This document shows positions 1-64,000 of a stretch of 64,000 nt of DNA, piece after piece. Each line of letters starts with the position of its first letter. Within the stretch, counting starts at the first letter, position 1. The DNA comes from Pteria penguin (lineage: Eukaryota > Mollusca > Bivalvia > Pterioida > Pteriidae), in NCBI GenBank assembly GCA_035048485.1, contig CM068589.1, positions 6,504,224 to 6,568,223 of the forward strand, written 5' to 3'. Position numbers and translations under genes: made by a program. The notes under the pieces were generated by a model that did not search any database, was not told the origin of the DNA, and was given only the letters and a program-made list of their open reading frames with translations.

Positions 1-32
1 AAATAATTGTGTTCCACTGTTTAGTCATATAC

Positions 33-350
33 CTCCGGTTACGGTTAAGAAAGTCGTTCCACTTGTTGCGGTTCCCACTGGGTTAGAAGCCGAACATCGA
101 TAATATCCCTGATCGCTATTGAGCACACCGCCGATGGTCAGAGAAGGTGAACCAGGGGTACCGCCTGTGTATCGACTCGTACTGTTTATTAAAACCAAAT
201 TGGGATTTGGGTTGTTCGCAGTAGAGGAGTAGAACCAGCGAACTTGATCCACCGCTGGTACAGGAGTGTTGGTAATATTACACGGTATAACGATGGTAGA
301 GGTTTGTAGGGCGGAATACGAAGAACTTGGAATAGAGACGACCGGCACAT
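33..350 (-). CDS. Ig34 exon, Ig-like domain (single exon)
   Basis: This is the last domain in the window and, at 318 bp (106 codons), the longest exon. The acceptor is ttgcag and the donor is ggag|gtatat; both borders are phase 1. The Ig core is visible: Cys near residue 24, Trp near 39, and D-Q-G-Y-Y-R-C with the second Cys near 86. The extra length lies in the C-C' region after W-F-Y, which is rich in Asn and Pro. The family motif reads RYTGG then SPSLTI. Two sequons (NIT, NST) fit an extracellular domain. The gene must continue beyond the left edge because the donor is intact and no stop codon lies in frame before it. Confidence 0.9.
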
Positions 351-924
351 CTGCAATTACACACAATTTACAGCAATTAAACTTGCTTTCTGTCATAGAA
401 CTTGTCAACAAAGTTATCAGAACATATCACCTATATTTGACATTTCTAGTCTGCCATGAGTAAACATCTTAAATTTACATGTGTAAGTTACTGAATCAAT
501 AATTAAAAGTGCAAAATTCAATATTAATGTCAATGCAGCGACGGAATTTTTCATCTCAGCGGTAGATATAGACTTAATGTTTCAAATTTGGTTTCTAGAG
601 GTAGACCATCTCAAACAATTCAACCTCAAATTCTACCTATGTTCATAAATCATCTCCCTACATTACAGAACACTTGCTAAATTCAATTAACGTAACAAAG
701 ATCTTTGAATTATTGTAATACATACTAAATAATATTTACAATGAAAGTATGTACCCTATAGTGTCCTATCCACGTTAATTGAATTTCTCTAACAATTATT
801 CAAGACAGTTTTCTACTGTTAGCTTGGCTGAATTTAGACTTTTCTCAAAGATAGAGATATTAATCTTAAAACAAGTATATTACATTATAAACCTCTTCAT
901 TTTTTTATTTACATGCAAACATCT

Positions 925-970
925 ACTGTGACAGTGGGATTTGAACCCAGTACCTCTTAGCCAAAAAATA
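925..970 (-). repeat. tRNA-like SINE remnant (possible)
   Basis: The plus strand reads ggatttgaacccagtacc; on the minus strand this is an internal pol III box B-like string (GGGTTCAAATCC), followed outward by a short tRNA-like stretch. No full element is recognisable around it. It is probably an old SINE head. Confidence 0.35.
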
Positions 971-1194
971 GAGTACAGATGTGTACAGAAGTTATTGTAT
1001 ATACAGTCTATAGAAATGTCATAAAACTTCTGTTTAATATGATAACTATTCTTTATGGTCTAAACATTAAGTTCATCGGTATACTTGTATTGCTACAAAA
1101 CAAATCTGAGGGAAGCTGAGTATGAACTTCATGCTAAAATAGTTAACACCAGAAAAGGTAAAGAAAACCTTTGGCAATGGTAGCCATAAAAGCA

Positions 1195-1345
1195 ATTCAC
1201 ACTAGAGGTAAAACTTTAAAAGGTATTTATACTAGCGATAAAGCAATTTATGCTAGCAATAAAGAAATTTATGCTAGCTATTAAAGACTTCATGCTAGCA
1301 ATGAAGAAATTATTGCTAGCGAATGATGGAATTTATATTAGCAGT
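1195..1345. repeat. Degenerate short tandem repeat (about 25 bp)
   Basis: Variants of atgctagcaataaagaaatt recur about six times with substitutions and small indels. The repeat lies inside the intron between Ig33 and Ig34. Confidence 0.6.
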
Positions 1346-1628
1346 AAAGGATTAGCATTACAGGATCGAATGAATACTTGAGGTAAATGGTACATATATA
1401 TACACTACAAGTAAAATCACTAATAGTGGTTAAAGCACAAGCCTAGTCCATGTAGTTAAAGGCTCACATATTGTTAGTAATATCCTACTTGTGTTAGTCA
1501 TGTAACATACAAGGAGCTAGCACTAGCAGTCTAGCAGGTTATACAAGCTCCTCTTGATACAAGACTTATGTTCATGTTATTATCAATGCACCCTTTTTCC
1601 TGTTAGTATAAACTGGATAATCATGTAC

Positions 1629-1750
1629 CTTGTCTACCATCTATCTAGTGGGAAATAAAATCCAAGTACAATCATACAATGCTGGTGTTGTGATCCCACA
1701 GGAGATGGTCACACTCTCATCTCCATAAACACTATTTCTCTGTATAGGTT
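1629..1750 (-). pseudogene. Decayed first-half Ig exon (pseudoexon)
   Basis: The minus strand reads an Ig N-terminal half: Y-G-D-E-S-V-T-I-S-C, eleven residues, then T-W-I-L-F-P, followed immediately by an in-frame TAG. It aligns with the first halves of the split domains Ig30 and Ig32 (S-V-T/L-x-G-x-S-x-T-I-P-C ... Y-W-V-F-D-P-S-G). An AG (ataaaag) precedes it and a GT follows it (acaag|gtacat), but the enclosed 122 bp is 44 bp shorter than the intact 166 bp halves. No matching second half was found between here and Ig34. I read it as a remnant of a third copy of the split domain. It could instead be a chance reading frame, but agreement at Cys, Trp and the following F-P makes that less likely. 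Confidence 0.6.
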
Positions 1751-3254
1751 CTTTTATATTAAAATTTTCAATTTCAGTGGTAGGGTGTGTCCACAGACAC
1801 AAGCATGAACAATAAATATTGGAGACTGCTTTATCAAAAGAATTACAAAGAAACATGGGAAACTGTGTTGTCTGTTTAAGCAGTTGTAGGCAATCGTTTC
1901 CATAGTTGCTTTAGATTTTGCATTATATTTTGAGTATTACAATTAATATGTCACTGTCCGTCTTCAGTCACATGTGATTAGTGACAATAACAAGACTTTC
2001 AAACTTGTAACTCAAAACTTAGAAAGAGTGTATATTGGAAAATTTCTTTTGCATTAATGCATTTTTTATATGATTTGAATTTTATATGTTTTGTAAGGAC
2101 TTAAACAATTTAAAGCAATAAAATTTGAAAAGTGAATTTTAACTTATTCATTCTGACTGTCCTATATGTTCTCAAATCATATTTTACTGTTTCAATTAGT
2201 TTTATGTCATTATTTGTAAAGGTAATACTAAATCATGAAAGGTCATTCAAGGTCGATATGTAGGGATTTAGATGTCAAATGAGGTTAAGTCATGATCTTA
2301 AACTAACTGTTCTCCATACCATCAAGGATATAGGTCAGACATCTCTTAGACTGCCTAACTACCAAACACAATAGTGCATAGCAGCGGGTTAGAATTTACG
2401 TTATGCCACAGTTTAGAATTTACACTATGCCACAATGTATCAAAAACTCTCAAAATGAAATAATGGCATAAAAACTTTCTTCATTACTCAGTATCACATA
2501 ATCTGAACTCAACATTGGAGCATTGGAGACAGATTACTGCTCACGTTAACATCTTAGATGTAACTAATTAGGCCTCCAAGCCTTGTCGAGCTCAAAACAC
2601 TATCGGTGTACGGTCAGTGAAATTAACATTGCCTGCAAACTCTCCTTTTAGGATTAATTTCATAATTAATTCTATGAAATTACTGGTGCGTATGAAATTA
2701 ATTTCAGTTTTACAGAGCAATTGTCAGGTAAAGCTGCATTGAATTATATGTATATATTATATACATATTAAGTGGGGGGGGGGGGTGGTTTAAACTATCA
2801 TTTTAACATTAAAGTAAATTCTTACAGTATTTGCTAGAATTTGAAAACCAAATACCAGAGTAGCTGACAAAGTGGCTGAGCATTTGCAAGATTTAATTTG
2901 AATATTAAGGGCAGATGAACTTTAAATAATACCTATATCTAGTAAAAAAGAATTACAATCCATGTAGCATTATAATATAAAAGTTGAAAGGAAACTTCAC
3001 ATACCAATCTAGTGATTTGTTTAGTTGTCACAAGCATTATTTGTATTTCTGTTTAAATACTATTAGAAGAAAACAGATACCTTCAAGCATTAAACTTATT
3101 TAAGAGCAAAGGATAAATTCCTTTTCTCTTCTAAACACCATGTTTTATTCTGTTTTAGACATTAACATTTTTGCCAATATATATTTGTGTGTAAGTGCTT
3201 ACCCCACAGAACACCACTGTTATATTTAAAGCCGTTGAGTGCAAGCGTACTTAC

Positions 3255-3566
3255 TTCCAGTGATGTTCAGCATCACATCCGAACTAGATCCCGTTCCAAC
3301 CAAGTTAGTGGCAGTGCACGTGTATGTACCCTTGTCGGAATCTTGTAAGGTAAAAATTGTCAGAGAAGACGTGGCCAAATTACCACCAGAATATTTTTGA
3401 GAATTTGTTGAGGAATTAATTGTCTGTGAACTGCCACTGGGAGGTTGGAAAATCCATGAGACGGATAAAACTGCTGGCGTCGCCGTGGAAACAGTACAAC
3501 CGAGGGTGATATTTGAATTTTTGAGGACGGAGTGTGAGGTTTGACTAACGGTGACGTTAGGCTGAT
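3255..3566 (-). CDS. Ig33 exon, Ig-like domain (single exon, no internal Met)
   Basis: This 312 bp exon (104 codons) is easy to miss because it has no ATG-led frame covering it. The acceptor is tttttag|atcagc and the donor is ggaa|gtaagt, both phase 1. It starts Q-P-N-V-T-V and carries the first Cys in ITLGC, Trp in VSWIF, the family motif KYSGG, D-K-G-T-Y-T-C for the second Cys, and LNITG at the end. After the Trp it keeps a Pro/Ser/Gly run (QPPSGSS) like the split domains Ig30 and Ig32 (FDPSGSGS), so it may be an unsplit relative of them. It has several sequons (NVT, NIT, NSS). Confidence 0.9.
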
Positions 3567-6369
3567 CTAAAAAGTACAGCAGTTAAAGCATGCATATATA
3601 TGACAAGGAAAGAGAACACTGTAGGATTTACCACCTTAACCATTTATATTTTAACACCTGGGAATGGAGCTGAATATCAAATTCTGATATCCTTAAACAT
3701 GTTCTATCCAATTTCTGTCCTGCCTCTGAATCTATAATCAGTTAATGAGAGCATCATAAAATCCAATTAAAGCTTTATAGCTGCAATTTAATATTTCTAA
3801 AAATATATCTGAGGCCATTTTAAATGAATTTGTGATTTATATACATAAGCATATTTTTTCAGATGATTAAGGTGGTAATCCCTTTTTCAGGTCAATATTT
3901 CTGTTGGATTAATATGACTAAGAGGGTGGATGGATATATAAAGACTCTAAATATACAGTTCAACTCTCACAGTACTGAAGTATTTACAAAGTGTATAACA
4001 AGTGACAAATATACTGTTCAACTCTCTCAGTAGATATTCATACCATGATCTAAGGGTCAAATATTTCTCAGAAGTAAGTCCCCAAAATCTGAGATTAAAT
4101 TAAATTGATTTTTCTTTGAAAGGAGTATATTTGAAGTAGTTATGCCAAAAAATGTCCTTTCGTTGTTTTCAGAAATTAAAATACAATTAGTCAACATAAG
4201 ACACATTTAGATATCCATTTTCTTACGGTCAGTGACCTAAGTGTGACCTCTGATACCTCATACTATAAGAGAAATTCTACATTACTCCCATCATGGTGCA
4301 TATAAGTGTGACCTCTGATACCTCATACTATAAGAGTAATTCTACATTACTCCCACCATGGTGCATATAAGTGTGACCTCTGATACCTCATACTATAAGA
4401 GTAATTCTACATTACTCCCACCATGGTGCATATAAGTGTGACCTCTGATACCTCATACTATAAGAGTAATTCTACATTACTCCCACCATGGTGCATATAA
4501 GTGTGACCTCTGATACCTCATACTATAAGAGTAATTCTACATTACTCCCACCATGGTGCATATAAGTGTGACCTCTGATACCTCATACTATAAGAGTAAT
4601 TCTACATTACTCCCACCATGGTGCATATAAGTGTGACCTCTGATACCTCATACTATAAGAGTAATTCTACATTACTCCCACCATGGTGCATATAAGTGTG
4701 ACCTCTGATACCTCATACTATAAGAGTAATTCTACATTACTCCCACCATGGTGCATATAAGTGTGACCTCTGATACCTCATACTATAAGAGTAATTCTAC
4801 ATTACTCCCATCATGGTGCATATAAGTGTGACCTCTGATACCTCATACTATAAGAGTAATTCTACATTACTCCCACCATGGTGCATATAAGTGTGACCTC
4901 TGATACCTCATACTATAAGAGTAATTCTACATTACTCCCACCATGGTGCATATAAGAATCCTAAGAATACTTCACAGAATTACTCTTTACATTACATATG
5001 AGAGTTAGACTATATAACTGGTAACACCCTCTGCAAAAAAGCTTGAAAAATATTCTCTAAATCTGACTCATTTTTATTCTAAAATTTTAAGATAATAATT
5101 CAAACGAAAGCAATAATAAAATGGAGAAAGCTGATCTCTTCAAATGACTTTGAGCAAACAATAATCTTCTACAATTTATGTGCCAATGCAAAATATATAC
5201 TGCTCTGCAGGTGACACAATTCAGTGTTGAATGATTAAGCATAAAGTTAGATTTAAAAAAAAAAAAAGTCTAGCACATTTCTGTAAATTATTTCATTTAT
5301 TTAATTTAAATATCAAATTTGGAAAATATTATAATATTGCAATTGATAATTAAATTAGTTTTGTTGCAATGTAACATTCATTTTTTAATAATAATAATTT
5401 TTAATTCTTTTACTCTAAAAAGGAAAAATTGTGAGAAAAATTGTAATCTATGAATTCAGATTTCTATAATATCTTTAGTAAGAACAGTTCTATTAATGTG
5501 TTAGAAAAGGGAATATTCCCTATAGCTATATTCTAAAAATGTTCCACATAAAGCTAAATTTTGTTCATACAGGTATTGCAAAAGATGATAAATTTCAACA
5601 GTATTCTAAAAATATCTCAAAACAGAAGAGTTAAATGTATTTTGTGGAATTTTATATTGATAAAACTCTATTCTGTAAACTTTTAAGAGGCACAATGCAC
5701 TATGAAATGAATATCAACAAATTATGATGATCATTTCCAAGAAATTCAGACAGGTGAAAATATATTCTGAATGATTAAAAAGGACAATTTATGCTATGAA
5801 ATTTCCACAAATGTACTCTGTAATTTACCTAAAAAATCATATAGTACAATTATTATTTAAATGAACTGAAAAGAAGATCATATTATTTATATTAGTGCCT
5901 TCAACCCAGCTCATACACCCAACTTGTACCATGCAAAATTCCACGTGAGTTAAATTCACTCAATTTGAAATATTAATTTCTTATACTTTACATCTGCAAG
6001 GTTTTTATTTTCCAAAGAAATTTCTAACTCTGTATGTCACTTTTTTTAGTTTTGTGTCATAAGTAGAATCAGATGGTTTTTTATTAAAAAGAAATCAGAA
6101 ATATGAAATACAGAAACTGATAATCTACTCTTAAACATTAATACTGTCTTCAGAAATTCTTTGCCCCACTGAAATTACATGTTTAACTAAGACACAATAA
6201 GTCACAATCCTAGCAAATCAATTTTCTCCATTCAAATTCATCAAAAATTTCAACCAATCAAATTCCCAATTCAAATTTTCTCAAAATTATCTTTGCCACA
6301 AGTTGCAGCCATTGCCAATCAATGAAAATCGCAAGCACAGCAGCACCACCCAAAAAGCAATTCACTTAC
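3567..6369 (-). other. Intron between Ig32 and Ig33
   Basis: This 2,803 bp phase-1 intron is dominated by the 65 bp minisatellite at 4239-4956. The remaining sequence is AT-rich and I recognise nothing else in it. Confidence 0.75.
4239..4956. repeat. 65 bp minisatellite, 11 copies
   Basis: The unit begins aagtgtgacctctgatacct and ends ccatggtgcatat. Eleven copies in exact 65 bp register span 718 bp. Copies are almost identical, differing at a few sites (caccatgg or catcatgg; agagaaat or agagtaat). Such uniformity suggests recent expansion or gene conversion. Confidence 0.95.
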
Positions 6370-6509
6370 TTCCTGTCACGGCTAATGAAGCAGCATCCGA
6401 GCTTTGACCGACTTGATTAATGGCAGTGCAAGTGTAAGTACCGACGTCACCGCTGTTGGTGTTGCTAATGGTAAGACTTGGGTTATTGGTGCTGGTACCC
6501 ACAGTGTAC
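6370..6509 (-). CDS. Ig32 exon b, C-terminal half of split Ig domain
   Basis: This 140 bp exon has acceptor ttgccaccag|gtacac and donor ggaa|gtaagt. It enters in phase 2 and exits in phase 1. It completes an Arg codon started by exon 8211-8376 and reads Y-T-V-G-T-S-T-N-N-P-S-L-T-I, then D-V-G-T-Y-T-C-T-A-I-N for the second Cys, ending LAVTG. The usual SGG is replaced by TVG. It pairs with the 166 bp half to make 306 bp, exactly a whole-domain length. The same split, at the same codon, is seen in Ig30. Confidence 0.9.
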
Positions 6510-6565
6510 CTGGTGGCAAAATGTAGGAAAAAGTAAATAATTGTCAATTATAAGCATTCTCTCAT

Positions 6566-6725
6566 TATAATTTATAAACAAGTGGTCAATATTTCTTCAT
6601 AGTTATCCGTTTCTCTTGACAAGTCCAGAGAGACGCTGTTTTATATATAATTTATAAACAAGTGCTCAATATTTCTTCATGGTCATCCATATCTCTTGAC
6701 AAGTCCAGAAAGACGCTGTTTTATG
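6566..6725. repeat. 80 bp tandem duplication (two copies)
   Basis: A block beginning tataatttataaacaagtg and ending agacgctgttttat occurs twice in direct succession with a handful of substitutions. Confidence 0.85.
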
Positions 6726-6949
6726 TATAATGTCATTATTTTCCACCACATCAGCATTAATTCAGCTACATAATGGTGGTCACAGTGGTAGCCATAGTGG
6801 TAACCATGGCAATAGCTAACATTGTCTGGTAGAGGTAACCAGAGAAACTGGAGCTGACCAATGACCTACTCCAGGTGACTGTCTGACCTGATGTCGATGA
6901 CACTGATAATGAATTGTATGTGTTATATATTATAATTGAATTCATTGAA

Positions 6950-7212
6950 TATCATTTTACGTCACTCCACATTTGTCTCACATTATATGGTGACGACATC
7001 TGCCTGATGCAATGCATACAAATTTAGACTTTTGCAACAGACCCATCTGAAGCAGTGAGGAATCATTTACGTGCCATGCCTACCGCAAAGGAGACTTTGG
7101 TTTTTACTGTCTCAAACAAAGACAGAACACTGGTGTGCCCAGGACGGGAGTCAATCCTGGTACCTCTCGATCACGAGTTGAGCACCTTATCCACTGAGCC
7201 ACGCCGGTTTAT
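6950..7212 (-). mobile_element. tRNA-derived SINE, copy A (diverged)
   Basis: On the minus strand a degraded tRNA-like head at the high end (cgtggctcagtggataagg, box A-like, then a decayed box B) leads into a body shared with copies at 31686-31966 and 61217-61517: the strings tttttactgtctca, cagaacac, gcagtgagg and ggtgac.gcatctgcctgatgc on the plus strand. The low end has a decayed ATTG-type tail. Many substitutions make it the oldest-looking of the three. SINEs have no coding capacity; the open frame here is incidental. Confidence 0.8.
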
Positions 7213-7350
7213 CACATATTACAAAGTTACTCCTTTATCTGCATACAGAGTATAACATTCCACCTTTTAAGCTGCTATGACATCACCATCTATTCTGCTC
7301 TATATACATGGCGAGTAAAAATCACTGGAATTGTATGCAGTAAAAGATCG

Positions 7351-8019
7351 AGCTTCATTCTAATACATAATGGGCGTTATTCTAAGATATAATGGGCTGC
7401 ATTCGGATATATAATGGGCTGCATTTGGATATATAATGGGCTGCATTCTGATATCTAATGGGCTGCATTCTGAGATATAATAGGCTTCATTCTAAGATAT
7501 AATAGGCTTCATTCTGAGCTATAATGGGCTGCATTCTGAGCTATAATGGGCTGAGCTATAATGGGCTGCATTCTGAGCTATAATGGGCTGCATTCTGAAA
7601 TATAATGGGCTTCATTCCAAGCTATAATGGGCTTCATTCTGATATATAATGGGCTTCATTTTAAGATATAATGGGCTTAATTCCAAGATACAAAGGGTTT
7701 CATCCTAAGATGTAACGATGGGTTTCATTCTAAGATAAAATGGGTTTCATTCTAGTATTTAATTGGCTTCATCCTAAGATGTAATGATGGGTTTCATTCT
7801 AAGATATAATGGGCTCCATTCTAAGATAAAATGGGCTTCATTCTATGATATAATGGGCTCCATTCTAAGATAAAATGGGCTTCATTCTATGATATAATGG
7901 GCTCCATTCTAAGATATAATGGGCTTCATCCTAAGATGTAATGAGCTTCATCCCAAGATGTAATGGGCTTTATTTTGAGATAAAATGGGCTCCATTCTAA
8001 GATATAATGAGCTTCATTC
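7351..8019. repeat. Degenerate minisatellite, about 22-25 bp unit
   Basis: Variants of attctaagatataatgggct repeat roughly 28 times with frequent substitutions and length changes. The array lies in the intron that splits Ig32 and ends about 190 bp before the donor of the upstream half exon. Confidence 0.9.
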
Positions 8020-8210
8020 ATGTATTCAATCTATACGGCTGTGAACTAGAGATGTCATAAGTTTTCTTTTTCGTCACAATAACTGCTGGAGTTGGTATTT
8101 CCCCCCACATCCAAAATATACCCAGATAGATACAAAATAAAACACATGATGTCAGACATGAAGAATGGTTAAATATCACAGTACTGTTTTAATTGTGCTG
8201 CATCATTTAC

Positions 8211-8376
8211 CTTCCTTGAGAACTTGTAATTTGTATGTTGCTTCCACTTCCACTGGGATCAAACACCCAATACAGAGATGTGGTAGCTGGACTCGCTGTG
8301 ACAACACACGGAATGGTGATAGAATCCCCGGTCAACACACTGTATGATGACAAAGCAATATCCACTGAGGGGACAG
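8211..8376 (-). CDS. Ig32 exon a, N-terminal half of split Ig domain
   Basis: This 166 bp exon has acceptor ctttttag|ctgtcc (phase 1) and donor gaag|gtaaat (phase 2). It reads V-P-S-V-D-I to start, ITIPC for the first Cys, LYWVFDPSGSGSN around the core Trp, and stops in a split Arg codon at S-Q-G-R. It is continued by 6370-6509. The half-exon is strongly similar to 16419-16584 (Ig30), including the FDPSGSGSN loop, and more distantly to the decayed copy near 1.7 kb. Confidence 0.92.
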
Positions 8377-9330
8377 CTAAAAAGAAACAAATGAAATTCA
8401 ATTTTCAGGAGAGAAAACAAAAAAAAACAAAAAAAGGAATCATATTTTATAAAGGGATAGCTTTAAATCATCAAATATTATTCATAAGAAATCCTTAATA
8501 GTAAACCAAAATATTTTCTTAAATAAACTTAAGGTATATTTAGAAACAAAATTTTATCTGTATTATTATATATTTCCTAGTATTTTTTCTTCAGTATTTA
8601 TCAAAGCATTTGAAAAAATAATACACAGACATTAATTTCTCTACGGTATTAAAATATGAATATCAATTAATCTGTTAACTACTGTATAATCAGATATTTT
8701 GAAGAAGACAATGGAGTATTTTTGTGTTGTTCTATACTCTTTTTTTGGTGTGAAAACCTCCATTTCACTCTGCAATTGTGAAAAAGGCTCTTAAGGTAAA
8801 ACATGAAAGTGATCAGAAATCACAGTATTATCAGATGTTAATTCATTAATATCAAACAAGGATGAGTTGAAATGAGTGACAGATCATGAATCTAATGAAA
8901 TATGCTACTTGAGCTACAAAAACAAAACTTCCAACATATGTGCCAAAAAAATCAATGCTCCTGGTTGCAATAATCACGGTCTACATATTAACACAAAATT
9001 CCTGAAAATGAATTGGACATTCTGACAGAGCTAAATCTGATCACTCCTTTACAAAAAATATCTTTTTATAATAGTTAATACCATCTTCATAATTATAATA
9101 ATTTAAAAGTAAACAGACAAAGTGGCAACATATGGCAGGAAATGCAGTAGATCATGTTAAAATGAAATGGTCTCTTAATGGCAAAAAATTAATTCATAAT
9201 GCTTAACAGCAATATACACTAATGCTTTCTCAGTAAAAGCTCGCGATCAAATTCAAATACACCAAACTATTTATTTTTGAGACAGGCAAACAATATGAAA
9301 AGATTAAACAATAAAACTTAAAACTTAAAA

Positions 9331-10054
9331 CAAGCATTCTACAGTTTATATGGCAGACCGTCACAGAAAGGGACAAGCACAGATACAAGCATTCTACAGT
9401 TTATATGGCAGACTGTCACAGAAAGGGACAAGCACAGATACAAGCATTCTACAGTATATATGGCAGACTGTCACAGAAAGGGACAAGCACAGATACAAGC
9501 ATTCTACAGTCTATATGGCAGACTGTCACAGAATGGGACAAGCACAGATACAAGCATTCTACAGTATATATGGCAGACTGTCACAGAAAGGGACAAGCAC
9601 AGATACAAGCATTCTACAGTATATATGGCAGACTGTCACACAAAGGGACAAGCACAGATACAAGCATTCTACAGTTACTGTATATATGGCAGACTGTCAC
9701 AGAAAGGGACAAGCAGAGATACAAGCATTCTACAGTTTATATGGCAGACTGTCACAGAAAGGGACAAGCATAGATACAAGCATTCTACAGTATATATGGC
9801 AGACTGTCACAGAAAGGGACAAGCACAGATACAAGCATTCTACAGTATATATGGCAGACTGTCACAGAAAGGAACAAGCACAGATACAAGCATTCTACAG
9901 TTACTGTATATATGGCAGACTGTCACAGAAAGGGACAAGCAGAGATACAAGCATTCTACAGTTTATATGGCAGACTGTCACAGAAAGGGACAAGCATAGA
10001 TACAAGCATTCTACAGTATACATGGCAGACTGTCACAGAAAGGGACAAGCACAG
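9331..10054. repeat. 55 bp minisatellite, 13 copies, open in all three plus frames
   Basis: The unit contains acaagcattctacag, tatatggcagactgtcac and agaaagggacaagcac. Thirteen copies are seen; two carry a 6 bp insertion (cagttactgtat). Because 55 is not a multiple of three and the unit lacks stops on the plus strand, all three plus frames stay open for hundreds of bases with the same peptide repeat in different phase. That is a property of the repeat, not evidence of a gene. Confidence 0.95.
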
Positions 10055-10142
10055 TTTGTGTCATTCAGAGTTAGGATATCATTCCTGAAAACGATTTATA
10101 GTTAACTCCAAAAAAAGGGAGCATCAAACCTAACAGCAATAT

Positions 10143-10360
10143 AACAATCCAGTATGGGGCATTGAGCCTGCTGGTGTTTTATTGTTAACAATCTGGTATG
10201 GGACATTGAGTCTGTAGGTATTTCGTTGTTAACAATCCAGTATGGGGCACTGAATCTGCAGGCATTTCATTGTTAACAATTCAGTACAGACATTGAGCCT
10301 GCAGGCATTTTACTGATAACAATCCAGTATGGACATTGAGCCTGCAGGCATTTTGTTGTT
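10143..10360. repeat. 44 bp minisatellite, about 5 copies
   Basis: The unit begins aacaatccagtatgg, continues cattgagcctgcaggcattt and ends ttgtt. Five imperfect copies are seen. Confidence 0.85.
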
Positions 10361-10879
10361 AACATCCTAGCAAAGGGACATCAAAGTTTAAAGAATTTCA
10401 AAGTTCACAATCTCTTGTGTAAATTTTTCAGGATGGTGAATTAGCAAATAATTTATAGTTTTAACATTCAAGTCCAGTGTATCAAACCATAATGCAAGTG
10501 ATGAACTCTTTAATATGGTGCTTTATTATTGTATGCACCTTATAGTGCATGCTCTGACAATGGACCTCATACTTGCACGCAACTTGCAGTGCATGCTCTG
10601 ATATGGGACCTCATACTTGCAAGCAATATACAGTAACTGAACACTTTGACAAGGGACGTACACAACCTGCACTTATAATGTCATGATGACATCTTACAAA
10701 TTATCGTTACCTCCAAAAAAACATTAGTTTACGACACATCAACTTTGTTACATAAACATCAACACAACTTAATCAATACTTAAATACATAATTCACTTAA
10801 TAACCACATGGACAAATATCAATTAAACCACGCCATAACAGACCAAACACCAAGCACAGGTTTCCACAGTAACACTTAC

Positions 10880-11185
10880 ATCCATTCACAGCAAAATTTA
10901 TTTCGCCACTCTGTCCAGTTCCAGCAAGATTGATAGCAACACAGACATACAACCCTGCATCATCAAAATCTATACTTTTGATTTCTAGCGACGGATACGA
11001 AATATTCATCCCACCATATTTGGAGGCGTTTGTCGCAGGATAGATAAAGGTGCTGCCGCCACCGCCCGTTTTTTGCCAGTAAACACTTGTCGGGGCTGGT
11101 AAGCCAGTAACATTGCACTGGAGTGTCACGTCAGTGCCATACATGGCAGATTGAAAGTTACGGAAGACTGTTACCGTAGGTGGGC
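10880..11185 (-). CDS. Ig31 exon, Ig-like domain (single exon)
   Basis: This 306 bp exon has acceptor tacctctag|gcccac and donor ggat|gtaagt, both phase 1. The Ig core is clear: VTLQC, SVYWQK, D-D-A-G-L-Y-V-C-V-A-I-N. The family motif is changed to KYGGM then YPSLEI. It ends V-N-G rather than L-D-V-x-G. Three sequons (NVT, NAS, NIS) are present. Its closest relative in the window is Ig29 (PTVTVF start, VYWQK, D-F/N-D-D). Both sit immediately upstream of a split domain, showing a duplicated two-domain module. Confidence 0.93.
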
Positions 11186-12973
11186 CTAGAGGTATAAGGA
11201 GTGAAGGAATAAAAGAATCTGATTGGTTAGAAATTAAGAAAAAGGGTGAAATTAGTGAATGCATCTAATTGGTTAAAAATTGAAAGGGTGAAAGAAATAA
11301 ACACATCTGAGTAGTTAGAAACTGAGAAGGCAAAAAAACAGATACGTCTTGTTCATTAGTAATAGAAATGAAAAATACATAAACATTCATGAGTGGTTAG
11401 AAGCAATGAAATGAAATAAATGAAACGAATTACTGTTGACTAACAAAAACAATTCATGTTAAAATAGCTCATTAATTTGACTGAAATCACCCAGAAAGCA
11501 CATTTAATGAATAAAAAAGGAAACTACCGGTACTTAATTCAAATTTTTCAAAAAATGAAATACCTGTGTAAAAAAATACTATGTAATAAATGGTTAAAAT
11601 AAGGAACAATATTATTTTATGATAATGTACACAAAAATCAAAGATCAACAATTCTGAGAGTGTAATAACATACAATATTTTAGAACTGGAAATATTTAAA
11701 TGTATATGCTTATAATTGAATTATAAGTTGAAATATAATAAAATTATAGCCACAATCATGAGAATGTATGCTACAAGAGACATATACTATATATGATATA
11801 CTATAGAAATAAACTGCTGTTATAAATGTCAAAATGAATTACTGATATTATGTTATACATGCTGTTACAGTGACAGAGGTGAATCTAAGTAAAACACTAA
11901 AGTGTGATTTGATGTAATTTGTATCACTTGGTACATGCCATCGATAAATAAATTTTTTGAAGTAGATTCCTTTAACTCTAGAGGAAATACTGGTTATGAC
12001 ATACACCTGTATGTGAGACGATATAATTATCAGAAGATAAGAAAGATGGTCCAACAGTCTCAAATCCATAATACAGGACCCATTTTTAAAGAGATCGGTC
12101 TTAAAAGATCTGCTTCTTATTTCACAATCACCACATAACTAAAGTCTATAAAATATACAGGTGTCTAAGACAAAAAGGAAATGAAAGGGTCTTTAAAAAT
12201 TCACGATTTCCAAGTTAACATGGAATCTGAAAATAGAACAGCATTCTACACTCTACATTTATGTCAAACAGTGAGATCATTCTTCAAGTTTACTTCATAA
12301 TCAAGAAGTCAGTTTAGGATAAAATCACAAGAACACTGGAACTTGACCCAATAATTACCTGACCTATTTATTGACTTTCCGGAACCAATAAAAACATTAA
12401 GTGAACAGTAATTATAATTTCAGACAAACTTCTCTCTCCATGATGAAGTTTTCTGGCACTGATATAAATTTAAAACAAAAAACTTGATCCAACATTAATT
12501 ATCATCAAAATATCAGCATTTTTTTCTAAAATTTTTCCATCAATCATTGAAGAGATTTCACTTTTAAACATCATCAAACTATGACCAGAATTAATCATTA
12601 AATTTTGTACCAGAATTAGAGTAAGAAATTAATATTAGAGTTATCTTTCTTTTCATATTCATGTGCCATCCTTAAGGTGACTACAAATTTGCTATTAAGA
12701 CAGTATCAATTCATATACATTAAAATAGCTGCAGTACAAATATTTAGTAAAAACAGCTAACACAGCATCTCTACCATGCTCCCACCACACTACTCATTCT
12801 TGTCCATATTTTCACCAAATTTTATTTTTCCAACCATGTGCAAATTATCTTAGCAAAATTCAGCTTTTACAACAGGTTACTACACATTCGCTGTTTCAGT
12901 TAACAGTTTGATTAGTACTGCTTCCTGCTGCTTTAGCTGTTTACTACTTCCTTTAATAATTCCCAATTAATTG

Positions 12974-13596
12974 CATTACACTGTCCCTGCTACATGCTTG
13001 CCACATATATCTAAGCACTTTGATTAACACATTACACTGCCCCTGCTACATGCTTGCCACATATATCTAAGCACTTTGATTAACACATTACACTGTCCCT
13101 GCTACATGCTTGCCACATATATCTAAGCACTTCGATTTAACACATTACACTACCCCTGCTACATGCTTGCCACATATATCTAAGCACTTCGATTAACACA
13201 TTACACTGTCCCTGCTACATGCTTGCCACATATATCTAAGCACTTCGATTAACACATTACACTGCCCCTGCTACATGTTTGCCTCATATATCTAAGCACT
13301 TCGATTAACACATTACACTGCCCCTGCTACATGCTTGCCACATATATCTAAGCACTTCGATTTAACACATTACACTACCCCTGCTACATGCTTGCCACAT
13401 ATATCTAAGCACTTCGATTAACACATTACACTGCCCCTGCTACATGCTTGCCACATATATCTAAGCACTTCGATTAACACATTACACTACCCCTGCTACA
13501 TGCTTGCCACATATATCTAAGCACTTCGATTAACACATTACACTGCCCCTGCTACATGCTTGCCACATATATCTAAGCACTTCGATTAACACATTA
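12974..13596. repeat. 56 bp minisatellite, 11 copies
   Basis: The unit begins attacactgcccctgctaca, continues tgcttgccacatatatctaa and ends gcacttcgattaacac. About eleven copies in register differ at a few sites (gcccc, gtccc or acccc; ctttgat or cttcgat). Confidence 0.95.
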
Positions 13597-13639
13597 TTAA
13601 TTCATATTGATCACTAAGCCTGCAACTCCAACCTACATG

Positions 13640-14165
13640 TACAACTTGTCCGTTTTAGCAATATCAGTTTTTTTCACTTCATGAAAGTTTCCCACTTTTC
13701 TTTGCCATTTAAGCACTTTCTTTACAGCTATTTTCTAATCAGTGATTACTGTATGCCATTCAATTTGCCATTTATTATGATCAAAGTTTGCCACTGCAAT
13801 TGCCATTAGTCAGAATATGGTCATTGATTTGCCATATACATGTAATAATGATTGCAAATTTAATTAGCCCCTAAATTATAAAATGCTTGCCTCTTTCACT
13901 GCAATGCCACATTATAAATACATGTCATCTAGATTTACTATTCTGTAAATGCTTGCCATTTTAATTTTCACTGCCACTTTCTAATTGCTTGCCATTCAAC
14001 TGCCACTTTATTATCAATGCATGTCAATGCAATTTGCCACTAGTCAAATAAATGCCTTTGGATTTGCCACATACAAAAACAAATGCCACCTTAAATCGCC
14101 ACTCAATTATTTTATGCTTCAACTTAAGTTTGCCACCAAATATAGAATGCTTGCCAATTCAACTC
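13640..14165. repeat. TGCCA-rich degenerate repeat tract
   Basis: Strings such as tgcttgccattt, tttgccac and aatgcc recur many times without fixed spacing. It directly follows the 56 bp array, whose unit also contains tgcttgccac, so it may be an eroded extension of that array. Confidence 0.5.
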
Positions 14166-14589
14166 GTCACAGCAACTCATCACAAGCCAACATCCTGCAG
14201 GTCTCATATATTTTTTAACTATAGAACATAGAAATGGTACTGAAATACGCTTCACAAATACTGAATGTATGGAACTCACGTACATGTATGTACTCTTGTA
14301 TCTGATTTTAATAGCTATTCCTTGATGAAATGACAAATAAATCAAAATCAATATTCCTGTATCTAAATAAAGAGAAATGACCATAATTATAAACAAGACT
14401 GAAAATAAATATTTTAACTTCTCCTTCTAAGTAAAGTAAAGTATCACCACGGTAACAACTTAGTGTCATCACGCGGCTATAAATTCACAGAAATTACCCA
14501 TATACCTCTGTGTAACGACCTTACACAACCTTTACCACTACCGTTACCACAGTAACCATCATAGTGACCATGGCAACGTATACACTTAC

Positions 14590-14729
14590 TTCCAGTGATA
14601 TTTAGGGTTGTTGTGTCGGAGACAGTACCCACAGCATTGATGGCAAAACAGGAGTAGGTTCCTGCGTCAGACTGCACAGCATTATTGACGGTCAGATCTG
14701 GGCTACTGGTACTTGGTGAGAGGACATAC
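14590..14729 (-). CDS. Ig30 exon b, C-terminal half of split Ig domain
   Basis: This 140 bp exon has acceptor tacttag|gtatgt (phase 2) and donor ggaa|gtaagt (phase 1). It reads Y-V-L-S-P-S-T-S-S-P-D-L-T-V, D-A-G-T-Y-S-C-F-A-I-N for the second Cys, and LNITG at the end. The family SGG is lost, as in Ig32. Length, phase and break point are identical to the Ig32 second half, so the splitting intron predates duplication of the module. Confidence 0.92.
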
Positions 14730-14903
14730 CTAAGTATCAAGAAGGTGATCATTCAAAAATAGTTCTGAATAGTTTTACATGTCAAATACTCCTTTTAGTT
14801 TAATCACTCAAGTAAGCAAACACATCCTATTATTTCTAACCTCTCCTTCATCGATTCTGAAACGAATTTGCTTTACCACTTAATCTGAATCCCAATCTAG
14901 ACC

Positions 14904-15950
14904 ACTGAGGTCTATAGTTAGTGGTGAGAGGCTAAACTGTGGTCACCTTACCACTGGAGTACCACTCAGCTACTGAGGTCTATAGTTAGTGGTGAGAGGC
15001 TAAACTGTGGTTCACCACACCACTTGAGTACCACTCAGCTACTGAGGTCTATAGTTAGTGGTGAGAGGCTTAACTGTGGTCACCTTACCGCTTGAGTACC
15101 ACTCAGCTACTGAGGTCTATAGTTAGTGGTGAGGGGCTAAACTGTGGTTCACCACACCAATTGAGTACCACTCAGCTACTGAGGTCTATAGTTAGTGGTG
15201 AGGGGCTAAACTGTGGTTCACCTTACCACTTGAGTACCACTCAGCTACTGAGGTCTATAGTTAGTGGTGAGGGGCTAAACTGTGGTTCACCACACCACTT
15301 GAGTACCACTCAGCTACTGAGGTCTATAGTTAGTGGTGAGAGGCTAAACTGTGGTTCACCACACCACTTGAGTACCACTCAGCTACTGAGGTCTATAGTT
15401 AGTGGTGAGAGGCTAAACTGTGGTTCACCTTACCACTTGAGTACCACTCAGCTACTGAGGTCTATAGTTAGTGGTGAGAGGCTAAACTGTGGTTCACCAC
15501 ACCACTTGAGTACCACTCAGCTACTGAGGTCTATAGTTAGTGGTGAGAGGCTAAACTGTGGTTCACCTTACCACTTGAGTACCACTCAGCTACTGAGGTC
15601 TATAGTTAGTGGTGAGGGGCTAAACTGTGGTTCACCTTACCACTTGAGTACCACTCAGCTACTGAGGTCTATAGTTAGTGGTGAGAGGCTAAACTGTGGT
15701 CACCTTACCGCTTGAGTACCACTCAGCTACTGAGGTCTATAGTTAGTGGTGAGGGGCTAAACTGTGGTTCACCACACCACTTGAGTACCACTCAGCTACT
15801 GAGGTCTATAGTTAGTGGTGAGAGGCTAAACTGTGGTTCACCACACCACTTGAGTACCACTCAGCTACTGAGGTCTATAGTTAGTGGTGAGAGGCTAAAC
15901 TGTGGTTCACTACACCACTTGAGTACCACTCAGCTACCGAGGTCTCTACT
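14904..15950. repeat. 69 bp minisatellite, about 15 copies, open on plus strand
   Basis: The unit begins accacttgagtaccactcag, contains ctgaggtctatagttagtgg and ends ctaaactgtggttcac. Most units are 69 bp (23 codons), so a plus-strand frame repeats STTQLLRSIVSG for about 200 codons; a few 68 bp units (caccttaccg) shift it. A degenerate continuation runs to about 16.26 kb. It lies antisense within the Ig30 intron. Confidence 0.93.
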
Positions 15951-15959
15951 CTATGGCGT

Positions 15960-16260
15960 CTGAAAGCTTTCAGTGACCTACAGCACAGGACTTTGGTCCC
16001 ACTTGGTCAATGAGGTCTCTAGTCACTGCAGAGAGGCTACAATGTGGTCCATCACAGGGCTCAGGTCCCCCAGTCAGAGGTCTCTCATCAGCGGTGATAG
16101 GCTACAGTGAGTTCCAGCACAGGGCTTTGTTATAGTTTTGTTCAGTGGAGTGTTATATAAGCTTGCTTGGCCACTGAAATCTCTAGTCAGTGATGCAAGT
16201 CCACAATGAGTTACTGAGTGCTCTGCCTACTCGATTACGGAGACCTCTGGTCTAGATTTC
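15960..16260. repeat. Degenerate tail of the 69 bp array
   Basis: Imperfect units with gaggtctctagtca, gaggctacaatgtggtcc and cacagggct recur at about 60-70 bp, eroded from the adjacent array. Confidence 0.6.
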
Positions 16261-16418
16261 GTTCACCTGTATGTTATGCTGAATTAATGTCCATGTTTCA
16301 AAATACTCATACATTTAGATGTTGCTAGGTAAAAGGTTAAGCAGAGTAGATAATTCCTGCTCATCAAATACATCAGTTTCCTTTAACTTATACTGAGAGC
16401 TCTAGAAAACCTTCTTAC

Positions 16419-16584
16419 CTTCCAAATGACTGCTGAATATTGACATTGCTTCCACTACCACTCGGGTCAAACACCCAGTACACTGAGGTGACTGCTGGGA
16501 AGGCACTGACGGTACAGGGCAGTACCCTGTTACTACCGATAAGTACAGAGTAGGAATCCTGGGGGATAGATACGATGGGAGCAT
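16419..16584 (-). CDS. Ig30 exon a, N-terminal half of split Ig domain
   Basis: This 166 bp exon has acceptor tttatcag|atgctc (phase 1) and donor gaag|gtaaga (phase 2). It reads A-P-I-V-S-I-P, VLPC for the first Cys, SVYWVFDPSGSGSN around the Trp, and ends in a split Arg codon after S-F-G. Joined to 14590-14729 it gives a 102-codon domain. It matches the Ig32 first half in length, phase and loop sequence. Confidence 0.93.
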
Positions 16585-17770
16585 CTGATAAACAGAAAAA
16601 TAAATAATGTCAGTTTTCTTCACAAATTCTTGATCATACAAAATGTAAAAATACCAAAAGTTCAAACAGCTGCCTCTTTAAAATTATCCATTTTTTCCCT
16701 TTTCTCAGTCTTTGCAAACATATTAAAAGTACAATTCATTTATTTTCTTTTGGTAACTTTTACAGTGTATTGATAATTTATACTTCTATAATATCAAATA
16801 ATCATAAATTTTACTCAAAAGTATCTATCCTTTTTTTTCACATGTGTATGATAAAATTAAAGAAGGTTTTGTTAAATTTTTCACTTTTTCTGAATAAATT
16901 ATTAAATTAACATTGATAAAGCTTAATTTAAATCTTAAAATTCTTGACATCTTAAATTAGTTTACAAAAAAAATCATCAAAACAAATGTATATATATAAA
17001 TAGTAGGTAAAATGCAATGCTAATATGCTAAATAGTACAGAAGGCGCATCAGAAGTGTGAGTGTATAACCATGCAGTGTATAGATCAGGTGTTAGTACAA
17101 TTCTAGTGAGAAGTATAAAAAAATATGACTGAAATGAAAAAAATACAAAATCATTAATCATAACATTTCTCCTGCAAATACATTTCATTGTTATAAATTT
17201 TCATTATAAATCCTGAAATAAAATAATACTGCAAACATCAATTCAATGCATCAATAAAACAAAATGATTAGTTGAGATGATGTAAGAGGTCAAAGGTCAT
17301 GATAACAGCCAACACAAACAAAATCTCACTGGTATTAAGACTTGATTATTTATAGTCATAGGAACACAACATAGATTACCGGTTACCATAGCAACATGAC
17401 ACATTGCTTCTAAGACAACTGAAGTTTAAAATATAATTCATTCTGTTTTCGGGAAATAATAAGATCTGACTATAATTTTCAAATGTTTCGTGAACAGAAC
17501 AGACACATGCAATATAATTACATTTTCCTGAAGGGATGACGGTAAAGAAAACTTAATGACAAAATATATATTTCACCCATACAGGATGTCTTGGTGAAAT
17601 CCAAATAGAAAATAATGTCTGTTTCGTTTTACAAGGACTGAAAGTGTTACAGTCACAAGGTTATGTGATAAAACACAAGCGTGATTAAAATATTTAAAAC
17701 ACTTATTGAACGACTGACCAAAAAAACCCACTTCAAAATCACCATGGCAACCAATATATACATCACTCAC
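16585..17770 (-). other. Intron between Ig29 and Ig30
   Basis: This 1,186 bp phase-1 intron is AT-rich. I see no repeat array, mobile element or gene in it. Confidence 0.7.
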
Positions 17771-18076
17771 ATCCAGTGATGATCAGAGTTGTCTCCCCAC
17801 TTTGCCCAATTCCGACGGAGTTCTGAGCAATGCACGTATATATGGCCCCATCATCAAAATTAACTTCCCGTATATATAGAGAGGGCCATGTAGGAGTCAT
17901 GCCTGTAAAGCGTTCCGAACTATTACCCGGGAAAATCAATGTTTTGACTCCACTGGCATGCTTCTGCCAGTAGACAGCGCTAGGTGCTGGGTTTGCGCTC
18001 ACAGAACATTGTATAGTGGCATTGGTACCATACACAGCTGTTTGGGAGGGGGTGAAAACAGTCACTGTGGGTAGAC
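17771..18076 (-). CDS. Ig29 exon, Ig-like domain (single exon)
   Basis: This 306 bp exon has acceptor tttcccag|gtctac and donor ggat|gtgagt, both phase 1. It reads L-P-T-V-T-V-F, ATIQC, AVYWQK, the family motif changed to RFTGM then WPSLYI, and D-D-G-A-I-Y-T-C-I-A-Q-N with the second Cys. It ends LIITG. Sequons NAT and NSS are present. Its paralogue is Ig31: same length, same donor base (T), same VYWQK, and the same place just upstream of a split domain. Confidence 0.93.
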
Positions 18077-18760
18077 CTGGGAAAACAAGCATATTTATCC
18101 AAAGAGAAAAATCATCTATAAATTTCTGTTCTATATTACTTACATTTAATACTTTTTTCTTTAAACGATTTCTTTCACTATCTACAAAACTCTCAGATAA
18201 AACCTGTAATATTTCATTCTTTGTGTAAAGGTTTCCCTTCTTTTATAAAATTAATTTGACTTCAGTCTAAAATATTATCGAGTTTCATCATTCTCTAGAT
18301 ACAGACATTTTCATGCTCTACTTTAAATGAACTGATGTATATTCCATTAGCGTAATTTTTCAGATTAACTGATTTAATACAGAAACAAAAGTGATCAAAT
18401 TAACTTGATATGTTTTGAAATTACAAAGATGTAATTTTAGACTTTATATCTGTTTTTGTTTATTATGAAGACAAGTTTGAAATTTAAATATGTTTGGAAT
18501 TACAAAAAAGTTATTTTACACATGACTTGTTTTCTGCTTTTGTTTGTCATATGAAGATTATTTTCTAAAGTCTCATAAAATGACCCGACATTTAATGACC
18601 CAACATTTAATGACCCTACATTTAATTAAAATTTTCAACAGAAACATCGATGCATTACAATGATCAGGCTAAAAGTACAGTACATCTAATTCCCCTCTGA
18701 ATAGTAGAGCTATTCAACTTGATTTAATAAGACCTAAATTTTTTTGACATTTATTTTAGG

Positions 18761-18917
18761 CTATCATTTTGTAGACATTTCACAATTTCCATATTTTACA
18801 CTATCACTTCATAGATATTTTACAATTTTCTGATTTTAGACTATCAGTTTATAGATATTACACAATTTTCATATTTCAGACAATAACTTTGTTGATATTT
18901 TACAGTTTTCATATTTT
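18761..18917. repeat. Degenerate 40 bp tandem repeat, 4 copies
   Basis: Variants of actatcagtttatagatatt followed by acaattttcatatttta repeat four times. Confidence 0.75.
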
Positions 18918-19345
18918 ATGGGAATTTGAGGTCTACTATGATAAATGAATGCAGTATGAAAAATGCATAGCAACAATAAGGCAGCAAGGTATAGACATGA
19001 AGGCACAAAGTATACCACTTCCAATGATAGTACAAGATGTGTATGTGAAACACAAATGCCCTGGCTATTTCCCAATAATGTTTTAACATAACACTATAAT
19101 GGCCCTTACCTTCTTCATAATTTTTTTTTATTTCTAATTTTACTGAAATTTTCTCTTTTTTTTGGGGGGGGGGGGGGTGCTCTTATGCCACTTTTCTAGA
19201 CAGCTGCACATTATACCAGCATTATGCCAAATTTTGCCCAACAGAGGAAAAATTTGTGTGATAGAGGATTGAAGATTCTGAAGAATGCTTTTGTGTCCAT
19301 TCTTTTTTTGACCAAAGGCTAAATGTCAAGCCAAAGGATGGGCAG

Positions 19346-19430
19346 TGAAAAGATTGAAATAGTTACAGTGGAAAGGAAAAATAAATGTGTGGAAAGATTG
19401 AAATAGTTACAGTGGAAAGGAAAAATAAAT
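19346..19430. repeat. 42 bp tandem duplication
   Basis: A block running ggaaagattgaaatagttac and on through agtggaaaggaaaaataaat occurs twice head to tail, nearly unchanged. Confidence 0.8.
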
Positions 19431-20568
19431 TTCAATAAAGAAGAACTGAAAAAACAGATTGATTTAATGAAACTGACATGAAAGACTTTGAAATAAGAGA
19501 ATAAATGAAATAATGGAGTAATGACAGATCCCTGAGATGACAGACAGATAATATGAAGGACGGAAATGGTAAACAAATTGAAATAACAGACACACAGAAT
19601 TAAGGCAATGATACATTGCAGTCCGTTAAGATCAGCAAACATCACAAAGTCACACCAAGTATAGAATAGACATAGAAATGTGACTTAACGTAGCAATGTA
19701 CACTGGTACATGTTTTATTTTGTTTCTGAGTTAGTTATAAATTAGACTCATGGCTACAAAACCCTGAACTTATGTTTGGTACAACTAAGCTAATGTAACA
19801 GAAAATTTTGCAGCTAGCATATTACTTATTTATTTGTCTAATAAAAATTCTATACATAAACCTGAAAGAAACGTATGATGTCAAATAACATGAATATTAT
19901 CATTATTATTATCAATCTGAAAATCATGTAAATTTTGAAATATGATGAAAACCTGCAAGATAATATTAAGGCTGCAAGAAAATAAAATTCCCAAATTAGA
20001 AGAATCAATAACAGATGATATACATGTAAAGATGAATTGTAAATATATAAGAAGAGTATATAATGCATATATAATAAATATTCACAATATAGACAAGTAT
20101 TGTCATAAAAATTCTTAAGGCAAACATACACAAGTAACAGCTGTTGAAAATCTATCTTTATTCAGTAATTTAATGACATGCATATACATGTACACAGACA
20201 ACACACTTCTGTGTATAAAAGTCAAAGAAATATGATGACTGCCCTTTAAGGCTTCTTTAAATGTTGTGCAGTCCAATATGATGACCGCCCTTATAGGCCA
20301 TGCACCCCCCTATCATCTTACGTACATGCTATAAATAGCGTTATCATATACTGTCATACAGTATCTATTATATCTATTAAATTGTTCCTACAAATAGAAA
20401 AAAATATTTTAGACTACGAGACCAAAGCAAAAAATAGCCAATTGTTTCTGTATGCAGTAATAAAATTCATGCCATTCTTTGCATTCTTTTTCCAAATGCA
20501 AATATTTCATTCAATTGAAAAATAACATTCCATGTTGCTAGGCTACTGTTGCTATGCAATCCACTCAC

Positions 20569-20871
20569 ATGTTACCACTTTCAAGTGTATGGATTCGCTT
20601 CTTGAATTTCCCGCCAAACTGGTTGCCATGCATACGTAATATCCTTCATCTTCTTTACTGAGATAGTAAATCGTTAAAGAAGGATTGGACGGGGTTCCTC
20701 CACTATATTTAGACGATCCCAATGTAACAAGCTCTCGTACAATCCCGTTCCTTGTGTGCTTCCATGTGACCTTGGTTGCTGGGGGTGTTGCTATGACAGC
20801 ACATTCCAAGGTCACTGATTTATTAGCGACAGCAGTGTACTTAGTTAGGGGCAGAGACAAAACTGGTGAAC
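20569..20871 (-). CDS. Ig28 exon, Ig-like domain (single exon)
   Basis: This 303 bp exon has acceptor tttcttaag|gttcac and donor acat|gtgagt, both phase 1. It reads S-P-V-L-S-L-P, VTLEC, KVTWKH, KYSGG then NPSLTI, and D-E-G-Y-Y-V-C-M-A. It ends LKVVT with Thr in place of the usual Gly. It has one sequon (NKS). It is the last of a compact group of exons (Ig23-Ig28) separated by introns of only 256-807 bp. Confidence 0.93.
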
Positions 20872-21266
20872 CTTAAGAAATGATTCAAACAATATCATTA
20901 CTCTGAAAACAAATTGCGGACATCAAGCTTAATGTATAATCTATTACTGCACAAAATCCAAGTGGTATTTGTCTCTTTGAAGTCATCCACTGACTATCCA
21001 CTCACCATTCTTAATTTGTTTCATTTCATATCCATGACTTAATCAAATTTTCAAGTGTTTTGACACTCCGTTAAAAAAAAAGGATATTCAACAAATAATG
21101 ATGGTCATGCATTCTCAACTAGGTAATATTCTTGTACTATTTTTATGGTATGGAAGGGAGCTGTTGCAGAATGTTTTTCAGCTTATGAATGAATTATGTA
21201 TTCTTTTGAATAGCTTAAAGTTTGATGAAATTTTCCCTACAGTAGTGCAGACATGCATCAACTTAC

Positions 21267-21569
21267 TGCCGATGACCTTCAGAACTGTTTTCCCACTGCG
21301 ACCTTCACCTGCACTATTGTGAGCAGTACATACATATAGGGCTGCATCATCTGTCGTCACGTTTCTGATCACAAGGGAAGGCGAGCTGACATATCCTCCG
21401 TAATATCTTCTGTCTCTTACTGTATTTATTGTCGTGGTCACTCCGTTCTTGACCTTCAGCCAGGTCACGGAGGTCACCAGCAGGGGCGAGGTCACAGAGC
21501 ATTTTAAGGTCACTGTAAACCCAGCCTTTGCTTGGTATAGACTGTATGGAATGTTTACAGCAGGGATGG
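21267..21569 (-). CDS. Ig27 exon, Ig-like domain (single exon)
   Basis: This 303 bp exon has acceptor tttatacag|ccatcc and donor ggca|gtaagt, both phase 1. It reads I-P-A-V-N-I-P, MTLKC or VTLKC-type B strand, SVTWLK, NGVTTTI, RYYGG then SPSLVI, D-D-A-A-L-Y-V-C-T-A-H-N, and LKVIG. One sequon (NVT) is present. Residues 1-23 lie upstream of the first Met, so a Met-led reading would truncate the domain. Confidence 0.93.
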
Positions 21570-21825
21570 CTGTATAAAGACAAATGTACTTTACACATAT
21601 CTCTCCGAATAAAAGCCTTAACTGTGGTGGACATTCATTTTCATCGATGAAAGCATTTAAAGTTTGTATCTAAATACAGAGTTCAAAAACTTGCTCTAAA
21701 GTGATACTGCAGTTTATCAAACTGACGTTATGATCAAAGACAGGATCACCAAGTGTCATCTATTCTATAAGATATTTTGTTTTATTTTTACAGCGTTACA
21801 GTAAGCTGAATCTTATATAACTCAC

Positions 21826-22128
21826 TTCCGACCACTTGCAAATGAGTCAATCCACTCCTTCCTGTTCCAATGCTATTTCTGGCTGAGCATCTATACAGAG
21901 CCGAGTCCATCAGGGAGGCGTCAGTAATTATGAGGGAAGGTTGAATAACCGTCCCTCCTTGATATTTATTGCTTTGTGCTGGGTTAATATAAGCCGTTCG
22001 GCCATGCATGATTTTCTCCCATGTGACTGCTGTGGCCCCTGGCAATGCTGTGATTTGGCAGTGAATGGTGACAGAGTGCCCCATCAATACTGTGTACTTA
22101 TTGGATAATATGGTTACTATGGGAACAC
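21826..22128 (-). CDS. Ig26 exon, Ig-like domain (single exon)
   Basis: This 303 bp exon has acceptor ctctctag|gtgttc and donor ggaa|gtgagt, both phase 1. It reads V-P-I-V-T-I, VTIHC, AVTWEK, KYQGG then QPSLII, D-S-A-L-Y-R-C-S-A-R-N and LQVVG. It is separated from Ig27 by the shortest intron in the window (256 bp). Confidence 0.93.
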
Positions 22129-22935
22129 CTAGAGAGAGCGGCAAATTCAAATTATCTCTCATGTTACCTTGTAAGGTGATAAATAGTATGGTGGCATCAT
22201 GCACGTATACACAAAAGCATGCTTGTTTTATATTTTTCTGTTTGCTAACAAAATGTCAAACATTGTAAACTGCAAAGACTTCTCAGCTCATTCCTGAGAG
22301 CAACGAAGACTCCCAACTCATCATCTTTTCTCATGTTTTTGCCTCAACAACGTAAGATTATTTCAGAATTTAGAATAATTTCTACATCTGTGTGACAATT
22401 CACCTGAAATTGTCAAATCTGAGAATGTCTAACAATGATATCTGTCAAATCTTACATATCTAACACAATGTCTTCTAAATCTGACGTCTGACATGATGTC
22501 TGTCACATCTGACACAATGTCTGTCAAATATGACACAATGCTTGACATGATGTATGTCAAATCTGACACAATGTCTGTCAAATCTGACACAATGCCTGAC
22601 ATAATGTATGTCAAATCTAACACAATGTCTGTCAAATCCGACACAATGCCCGACATGATGTATGTCAAATCTGACACAATGTCAGTCAAGTCTGACATGA
22701 TGTCTGTCAAATCTGAGAAAATGTCTCAGTAATTGAGTAGCTCACATAAGTGGTACCCATTTTGACATGGTATCTCTTGAAATGGTAACTATCTTGACAA
22801 GTTACACTGTCATGGTACCTGTCTTGAGATCTGGCACTCCACCAGATAAACCATATGCAAGCAAAACATTCCCTCTGCCTTGTATATGCGTGTAATATGA
22901 ATATACAGAAGCCCTACATCCTACAAAATACTCAC
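22129..22935 (-). other. Intron between Ig25 and Ig26
   Basis: This 807 bp phase-1 intron is largely taken up by the short repeat at 22438-22728. Confidence 0.75.
22438..22728. repeat. Short tandem repeat, 18 bp unit with higher-order pattern
   Basis: The unit is close to tgtcaaatctgacacaa, with variants (gacatgatgtatgtcaaatc) arranged in a longer periodic order. It leaves both strands open (plus frame repeats MSVKSDT), which is a repeat artefact. Confidence 0.88.
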
Positions 22936-23238
22936 TTCCTGTCACATCCAAAAAGGTCAACTGACTTTGACCGATTCCAGCAGAATTTGTTGCTAGGCAA
23001 CGGTACTGAGCTTCATCATTGGTACTAATATTGTATATAATCAGAGATGGAGACACCACAGTTGCTCCTCCATATTTTGTTGTCATGGCAACATTCAGGG
23101 TGGCTACCCCCTCTGATTTAACTCTCTGCCAGGTGACTGAGGTCACTGGTGGTGACCCTGATGCTGTGCATGCCAAGGTCACAGTAGAACCAATTGCTGC
23201 CTGGTATGTACTTTGTGGAATATTCACTGATGGTGCAC
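22936..23238 (-). CDS. Ig25 exon, Ig-like domain (single exon)
   Basis: This 303 bp exon has acceptor gatcaaag|gtgcac and donor ggaa|gtgagt, both phase 1. It reads A-P-S-V-N-I-P, VTLAC, SVTWQR, KYGGA then SPSLII, D-E-A-Q-Y-R-C-L-A-T-N and LDVTG. One sequon (NIS) is present. The C-terminal GIGQSQLTFLDV is very like Ig24 (GTGQSQLTYLDV), so these neighbours look like a recent single-exon duplication. Confidence 0.94.
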
Positions 23239-23699
23239 CTTTGATCAATTTATGAATAAACTATCATTGTAAATTTATATCTGACCTTGGATACTGAAGT
23301 AAAAGGATGTGTCAAAGTTCACTATAGTTCAAGATCTCAAGTTCAGCATGCAAGGGAAAGATGCAGTTATATCAGAGAGAGACATGATCATGGCAGTATG
23401 TGATAGGTTGATATATCAGACTGTCAGAGTATCAGGTACATAGACAGGTCAATCTGAGGTAAAAGGCATATAGAAAGGTCCAATAAGGAGTGATAAAATT
23501 CACCCTTTCTTTCTTTTCTTCTTTTTATTTATGTTTTTGGTTAAATGGATGGCTATTTCTAAAGTTTCTTCTGGAGAGATTAACTACAAATTTGGTGGTT
23601 TGATTATACATGATTATATACATTGAACCAAATATCGGTAAAGGAGGCGATTAAGGTTGTTGCTATGGTTACAAGGGGCACTACTCTATTCAAACTCAC

Positions 23700-24005
23700 T
23701 TCCTTGAACATCAAGATATGTCAACTGGCTCTGTCCTGTTCCTGCGTTATTTGTTGCCAAGCAACGATAACTTCCCTCGTCACCATTGACAGCATTACGG
23801 ATGGTCAAGCTGGGACTGTTGACCGCTCCACCGCTGTACTTGTTGTTAGAGGTGGCCACATTTATTGTGGAGGTTCCTTGATTATTCAACAGTTGCCAAG
23901 TGATACTGGAAACACTCAACGTGGACTGAACTGAACATGCTATTGTTACCGTGTTGCCAAGGGTTACTCGATATGAACTTTGACTAATTGTAACAGTCGG
24001 TGTAC
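23700..24005 (-). CDS. Ig24 exon, Ig-like domain (single exon)
   Basis: This 306 bp exon has acceptor ccctgaag|gtacac and donor ggaa|gtgagt, both phase 1. It reads T-P-T-V-T-I-S, VTIAC, SITWQL, KYSGG then SPSLTI, D-E-G-S-Y-R-C-L-A-T-N and LDVQG. The first 28 codons precede the only internal Met, so a Met-led reading misses the N-terminal A and B strands including the first Cys. Confidence 0.93.
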
Positions 24006-24341
24006 CTTCAGGGATAATTGATGGTTAATATTGATAGAACTAAATTCTGTGAAATATTTTGTGATTATAACTGTGCTTCTACTACTTTTGATGGAAATGC
24101 AAATCATGAAAGAGTAAAATCAATGCACACTGGAGTCAACTTAATTAAATTAAAGTAGACAGACAATTAGTTTTAAGAGAAAGGATATATCTTTGAAAGA
24201 ATATATGAATGTTGGAAACCAAAAAGAAATAAATGAATGATGTAATCAAAACAAAATAAAATAGAAGAACTTAAGGTACCCAATCACCTAGAGGAAGGGA
24301 CAGTATAGATATACTTGTGTTGCCACAGTGATGACACTTAC

Positions 24342-24644
24342 CTCCTTGCACAGTCAGGGATGTTGTAGCACTGAATCCATCCCCGACCTGATTAGTGGCT
24401 ATACACCTATAGTCAGCTTGGTCATTGCTATCGGTATTCAGAATGGTCAGGGACGGAGTGCTGAGGGTACCACCGCTGTATTTCGACGACCCGGTTGTGG
24501 TCAGGATATCTGTGTTGAAGTTGGCGGTCCTCTCCCAGCGCATAGTGGTCGCAGACGGGTTACTCGAGATGGAGCAGGGAATAGTGATGGTATTACCATA
24601 CACTACAGAATAACTATTCTGGGGAATGGTTACCGTGGGAACAT
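24342..24644 (-). CDS. Ig23 exon, Ig-like domain (single exon)
   Basis: This 303 bp exon has acceptor catgacag|atgttc and donor ggag|gtaagt, both phase 1. It reads V-P-T-V-T-I-P, ITIPC, MRWER, KYSGG then TPSLTI, D-Q-A-D-Y-R-C-I-A-T-N and LTVQG. It sits only 336 bp downstream-side of Ig24 on the genome and belongs to the compact Ig23-Ig28 block. Confidence 0.94.
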
Positions 24645-26200
24645 CTGTCATGAAGGTGAAATTAATGGAAAATCCATATTAGAATATTGTCCCATGTACT
24701 AATGAATGTGTTAGAATTTTAAAAGATGACTTTGAGCACTCATGAATTGTTATCTTTTAAACCACAGTTCTAAATGAATACAAACAGCAAGAAATTATTA
24801 ATAACATAAATCTATTATTTTATGATATAGTTTGCCTTAACTAGATTCTTACAAGCTCGCTGAATATTATTTCTTTAAATTTCATAATTAAAAGCATACA
24901 TGTACTGTAAGAAATATTTTGATACATATCATTTGTAATTCTTTAACATACATGTATTTTCATTAAAGAAGAAATTCGACATATAACACATCCTTGATGT
25001 ACATTTTTAATATACGCAGTCAAAAACTGGGGAATATCATAACAGTGGGGCAACATAGATCTAAACAGAATGTATGTTACACGAGTACAAACAGCTACAG
25101 GTCTACAAGTCATCTAAGATCTCTATCAAGAAATTTTGTTTTCACTTTCTCTACTCAAACTAAAAATTAAAAATTTACTTTGTGTCCTCAAATTAAGCAT
25201 AATGTTAACTATTTTAATTTCAGTTTCCATTCTAAATTTTATGCATTAAACAAACAGTTATGTTATGTTATGTTAATCACACTTTCTTTTTGCATATTTA
25301 AGATTAAATGAAGCCATGTACTGTGAGAGATTAACTTATTTTCCGTTTCCAAATGATATACTTTGCTTGTCAATAAAGAAGGTCTAGATATACAATAATT
25401 AATATAAATGTCATCAAATAATTTTTAGCTTTTGTTTTATTTCTTTTTTATATCAATTTCTTTACAGTATTTATGGAAGATATTGTGACCTTTCAAAATA
25501 TTACCCAAACAAATACTTTATATTTGTTATAAAGTTTAACACAATTTTAGTTCAGCAAGTCAAAAAAGTGAAATTTTCCATGATAAAGATATATAAAAGT
25601 AAAAAGAAACAAGAGTAGAAACAGAGATGTTGTTGCCTACAAATTTCAAGCAAATTAAGATGCAAACTACACATCAGCATTTAAAAAACAGAATGGGAAA
25701 TGAAAATACCTAGAAAATAAGGGGAAATTGAAAATTGAAATACCTGAAATTATGGGGAAAAATGGTAAATTCACAGTAAACTTTACAATAAAGACAAATG
25801 GAATTTACAGTGTTCCCTGATATAAAGATTATTGTGAGGATTTGAATAATTGGGAGAGGAAGATAGGGAGGGGTGGTTTTTCAACCTGATATCAACTTTA
25901 AATTTGTAGAATTGGTAAAACAAAGTGAAATGTCTCCTTTTTCCTGTGCAATAATAAGTTACTCTACTTTTACATGCACTCCCCCAAAATATAAAACTAT
26001 ATTTGTATATAAGTATACTTAAATTAAGTTACAAGACATTCTTTTCACTAAGCTATACCAGGGTTGTTAACTGGGACATAAGTAAAAAGTAACTCAAAAT
26101 GCAACACTACTAACCAAAGCCAACACAGTCAAACCATTAAATCATAAATACTTAAAATGAAAAATGAACGCCAATATGCGCTATCCCACAATTCACTTAC
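24645..26200 (-). other. Intron between Ig22 and Ig23
   Basis: This 1,556 bp phase-1 intron is AT-rich. No array, mobile element or gene was recognised. Confidence 0.7.
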
Positions 26201-26509
26201 CACCTCTCACATCCAAAAAGGCCAAGTTACTTTGCCCTTGACCTGCGGCATTAATTGCTAAGCAGCGATAATAGCCTTCGTCTATGGTTACGTTAGCATC
26301 TGTGATGGTTAGTGAGGGGGTTGCCAGTGTACCACCACTGTACTTGGGTCCGGTGATTGTGATATTGGTAGCTTGGGCACCTGGCTGATCAAGCACCTGC
26401 CAGTACACGGCTGTATGTGCTGGTATACCCGTTACGGTGCACTGAAGCGTAACAGTGCTTCCCGTGATAACGGTGTATGTGGTATTTGTGATCTGCACGA
26501 ATGGAACAC
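26201..26509 (-). CDS. Ig22 exon, Ig-like domain (single exon)
   Basis: This 309 bp exon has acceptor tgcatcaag|gtgttc and donor ggtg|gtaagt, both phase 1. It reads V-P-F-V-Q-I, VTLQC, AVYWQV, KYSGG then TPSLTI, D-E-G-Y-Y-R-C-L-A-I-N and LDVRG. One codon is gained in the E-F loop (NVTIDEG). Three sequons (NTT, NIT, NVT) are seen. Confidence 0.94.
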
Positions 26510-27872
26510 CTTGATGCATCGAGAAAAAGTTAGATGTAAATCTACAGCTAATTAGGTAAGGCAAATTTGTTGTGTTTTTGTTTTAACATCCATTTTATCT
26601 TTAGCACTTCAAACATTCCAAAAGGAATAACTCACTGTTACAGAAATTTTAACTTTTGTTTAAAGTGTTGAACTATCCTGGAGAACAAACTTTTGGACTC
26701 ACCAGTGTCAGGATAGTTACAGTTTGGAAAGATAGCAAAAACACAACAATGAATTTCAGTTCTAAATGTCACTAGCTACTTAAACATATGTAGCTAGTTA
26801 CAGAAACTACCTGAATTTCGTTAAATCATTATTGAAGACCTAACTACAATTATTGATTTAAAGGCAATTAGCTGATTACAGTTCATTTTCAACAAATCAA
26901 ACTTCTCCATTTTTCACTAATGATAAATGCCAGGTGGCTTCATTTTGTAAAAGGAGTATTCCTCAAACTCTCTATATGTAACTTCTGGAGACCAATAGAA
27001 ACTTTCTGAGTTACAAGAGGAAGTAATAAGACTTTCTGAGTTACACGAGGAAGTATAAATAAGACTTTCTGAATTACAAGAGGAAGTAATAAGACTTTCT
27101 GAGTTACACGAGGAAGTATAAATAAGACTTTCTGAATTACAAGAGGAAGTAATAAGACTTTCTGAGTAACAGGAGGAAGTAAGACTTATTCAGTTACAGG
27201 TGGAAGTAAGAAGGCTTTTTGAGTAACAAAAGGAAGTAATAAGACTTTCTGAATTACAAGAGGAAGTAATAAGACTTCTTTAGTTACAAAACGAAGTGAG
27301 ACATTCTGAATTACAACAGGAAGTATAGATAAATTGTTCTGAGTTACAAGACAAAATAATAAGACTTTCTGAGTAACAAGAGGAAGGAATAAGACTTTCT
27401 GAGCTACAAGAGGAAGGAATAAGATTTTCTGAGTTACAAGAGAAGGTATTAAGACTTTTTGAGTTACAAAAGGAAGTATAAATAATTAAGACTTTCTGAG
27501 TTACAGGAGGAAGTAAGACTTTTTTCAGTTACAGGAGGAAGTAATAAGACTCTTTGAGTTACAAGAAGAAGCTATGACTTCAGTACATTTCAATAAGCAC
27601 AAAAGGAATTATCCATGTTTTAGAAAAGAAAAATCAACCGTAACTATTGCCATTTTTTCAAGATCAAGATAGACAAAACTTGGGTAGGAGGTTTAGCAGT
27701 ACATATAAATCTACTGAACTAATATTTTCTAATTCATTAATAATTAGCTATAAATATTGACAGCAAAGTCAGCCATGATCATTATTGACCTACTGCAATA
27801 TGTGTGAGCGTGACTAAAATCAACACACTAGTCAGACAAGGAAAAGCTCTATAAATGTGAAAATAAACTTAC
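26510..27872 (-). other. Intron between Ig21 and Ig22
   Basis: This 1,363 bp phase-1 intron contains the 29 bp array at 26985-27575; otherwise nothing is recognised. Confidence 0.75.
26985..27575. repeat. Degenerate minisatellite, about 29 bp unit
   Basis: Variants of gactttctgagttacaagag followed by gaagtaataa repeat about 19 times, some with an extra ata or shortened spacer. Confidence 0.9.
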
Positions 27873-28163
27873 TTCCTTGAACGCTGACAAAAGCTGATGA
27901 ACTCTGACCTTCACCAACTGCATTTGTAACGACACATTGGTAACTTCCTTGATCGTTGCTTTGTACATTCGTGATCGTCAAGCTGGGGACAGCAAGAGAT
28001 CCACCACTATAGCGACCACCCATAGTAAGAGTGGTAGTGGTTCCTTGTGTCCGTCGCCAAGCAACAGCAGTTGCCGTGGGGTTAGAGTTATAGGAACATG
28101 TGATTGTGATGTTGTTGCCAATAACGACATTACTAGGCGGAGTAATAGTTACAGATGGTACGT
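27873..28163 (-). CDS. Ig21 exon, Ig-like domain (single exon, short form)
   Basis: This 291 bp exon (97 codons) has acceptor tttttcag|acgtac and donor ggaa|gtaagt, both phase 1. It reads V-P-S-V-T-I-T, ITITC, AVAWRR, RYSGG then VPSLTI, D-Q-G-S-Y-Q-C-V-V-T-N and VSVQG. The C'-D loop is about four residues shorter than usual, as in Ig20. The first half precedes the internal Met, so the whole exon must be read from the acceptor. Confidence 0.92.
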
Positions 28164-28338
28164 CTGAAAAAATATATTACTAACAATTAACAACAACATA
28201 TTGTGCTAGCTAACATCTTAATTCTTACACCTATAATTTATTCCTCCATTTATCTTTCATGTACTTATTCATTTGTAGATATTCATATTGATGTATCTTA
28301 TCAATTTATATATCTATAGTTTTATAATATTTAGCATC

Positions 28339-28415
28339 GTGTGAACCCCCGTCTCATCTCTCCTTCTCTCGTTCTTGAAGAACGAGAGAAGGAGAGATGA
28401 GACGGGGGTTCACAC
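28339..28415. repeat. Perfect 77 bp palindrome (38 bp arms, 1 base centre)
   Basis: The left arm begins gtgtgaacccccgtctcatc and ends ctcgttctt; the right arm is its exact reverse complement, ending gggggttcacac, around a single G at 28377. The arms are GC-rich compared with the surrounding intron. Transcribed RNA would fold into a 38 bp hairpin with almost no loop. It could be a foldback-element scar, the product of a replication template switch, or a library or assembly artefact. Confidence 0.95.
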
Positions 28416-29486
28416 AATGAATATTTAGGTAATTATTTATCTACTGGCATTTATCTATAGAGGATCTCAAAAACGATCTACAATGAATTTTTGTTTCACA
28501 AGTTGTTTTATAAAACAAGTGGTGCATTTTAATATCCCTAAGCCTTGGCAAAGGGATATCAAACACACAGAAGAGTTACATCAAACTTCAATACTTCTGG
28601 GTATACGATGTGTCATAATACTTGTACGACTAAATCACAGAAGATAACGTACATAAAAAATTATGTAACAGGTTATAACGTGTCGTAAAATCAAATAACA
28701 GTACATGTATTATGACGCAACACAACCTCTATTATTTATCAATAATTTAAGATTTTATCAATATCATGGAATTGTAGGATTTTAGGGATCAATTACAATT
28801 CACTGTAGAACACTTTCTGTTCCACAGGACTTTATTGTTGCCACACTTTGTGAAAATGACTCCCAGCCATTGTAAAGATCTCATTCTCTATGATTCAATC
28901 ATTAAGCTCTAGTATGTATATGGCTTCTCACAAAAAATATTTTTTGCTGATTATGACAAGTCAGGTGATCTCAACAATAAAGTCAGGTGAAATACAGGTG
29001 TTTTGCAGTTATAATTCATTCTAATTATTGTACTTTTTATCTCATCCTTTATCTTTTACTAACTTATTTCCTATAATGAATACGTAATGATAACTCTGGC
29101 AGTGGTCTATGGCTTATATAAGTAAATCAAACGTAAAATATATAACATTTCCTAAGCTGAATAGAAAGCAGCCACACAAAATCACCAACTTAGCATGCAT
29201 AGTTTAATATCATTAATATAATTCATAGAAATCAAAATTGGCGATAAAAATTATAATAAAAACAAAGCATAATCAAAATTTGCAATAAAATATAAACAAA
29301 GCACTTGCATAACAAATCATGCTTGTACCTGAAATGTAAAATATTACTTTTTTCAAATTCTCTTACGGTATTATAGTTTATATATTGTTATATTAAAATA
29401 CTTTCCACAGTGCAGAAATTTCAAGTATTTATACCACAAAGTAACAAAATGTAACCGAATATTCACTGGTGTGAACTCACTGCAAA

Positions 29487-29575
29487 TAGGTACTATACAT
29501 AACATCTGTTGATACAGGTACTATACATAACATCTGTTAATACAGGTACTATACATAACATCTGTTAATACAATC
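29487..29575. repeat. 28 bp tandem repeat, 3 copies
   Basis: The string ggtactatacataacatctg followed by ttaataca occurs three times in a row, almost unchanged. Confidence 0.85.
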
Positions 29576-30517
29576 ACAAGTTGTCATCTTCAAGCTTCAC
29601 AGTCAAACAAATGCTCAATATTTTACATGTATATGATTTTAATATCATATTCTATATAATTATTATAATAATACTTGCAGGTCATAAAAAGAGATGAAAG
29701 AAACTACTAACACTCTTTAAATCTGGCCTCCACTATACCTCATTTCAGTTTTCAAATATTGGTATTAATACCCCTCCACTTCCCTGAATACACTGTTCAT
29801 TCTATTATACCTAATTTTTCATTTTTGATATATCCAAATTCAGGTCAAATGTAACAACATTACAATGTATATTTAATCATAGGTGTTTGCTTCTTTTTTA
29901 AAAAACACTTTCATTCTGAGCTAGAATTTTTGTGATGTTTCAATAAATAGAAATCTATATCCCGTTATATGAATCAAATTTATCTTCAATATCAGCTTTT
30001 GTTTCCCTTGCTCTATACGTATGACCTTGCAGTCCTATCTTGAGAAGGTCATTTCCATATTGTTTGAGACAATATTCATCACCTGGCTTAGAAGTCTAAA
30101 TTGGTGCCCTCATTCCAGCAAACCAGTCTCAAAAACTACATGAGAATAACTTTATGGATAAGACAATTATGCAACAAGAGAACATGTAAGGCACTGTGAA
30201 AGTTTAAGGTGTAAAGTGTAAGTTCAAGGAATGTTTAAAGGTCAAGGAGGTTGGTGATAAAGCAAAATGCATTGTTAACTAAATCTATGTACACTTAGAG
30301 ATTTACTGACTCATATGTTAAAAGCAGGCAAATAAAGGCAAGGTGGCTAAATAAAAGACTAAAGGTCAAGGAATGTAAAAGGTCAAGGACATATGTGACA
30401 AGTCAAGAAGGGATGTTCCTAATGGACAAAGTGAAATACTATCATTGCTATGTTTGTAAGCAGACTATTGAACTTGATAAGGCTAACTATAAGGCTAGAG
30501 GTCAAGGTCACACATAC

Positions 30518-30808
30518 TTCCAACAACGTCAAGGAAAGTGTTAAAACTATTTCCAGTTCCCACAGCATTGGTTGCAGAGCAACGGTAATTTCCTTCGTCT
30601 GTGAGAAGAGTGGAGGAAATGGTCAGAGCTGGGGTACTGACTGAACCACCACTGAAGCGACCAGAGATGCTGATTGGCTGGGCACTGGAATCCTTGTACC
30701 AGTTGATAGACAGAGCAACTGGATTAGCATTAATTGTACAAGGAATGGTGATGGTGGAACCATAATTGACGGAATAAGATGAACTCGGAATGCTGACTGA
30801 TGGAGAAT
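30518..30808 (-). CDS. Ig20 exon, Ig-like domain (single exon, short form)
   Basis: This 291 bp exon has acceptor atttcag|attctc and donor ggaa|gtatgt, both phase 1. It reads S-P-S-V-S-I-P, ITIPC, SINWYK, RFSGG then TPALTI, D-E-G-N-Y-R-C-S-A-T-N and LDVVG. The N-terminal half (PSSSYSVNYGSTITIPC) is close to Ig16. Its acceptor lies only about 80 bp from a large 30 bp tandem array in the upstream intron. Confidence 0.93.
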
Positions 30809-30886
30809 CTGAAATAAGATGGACATAGGTCAAGTATGTGTTTGTACAAGACTTTCTTATGATGTGACATTGCACATATCACTGAA

Positions 30887-31515
30887 TATTTCTCATAACC
30901 ACATAATGCAAGGTCATATTTCTCATAATCACATAATGCAAGGTGATATTTCTCATGATCACATAATGCAAGGTCATATTTCTCATAATCACATAATGCA
31001 AGGTGATATTTCTCATGATCACATAATGCAAGGTCATATTTCTCATAATCACATAATGCAAGGTGATATTTCTCATAATCACATAATGCAAGGTGATATT
31101 TCTCATAATCACAAAATGCAAGGTCATATTTCTCATGATCACATAATGCAAGGTCATATTTCTCATAATCACATAATGCAAGGTGATATTTCTCATAATC
31201 ACATAATGCAAGGTGATATTTCTCATGATCACATAATGCAAGGTGATATTTTTCATGATCACATAATGCAAGGTGATATTTCTCATGATCACATAATGCA
31301 AGGTCATATTTCTCATAACCACATAATGCAAGGTGATATTTCTCATAACCACATAATGCAAGGTGATATTTCTCATAATCACAATGCAAGGTGATATTTC
31401 TCATAATCACATAATGCAAGGTGATATTTCTCATAATCACATAATGCAAGGTGATATTTCTCATAACCACATAATGCAACGTGATATTTCTCATAATCAC
31501 ATAATGCAAGGTCAG
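30887..31515. repeat. 30 bp minisatellite, about 21 copies, open on both strands
   Basis: The unit reads gatatttctcataatcaca then taatgcaaggt, with a g/c change in ggtgat or ggtcat and cat(a/g)a variants. Being 30 bp and free of stops in several frames, it gives long open frames on both strands (plus HISHNHIMQGD, minus MRNITLHYVI). The frames are incidental. One unit lacks three bases. Confidence 0.95.
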
Positions 31516-31567
31516 ATTTCTCATGATTGTTCTTCAAAAGTAGTTCTCCAAAGGGAAGTAAAATATA

Positions 31568-32147
31568 CTAAAAGAAACAACACAGTCTTTGCCACAAATT
31601 TTCGGCCTCCTGGCCTTTATCAAGCAATAGTTAGAATAGTACAGTAGATATACATAACATTCATCTTTACATGTCTAATATAAATATTTTTTTGATTGAT
31701 TGATTGATTTTTGTTTTACGTCACACCACGAATATTTCACGTATATGGTGACGGCATCTGCCTGATGCGGAGCATACAAATTTTGACCTTTGCACGGACC
31801 CACCCGAAGCAGTGAGGGATCTTTAACGTGCCATGCATACCACGACACGGGGCCTCGGTTTTTACTGTCTCATCCGAAAGACAGAACACCGGCATGACCA
31901 GAGCGGGACTCGAACCCCGGCCTCCCGATCAGGAGTCCGACGCGATACCACTAGGCCACGCCGGCTTGTCTAATATAAATAAATAATATAATATAATATA
32001 TATAATATAATATGTCAGAAGCTTGTTTATATTAGACATGTAAAGAAGGATGTTACGTAGATCTACTGTACTATTCTAACTATTGCTTGATAAAGGCCAG
32101 GAGGCCGAAAATTTGCGGCAAAGAGTGTTTGTGTTATTTCTTTTGGT
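31568..32147. mobile_element. Foldback (inverted-repeat) element interrupted by a SINE
   Basis: The left arm (31568-31684) and right arm (32025-32147) are inverted copies. They share ttttcggcctcctggccttt, atcaagcaatagttagaata and tttacatgtctaatataaa, with about seven substitutions and one small gap. Between them lie the SINE at 31686-31966 and an AT repeat. The direct repeat tgttcttcaaaag occurs outside both ends (31528-31540 and 32147-32159) and may be the target duplication, although 27 bp of non-arm sequence lies inside the left copy. No transposase frame is seen, so it would be non-autonomous. Confidence 0.75.
31686..31966 (-). mobile_element. tRNA-derived SINE, copy B (complete, with target duplication)
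   Basis: On the minus strand the head at the high end carries box A (tggcctagtgg) and box B (ggttcgagtcc), followed by a conserved body and an ATCA/ATTG-type tail at the low end. Exact 14 bp direct repeats tgtctaatataaat flank it (31672-31685 and 31967-31980), marking the insertion site. It is the best preserved of three copies. The core resembles what I recall of MetaSINE-type elements, but that assignment is unverified. Confidence 0.9.
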
Positions 32148-32721
32148 GTTCTTCAAAAGATAAACAAAATTATCAAATTATCAAAATAATGAATTAAATC
32201 TTTCATGTAGTGGTACAGAGATGATTTTCCAGTTTTCTTCTACCTGACCTTCTACCTTGACCTTCTACCTGACCTTTATCAGAAGAAGAACATATTAATA
32301 TATATATATTCATACAACAGAGTTTGTGGCTGAAGTATTTTACTTGTATGTATGTCATCAACATAATTGTTACTTTTGTTTCTTTACTGATTTTTTTTCA
32401 TAAAATTTACAATAGTTTCAAAAAGAGATAATGTGGTACAAAAACTATCGGTTTTGGAGGTCACATGACCAGGATGTGCAACAGTGCTGATAAAGGTCTA
32501 TACATATATTACAAAGTCCTTGTAGGAGACAAAAGTTAGAATTTAGTATCACATTAGTCACTGTGTGTCGTAAGTAACTTATACAAGGATATGAAGTGTA
32601 AAGTTAAAAAGTACATGTACATAAACGTAATCATAAATTTGTAACAATAGATATGATATGACTTTTTTTTCATTCAAAGTCAAAAACATAAATTCATCAA
32701 TTTCTAAATCTCTGAAAAAGA

Positions 32722-35316
32722 ACAAGAGGCCCAAGTGGGCCTATATCGCTCACCTGAGTACCTAGATTATCAGTCATGCATGAAGGAAGAATTCATTTAT
32801 TTTTGCATTAATTTGACTAAGTCAACACAGATGTTGAAAATATGTCAAATTTTATTTCAGGCTAGAATAAAAAACAACACTTTTTTGCACATCCATTCAG
32901 GTGATTTTGATATTAAGCATTTCCTTTGTCTCTGCAAGAAGTCATTCAGGGCAACAAGTTAGTCATTTTCTTTAGGTGGGGACTTTTGTTGACTGATTTC
33001 AAGTCTGGGTCATGAACAACAATTGTTTCAAATATTGTCCAGATCTAACTTAAAATTGCCTAATTTCATATGTTGAGTGTTGAGAAACATCTAAAAACTT
33101 ATTTAGATGTGTAAAGAAATGAAAAAAAAATTTTGACCACAGCTGGATTTGAACCGCTACTCTCCATATTTCAATTACCAAGTGGTATATGTACTATTGT
33201 GAGAACTGCTTTTTAGACATGGTGGCATTATCTGTTAACCAATTTGGATGAAATTTACCAAATTGATAGAGGACTTTTAGTACTTCATGTGTTCCATGTT
33301 TCATTAAAATCTTTCATGTGGTATACCAGCAGAAGTGAAAAATGTGATTGAATTGTTCCTATACACCCTCATTTGGAAGTCTTAAAAAATTCATAGAAAA
33401 TCCAAAAATTGAGATATTGACAAAATTCTTTCAAAGTAACAATCCTTACCATAATTATGATCACAATAGTCCATAAGAAATCATCATTATCAATTAACTA
33501 GGAAATATGACACTTTTTTCTGCATTGAATCACCAAGTCCAAAGAAATGTGGAAAAAAATTCTAAAATTTGATTTTGGAAGGGAACCAAAATGACAATAC
33601 ATCTTCACTCATCCCTCTAGATCATTTCTATGCATTCTGTTTGTCTCTGTATACAGCCCGTATGAAAAAGAATATTGTTGAACGAGGGAACTCTTTTGTG
33701 ACCTACTCTTGACTATGGTGGCGCCACCTGTAAAGAGGTCTGGACGAAAACAACAGAATTTGAAGAGGATCATAAGTGACTTATTTCCACCAAGATTTAT
33801 TAAAATCCTTCAAACAGTTTTGTAGAAAAAGTTGAAAATGTGAAATATGGCCAACCCCCCCCCCCTTTTTTTTTTGGAAGTCTTAAACGTAAAATTCCTA
33901 ATTTCATATGTTGAGTGTTGAGAAACATCTAAAAACTTATTTAGATGTGTAAAAAAAAAAAAAAACTTTTTTGACCACAGCTGGATTTGAACCGCTACTC
34001 TCCATATTTCAATTACCAAGTGGTATATGTACCATTGTGAGACCTACTTTTAGACATGGTGGCATCATCTGTTAACCAATTTGGATGATCCGCACAAAAA
34101 ACAAAACCTTTGAAAAGGACTATTAGTACTTGCATCCTACCCAGTTTTATCACAATCCTTCAAGTTGTTCTGTAGATCAAGTTGAAGATATGAAAAATTG
34201 TCCCCCCCCCCCCCCCCCCCTTTTCTTGGAAGTCTTAAAAAATTCATAAAAAATTCAAAAATTGAGATATTGAAAAAATTCCTTCGCACCAGCATTCCTT
34301 ACCATAGAAATGATTAAATGAAACCAAATGAATGCATCAATGTTTACTAAAAGAAAATAATAACTCTTTAATGCATTAAAATAACAAAGTCCAAAATATA
34401 AATGAAAAAACGTCAAAAATTTGATTTTGGAATGGAACCAAAAATATCAACACTTCTTCCCATATGCCTCTAAATCATTCCTATGCAGTCGGTTTGTCGC
34501 TGTATGCACCCGATCTGAATAAGAAGTTTGTCAAAGGAGGGTACCCTCTGTGACCTACTTTTGTCTGTGGTGGTGCCACCTGTTCATGGATCCTGACAAA
34601 GATGACCACATTTGTCGGGGACCTTGAGTATTTGATGCATGCCAAGTTTCATTGAATTCCAGCAAGTGGTTCCGAAGAAAAAGTTCAAACTGTGAAATGT
34701 TTACACCAATTATCCCACCCCCCTTTTTCTTGAAAGTCTTAAAAAATTCATAAAAAATCCAAAACATAAAATATTGAAAAATTTTCTTCGCAGTAGTATT
34801 TCTTACCATCAAAATGATCAAATTAAACCAAATTAATGCATCAATGTTTACTAAAAGAAAAAAATACCTCTTTTCTGCATTAAAACTACCAAGTACAAAA
34901 AAACGTCAAAAAAACGTCAAAAATTTGATTTCGGAACGGAACCAAAAATAACAACACTTCTTCACACATCCCTCTAGATCATTCCTATGCATTCGGTTTG
35001 TCTCTGTATGCCCCCGGTCTGAAGAAGAAGTTTGTCAAAGGAGGGTACCCTCTTTGACCTACTTTTGCCTGTGGTGGCGCCACCTGTTGATGAATCCGGA
35101 CGAAAAACAACAACACTTGTAGGGGACCATGAGTACTACATGCTTATCAAGTTTCATCAAATTCTGTTCAGTGGTTCTGGAGAAGAAGTCGAAAATGTGA
35201 AAAGTTAACGACGGACGACGGACGACGGACGACAGACGACGGACGGACGACGGACGACGGACGGTGATTGATCACAATAGCTCACTTGAGCCTTTGGCTC
35301 AGGTGAGCTAAAAAAA
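32722..35316. mobile_element. 2.6 kb dispersed repeat element of bivalve type, non-coding
   Basis: The left end is acaagaggcccaagtgggcc then ctatatcgctcacctgag; the right end has a (ggacgac)n tract, then gctcacttgagcc-ttt-ggctcaggtgagct, a hairpin with one mismatch, and poly-A. The motif gctcacctgag occurs inverted at the two ends. Inside, a block with ccctctagatcattcctatg, ttgtcaaaggagggtaccct and tggtggcgccacctgt recurs three times (near 33.6, 34.45 and 34.95 kb), and a roughly 190 bp block recurs near 33.06 and 33.90 kb. Poly-C tracts lie at 33.85 and 34.2 kb. No transposase or reverse transcriptase frame is visible. The transposition class is unknown to me. Confidence 0.75.
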
Positions 35317-35545
35317 TGAAGCTTTTGGCTTTACAGCATTTACTCGTATCATATTGTTTTTCTCTATGAATAACAAACTTCTATTGTAAAACTTCAGTTA
35401 GCTGCCTCCTCATAAAATGAAGGCCTTCTTATCCAGATTTCACGGCCTTGTCTTACATACATAAAATGAAATATTGACGTGAAAAATACAGGATTTGTTG
35501 AAAACTATATTCCAAAAGAATTATAATGATAAAAGAGCCACATAC

Positions 35546-35848
35546 TTCCAGTAACATCTAGGAAAGCTAAAGCACTCTCTCCAGTTCCTGCAGCATTAGT
35601 TGCTCTACATCTGTAATTGCCTTCATCAGAACTTGCAGCATTTTTTATCGTGAGTGAAGGAGTGCTGACAGAACCACCACTGTATTTAGCTGTGTTGCCA
35701 ACAGCAACAGTGGTTGTTGAACTTCCTGTCTGAAACTGCCATGTGATTGAGGTAGCTCCCGGATTGGCAGACACAGAACATGTGATCGTACGATCTTGGC
35801 CGTACGTTACAGTATAAATCGACTGAGGAATGGAAACTGAGGGTATAT
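35546..35848 (-). CDS. Ig19 exon, Ig-like domain (single exon)
   Basis: This 303 bp exon has acceptor tttttcag|atatac and donor ggaa|gtatgt, both phase 1. It reads I-P-S-V-S-I-P, RTITC, SITWQF, KYSGG then TPSLTI, D-E-G-N-Y-R-C-R-A-T-N and LDVTG. The tail GTGESALAFLDV resembles Ig22, Ig24 and Ig25. No sequon is seen. Confidence 0.94.
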
Positions 35849-36374
35849 CTGAAAAAGATGGAGTACTCAATGTGAAGAGTGAGAATATTCCACCATAAAA
35901 TATCCTCAGAAAAAAAACAAGATGTGTTGGTAAAATATTGTTGTCTAATATGATAGAAATTGTCAAAAATATTATTAAGGTCAAAATTAAATGGTCATTA
36001 AGTAAATTCCTGAGGATTTTTTACTATCATTGAATATTGATGAATGGGATATTAAAAGAGGTCGAAAGTTGAAAATATTTCTTTGAGAATGGATATATAA
36101 TTTTTCATCTCTTGAACATAACGTCTTGTGGCCCAAACATTGGCAAATGGCAAGTTTTCCATTGATGTCAAAATTATTAAAATGATATAAAAATGAAAGA
36201 TGAAAGTATGTTACAGAACCCTTACATAAACATGCTGTAGTAATTACATGAGGACACATGCCCACAAAATTACAAATATTAAGATATATAACGGATAAAA
36301 CAGACTATTATCTGGAATGCTAAATATGAGAAAAACTCTACTTGTAAACAGAATCAGTAGATGTTACAACTTAC

Positions 36375-36677
36375 TCCCTAGAACATCCAAGAATGTGGTG
36401 CCGCTAGTTCCAGTACCCACGGAGTTGATTGCCGAGCACTGATACGATCCCTCGTCACTGAGGTCAGCATTGGAGATCGTGAGGGAAGGTGTACTGACGG
36501 TAGAACCACTGTACTTATTGGAACCAGACACTGTGATTAAACTAGTACCACTGTTTAGAATTCGGAACCAACTCACAGAGACCACAGAGGGGGATGCTTG
36601 AATGTTACAGACTAAAGTTACTGCACCGCTGAAGCTAACGGTGTAGGTAGTCTGAGGAATGGATACCGAGGGAAAAT
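36375..36677 (-). CDS. Ig18 exon, Ig-like domain (single exon)
   Basis: This 303 bp exon has acceptor gtttcag|attttc and donor ggga|gtaagt, both phase 1. It reads F-P-S-V-S-I-P, VTLVC, SVSWFR, KYSGS then TPSLTI, D-E-G-S-Y-Q-C-S-A-I-N and LDVLG. It is a close match to the family consensus; the intron to Ig19 is only 526 bp. Confidence 0.94.
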
Positions 36678-37633
36678 CTGAAACGGTCAAAATGTCTATA
36701 TTTAAACAGTGTCAAGTGATAAAAGAGTACCAAAATATTTGTTTGTTTTAGTCTGAGCACTGCCACACCCAGATTATTTCACCTTCATGGCTGTAAGTGT
36801 TATGTGGTAATGAAAATCGAAGTATATGAACAAAATCTCAGACCTTTGAATCGGTAGACTTGCCCTTAACAAGAAAAGAACCTTTGAAAGGCTACAAAGA
36901 GTCCCATGCAGCACTTCTAAAAGTGCAACGACCATAATAGCCCTAAAATCTTTAATTATACAAGGGTCCATAAGCAAAGAAGTCTGTGATATAAATTCAA
37001 CTTTAAGCATTTATCAGACCCATAATCTTTTGATTTACTTAAAAACTTTAAAGAACAAAATTTAATTACTTTTCTTTTAGACCATCACCAAATTATTAGC
37101 AATCTTAACTCCACACAGCACGAACAAAATGCACAAAAGAAAGTTTTTAGAATTTTACACTAGAACTGTTCTTTTTGACGATCAAAACTCAAAAACTTGT
37201 AAAATGACATGCGGTATGTACTTATATTTAGTTATATTCCCTTTCACATTAAAACTTTCCATAGAAACACATCAGGACCTTTCTGTAATGTCACTGTCAC
37301 ATGACAACCACACAACATAGTGGACGTTCATGGACTCTTGGCAATCAGAGCTTACATCAGGAGCCTTGCCACTCTAGAGTAAGCATCTCCTGTATGGATT
37401 ACAACACCCACCATTAATGCCTCAAACAATGTAGACCATACACAATTCATACCCAAGATGATTGTGAACTTACAATGTATAATACAAAGTGTCCGAGTCA
37501 CACACAATCAAAGCAAACAGAATGTTCAAGTCTATTCATAGAAATTTATTAGAATTAACTATTAAAATAAACCCTTAATAATCAATAATGCAATAATATT
37601 TTCTTAAGTAATACAGAATGATAATCAACTCAC
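36678..37633 (-). other. Intron between Ig17 and Ig18
   Basis: This 956 bp phase-1 intron shows nothing recognisable; short open frames in it have no Ig or other signature. Confidence 0.7.
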
Positions 37634-37936
37634 TCCCTTGTACATCTAAGAAAGCAGAGTCTGTACTGCTGGAAACTGCATTAGTAGCTGTACATCTATA
37701 GGTTCCTTCATCATTGTTATCTGTGTTGGATATTGTAAGGGATGGACTGCTGACTGTTCCACCTCCATATTTGTTGTTGCTTCCTGGGATGCTTAGTGTG
37801 GTTGTGACACCGTTAGAAATCCTCGTCCATTGAACTGAAGTTGCTGTGGGACTGGCCGTCACAAAACAAGGAATGGTGACAGAGGCTCCAAAGGTAACGG
37901 TATATTGGGTGTTGGGAATATTTACGGACGGGGCAT
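37634..37936 (-). CDS. Ig17 exon, Ig-like domain (single exon)
   Basis: This 303 bp exon has acceptor ccctcag|atgccc and donor ggga|gtgagt, both phase 1. It reads A-P-S-V-N-I-P, VTIPC, SVQWTR, NGVTTTLSI, KYGGG then SPSLTI, D-E-G-T-Y-R-C-T-A-T-N and LDVQG. The usual V-G-T after A-T-N-A is altered to V-S-S-S-T. Confidence 0.94.
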
Positions 37937-38922
37937 CTGAGGGTGGAGGAACCAAATGTTTTATAACTTACTCATATTCATTTTTTAGATTTAACCCTCA
38001 CAGTATTTTGGTCTAATACGACCTAATACCCCATTATCTTAAACTTGTCTAACTTCATCCCTTTCTAGAGACTTATTCCAAATATTCCAATCCATGGCAT
38101 GACCTGACACACCCATATTTGAACTTGCCCAACTTCTGTCTCCAAAAAGATTACGAATACCAGAAATAAAGGTTTAAAAAATAATATCAATAAAAGCCTA
38201 AAACGATTGTTATTTGAAGACAAGCAAATCTTAAAGCTTTTTAAGAAAATCTAAATAAGCAATCAAAGATAAAAGAATGAAAACCTGTTTTAATTCTAAA
38301 ATAAGAATCTATAAAAAGCTCCACCAATAAGCTGTCAAATCAAATTACTGCAGTACCCAGATACAGTGCTAAGATTAGAAGGGCAGTCCAACATTTAAGC
38401 AGAATGCAAAAACTTCATAAATATCACTGCGGGCAATTCTAAATGTTTAAATATTTCAAAAATCATATCAACCATGAATAGGTCAATTACGCATATATTT
38501 ATCACACTTGTCATAGATTTATTAAATGATACTCATATATAATTTATCATTGAGTAATCTCAATTAATGAGCAGATTAACTTTTCTTAACCCTTAAAACA
38601 TGAAATTAAAATCTGAGTTTAGTTTCTTTGTCATAAATTATCATAAAATTGAAATATAGATTACTTTTTCTTTATTTAAAAGCATGATAAAACAAAACTG
38701 AAACAGAACTTTTTTACTTCTATAAAGGCCAGGCATCACTTCAACTTGCATGAAAATATTCTTTAAACACTGGAAACTAACTGGTAACTAACATCTACAT
38801 TATGTTTAATGAAGGTACGAGATTAGAAAAACATCAGGAAAAATACCAAACCACTGGTATTTATGTTAACAACAATCACAAAGCAAACAAAGTACCTGTT
38901 CCAACACTGAGACTGAACTTAC
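37937..38922 (-). other. Intron between Ig16 and Ig17
   Basis: This 986 bp phase-1 intron is AT-rich with nothing recognised. Confidence 0.7.
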
Positions 38923-39219
38923 TTCCAATGACATCCAATGTTATAGTGTTGCTGGTGGTTGTACCAGCGGAGTTTGTGGCCGAACATGTATACGTCCCTT
39001 CATCCTGTAGGTCGGTGTTGCTGATGGTAAGAGACGGAGTGTTGACAGAGCCACCGCTGTATTTCCCAGAAATTGAGAGTGTGGTGGTTACACCGTTCCT
39101 CGTACGTCGCCAAAACACAGTATTCTGGAAAGGATTGGATGACACCTGGCATGGTATGGTGATAGTGCCACCATAGTTTACGCTGTAACTACTGGAGGGA
39201 ATGCTAACTGAGGGAAGAG
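38923..39219 (-). CDS. Ig16 exon, Ig-like domain (single exon)
   Basis: This 297 bp exon (99 codons) has acceptor gattgtag|ctcttc and donor ggaa|gtaagt, both phase 1. It reads L-P-S-V-S-I-P, ITIPC, TVFWRR, NGVTTTLSISG, KYSGG then TPSLTI, D-E-G-T-Y-T-C-S-A-T-N and LDVIG. The N-terminal third is almost the same as in Ig20. The C'-D loop is slightly shortened. Confidence 0.94.
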
Positions 39220-39429
39220 CTACAATCAAGAGAGATAACTCTTATGTCTATGACTTGGTGATATTGTAATTAGGATTAAAGGTTTAATGCCACACAAATA
39301 TGATGGTGGCACCTTGTAAAAATATTCTTACTTAGGGAAGAACTGACCAACACAAGGTCCAGAGGATCCCTTATGTTCTACTGATCAGTAGGATAGACCT
39401 CAGTTCATACCATCCAAGGACACAAGTCC

Positions 39430-39563
39430 ACATCAACAGTTTCATTCAAGACATGTCAACACGCACACATCATCTGTCTTCTCCAAGACATGTCAACATG
39501 CACACATCATCTGTCTTCTTCAAGACATGTCAACATGCACACATCATCTGTCTCCTTCAAGGA
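39430..39563. repeat. 37 bp tandem repeat, about 3 copies
   Basis: Variants of ttcaagacatgtcaacatgc followed by acacatcatctgtc repeat in a row. Confidence 0.85.
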
Positions 39564-39594
39564 CACGTTAACAAGCTATCGTCATACACCTAGC

Positions 39595-40050
39595 TGAACC
39601 CTCTCAATCTCACACCTGTGTTCCTCTGTCACACCTGTGTCATCTAGGTCACATCTGTGTCCTGTCAAACCTGTGTCCTCTATGTCACACACCTGTGTTC
39701 TCTCGATCACATACCTGTGTCCTGTGCCCTCTCAGTCTTACACCTGTGTCCTCTTGATCACACACCTGTGTTCTCTAGGTCACACACCTATGTTCTCTCT
39801 GTCACACACCTGTGTCCTCTTGATCACACCCCTGTGTTCTCTTGATCACACACCTGTGTTCTCTCTGTCACACACCTGTGCCCTCTTGATTACACACCTG
39901 TGTTCTCTCTGTCACACACCTATGTTCTCTCTGTGACACACCTGTGTTCTCTTGATCACACACCTGTGTTCTCTCTGTCACACACCTGTGCCCTCTTGAT
40001 CACACACCTGTGCCCTCTCGGTCACACACCTGTGTTCTCTCGATCACACC
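39595..40050. repeat. About 20 bp tandem repeat (cacacctgtgttctct)
   Basis: The strings cacacctgtgttctct and tgatcacacacctgtg recur more than 20 times with small changes. Cys- and Leu-rich open frames on the plus strand derive from the repeat. Confidence 0.9.
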
Positions 40051-40734
40051 CTATCTAAGCTGCACCAGCTCCAGACATGTTCTATAAATGGAGCACAGGC
40101 AAATGACAATAGTACTGAGTGAAGTCTGCATGCAGGTAAAGGTAATGATCATACAGTAGCAGTAATAGTAGTATTGGGAATAGATACATAATTATCTAGC
40201 TAAGCACAGGCTACATAAATAGATACATGCTTTGATCGAATTATCTTCAGACCAAGAGGAAAGTTGTTTATATTAGCACTAGCATTCCTAGTATGACATT
40301 TTCCCTAAAGCTCTCCTGACACCATTGAATAAGAGCCAGTGATTAATTTCTACATATGATTTTGTAGGATATCATCGGAAGAGTATCTCAAAAAAAAATC
40401 CCAACCATCCAAATAGTTTTTTATGCATTTCCTTGAGCTATATTACCATTTTTAAAACAAGATTTTTTGTAAAATCTGAGGTATGTAGAATAGTTTATAA
40501 AATAAGAAATCTGTCATCCCTACTGTGTTAAGACCTTCTCTTATTTCTGTATATATGTCATCCCAATTAAACATATCCTATGGCCTTTATGTTACTTTAC
40601 TGATCTCAACCAAGACCATTTCAATAGAATTTAATGGTATATAATTCTGTAACCTGTTTCCTGAGGTAGGGGTTTTCTCCCACAAATTTTTATTTAGAAA
40701 GGGAATTCCCATCACATCTATTTTAAGAACTCAC

Positions 40735-41040
40735 TTGCAATCACAACGAGGTTAGTACTGGAGCTAGAAGCCGTCCCTACAGCATTGGTAACTGAGCATG
40801 TGTAGAAGCCTTCGTCAGAAGACTCCGCATTTATGATCAGCAATGACGGCGTGGAGAGTGTACCACCACTATATTTTGAAGAACCACTTGTAGAAAGCAC
40901 AGTGGATGAACCACCAGGAACTGTGCGTTGCCATGACACTGACTGAGCGGCAGGGTTGGCAGTATAATTACAGCCAATGGTGATAGAACTTCCGTGGTTT
41001 ACAGTGTAGCCCCTGGTGGATACACTAACATTGGGGAGAC
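40735..41040 (-). CDS. Ig15 exon, Ig-like domain (single exon)
   Basis: This 306 bp exon has acceptor gaatgtag|gtctcc and donor gcaa|gtgagt, both phase 1. It reads L-P-N-V-S-V-S, ITIGC, SVSWQR, KYSGG then TPSLLI, D-E-G-F-Y-T-C-S-V-T-N and LVVIA. The terminal Gly of the family is replaced by Ala. One sequon (NVS) lies near the start. Confidence 0.94.
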
Positions 41041-44000
41041 CTACATTCAAGGAAAGCAAGGTTTTAACTACAAAACTAGCATGCTGATGACAATTTACAA
41101 GCATCTCACTAAGATTTTAGCTAATTGATGCAGGAAATAAGACAAAAATAACACTCCCCCTTTCTCAATGAGATTTTCCTTCAATTTAGTTTTATATACT
41201 GAAAAATAATTTTGTTTTTGACTGAAGAATCCTTGAATCGATGATAATATGGAAAGTTATAAACAGGTCCTTTCAACAAAAGTTTTCAATTTCAAATCCT
41301 CTAAACAACAAAACAGAATTGTATCTAGGATAAACAAAAATTCTCCAGGTACAAAAACTTTAAAATTTGCAATGCAAAGTATAAAAATCTTTGATCTTTT
41401 TTTTTTTTTATTTCAACTATTACTCAGCATTATAAACTAATTTTTTATGAAGGAAAGTGGGAGGATGTCATTCATATTCTAAAGCTTTCAAAATTCGACA
41501 TTTTGGAAATAAATACAAAATTGTGAAAATTTTGTTTTAAAATGCATACAATAATCTTGCTGAAATTCTTTGTTTTCTCCAAAGTTACAATTTATAAAGA
41601 AACATAAATAAATGCACTGCTATGAGATTAAATAAGTGCAGTGCACATGCATTCAAAGTGTTTGATAATTACTAGGAAAGTGCACTACCCAGTGCTTCAT
41701 TCTACATCTACATGTATATATATATTTAGGTAGGCATGCTGGTTGTGACTGTATGTAGATACCAGCACAGAAGAGGTAGCGCAGTACACCAGCACCGACG
41801 GCACCTGGTGAAAGAGAAATCCTAGGTGCCGAGAAACCAGTACATTGTATTACGCAGAAAGAAGATCTGATCTCAATGCTAACCATGTGATTATTACAAA
41901 ACATGATAAAGAAGTCATAAAAAAGACAATAACATAGGAAACAAATTGTAAGTGCACAAAGTGTGAGCTAGATCTAGAATAAATGAAAAAAAAAAGAAAA
42001 ACTAGATAAAGAAGAGAAAATTAGAAAAACAACAAAGTATCACATACACTGTAAGTAGTCCAAAAGTAGAATACAAAAGTAATACGCAAAAGTAACACGC
42101 AAATTTAGATCAGAAAGTACCTCCTGGTTCTTAGAGTTCAAGTATACATAGCAAGTCAAAGCATTTTATAAACTGCATAATTAGAGGCTGTTATAAGTCA
42201 GTTATATTAATTTAAAGCAGTAAGGTCAATTTTATCATTAATTTTAATTAGTGTTATTATTATTATTATAACTATCATAAATATTTTTTTTTTTCTGATT
42301 ATTATTATTATTGTTGTTGATTGTTAATAACAACAGTAATTTGGGTGACATTTGTTATTTTGATAGTTTAAGGTCTTGCTTGTAGGGTATTCTATTTGTT
42401 ATCGTATTTGTTTTCAAGAGAATGGGAAGAGTAATTTAAGCATTAACACTCTATGTAAATTGCTGTCTTCACAATCCAACCCAAATGTACAATAAGGCCA
42501 CATCAAGTATTTCTTGTTTAGCATCAGCCGATGGGTAGGTTCTCGAGGTAGTTATCAAGAAAATACTAACAAAGCATTTCAATCATTTTCAGAATTTTTG
42601 TCCAATACTTGTTATGAATGCCAGAGTGTCATATTATAGTTTTAATTCTATGGTCTATGGTAAGTCAGGGTATAATCTTCAAGAAATTTTGTGTTTAACT
42701 GAAGAATGCTTGTTATTTCTTCCAAGTTTTGTATTTTTTTTTTTCTATAAAATGTTAATTTACTGCATATTTTGTATCATTTTACTGTACATCAATAACT
42801 CTGAGATTTTCTTTTTTTCTGATACAGAGATAGGTTTTTGATTTCTGAGCTGATACTAAACACAGAAAATTACAAGTAAGACCTAAAGGAGATGGAAGAT
42901 CAGACTGTAATGTATGGCAAATTCACTCCAAAGCAAATTACAAAACTGACATGGGTTATGTGCCCTACTTAATGTTTCATATACATCAATTAAATGGACA
43001 CACACTTAAAAATTTGACAATATTTACCCATGAGCTTAGAAGCTGATATATTTTTAATTGCTTAAAAAAGTTAAGGCAGTGCATCTCTCTGACAAGTACA
43101 GTACATCCTTATATTATACTGCTATAATTCCCTTATAGAATTATATCACACAGTGGTTTCTGCCACATTCTAACTGGAATGATATGTTTGTAAAAGCTCA
43201 CATTACGGAATGAAATCATATGTTTGTAATACAAAAATCTTTGAAAAACTAGATAAAATATGGCGCATTATAATGATATCTTAATGTACAGAGGATGTGC
43301 TACCTTTAAACATAAACTGATACACACAAAACAAAGCAAAAATTATAATCAATACATCGAGTAATTCATACATAAAAAAAAAATCTAGAAAATAAATATG
43401 CAATTCTTATGTAGTATACCAAACAAATACAAATCTCCCTTTTGTGGGTAGAAAACAAATCAAAATAGCTTTCCCGAATTGTACCTACACCAGTGCATGT
43501 GAAACTAAAGCAATGTGCAATACACAAAAGGAGAAAGTGATCACTAAATATGAGATATAGTGGGGAATGGGACTAAGAAGAGGAACCCAGGAACAAGTTT
43601 CATAATGGAGCCAGGGACCAAATCTGGACTTCTCACACAACAAGATATTTTACTAAATTCCCATCAATCCCAAACAAACATTAGCTAGGACTGATTTGAG
43701 GTAGGTCTAAAATGAGGAGCGAGACAAGCCAAGCAACAAATAGGTAGTAATTAAGAGGTAATTAGAAGGTAATTAAGTGGTAACTAGGTAGTACTTAGAT
43801 GCAACAGGACCAGGATATTCCCTTTCCTGTAAAAATAAAGTCAGAACTGACTAATTCTGGCATTAATATATATATATTGTCCTGAGTCCTGGGAAAGGAG
43901 TTTGGATAATTAATAAATCATTATCCTTATCCAAGGTCACAAAGTGCAAATAGGTCAAGCAGAAATACTGAATCTGTTTCCCAAACAAGCTTCAATACAA

Positions 44001-44290
44001 AGGAAAGACAGAAATATTTCATATATATGAAAGCAGAGAGTTCCAAGGAAAGTGTGTCACCTGCGAAGATATAGGTAAAACAAAAAGTGTGATTGACAGA
44101 TGGACAAACAAAAGTGCGATTGACAGATGGACAAACAGAAGTGTGATTGACAGATGGACAAACAGAAGGACAAACAGATACCAAAGAAAGTGTAACTCTT
44201 AAGTATGACTATGCTTCGCAAGTGACACGATACATTAGGTAACTTGGAGAGCAGTGAGGTTACACGATATACAATTTGAGGATGACCTAC
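41041..44290 (-). other. Intron between Ig14 and Ig15
   Basis: This 3,250 bp phase-1 intron is AT-rich. It contains a three-fold 27 bp repeat near 44.1 kb and a short aggtaattaag-type repeat near 43.74 kb. An open frame around 41.65-41.90 kb has no recognisable domain. Confidence 0.7.
44085..44170. repeat. 27 bp tandem repeat, 3 copies
   Basis: The string gtgtgattgacagatggaca followed by aacagaa repeats three times about 120 bp from the donor of Ig14. Confidence 0.85.
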
Positions 44291-44596
44291 GTCCAATGAC
44301 AGTTAAGTATGCCAGATTGCTTTGGCCAGTCCCAATGTTATTGGTTGCCATGCATCGGTAATTCCCAGAATCCGGAAGGTCTGTGTTGAAAATAACGAGA
44401 GATGGGGATGAAACATCTCCGCCAGCATACTTAGAAGATCCCACAATGGTAATGTTTGACGATACCCCATTTGTTGAGACACGTTGCCATTGGATACTGG
44501 TTTCGGTGGGTGATGATGTAACAGAGCAAGGTATAGTGACGGAGAGCCCAATGTCGACAGAGTACTGATTCTGGGGGATAACAACAGTGGGGATGC
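44291..44596 (-). CDS. Ig14 exon, Ig-like domain (single exon)
   Basis: This 306 bp exon has acceptor tctgccag|gcatcc and a less usual donor ggac|gtaggt, both phase 1. It reads I-P-T-V-V-I-P, VTIPC, SIQWQR, KYAGG then SPSLVI, D-S-G-N-Y-R-C-M-A-T-N and LTVIG. One sequon (NIT). It is the 3' member of the fourth exon pair (with Ig13, 415 bp intron). The N-terminal half precedes the first internal Met. Confidence 0.93.
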
Positions 44597-45011
44597 CTGG
44601 CAGAAACGGGAGAAAGGAGCGTCTATTTCATTATTTCTCATACTAATACAATGAGAGTTGATAAAAATGAAAATACTTTTTACAACTACTCCGAATAATA
44701 ATATCTTTTTTTATGTAGAAATAATAATCAAAAATAAACATGTCATGATGCAGTACATGTTAAAAATAAATTTAACAAAATAATTTTCTATATTTAACAT
44801 TATTTTCCATTTTCAAAATGAAATGATCTCATTATGGCATTATTTTTGAATTCTTATTAATAAGTACATCATGTATGAATTTTTTTTCATTTGCTATTTC
44901 TCAATTTTGATTCAAAGTTTAAATTCATCACAAAATAGAAATTCTGTAACAATCTCTAATCACATCTCAACCTGCGTTATTCTAATTTAGTCCAACAAGG
45001 GGGAAACTCAC

Positions 45012-45311
45012 TTCCTGCAACATTCAAATATGTTGAACCACTTTGTCCAGTTCCTAAGGAGTTGGTTGCCTGGCAACTGTAGCTACCTTCATCGTCAAGG
45101 GCAACATTGGATATAGTCAAAGAAGGAACGTTGACAGTGGAGCCACTATACTTGGCCTCAGTCATATTGATATTGACTGTGACTCCATTCACCACCCTGG
45201 TCCAAGACACGGAAGTAGCAGAAGGCGTTGCTATGACAACACACATCAAGGTGATAGTCCCTCCCACATTAGCATTATAAATGATTTGCTGAATATCAAC
45301 AGAGGGTATGG
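45012..45311 (-). CDS. Ig13 exon, Ig-like domain (single exon)
   Basis: This 300 bp exon has acceptor cctttag|ccatac and donor ggaa|gtgagt, both phase 1. It reads I-P-S-V-D-I, ITLMC, SVSWTR, KYSGS then VPSLTI, D-E-G-S-Y-S-C-Q-A-T-N and LNVAG. One sequon (NMT). It is the 5' member of the pair with Ig14. Residues before the internal Met include the A strand. Confidence 0.93.
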
Positions 45312-47752
45312 CTAAAGGAGAAATGAGGTGAAAGCAATTTCAAAACATGCAGACATGCATATAAAGCAACTAATATACCACATGCTTTGACGGATTCTGA
45401 TGGCAAAATGAAACTTCTCATGTGTACAAATGCAGTTATAAAACTTCAATGCAACATATAAACAAAAAAAAATAACAATGTAAAAATCAGATATTTAAAA
45501 TACAGGAGACAAAGCAAAAACCATGTCATCTTCATGTAATGGTAAACAAAACCATGTTATATTCATGTAACAGTCAACAGAAACCATGTCATATCTATGA
45601 AACAGTCAACAGAAACCATGTCATATTTATGTAATGGTCAACAGAAACCATGTTTTATTCATGCAAGTCAACAAAAGCCATGTAAAATTCCTGTAACAGT
45701 CATCAAAACCATGTCATATTCATGCAAGTCAACAAAAACTATGTTATATTCATGTAACAGTCAACAATAACCATGTCATATTCATGCATTAACAGTCAAC
45801 AAAAACCATGTCTATTCATTTAGCAGTCAACATAATATTTATTTCACTTTATGCAAATCACTTCAGACATACCATAATCACATGTTTATTGCATTATAAC
45901 ATTGTGTAGAATCCTCCATTTGGGTAGTTGGTAATAATATACTAACTATCACGCTTTCTACACCAATCTTCAGCCACTTATCCTTTATCTGGAGGTTTCC
46001 AAACTTTATACAAATCTTAAAGTAATTGTATTACACCTATTACAAATGATCATTGTAAAAAAAACACTTGGAACATAATGGTAGCGAAGGGACAAACACA
46101 ATGGATTTGACATTAACAATTGTACATTCTCCAAAAACCACTAAATAAAGGCAAGGTGGCTCAAAATTCCTGCATACAGTTCTTTGTCGTTGTAAAACAC
46201 AACTGCTAAGGATTTTCCCATTTTCCCAACTAGGGGGAACTATGCACTAATTTTTAATGCTGTTTTTACCCTACTGTCAATTAAGTGTATACATGTATTC
46301 CATTACCATATATTTTGATCATTCAGTAAATAAAAGGGGTTGGAATGGAAATGAGTTCTAAACTAGTTCAAGGGAAAGATACATGAAAAAGTCTGTATCT
46401 ACCATTACTGTTAATGATTTCAATGTATTAGTATTTCTTACTTGTCCTAACTACAAAAGAAAATTAAAGAATTTAGTTTTAAATAGAAAGGGGGGGGGAG
46501 GGGGGGGGAGTTAAAACTTTAATTTACAAAATAACTTTACATTTTGTTTCCACAGAAAAGACTAACTGGGAAAATTGAAAGGACTTGACACAACTGTATT
46601 AAAGGCTGATAAGAGGGGGAGTTATCTGCCCTTGTTCATTTAGGTAGTGTGTGAGAGTGGAGAAACAGTAGTAGAAAACTTAAACTGACTGTTCTTATCA
46701 ATACTGTCTACTGACCACGACAAGGTATTGATAATGTAATAGCATACACCTTTATTTACCTCACCATAACATACATAAATCAAGAGAGTTCATATCAAGG
46801 GCAGATAATTCACCAAACTGGATTCTCCTATTCCTAGGTCAAACATGTACTTACATATCTATCAAATGACAGTGGGAAGGGGGTTTCGGAATGAATCTTT
46901 TCCAATGTAGAAATGCTAATCTGTAAAATAACCCCCGAAAAAAGTTTTATGATGGAAAAGTCCCGGAAGAAAAGCTAGGTGTAGTGCATGTGGAACAAGA
47001 ACTTATTTGTTCAACAATTATTTGATCTTTTTCCTCTTTTATTATTTTTAATAATTTTTATTCTAGAAGTAGTATTTGGAAGAGGGGGGGGGGTATTTAA
47101 AAAGTTGATTTACAGTTTTGTTTCTCAGAAGAGATTTATTAGGAAAAGCAGTTTGACTGGGATACAACTTTATACCTTTATGAAAAATGTACTTAACTCT
47201 TTATCAAATGACAACAGGAAGTGGATTTCATTACATGAAATTTGTAAGGACGAAATGTTATTCCTTAAAAGAAACCAAAGAAGAGATGGTGATGCAGGAA
47301 AAGAATCAGAAGAAAGAAGTATGGTGCATGTGAAATAACTGTAAATGAAGTTTGCAACTTTGCTGATGAAATTTTCAGGCACTTATGACATTCAGACTGC
47401 CATTGAGTGAATCAATGAATGCAATTTAATTGGCTTATTACCAATTGATCTCTAAACAATTTAATTTGCTAATGATGTTTATACACAAATTTTAGCACTA
47501 TATCTAAACTCTGATTTATTGAAATGAACATACATTAAAGTGTAAAACTGGAGAGATAAGGACAAAATTTCAAAACACCACTTCCATCAACTAAACATTC
47601 TAAATATGCAGAAACTAAGAGTCTGGATGTATTATTAACCATAGAATTTCTTTTGAAATCTTCCTTTGTTTTGCCGTGTTAGACTACCTCTATTTAGACT
47701 ATTGTACAGTACTACCAGATTATGTAAATGTACATAATGTTGCGGATCTTAC
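45312..47752 (-). other. Intron between Ig12 and Ig13
   Basis: This 2,441 bp phase-1 intron contains the 30 bp degenerate array at 45515-45835, poly-G tracts near 46.49 and 47.08 kb, and two similar segments (about 46.48-46.98 and 47.08-47.34 kb) that both follow a poly-G run and share tcaaatgaca and gtgcatgtg. Nothing coding is supported. Confidence 0.65.
45515..45835. repeat. Degenerate minisatellite, about 30 bp unit
   Basis: Variants of agtcaacagaaaccatgtca followed by tattcatgtaac repeat about ten times. Confidence 0.85.
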
Positions 47753-48052
47753 CTCCAATTACATTCAGCGTTGTGTTAGCCGGAGATGATGAACCCACTG
47801 AATTGGTTGCCACGCATGAGTAAGTTCCACTATCGGATGTCTGGACATTGCTAATGGTTAGCGAGGGCGTGCTAACAGTACCACCTGAATACCTTGACAG
47901 CTGAACGTTTATCGTCGTCACTACGCCATTCGATGAGCGTCGCCAAGTGATACTGGATGCAGATGGCGTAGAAGAAACAAAGCATTGCAGAGTGACTGAA
48001 TTACCAATGTTAATGTTGTACTGGCTCTGGGAAACAGAGGTCTGAGGCAGAT
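47753..48052 (-). CDS. Ig12 exon, Ig-like domain (single exon)
   Basis: This 300 bp exon has acceptor atttgtag|atctgc and donor ggag|gtaaga, both phase 1. It reads L-P-Q-T-S-V-S, VTLQC, SITWRR, RYSGG then TPSLTI, D-S-G-T-Y-S-C-V-A-T-N and LNVIG. One sequon (NTT). It is the 3' member of the third exon pair (with Ig11, 455 bp intron). D-S-G rather than D-E-G is shared with the 3' members Ig10 and Ig14. Confidence 0.94.
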
Positions 48053-48507
48053 CTACAAATATTTTAATTAGTGCAAAAATCACACACACAAACTAGTACT
48101 AACGTTAGCTTTTGTTATTCCTTATTTTCTCTGTGACCAACAAAACTTGATTCTTCAATTTAAAGCAACTGGGTATATTTCTGTCAAACAAATAAAAACT
48201 GATTTTCAATTAAATATTTTAGTTTTTCTAACACCCAAATATACAAATTCAAAGAATCTTGCTTTATGGTCAATTAATTATACAAAACAATTCTCTCTTT
48301 ATTATAAACATTTTCGTTTAACATCTCTTTCCTCCTAATTTTGCAAAAAGGTATAAAAAATTTATAATTGGAAATGTCATCCTCATTCTCTCAGGAAATA
48401 CACACAAATAGCGAAAATATGTTTATAATTAGAGAGAATTGCATATTCTTTCGAATAAATAAACGCTCACATCATGTCAGTTAACCGTGCTGTCACACAT
48501 GACTTAC

Positions 48508-48819
48508 CCCCGATGACGTCAAGCGTAATGGGGCTCCCTTGAGCGGAACCCACAGAGTTAAGAGCATTACAAATGTATGTCCCTTCGTCTGACAATGTCA
48601 GAGAAGATACAATCAAGGAGGCACTATTGGTAGTGACCCCAGAGTATTTTGCTGATGACAACACCGATGTCGAGGTGATATTGAAGGCTACACTGTTTAA
48701 GGTCACAGTCCAATAAACAGTAGTGACAGAAGGAGTTGCGCTTGCTGAGCACTGAAGCGTGACAGTTGAGCCGTAGTTTTGTGAATAGAAGGTTTGAGGG
48801 ATGACAACGCTGGGAGTAT
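48508..48819 (-). CDS. Ig11 exon, Ig-like domain (single exon, long form)
   Basis: This 312 bp exon has acceptor ccttcaag|atactc and donor gggg|gtaagt, both phase 1. It reads T-P-S-V-V-I-P, VTLQC, TVYWTV, KYSGV then SASLIV, D-E-G-T-Y-I-C-N-A-L-N and LDVIG. The C'-D loop is three or four residues longer than usual, and the PSLTI core is changed to ASLIV, making this the most divergent unsplit domain in the right half. One sequon (NIT). Confidence 0.93.
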
Positions 48820-49569
48820 CTTGAAGGAAAAGAAAGCATGCTATAAGATTTCTATGGGAGAACAAAAAAGGAACAGAACAGGTGTTCACATTACAAGAAA
48901 TATTGGACTGCCCCACAAGTAGAATTTATCTCATAAAGAGCCTGCAGAGCTGTTTTCTTGTTATGGTCAAAATTTCTCAAGATTATCACAATGTTGATGC
49001 AGTAGCAACAATTACCTTTTTCAAGATTGTTTCAGTGTAACTTAATGTATTTCAAGTAGAGTTACCTCCCTTTCAAAAAAGAAAACTCAAGTTAGATCCC
49101 TCCCTATGATTTCTATAAAAAAAAACTTCCAGCAAAAGCAGATGTTTTTTTCTGTAGCCAAATTAAACATCTTTATAAATCTCTGAACTAGGTGGATGAG
49201 ATACCTCTATCAACATAGAACATTTCATATCCATACATATAAGGTGTACATAATACACACGTTAGTTATCAATGCAATGTACAATTTATCTTTCCTTATT
49301 AACCATGAAATGAACACATATAATATCAAATTTAATCTTGATATTGAAAAATATATAAATTGCAAATATTACAAAAAAACAATTAGAAAATATATCAAAA
49401 TAAAATTATTGAAAAAAAAAACACCACACCATTAAGAAACTTTAGATAATGCTATATAAAAAACATACCAATCAAGTAGAAAAATTGAGAAAATTAGAAG
49501 TTCTTTACTTGTTATTTCATTAGATACAGAGAAGAGCTACTGATGTTAATCATTTTGAAACATGTATAA

Positions 49570-49795
49570 TGTATGTGGCACTCGCTTTTCACCAATGGGA
49601 CGCAGGTTCAATTCCTAGTGTGGTGCGCAAAATGGTGGGGTTAACACCAATCCGGCTTTGTGGGTTTTCTCCGGGTACCCCGGTTTCCTCCCACACAAAC
49701 GACACCCTACGTAAAGATCTGTGCCAACGAGCAAGATTTACATGTATATAAGTTTTTAAGTTGTTTCTTTATCGTTGTAAAATAAATAAAGTTTA
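49570..49795 (+). mobile_element. SINE-like element with box B and gggttttctccgggtacccc motif
   Basis: The plus strand has a tRNA-like head (tggcactcgctt, then box B-like ggttcaattcc), a body with ggttaacaccaatccggctt and ggtttcctcccacac, and a tail gtaaaataaataaagttt. The body motif is, to my knowledge, widespread in mollusc genomes. The short repeat acatgtata occurs on both sides (near 49560 and 49740) but the second copy lies before the tail, so it is probably not the target duplication. Confidence 0.7.
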
Positions 49796-51259
49796 AGTTT
49801 AAATTGAATAGATGTATAATTAATGGAAAATAAACACATTTTTATGTGAGATAATGTAATGTTAAATAATGATACGATAATTTTTGATTATTTTTGTAAT
49901 TTTCACACATGATGTTTTTATTATTAAAATTATGTGCTAGCATATGTTAATAATATAAGTGCAGACTTACACAAAATATTTCTTATTTTCATTTTTTGAT
50001 AAACATTTAATCTTTTTAAGACTTTTGATATGTTTAATTCATAGATTTTTAGAACGGCTTATTTCCATGATTTATTGCTTACTACTTATAGTTTTGCTTA
50101 TAAAATGACGAGAGTCAGACTTGATAGATGGTTTGGCGGGTAGACAATCTGGAATCTATGCTCAGGTGAGCCACTCACTGCCCACTGTGTATAAGTTACA
50201 GCAGGTAACCTTCCTGCTGCACTGTTTTTCTAATTCATGAAAACAAAGTGGTAATCATGGTAGAGTTTATAGTTTCTTGAGGTGGGAAGGAGTTCTGATC
50301 CCTATCAGTGTCAGAGTCACGATTATTTCCTGTACTTTTATCATGGTAACCGATGTATTACTATGGAAGGCACAGGAAAACTCAGTGGTGTAACATTTCA
50401 CTGAATGGCTGTAGCTGCCATAGCTGTTTAAATGAGCGACCATATGAGACTAAAGGGAGCAGATCCAAAACCTCACTGTGCCAGTCAACAACTAAGTCAA
50501 AGGACATTCCATGAGAGGGAATAAAATTGGGCAATAACTACCAGACAGTAGCAAAGTCACTAAGAATAATACTAAAAAAGAAGCAATGATAGTACCAAAC
50601 AGCGAATACTAAATTTCTTAAATGCAATACTGAATACGGGGTAGTCGACAACCCCTTGATGGCACCAAATGGCAAACGGTAGCAAGGTCGTTACGTACAA
50701 TACTAAACAAGGGAACAATTACTGATAATAATAGTCAAAATAACCATACACAGATCATGTTCTAGATCCTCAAAAATCCTCTATTCTAATGGGTTTTTTT
50801 AAATGGCATCTTTCCTTATACATATTGTATGCTCTTAGATTGACTTTTCTGTTGCGTGTTGCAGTGTTTTGCTAGTGTTAATCCTACATAGAGTGAGGGC
50901 ATCAAAACAGTATTAATTCTGATTTAAACCACACTGCCACAGCGTTATCCAAAACTTTCTTCTTCACTATACCATGAGAAACCATGAATTACAAGATTAT
51001 ATTAGTGAATACATGCAACATGTAAATTACAACACCAAACCGATTGAAATTAGGCCCCAACAAAAAAACAAAAAGTTATTAAAAAAAAATTACATGCATT
51101 TGAGATGAATAAAGCATATCAGCACAACCAAAAACCTATCTGTTAGGATGATATGACTCCAGGGTTCTCAAAAACAACTTAAGTCTGCCTCCAGTTTAAA
51201 ACAGATAGTGCCTTAGTTCTGCATGCCTGTAACAAGGTCAGGAATGTGCCATGCAGCAA

Positions 51260-51372
51260 CAACAGTTACCATATCCCGATGCCATGTGCCGATGGCAGTT
51301 GCCATGTACCAATGGCATGTGCCACTGGCAGTTACCATGTATTGTGACATGTGCCATGTGCCGATGGCATTC
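51260..51372. repeat. Short interspersed repeat of atgtgccgatggca
   Basis: Variants of gccatgtgccgatggcagtt recur about six times without strict spacing. Confidence 0.7.
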
Positions 51373-51649
51373 TGAAACTCAGAGGAAGATTCTGTTTTAT
51401 TCGCTGCAAGGGAATACAGAATAACAAATGTAACGAACTGACATTTTTAGGTCCTCGTAATATATTTTCTTTTTCATACTGCTGGTTTTGTAACTGTTGG
51501 AGTCACCACAGATGGCAAAGTCCCAGATAGTACATGTAAACACCACATTTTGAGAACCCTGTTTGATGGCGTATACTTAATATGTTATTGCTACTGGTTA
51601 CTAATATCAATCTAGCCATGCAACATTCTATTTATAGATTTCTACTCAC

Positions 51650-51955
51650 TACCAATGACATTGACAGTGGTCTGCCCGCTGAGAGCGGTTCCTGCAGCAT
51701 TGGTTGCCGAACACACATAGAAACCAGAGTCTGATTGGACCAAATTGAATATCGTCAATGAGGGATTGTTTATTGTGCCTCCAGAATATTTGCTTGGATT
51801 TCCAGCAATGTTCAAAGAAGTTGATTGGCTGTTTACTATGTGTTGCCATGCAACCGATGTGGCACTTGGATTTGATTGGACGACACAGTTGATGGTGAGG
51901 GTGTCACCAAATGTCGGCGTATAGGAAGATGTAGGAATGTTGACTTGCGGTGTAC
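51650..51955 (-). CDS. Ig10 exon, Ig-like domain (single exon, no internal Met)
   Basis: This 306 bp exon lacks a Met-led frame; it is seen only by translating from the acceptor cctattag|gtacac to the donor ggta|gtgagt, both phase 1. It reads T-P-Q-V-N-I-P, LTINC, SVAWQH, KYSGG then NPSLTI, L-V-Q-S-D-S-G-F-Y-V-C-S-A-T-N and VNVIG. Its F-strand region (NLVQSD) is shared with Ig8. It is the 3' member of the second exon pair (with Ig9, 432 bp intron). Confidence 0.93.
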
Positions 51956-52387
51956 CTAATAGGAAAATTTTAAAGTAGCTAGCCTAATGTGAAAGTAGCA
52001 TGTCTAAAGTGAAAGTAGCAAGGTATAGCTCATCTCTAGCATGTGAATTATGTGCTTTTAAAACATCAGAACTTAAAGAATAGTGAACTTCTTAAACTAT
52101 ACTTCATCATATGTTTTAGAAACAGATCAGACAATGAGGATTTCACTTTAAATCATCAGGTTTTTTTAAGGGTCTTTTACAGAAATACAATTTTTACATG
52201 GGCTGATCAACTTATTCTTTGAATGTCAAGATTGTGATAACTATTGATCCTTTTTATCAACTTACAAAGCAAATGTACCAATTTCATATGTATGCATTCA
52301 GTGTATGTTAGATTTTTTTTTAAATTGATTAAGTATCTTTTCATGTAAGAACCAAACACACACACACAAAATTAATCTTCAACCTAC

Positions 52388-52690
52388 TTCCAACCACATC
52401 GAGGAAAGTATCTCCACTCAAAGTTGTCCCCACACTGTTGGTGGCCCCACATTTATAAGATCCCTCATCTGAGAAATCTACGGAAGTGACAGTAAGGGAA
52501 GGCTGCGATGGCGTACCACCACTGTACCTGGAGTTGCCACTTACTGACAGCATTGTATCGACGCCACTCACCACTCGATACCATGTTATGGAGGTGGCGC
52601 TAGGGGTTGCAGAAACTAAACACACTATGGTGACGCTGCCAGCGTAGTTGACAGGGTAGGAGGAACTTGGTATAGAGACACTAGGAGCAC
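52388..52690 (-). CDS. Ig9 exon, Ig-like domain (single exon)
   Basis: This 303 bp exon has acceptor ttatgtag|gtgctc and a less usual donor ggaa|gtaggt, both phase 1. It reads A-P-S-V-S-I-P, VTIVC, SITWYR, RYSGG then QPSLTV, D-E-G-S-Y-K-C-G-A-T-N and LDVVG. Residues before the only Met include the A and B strands. It is the 5' member of the second exon pair. Confidence 0.93.
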
Positions 52691-54713
52691 CTACATAAAA
52701 GATGGTTTACTAACATCCTGGGACTTGATGCAGCAGTGATGTGCCTTAATTGGCTTATTTTATGCTAACACTGCATTTGGTATTTGACCATCAAAAATTG
52801 AACAAAATGGAAAATATACCACCATTTATTTATCTTAACTTGTAATTAAAAACTTGTTCTGACCAAATTTATTTCAAAATAGCAGTAGGATGGTAGAGAT
52901 GCCAAAATATTTCTCCATTTTATTTATATATATATTTTGTTTGTTTTGTTTTGTTTGTTTGTTTGTTTATTCAAATTCCACTTTTTTATTTTCCTTTCAT
53001 TTTTTTTTTTTTTTTGGCGGGTAGTAGATTTTCTAAAAAGTATTAAGAAATTAGAACAACATGTATTAAAAGTTTCATTAATATTCATTATTTTTTATAC
53101 AGTGTTACATCTCTACCACACTTTTACCAGTTATCTCCCTTTCCATGATAAACCATCACTGATTATACAAATCTTTATGTAAGATACTGCGACCCTCGAC
53201 TATAGAATATGAATGTTGAGCGTCAAATTTCAAATACAGTGTTAAATGCACAGCACTTTAACATCTTGTCCCTTGATTTCTTTCAAATCAAACCGGAAAT
53301 ATGAGGTCACAGTTCATAAAAGTAACTTTGAGGTTTAAAGACAAATATATAAAGAAATAAAAAACTTCAAAATGAAGCATATAATACTATCATTAATGTT
53401 CAATACAACAACTCTGGTTATAATGAATATTTCAATTACATATTTTATTGATTGTAATGTTTCAAAAGACAGCAGTAAGCTTTTTCCAGTTTGATATGAA
53501 TTATTAGCTACAGAAAATATCGCATGCAAAAATAATGAGGATTCAGGTAGAACATGCTGCAGGAGGCATATGCAAGAAGGATACATCTTATTGAATTATA
53601 AAACTACAGCATGCAAGGAAAGATAACTCTTCATAGTATAATTGATAGAAGGAATGATAGAATGCTAAGGGGTATAACTCTCACAAAGTTTGACTCAATG
53701 TCTCTTCATATCACAATTTTTGCAAGCCTGTACATAAATGCATATATATCCCTCCAAATTTGTCAAAATAATACAAGAAATCAGCTGAAATAAATTCAAA
53801 ACATTAGCTGAAAAGAAAGATACAAATGTTACCAAGAACATAAAAATACTGGTACCACACAAAGCTATAAATGCTCAATATTTCATTCACGTCTATACCA
53901 TTGATGACAATTATCGCGAGTAGTTTACAGCTAACGATGCTCTACTTTCATCAGTCTTTATCTTATACCGCGATGAAACGAGAGGTTTTTATCTACAACG
54001 CTCTATACTGCCAGTAGAAGGAAGTGCAGTGTCAACAAATAAATTGATGATTCTCCTAATTCTTTAGTTACAAAACTTAAGCCATAAGACTTGCTAATCA
54101 TTCTGCATGTTTGACCTATACCTGACCTATACCTGACCTGTGATGCTGTAACTGTTATTATCTCATTAATAATGAAATGGTAATCGAAGATGCAGACATG
54201 TTAAATATATAGATAAAACCCATACATACAGAAATATATAGATAAAACCCATACATACAGAAATATATACACAAAACCCATACATATATATAGTGAGTAT
54301 ATAGGTACAACAGTATATAAAGTAAGATATGAAAGTAACACATGTCTGCAAACAGAAAATGAAAGTACAGCATGTAGTGGCAAATGGAAAGGAAAAAACT
54401 CCATCACGCTCCTAAAATAACATAAAACTATATACGATATACGATGATTAATATGATGGTATGATAAATCATGGAATTCTTCTGGATCATAAAGCTAATA
54501 TGATATGGTAATGTTAGAAGGCATTTGTGGAGAAAGTCGGAAGCAGTCAAGTTTGTTACTTTGCAAAAACAAAGAGAACTCTTCAGTATTAGAAGTTATA
54601 TTCACTCATGTCATAAAACCAAGTGCCTGAATAAAACTCAGTGGAGCTCTTCAATGATTAAGGTGGAATTAACATCCACATCATGTGATCACAAGTGAGT
54701 GCTCTATACTCAC
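52691..54713 (-). other. Intron between Ig8 and Ig9
   Basis: This 2,023 bp phase-1 intron has a T-rich and TTTG-repeat stretch near 52.94 kb and a 31 bp repeat near 54.2 kb. Nothing else is recognised. Confidence 0.7.
54215..54292. repeat. About 31 bp tandem repeat, 2-3 copies
   Basis: The string aaaacccatacatacagaaa followed by tatatagat repeats in a row; overlapping minus-strand open frames (VWVLSIYFCMYGF) come from it. Confidence 0.85.
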
Positions 54714-55019
54714 TGCCCACTACATCTAAAAATGCTGTAACGCTCGTTCCCGTGCCAACAATATTGGTAGCCTGGCATAAATAATTTCCCTCGTCAGATT
54801 GAACCAGATTATTAATGGTCAGGGAGGGTGTGTTAAGGTTTCCATTATTGTACTTTGACGACCCGGACGGATCAATGGTAGTAGAGACACCATTAGGGAG
54901 GATTCGTTTCCAGGTAACGATGAAAGCAGATGGTTCAGAGGTCACCCGACACTCTATAATGGCTTGGTCACCAAGGATACCAGTGTAGGTAGCGACAGGG
55001 ATAGTAACAACAGGTGTGT
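54714..55019 (-). CDS. Ig8 exon, Ig-like domain (single exon)
   Basis: This 306 bp exon has acceptor aactctcag|acacac and donor ggca|gtgagt, both phase 1. It reads T-P-V-V-T-I-P, AIIEC, IVTWKR, KYNNG then TPSLTI, L-V-Q-S-D-E-G-N-Y-L-C-Q-A-T-N and LDVVG. The SGG of the family motif is changed to NNG. It is the 3' member of the first exon pair (with Ig7, 461 bp intron). Confidence 0.93.
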
Positions 55020-55480
55020 CTGAGAGTTACAAAAAAGACTAGAATTTTTATATGTAATTGGATAAAAAAGTTAATTCATTAGAAAAGGATTTGTTCAGGA
55101 TAAAAACAAACTGATTCCAAATATTGCAGAGGTATAATGAAGTTTTGTTTCTTAGATTGTAATAAAATTATTAAAACCATCATCTTTTTGTCTGTATATG
55201 TCTAAGTATATTTACTAAATACAAAATATGAATTTTCTCACGTTAAAATTATTTTTCTTTAGAATTGTTCAAGTCACTGAACAAAAAGGATAAAAGATGG
55301 GTGTTCATTAATAGAATCAGAAAAAAATTAGAAAAAAATATTTCAGGCAGTAGGGCTTAAGTAATGTAAGTTGACATTATACTTTAAAAAGGTCAAGGGG
55401 AAGGGTCATTATCTTAGTTACCATTCAAAGGAGCAGTAATTATTCAAGTCAAATTATACAGAGAGATTTGTTTTACTCAC

Positions 55481-55786
55481 TTCCCAAAACATCTAGATAT
55501 ATATCGGCACCGGTCCCTACGCCTGCATCGTTAGTGGCCGAGCACACATAAACCCCTTCATCAGATGTGGCTATGTTATTTACTGTAAGAGAGGGTTCTG
55601 ATACAGTCCCTCCACTATATTTAGTGGACCCTGCACTCAATCCTATGACAGATGTGACTCCGCTTACTGTGCGTTGCCAGGTAACGGAAGAAATAGACGA
55701 GGAAGAAGAAATATTACAGAGAAGCGTTACACTATCCCCTACAGAAGCTGTGTAGGTCAGATTGCTGGCATCTATGGAAGGCAAAG
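55481..55786 (-). CDS. Ig7 exon, Ig-like domain (single exon)
   Basis: This 306 bp exon has acceptor attttttag-type (tatttttag|ctttgc) and donor ggaa|gtgagt, both phase 1. It reads L-P-S-I-D-A, VTLLC, SVTWQR, KYSGG then EPSLTV, D-E-G-V-Y-V-C-S-A-T-N and LDVLG. Sequons NLT and NIS. A 55 bp duplication copies the start of the exon and its acceptor into the intron, so a second candidate AG exists 55 bp upstream; using it would shift the frame. Confidence 0.93.
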
Positions 55787-55858
55787 CTAAAAATAAGCAA
55801 AACGACATAGGTCAGATTGCTTACAACTATGGCAGGCAAAGCTAAAAATAAGCAAAAA
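55753..55858 (-). repeat. 55 bp tandem duplication across the Ig7 splice acceptor
   Basis: The block taggtcagattgct ... gcaaagctaaaaataagcaa occurs at 55753 and again at 55808, an offset of 55. The second copy has a few changes. It duplicates the first exon bases and the ag acceptor (cttatttttag|ctttgcc on the minus strand). Confidence 0.92.
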
Positions 55859-57622
55859 GAAGTGCTCAAATTTAAAAAAAAAAAAACAGACTTCCTAACT
55901 CCAATTCATATTTCTAAGATTATTTTTCTGTAAATTTATCGATGTTTTCGAACTCACATAAAAACATTCTGAAATTTCCTATTATACAAAGTTAAATTTA
56001 CCTTATCAAATTTTACATTAATGTATTTACTTTTTATTTCACATTAAACATTTTGAGCACTTCTCTTTCCATTAAAGATGAAGACTACAGTACCTTAACC
56101 TTTTGTTATATTGCGCCATACATGACATTTTAACAATAAATAATAAACTTGTGTGGAAGCTTTGACAAAAGCTCTTGATACAAACCCTTCAGAAATCCAT
56201 TAATGAAAATCACAAGTAGGGATTGTATCATGATCATTTTTAACAAAATCATCAGGAAATGAACATATATTATGTAACAATCAGGGACCACTTCCTCAGC
56301 CATGTCATGTATGAATCAATAGCGACATATTTCTCTGTTCTAGATGTATACATGTATTATAAATACAAGGGTATCATACTCTGTCATGATATAGCAAGTT
56401 GCTATTGTGGAAGTCAGAGTAATATACTAGCAACTACACTATACATGTATGTGTGCAATGCACAGAAAGTAGAATGACATGTGAATAAAGCACACAAATA
56501 ATGTCGCATGTATCACTCTGATTACATGGCGATCATGATGCAAAGAAAGGAGAATGACATGTGAATAAAGCACACAAATAATGTCGCATGTATCACTGAT
56601 TACATGGCAATCATGATGCACAGAAAGGAGAATGACACGTGAATAAAGCACACAAATAATGTCCCATGTACCACTCTGATTACATGGCGATCATGATGCA
56701 CAGAAAGGAGAATGACGTGAATAAAGCACACAAATAATGTCCCATGTACCACTCTGATTACATGGCGATCATGATGCACAGAAAGGAGAATGACATGTGA
56801 ATAAAGCACACAAATAATGTCCCATGTACCACTCTGATTACATGGCAATCATGATGCACAGAAAGGAGAATGACATGTGAATAAAGCACAAATAATGTCC
56901 CATGTACCACTCTGATTACATGGCGATCATGATGCAGAGAGGGAAAAACAGTATAAAAATGAACAAGTGTAAATTATATAACATTATATGGTCAAGAATA
57001 AGATGTGGAGACTGTACAGAGAAAAGTTAATGTAACTACAATACCACAATCATATAAATGATACCTGATTAACAATCAAATGAGGTGACCAATCACCAAG
57101 CAGAAGAAACATGTTAAATATTTAGGCACAGAAAATCCCCCCTTTTTTTGAGTGACCTTCTAAAATCATGCTACATACAAAAAATTAAGTTCCATTCTGG
57201 CCTCCAAATATAGATAATATTGGGTTCTGTCACCTCCTTTTCCTTTTTAATTTGCTTCGAAGAAAAATATATTGTCAGCATGAATGAATAATAATACTAT
57301 AAATATGGCGTATTACGATGAAGTATGTGTAATATAATAAACTAACTTAAATTCTTTGACTAGACAGAATACGCTAAGAAATATCATAGTATTTAAAGCA
57401 ATACATGATATTCACTACGATGAAATGTTGACATGTACAATAAATGGCAGACATATGTATTCATCAGCTGTATGACCTTGGGTTGATTTTATTCTTAATA
57501 GTAAGACTGAACCCTTCCATTCTATTAACCACGCAGTATGACAAAATGATTCCCCAGAATTTTTCCAATTTTAAGTTTGGTATGAGATATGATAGATTCA
57601 CCCTTCACCTTTGCGTACTTAC
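55787..57622 (-). other. Intron between Ig6 and Ig7
   Basis: This 1,836 bp phase-1 intron contains the duplicated acceptor segment at its 3' end and the 79 bp array at 56440-56940. Otherwise nothing is recognised. Confidence 0.75.
56440..56940. repeat. 79 bp minisatellite, about 6 copies
   Basis: The unit runs gaatgacatgtgaataaagc, acacaaataatgtcccatgt, accactctgattacatggcg, atcatgatgcacagaaagga. Six copies differ by small deletions and substitutions. Minus-strand open frames (CVLYSHVILLSVHHDRHVI) are products of the repeat. Confidence 0.93.
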
Positions 57623-57925
57623 TGAGAACATCCAGGAATGTTTGTGCCGTCGACCCTTGACCTATATTATTGGAAGCTGAGCAGAAGTATGTTCCTTCGT
57701 CAGATTGCTGCACGTTGGTTATCGTAAGCGTTGGGTTGCTGACTGTACCGCCACTGTACCTTGACGAAGAACTTATGACGACGGTACTGGTTACCCCACC
57801 AATCTGTCGTTGCCAGGTGATGGAAGTCGCAGCTGGATTTTGTGACGTAATTGAACAAATCAGGTTGGCTGTGTTACCAGCCATCACACTGTAGGAGCTG
57901 GAACCAACCTGAACAGTGGGAGTGG
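57623..57925 (-). CDS. Ig6 exon, Ig-like domain (single exon)
   Basis: This 303 bp exon has acceptor tttttttag|ccactc and donor ctca|gtaagt, both phase 1. It reads T-P-T-V-Q-V, ANLIC, SITWQR, RYSGG then NPTLTI, Q-Q-S-D-E-G-T-Y-F-C-S-A-S-N and LDVLS, with Ser in place of the terminal Gly. The first 12 codons precede the internal Met. Confidence 0.92.
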
Positions 57926-59542
57926 CTAAAAAAATGATTGACAGTTAACATATCTGCATACATATTTATATTAAGAAGGATATTTAGATGGAATATGAAG
58001 AGAATAACATGACTATGGAGAGATATATAAACTACAGCTATAGTATTATGACTAGCAATATCATAGACATTAGTTCCATACCCTGCATTTGAAATCATCA
58101 TGAAGAAGACCTTTCTGCCAATCAGTATAGTGAATGATGTAATACTGTCTGCTGATTGGCTGATACTGAGTATTCCTCAAGAGGACTTCAAATGTATGCT
58201 ATACCCATGCTATATCAAAATCTTTTTAAGGAAAATTGGATGACAGAAGCCATGACTTTGAATTTCTGCTTATTTCTCACTTTATTGTATACGATGCTGC
58301 ATTTATTATATCTGAGAAAAAATCGACAATTTCTGAACAGGGGAGAAATCAAATATGGCCAAATATCAAGACTGATGTATTAATGAAAAGGTGTGTGCTC
58401 TGGAAGGTGTCTGAATTGAGAAGTGTCTAATTTTGAAGTGTCTAATTGAGAAGTGTCTAAGTTTGAAAATAAATATTTAAATACACTGAATTTCTACTTG
58501 AAAGCAAAGCCACAACAAGGAAATGTACAAGACTTATTCAAAAGGAGAGCTTTGAAAAATATAACATAATGTATATAGTGCAAAGGTATAGCGGAACACA
58601 AGACTGTAAATCCACTTGTTTTTGTGAGAACTTTAATTTCCCATAAATTTGCAATTTTGTCTCCATTTTGACAAAACTAAACCTTCAACAATAATGAGCC
58701 ATCCATGATTTCATTACTAAACAGCAAACTGAATATTGTTTCTCATATAAATTACATATTACCAAATTAACCCAAAGTGAGATTGAAATTTTTGCGTAAT
58801 TAAAGCCACACTAAATATAAGAGCTTCACAGTATAAATACTACATATAGACTAGGCAGATATAATTTACAAGTTTGTTCCGTCATGGCATTCGTAACAAT
58901 TTCCGAATCGGTTATTTTTCCAGGAAATTATGGTTCATTTAGTATCTAAATTGTTGGACTTACAGTATTAAAGCATATGTGTTCTCTAGGTTCAGGAATT
59001 TGAACCTCCAATGTTTGAGATGGAAGGTAAAGGGAATAATGTAATTTGAGACATCAAGGGGGGTTTACTTCTCAGGAAATAGCTGATGATGTCTTCAACC
59101 ATGACTGAACAAGTACAGCGAAGCTTACCAAGTGTCATACAAATGAATAAATGTTGATATAGTATCTATAATATACTAGAAATTAATAAAAGTGTTAAGT
59201 TTTTTTAGATGACAAGGACCCATCAAATTTGGAAGTCTTGGATTTCTTTAATAAAGATTATAAACTTTCAACTAAATGTTCTGTTTACATTGCCCTGAAA
59301 TAATTTCACATTCTAAATTTCAAATTTTGATCCCATTTGCCATAATCAAACTACTAAAATTCTGAGAAAACAATCTCAAACTATTTTGTTTATATTAATC
59401 AATGGTTAAAATTTTGTGTTTATTTTATTTCCAACTTATGACTGTACATGCAAAATTTCATTTTCATCGAGATTTCCCTTCCGCAAAATTGATTTTTTAT
59501 ACACGTATTTACACTCCCACTGATTTCCACACTAACACTTAC
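57926..59542 (-). other. Intron between Ig5 and Ig6
   Basis: This 1,617 bp phase-1 intron has a minor three-fold gaagtgtctaa repeat near 58.42 kb; nothing else is recognised. Confidence 0.7.
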
Positions 59543-59845
59543 ACGCTAGCACATCAAGGTAAATGGGTGTACTAGAGCCTTTTCCTACGCTATTTTGTGC
59601 CGAGCATACATAAGAGGCTTTGTCTGTGAGATCAGCATTGAAGATGACAAGTGAGGGAGAGCTGATCACACCTCCTCCATATTTTGATTGGCTACTAAAG
59701 TCTACTGGTGATGTAACGCCACCTACAGTTCTTGTCCATGAGACTGAGGTCACGGAAGGAATGGCGTTAACTGTGCACTGAAGCGTAACAGAGCTACCGT
59801 AGTTAACTGTGTAGTTATTTAGAGCTACAGAAATGGAAGGTATAC
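59543..59845 (-). CDS. Ig5 exon, Ig-like domain (single exon)
   Basis: This 303 bp exon has acceptor catttag|gtatac and donor gcgt|gtaagt, both phase 1. It reads I-P-S-I-S-V, VTLQC, SVSWTR, KYGGG then SPSLVI, D-K-A-S-Y-V-C-S-A-Q-N and LDVLA, with Ala in place of the terminal Gly. D-K-A-S replaces the usual D-E-G-S before the F-strand Tyr. One sequon (NYT). Confidence 0.93.
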
Positions 59846-60669
59846 CTAAATGGAGAGATGTCAAGAGTTATCTACCTTGCAGGAACTTTTCTATGTTAGT
59901 TAGATATATAATTTCTACTCTTCCAAAATGCAGTATCAAAATATCTACTACTCAAGAAGAAAGAAATCATTTCATAACATTAAATTAAGTACTAGTAACG
60001 TATAAAATCGAGAGTAAAGCTAAATACATAAAGCACTCTGAATATAAAGATAAAATACAGATTGAAAAAGGTTATATTTGCTAGTGATGACTGTGACTAT
60101 AAAAGAAAGAATGTTTTACAATGGATTTATAAAATGAAGGATATTATCATATATACAGCAAGTTCATTTAAGTTCAATATACCAACTGAAAACTGCAAAA
60201 TAATCAATAATTTCATTTTTTGAGAAAACTGATTAATTAATTAAACAGACACGAGGTACATAATCTCCTATCATCAATCATGACATTTTTTTTTCACATT
60301 GTTTTACACAACCCCAAGACTTAAATATATAGTGTCAGTATCAATATGAGACACAACAGCAATCTTGACTTATGCATCGAACCCAAGAGAAACAGTGACG
60401 TATCTTTTATCTCCATTTTAACTGTCTCGGCTCATTTGAAAGACGAGCAACAGCGAGATGCCAGTCAGGTTCAAACCCAGGACCTCTTTGCCGAGAGACC
60501 AGCGAGCTACTGCAACAGGTGTTCTGAGAAGATATGCCGTCATACAGAACTATAAGGGATCATGTTATACAGTTATCATAGAAAAGGGACTGTATCATGA
60601 AAATTTATCTTATAAATAAACAGAATGAACCATCTTTTTTTTCCAAATTTTTTAGAGATTCACACTTAC
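59846..60669 (-). other. Intron between Ig4 and Ig5
   Basis: This 824 bp phase-1 intron contains a degraded SINE-like segment at 60345-60535. Confidence 0.7.
60345..60535 (-). mobile_element. Degraded SINE-like remnant
   Basis: On the minus strand a tRNA-like string (gctggtctctcggcaaagag then box B-like gggtttgaacc) is followed by gagacagttaaaat, which recalls the gagacagtaaaaac of the three SINE copies. The rest is too changed to align by eye. Confidence 0.5.
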
Positions 60670-60969
60670 TTCCGACTACATTGAGAAAAGCTGCTCCACT
60701 ACTTCCCTGTCCTACAGAGTTAGAAGCCCTGCATACGTAGCTCCCCGCATCGCTGGTCTGTACATTGAATATGGTGAGAGAAGGGATGCTAACGGTACCA
60801 CCACTGTACTTAGCCGTGTTAACAAGATTCAGTGTGGTGGTCACACCATTAGTGGTTCGTTGCCAAGAAATGGATGTGACAGCAGGGTTACCAGACACAG
60901 AACAGGTTATAGTTGCAGAAGAACCAACTGTTGGAGAGCTACCACTGCCAATTACCACAGATGGCACAC
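60670..60969 (-). CDS. Ig4 exon, Ig-like domain (single exon)
   Basis: This 300 bp exon has acceptor ttttccag|gtgtgc and donor ggaa|gtaagt, both phase 1. It reads V-P-S-V-V-I, ATITC, SISWQR, NGVTTTLNL, KYSGG then IPSLTI, D-A-G-S-Y-V-C-R-A-S-N and LNVVG. Its start (IGSGSSPTVG) is Gly/Ser-rich, like that of Ig3 (TGNGATVTIG). Confidence 0.94.
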
Positions 60970-61151
60970 CTGGAAAACGAAAAATGTTGTTGGTTATGTA
61001 CATGATATGCTGTGAGGCTTTGCGCTAACACAGACTTCATGTTGACTTCCTCATCTTACATCATGACAAGACTACTTTACTTATGTGGTGACTGCATCTT
61101 AATTAACTCAAATAGTCAATTAATTAATTAATCTGGGTGTGGTTGCTTCAC

Positions 61152-61214
61152 TGAATAAATTTAGAAGTCTACACAGTATAGAGAGGGAATCTGATGTCTA
61201 CATAGTGATTACAG

Positions 61215-61253
<39 letters not shown>

Positions 61254-61585
61254 CTGTTGTTTTACGTCACTCCACGATTATTTCATGTATATGGTGACAG
61301 CATCTGCCTGATGCATTACGTAGAAATTTATACCTTTGCAACGGACCCATCCAAAGCAGTGAGGTGTTTTTTAAGTGCCACGCCTACCGTGATATGGGAC
61401 CTTGGTTTTTACTGTCTCATCCGAAAGACTGAACACCAGTGTGCCCAGGGTGGGAGTCCAACCCGGGACCTCTCGATCTCAAGCCAAGCACCTTATCCAC
61501 TTGAACACACTGGCTTGAATAAGTTTAGAAGTCTATACAGTATACATAGAGAGGGGATCTAACGTCTACATAGTCATCACAGTGA
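61152..61585. repeat. Pair of roughly 65-70 bp direct repeats flanking SINE copy C
   Basis: The sequence tgaataaatttagaagtcta ... tctacatagtgattacagtga (61152-61215) recurs after the SINE as tgaataagtttagaagtcta ... tctacatagtcatcacagtga (61516-61585) with several substitutions and a small insertion. It is too long for an ordinary SINE target duplication; a pre-existing tandem repeat hit by the SINE is more likely. Confidence 0.8.
61217..61517 (-). mobile_element. tRNA-derived SINE, copy C
   Basis: This has the same body as copies A and B: on the plus strand an expanded (gatt)n tail at the low end, ttttacgtcactccacgat, atggtgacagcatctgcctg, agcagtgagg, tttttactgtctcatccgaa and, at the high end, a decayed tRNA head (cctctcgatc ... 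ccacttgaacacactggctt). It is in the same orientation as the other two copies and is more diverged than copy B. Confidence 0.88.
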
Positions 61586-61791
61586 GGGGATCCAAAACCT
61601 ACATAATGATAATCGTAAGGGGATCTAAAGTCTAATTTCAATAAGATTGACAGAATGTAATTCAACTTGCTACAATATGCAAGATTATCAGGTTAAAAGC
61701 ATTTGAATATTTCTATCTCAGTCCTGACTGTCACATTGCTACAATTATGCCAGCCAATGAGCCCCAAATGGGACTTGAACTTGTAAACTCT

Positions 61792-62210
61792 TAACCCTGA
61801 GCCAGGGTAGCTATTGACCTGCACATCACTACCTCATCTGACCTCTTCACCCTGAGCCAGGGTAGCTATAGACCTACACATCACTACCTCATCTGACCTC
61901 TTCACCCTGAGCCAGGGTAGCTATTGACCTGCACATCACTACCTCATCTGACCTCTTCACCCTGAGCCAGGGTAGCTATTGACCTGCACATCACTACCTC
62001 ATCTGACCTCTTAATCCTGAGCCAGGGTAGCTATTGACCTGCACATCACTATCTCATCTGACCTCTTAACCCTGAGCCAGGGTAGCTATTGACCTGCACA
62101 TCACTACCTCATCTGACCTCTTCACCCTGAGTCAGGGTAGCTATAGACCTACACATCACTACCTCATCTGACCTCTTCACCCTGAGCCAGGGTAGCTATT
62201 GACCTGCACA
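61792..62210. repeat. 55 bp minisatellite, about 7.5 copies
   Basis: The unit runs accctgagccagggtagcta, ttgacctgcacatcactacc, tcatctgacctcttc. Copies are nearly identical (ctattg or ctatag; gcacat or acacat). The array stops about 30 bp short of the Ig3 splice donor. Confidence 0.95.
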
Positions 62211-62243
62211 TTACTAGTTCTGATTTTTCATATTTTTTCATAC

Positions 62244-62546
62244 CTCCTTGCACATTCAGGAAAGCTGTGGTAGAACTTTGTCCAGTACCAACAGAATTGG
62301 ATGCCGAACATCTGTAATTTCCTTCATCAGAGTCTTGAACATTTGTTATGGTGAGTGAAGGGGTTGAGACGGTCCCTCCAGAGTAACGATTATTGCCTGC
62401 TATATTCAGGGTGGTAGTGACACCATTTAGCTCTCGAGTCCAGCTGACAGAGGTGTATGTAGGAAAACCAGAGATAGAACAAGTTATTGTTACTTGGTTG
62501 CCAATGGTTACAGTGGCTCCATTTCCTGTCACTACGGATGGTATGC
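62244..62546 (-). CDS. Ig3 exon, Ig-like domain (single exon)
   Basis: This 303 bp exon has acceptor tttttag|gcatac and donor ggag|gtatga, both phase 1. It reads I-P-S-V-V-T, VTITC, SVSWTR, NGVTTTLNI, RYSGG then TPSLTI, D-E-G-N-Y-R-C-S-A-S-N and LNVQG. The donor lacks the usual AAGT context and lies next to the 55 bp array. Ig2 is only 330 bp away. Confidence 0.93.
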
Positions 62547-62876
62547 CTAAAAAAGAAGGATTGTATGTAATTTTGTTCTGTTTTTCGTGCCACTTTTTAC
62601 TCGTGCCCTAGTCCATTAGCTTCAAGTACATGGCAATAAAGGTCTAAATAATTATATTCTAGAAATAATAAAGGAACAGATGCAACCAACTTTTTAAATC
62701 ATTTTCGTAATCAATCATGATACACTATAAAATATAATCAGAACAGAGTTTCATTTGAGATGGCAAGCATGCAGGTAGATGTACTGATACAGAATTTGAA
62801 ATCAAATATACATGAAGTAAAATCTTTCACAGGTCCACGATCTACATTGTAACTATGTTTATCATAATTTACTCAC

Positions 62877-63182
62877 TTCCTGTAACATCTACGAAGACAC
62901 TCCCACTACTGCCTGTGCCGGCAGAGTTCACAGCCTGACACTGGTAACTACCCTCGTCACCAAGCTGTGCGTTTGTGATTGTCAGACTCGGTGTGGAGGT
63001 GGTACCTCCAGAGTACCGACTGTTACCAATGATGGACACCGTGGAGGTGATGCCATTTACAGTACGTCTCCATATAACAGCTGTAGCAGAAGGATTGGCA
63101 GAAACGGCACATCCGATGGTGATCGTGTTGCCAATGGCAACAGAAAGAGGGGATTGTGAAGTAATAGATACAGATGGTAGAT
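62877..63182 (-). CDS. Ig2 exon, Ig-like domain (single exon)
   Basis: This 306 bp exon has acceptor ctcttcag|atctac and donor ggaa|gtgagt, both phase 1. It reads L-P-S-V-S-I-T, ITIGC, AVIWRR, RYSGG then TPSLTI, D-E-G-S-Y-Q-C-Q-A-V-N and VDVTG. It is close to the family consensus throughout; no sequon is seen. Confidence 0.94.
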
Positions 63183-63906
63183 CTGAAGAGAAAAAGTCGA
63201 ACAATTGTACTAAATAGATACATCGTAAATATGTTTTGACAAATAATTTCTTTTGTATGGTAAAATAAACCAACTTATTCCTAAGACAACCTGGTTGCGA
63301 TTTTGTGATTTCCAAATTCAAAGAGTTATAGAACATGACGGGACAATTTTAAGAAATTTGTATGCTTATCAACATCTCAGTAAACACATTTAGTATAATT
63401 AATTTTGAGTTTTGAGTAATAGATTTCAGGGAAATCTATAAAAGCTGGCGACATGAGAGCTGGGACATCATTTCCCTACCCTTCCAATTGTCTGTTTCAC
63501 CCAAATATAATAATTTCCAAACTTTTTATGCAAATAACAATTTGTTTTATCTTGACTTTCAAAACAAATTTATCATTTAAAATTTAAAATACACTAGTTA
63601 TTCTTTCTTTCATAAAATGTTTTGAAAAAATATATATATTTAAAAGAGTAACACCAAATTTCAAACTATATATAGTTAATTGCTTCCGACATGTCGTACT
63701 TTAAATTCTGAATACTACGGTAATCTTAAATCTCTTTCCCTCAGAGGAAATCAATTGTCCACCATGTGCTATCACACTTAACAATGCCTACCATAATGGC
63801 AACATTGTTCAGATGATTGGCTGTCTGAATGACTTTCATTGCCAATAACAAAAATGAGCAAATATTTTTTTTGGTTTTACAAAATTTTTCTTTGACGACG
63901 ACTCAC
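63183..63906 (-). other. Intron between Ig1 and Ig2
   Basis: This 724 bp phase-1 intron is AT-rich with nothing recognised. Confidence 0.7.
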
Positions 63907-64000
63907 TTCCAACAACGGTGAGGGTAGACAGTCCACTCTGTCCAGTGCCGGCACTGCTAGTGGCGGTACATCGATAACTTCCCGCATCACTAGTTGCTGC
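63907..64000 (-). CDS. Ig1 exon, C-terminal part of Ig-like domain (cut by window edge)
   Basis: The visible 94 bp reads S-D-A-G-S-Y-R-C-T-A-T-S-S-A-G-T-G-Q-S-G and ends LTVVG with donor ggaa|gtgagt in phase 1. This is the E-F-G part of an Ig domain in the same frame and phase as the others, so the gene continues to the right of the window. The first Cys, the Trp and the acceptor lie outside. Confidence 0.9.

Follow-up and report, generated by a model that had tools for sequence, protein, structure and literature searches.

The window analysed here, a 64-kb stretch of the genome of the bivalve Pteria penguin, was examined together with 100 kb of flank on each side (264 kb). Its minus strand carries 34 immunoglobulin (Ig) domains over 36 exons in a single open frame, the same count as in a preliminary description of this DNA, and both the Cys-Trp-Cys signature and a strict match to D-x-[GA]-x-Y-x-C are present in all 34. 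Thirty-one domains are complete on single exons, the window end truncates one, and each of the remaining two is divided between two exons; the 33 complete domains equal the figure given earlier. Introns lie in phase 1 between domains and in phase 2 within both split domains, the second of which has the first as its nearest relative (55% identity), with the intron at the same place. As a strand control, the Ig motif pattern was matched over the 264 kb, giving 38 matches on the minus strand and none on the plus strand.

That neither end of the gene is reached is true of the window itself, yet both ends were found at most ~21 kb outside it. Extension of the contig in both directions, a check proposed with the preliminary description, added a signal-peptide-like start and an exon for a transmembrane (TM) helix, both predicted from hydropathy and conservation. 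The gene model (Table 1) spans 105 kb, and its 54 coding exons run with matching phases in a continuous frame from ATG to stop. At 4,595 residues the predicted product falls short of the 5,000 that, in the preliminary description, it could exceed. In order, it comprises a signal peptide, a pair of C2-set Ig domains, 38 I-set/V-like ones in tandem, two shorter I-set domains, a TM helix and a tail of ~297 residues. Of its 42 Ig domains, 40 are single exons of phase 1-1; three tail exons are of phase 0-0. The window, as judged from DNA, is the middle part of one bivalve gene for a predicted membrane-anchored Ig-only protein.

Table 1. Exons of the gene model, in window coordinates (negative numbers lie to the left of the window)
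Feature	Position	Strand	Basis or remark
Exon 1, signal peptide	84267-84168	-	outside window
Exons 2-3, C2-set Ig	82026-81727 and 80865-80557	-	outside window
Exons 4-7, Ig	73084-72782, 68892-68590, 66271-65960, 65634-65329	-	outside window
Exon 8, Ig domain crossing right window end	63907..64000 inside window (whole exon 64215-63907)	-	frame/phase model
Exons 9-36, 28 single-exon Ig domains, all phase 1-1	17771..63182	-	domain signatures and phase
Exons 37-38, Ig domain split by phase-2 intron	14590..16584 (16584-16419 + 14729-14590)	-	
Exon 39, single-exon Ig domain	10880..11185	-	47% identical to its nearest relative, the domain at 18076-17771
Exons 40-41, second split Ig domain	6370..8376 (8376-8211 + 6509-6370)	-	
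Exon 42, single-exon Ig domain	3255..3566	-	
Exon 43, single-exon Ig domain, last in window	33..350	-	
Exons 44-54: two short I-set, TM helix, eight tail exons	down to -20687	-	outside window
TM exon	-3743 to -3871	-	hydropathy; present in relatives too

The earlier statement that the 64 kb hold no other domain type is supported indirectly, by a ranking of exon candidates and by partial Pfam coverage. Modelled exons account for 51 of the best 90 minus-strand candidates across the gene span, leaving 39 elsewhere; the best off-model candidate scores 15.3, exceeding four of the 51 modelled ones (short tail exons, 7.8-14.3), and plus-strand candidates, several of them opposite Ig exons, reach 20.2 under a scoring that was trained on Ig exons. 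Pfam was applied to four pieces that include 12 of the 42 Ig domains, with 122 further open frames in that span outside the scan. Within these pieces no other kind of extracellular domain was found: both the first 337 residues and a 569-residue C-terminal piece, which leaves out two tail exons of the final model, gave Ig families only. PF08205 (C2-set_2) covers two stretches at the N end, and SYG-2 is the best sequence match in the PDB.

One window domain has a predicted fold (pLDDT 96.8) whose PDB matches include both I-set and V domains. Foldseek places SIRP-alpha, CD147 and antibody V domains at the top for the repeat, while VIA-align ties domains of basigin, RPTP-sigma, TCR and NCAM. A 10-domain model of the relative P0028 gave a pTM of 0.34, and its overall shape was for that reason set aside.

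Many relatives of the protein are named 'hemicentin-1-like', and their plan is common to oysters and mussels and partial in scallops and snails. As we define it, this mollusc transmembrane family has a C2-set pair, tandem Ig domains, two short Ig domains, a TM helix and a motif-bearing tail, all of which the P. penguin model contains. The same plan occurs in the oysters Crassostrea virginica, M. gigas, C. angulata, Ostrea and Saccostrea and in Mytilus P0076; Pinctada P0075 matches it from the third Ig domain onward, and Littorina P0026 has it with a weak N-terminal match. The Pinctada imbricata record P0075 is without its N end and has the TM stretch doubled; P0075 and the M. gigas record P0104 carry other names in the source databases. 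By profile, the number of Ig domains ranges from 13 to 62 in the 20 records measured, and a scallop relative is as long as 6,340 residues. Three scallop proteins (P0074, P0079 and P0089) show no C2-set_2 in precomputed Pfam lists, with no gap at that place, and have short tails (84-85 residues) without the shared motifs; they may therefore be paralogues with another role. A family profile, built from the complete single-exon long-type domains and the two short domains of the P. penguin gene itself, scores the former at 98-130 bits and the latter at 44.0 and 48.7, against a best domain of 44.5 bits in 12 other Ig loci of the same genome (L001-L008 and L029-L032), a small sample since L008 and L031 overlap and L001-L006 form one C14 cluster. 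No description of this family was found in titles and abstracts among the literature matches listed (for example the best 20 of 152), which include few subscription journals.

The preliminary description had regarded the protein as possibly lineage-expanded. In P. penguin the array is instead old, to judge by sequence comparison: the reciprocal-best domain pairs that it forms with Pinctada, 35 in number, all lie in the same order, and no two domains of the gene exceed 64% identity. Relatives occur in bivalves and gastropods. Recent expansion here was rejected: the best non-self match lies within the same protein for one of 41 profile-detected domains, compared with 45 of the 62 of Pecten P0074, a contrast biased by the inclusion of Pinctada on one side and the lack of a second scallop genus on the other. 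The 64% maximum is unaffected by that bias. Other lineages do contain near-identical domain pairs (97-100%), a sign of recent duplication: they occur in one mussel, three oysters and two Pecten records out of three.

The exon structure bears on splicing. With 40 of 42 domains on single exons of the same phase and three tail exons of phase 0-0, splicing can drop domains or tail pieces in frame, and a cell could therefore set both stalk length and tail content. Among 33 isoforms of C. virginica compared with X1, ten lack one, two, three or four Ig domains, always cut at the domain borders, 22 lack pieces of the tail and one differs by a single residue (position 34); these are NCBI gene predictions, taken from protein records, with 13 UniRef isoform rows left out.

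The P. penguin tail carries two motifs, VSR[KRQ]DV and RP[HY]xLPxL, shared from pearl oyster through limpet and defined after inspection of the very same tails. Of 26 mollusc tails, 17 carry RP[HY]xLP[AP][LIV] or a variant, at shuffle frequencies <=0.05, and eight lack both motifs.

Taken together, we put at about 70% the probability that the exons form one gene for a giant cell-surface receptor, type I and single-pass, for adhesion or recognition, with a stalk and tail adjustable by splicing. The two nephrin-like C2-set domains would form a membrane-distal, ligand-binding head. An Ig domain is ~4 nm long, and the array would act as a stalk of roughly 150-190 nm that holds the head far from the cell. 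Such a receptor might serve cell-cell or cell-matrix adhesion or recognition, its tail passing ligand binding on to the cytoskeleton or a signalling pathway, and splicing could set stalk length and tail content by dropping whole domains or tail pieces in frame. The relatives, with 13-62 Ig domains, form a natural series in which to study why cells have receptors of this length and whether skipping is regulated.

The exon chain is predicted from DNA, and introns of up to ~7.5 kb separate the exons, as might be expected of two or more adjoining genes that merely look continuous. The single phase chain from ATG through stop, and the annotation of relatives as single proteins with long Ig arrays (13-62 domains by profile in the 20 measured), make this very unlikely. 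The database names, together with the long Ig array, speak for a true hemicentin, a secreted extracellular-matrix protein. Hemicentin has VWA, about 44 Ig domains and EGF/G2F. VWA was not found by Pfam in the N-terminal 337 residues, nor EGF or G2F in the C-terminal 569-residue piece, and a TM helix (by hydropathy) and a tail with shared motifs are present instead, whereas hemicentin is secreted. Another Ig array of the genome (C7:43.166-43.171 Mb) looks hemicentin-like by eye, and its domains score no more than 20.6-33.3 bits with the family profile. Full hemicentin identity was rejected on the modules missing from the pieces scanned, and this reading is very unlikely; databases give the family the name 'hemicentin', yet none of the hemicentin-defining parts turned up in the pieces scanned of its P. 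penguin member. Two oyster papers interpret 'hemicentin-like' transcripts as matrix protein (PMC13070813, PMC9498863). If those transcripts belong to this family, such readings need revising in favour of a membrane receptor whose tail is conserved.

Singly skippable exons for 40 of 42 Ig domains and the many C. virginica isoforms recall Dscam, in which splicing of Ig exons yields many isoforms for self/non-self recognition. Dscam has FN3 between the Ig array and the membrane, and clusters of mutually exclusive Ig exons. Here FN3 was not found by Pfam in the pieces scanned, including the C-terminal one; arrays of near-identical alternative exons were not found in the gene, and the predicted isoforms of C. 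virginica skip whole domains rather than choosing among alternative versions. Full Dscam identity was rejected on the modules missing from those pieces, and a Dscam-like diversity receptor is improbable. Also unlikely is a class of mollusc receptors whose ectodomain length and composition would be set by every cell for itself through the skipping of any of ~36 interchangeable Ig exons, and whose tail content through the skipping of tail exons, for use in cell-cell recognition (immune or allorecognition). If true, domain skipping would be a third solution beside exon choice in Dscam and gene rearrangement in antibodies. It is likewise unlikely that the protein is an immune receptor of the oyster IgIT type that inhibits through a tail ITIM. 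ITIM-like [IV]RYETV occurs in the tails of P. penguin (as IRYETV), Pinctada and five oyster species examined, with LKYQTI in Pecten P0001; however, shuffling yields 0.28-1.03 ITIM-like motifs per tail in these proteins (0.63 in P. penguin), and no such site was found in eight of nine Mytilus tails or in the four TM-bearing gastropod tails examined. As shuffled tails produce the motif about equally often, it was rejected as a firm sign of inhibitory signalling. Oyster receptors combining Ig domains with tyrosine motifs are on record, and CgIgIT2 is described as a bivalve Ig receptor with a TM helix and a tyrosine motif, resembling the receptor proposed here, whose ITIM-like site is within chance expectation, though with five Ig domains as against 42 (review PMC11999971).

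The preliminary description's giant extracellular Ig-only protein is borne out as a bivalve gene whose architecture is not that of titin, hemicentin or Dscam. Titin, twitchin and obscurin are intracellular, without signal peptide or TM helix, and contain kinase and FN3 modules; full titin identity was rejected on missing modules, as Pfam found neither FN3 nor a kinase in the four pieces it was given, and the P. penguin model has a signal-peptide-like start and a TM helix. Hemicentin shares the long tandem Ig array and differs in lacking the TM helix and tail and in having VWA, EGF and G2F. Dscam is also a large Ig cell-surface receptor with splice isoforms (seen here in relatives), and differs in its FN3, not found here in the pieces scanned, and in its clusters of alternative exons, of which none was seen here; what the isoforms of relatives show is whole-domain skipping. 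Nephrin and SYG-2 share the N-terminal C2-set pair, but they have about 8-9 Ig domains rather than 42, and their membrane-adjacent FN3 was not found by Pfam in the C-terminal piece. Sialoadhesin (Siglec-1), represented among the weaker sequence matches by P0057-P0059, shares a long Ig-only ectodomain with a TM helix; it is a vertebrate protein of 17 Ig domains with a sialic-acid-binding V-set head at the N-terminus, whereas the proposed P. penguin head is C2-set. Four mollusc proteins, from Pinctada imbricata (P0075), C. virginica (P0098), M. gigas (P0104) and Mytilus (P0076), likewise have tandem Ig domains, two short Ig domains, a TM helix and a tail, with a signal peptide and C2-set pair wherever the N end is complete, and their 35-50 Ig domains by profile compare with 42 in the P. 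penguin model.

We judge the window gene to be real; the model contains both of its ends, and it is most likely one gene. Within the window itself (C10:6504224-6568223, in a genome of 838 Mb), 36 exons, every one of them on the minus strand, encode 34 Ig domains, and the C-W-C pattern and the strict D-x-[GA]-x-Y-x-C motif each occur in all 34, as the preliminary description had counted. That description reached neither end of the gene. Flanks of 100 kb were added on each side and scanned for further exons with profiles of splice sites and codons that had been built on 38 exons; extension in this way found a signal-peptide exon upstream and a transmembrane helix exon downstream. The resulting model joins 54 coding exons over 105 kb into a single open frame that encodes 4,595 residues, with intron phases that match throughout. 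The Ig domain pattern has 38 minus-strand hits over the whole 264 kb and no plus-strand hit.

Exons modelled beyond or across the window ends (window numbering continued outside 1-64000; contig position = coordinate + 6504223)
Exon	Feature	Coordinates	Strand	Remarks
1	signal peptide	84267-84168	minus	GTAAGT donor; in-frame stop four codons before ATG
2	C2-set Ig	82026-81727	minus	
3	C2-set Ig	80865-80557	minus	
4	Ig domain	73084-72782	minus	
5	Ig domain	68892-68590	minus	
6	Ig domain	66271-65960	minus	
7	Ig domain	65634-65329	minus	
8	Ig, crosses window end	64215-63907	minus	
44	shorter I-set domain	-712 to -966	minus	
45	shorter I-set domain	-2313 to -2558	minus	
46	transmembrane helix	-3743 to -3871	minus	hydropathy peak 3.8
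47	tail	-4928 to -5066	minus	
48	tail	-9162 to -9218	minus	scan candidate, added since oyster tails match
49	tail	-10216 to -10290	minus	
50	tail	-11513 to -11663	minus	
51	tail	-13293 to -13349	minus	
52	tail	-15179 to -15241	minus	added since oyster tails match
53	tail	-19659 to -19721	minus	
54	tail + stop	-20409 to -20687	minus	

The last four tail exons are entered in phase 0 and each starts I[IV]E. Among the best 90 minus-strand exon candidates across the gene span, 51 coincide with modelled exons. Four of the modelled tail exons, at 7.8-14.3, score below the best of the remainder (15.3), so additional short exons may exist. Plus-strand candidates score up to 20.2, several of them opposite Ig exons.

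Tandem repeats fill 53 rows within the window introns, seven arrays exceeding 500 bp (e.g. 14904-15945, 12974-13596 and 4238-4956). Downstream of the gene, two near-identical minus-strand open frames (-30540 to -30238 and -57078 to -56713) encode a small, secreted-looking cysteine-rich peptide with a signal-like start and eight Cys. A long tandem array with units open on both strands, probably satellite, lies from about -55.3 kb to -33 kb, and several-kb units from -99.7 kb to -71 kb carry one and the same open frame, which recurs seven times. On the other side are a large minisatellite open in several frames (114609 to 120705; units reading like DTPRRSPAFR), a plus-strand open frame with, by eye, a tetraspanin-like CCG loop (136299 to 136667) and minus-strand reverse-transcriptase-like frames, probably a retrotransposon remnant (155376 to 156556).

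Pfam, run on four pieces covering 12 of the 42 domains, returned Ig families only: the first two domains fall to C2-set_2, the others scanned to Ig_3/I-set and V-set. The family profile, built from domains of the window gene, recognises 41 of these 42 domains; for the second N-terminal one, only Pfam gives a match. AlphaFold2, given a window domain together with 30 sister domains, modelled it at pLDDT 96.8, and in the PDB it matches both I-set and V domains; the nearest PDB chain by sequence to the N-terminal pair is SYG-2.

Protein searches returned mollusc proteins at the top, mostly named hemicentin-1-like, and ranked Ig proteins of corals, vertebrates and others lower, as weaker matches. 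The closest match, at 66% over 46% of the query piece, is a record from Pinctada imbricata. Twenty of the 135 proteins collected were selected by us and measured, and each of them has a strong hydrophobic stretch that follows its last Ig domain. By profile they carry between 13 Ig domains, in a Pomacea record that lacks a signal-like start, and 62, in the Pecten record P0074. Precomputed Pfam lists of relatives name Ig families and a few other entries (e.g. PF02626, PF06465, PF16657), which are probably spurious. VWA (PF00092) occurs in two Saccostrea proteins, P0042 and P0050, neither showing a transmembrane segment. Elsewhere in the genome, another Ig array (C7:43166000-43170999), hemicentin-like by eye, scores 20.6-33.3 bits with the family profile, and at C14:8728625 an Ig match lies inside a 4,106-codon open frame within a dense, titin-like-looking Ig cluster.

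Reciprocal best domain pairs with the window gene are in order in 35 of 35 cases for Pinctada (at most 13 when order is shuffled), 13/13 for C. virginica and 10/11 each for M. gigas and Ostrea. The values for Pecten P0001 (6/7, null up to 6), P0074 (4/7) and P0079 (3/6), Mytilus P0076 (7/10) and Littorina (2/4) fall within the null range. Domain order, judged from these pairs, is thus conserved towards oysters, and no conservation of it is detectable farther away. For 17 of the 41 domains compared within the gene, the most similar other domain lies no more than two places off (null mean 4, maximum 11). Single-exon domains with phase 1 at both borders make up 32 of the 34 in the window; the other two are split by a phase-2 intron at the identical place. 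A block of two domains, its internal intron included, appears to have been duplicated. We infer that the array grew by local duplication, long ago in the window gene. Recent duplication is suggested for Pecten P0074 and P0079, Mytilus P0076 and the oyster records P0098, P0104 and P0132, in which there are domain pairs of 97-100% identity.

A phase 1-1 exon can be skipped on its own. Against the reference isoform X1, 10 of 33 annotated NCBI C. virginica isoforms are shorter by one to four Ig domains, in 22 one or two deletions take 1-107 residues out of the tail, and the remaining one has a single residue change near the N end; these are annotation products, and 13 UniRef isoform rows of the species were left aside.

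Among 26 mollusc tails (Batillaria P0138, in which no transmembrane segment was found, being left out), RP[HY]xLP[AP][LIV] or a close variant occurs in 17, and 13 have VSR[KRQ]DV or a variant of it. The limpet Patella and the snail Gigantopelta carry both motifs, with PYQLPPL in Gigantopelta, and the limpet shares, by eye, a juxtamembrane AICGK...KG[RK]VEP. Both motifs are absent from eight mollusc tails, namely the short ones of scallops P0074, P0079, P0089, P0017 and P0019 and those of Mytilus californianus P0008 and P0016 and Crassostrea gigas P0030, and also from two coral tails and one mammal tail. Shuffle frequencies were 0.00-0.10 and serve as guides, not tests, since the two motifs were defined once the tails had been inspected. 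The ITIM-like site is kept in oysters and pearl oysters, yet is expected by chance about as often and is not relied on here.

Architecture, relatives and common tail motifs are what can be read from sequence. The N-terminal head pair would bind, the Ig stalk would set reach, the tail may signal or anchor, and splicing could tune stalk and tail. Adhesion or recognition is the broad reading that we favour for this predicted receptor; on two narrower versions of it, immune inhibition and Dscam-like diversity, the data are neutral. None of the papers that our literature searches listed describes, in its title or abstract, the hemicentin-1-like mollusc transmembrane proteins as a family. Hemicentin's defining modules were not found in the pieces of the window gene scanned with Pfam, and it is after hemicentin that the databases name its family.
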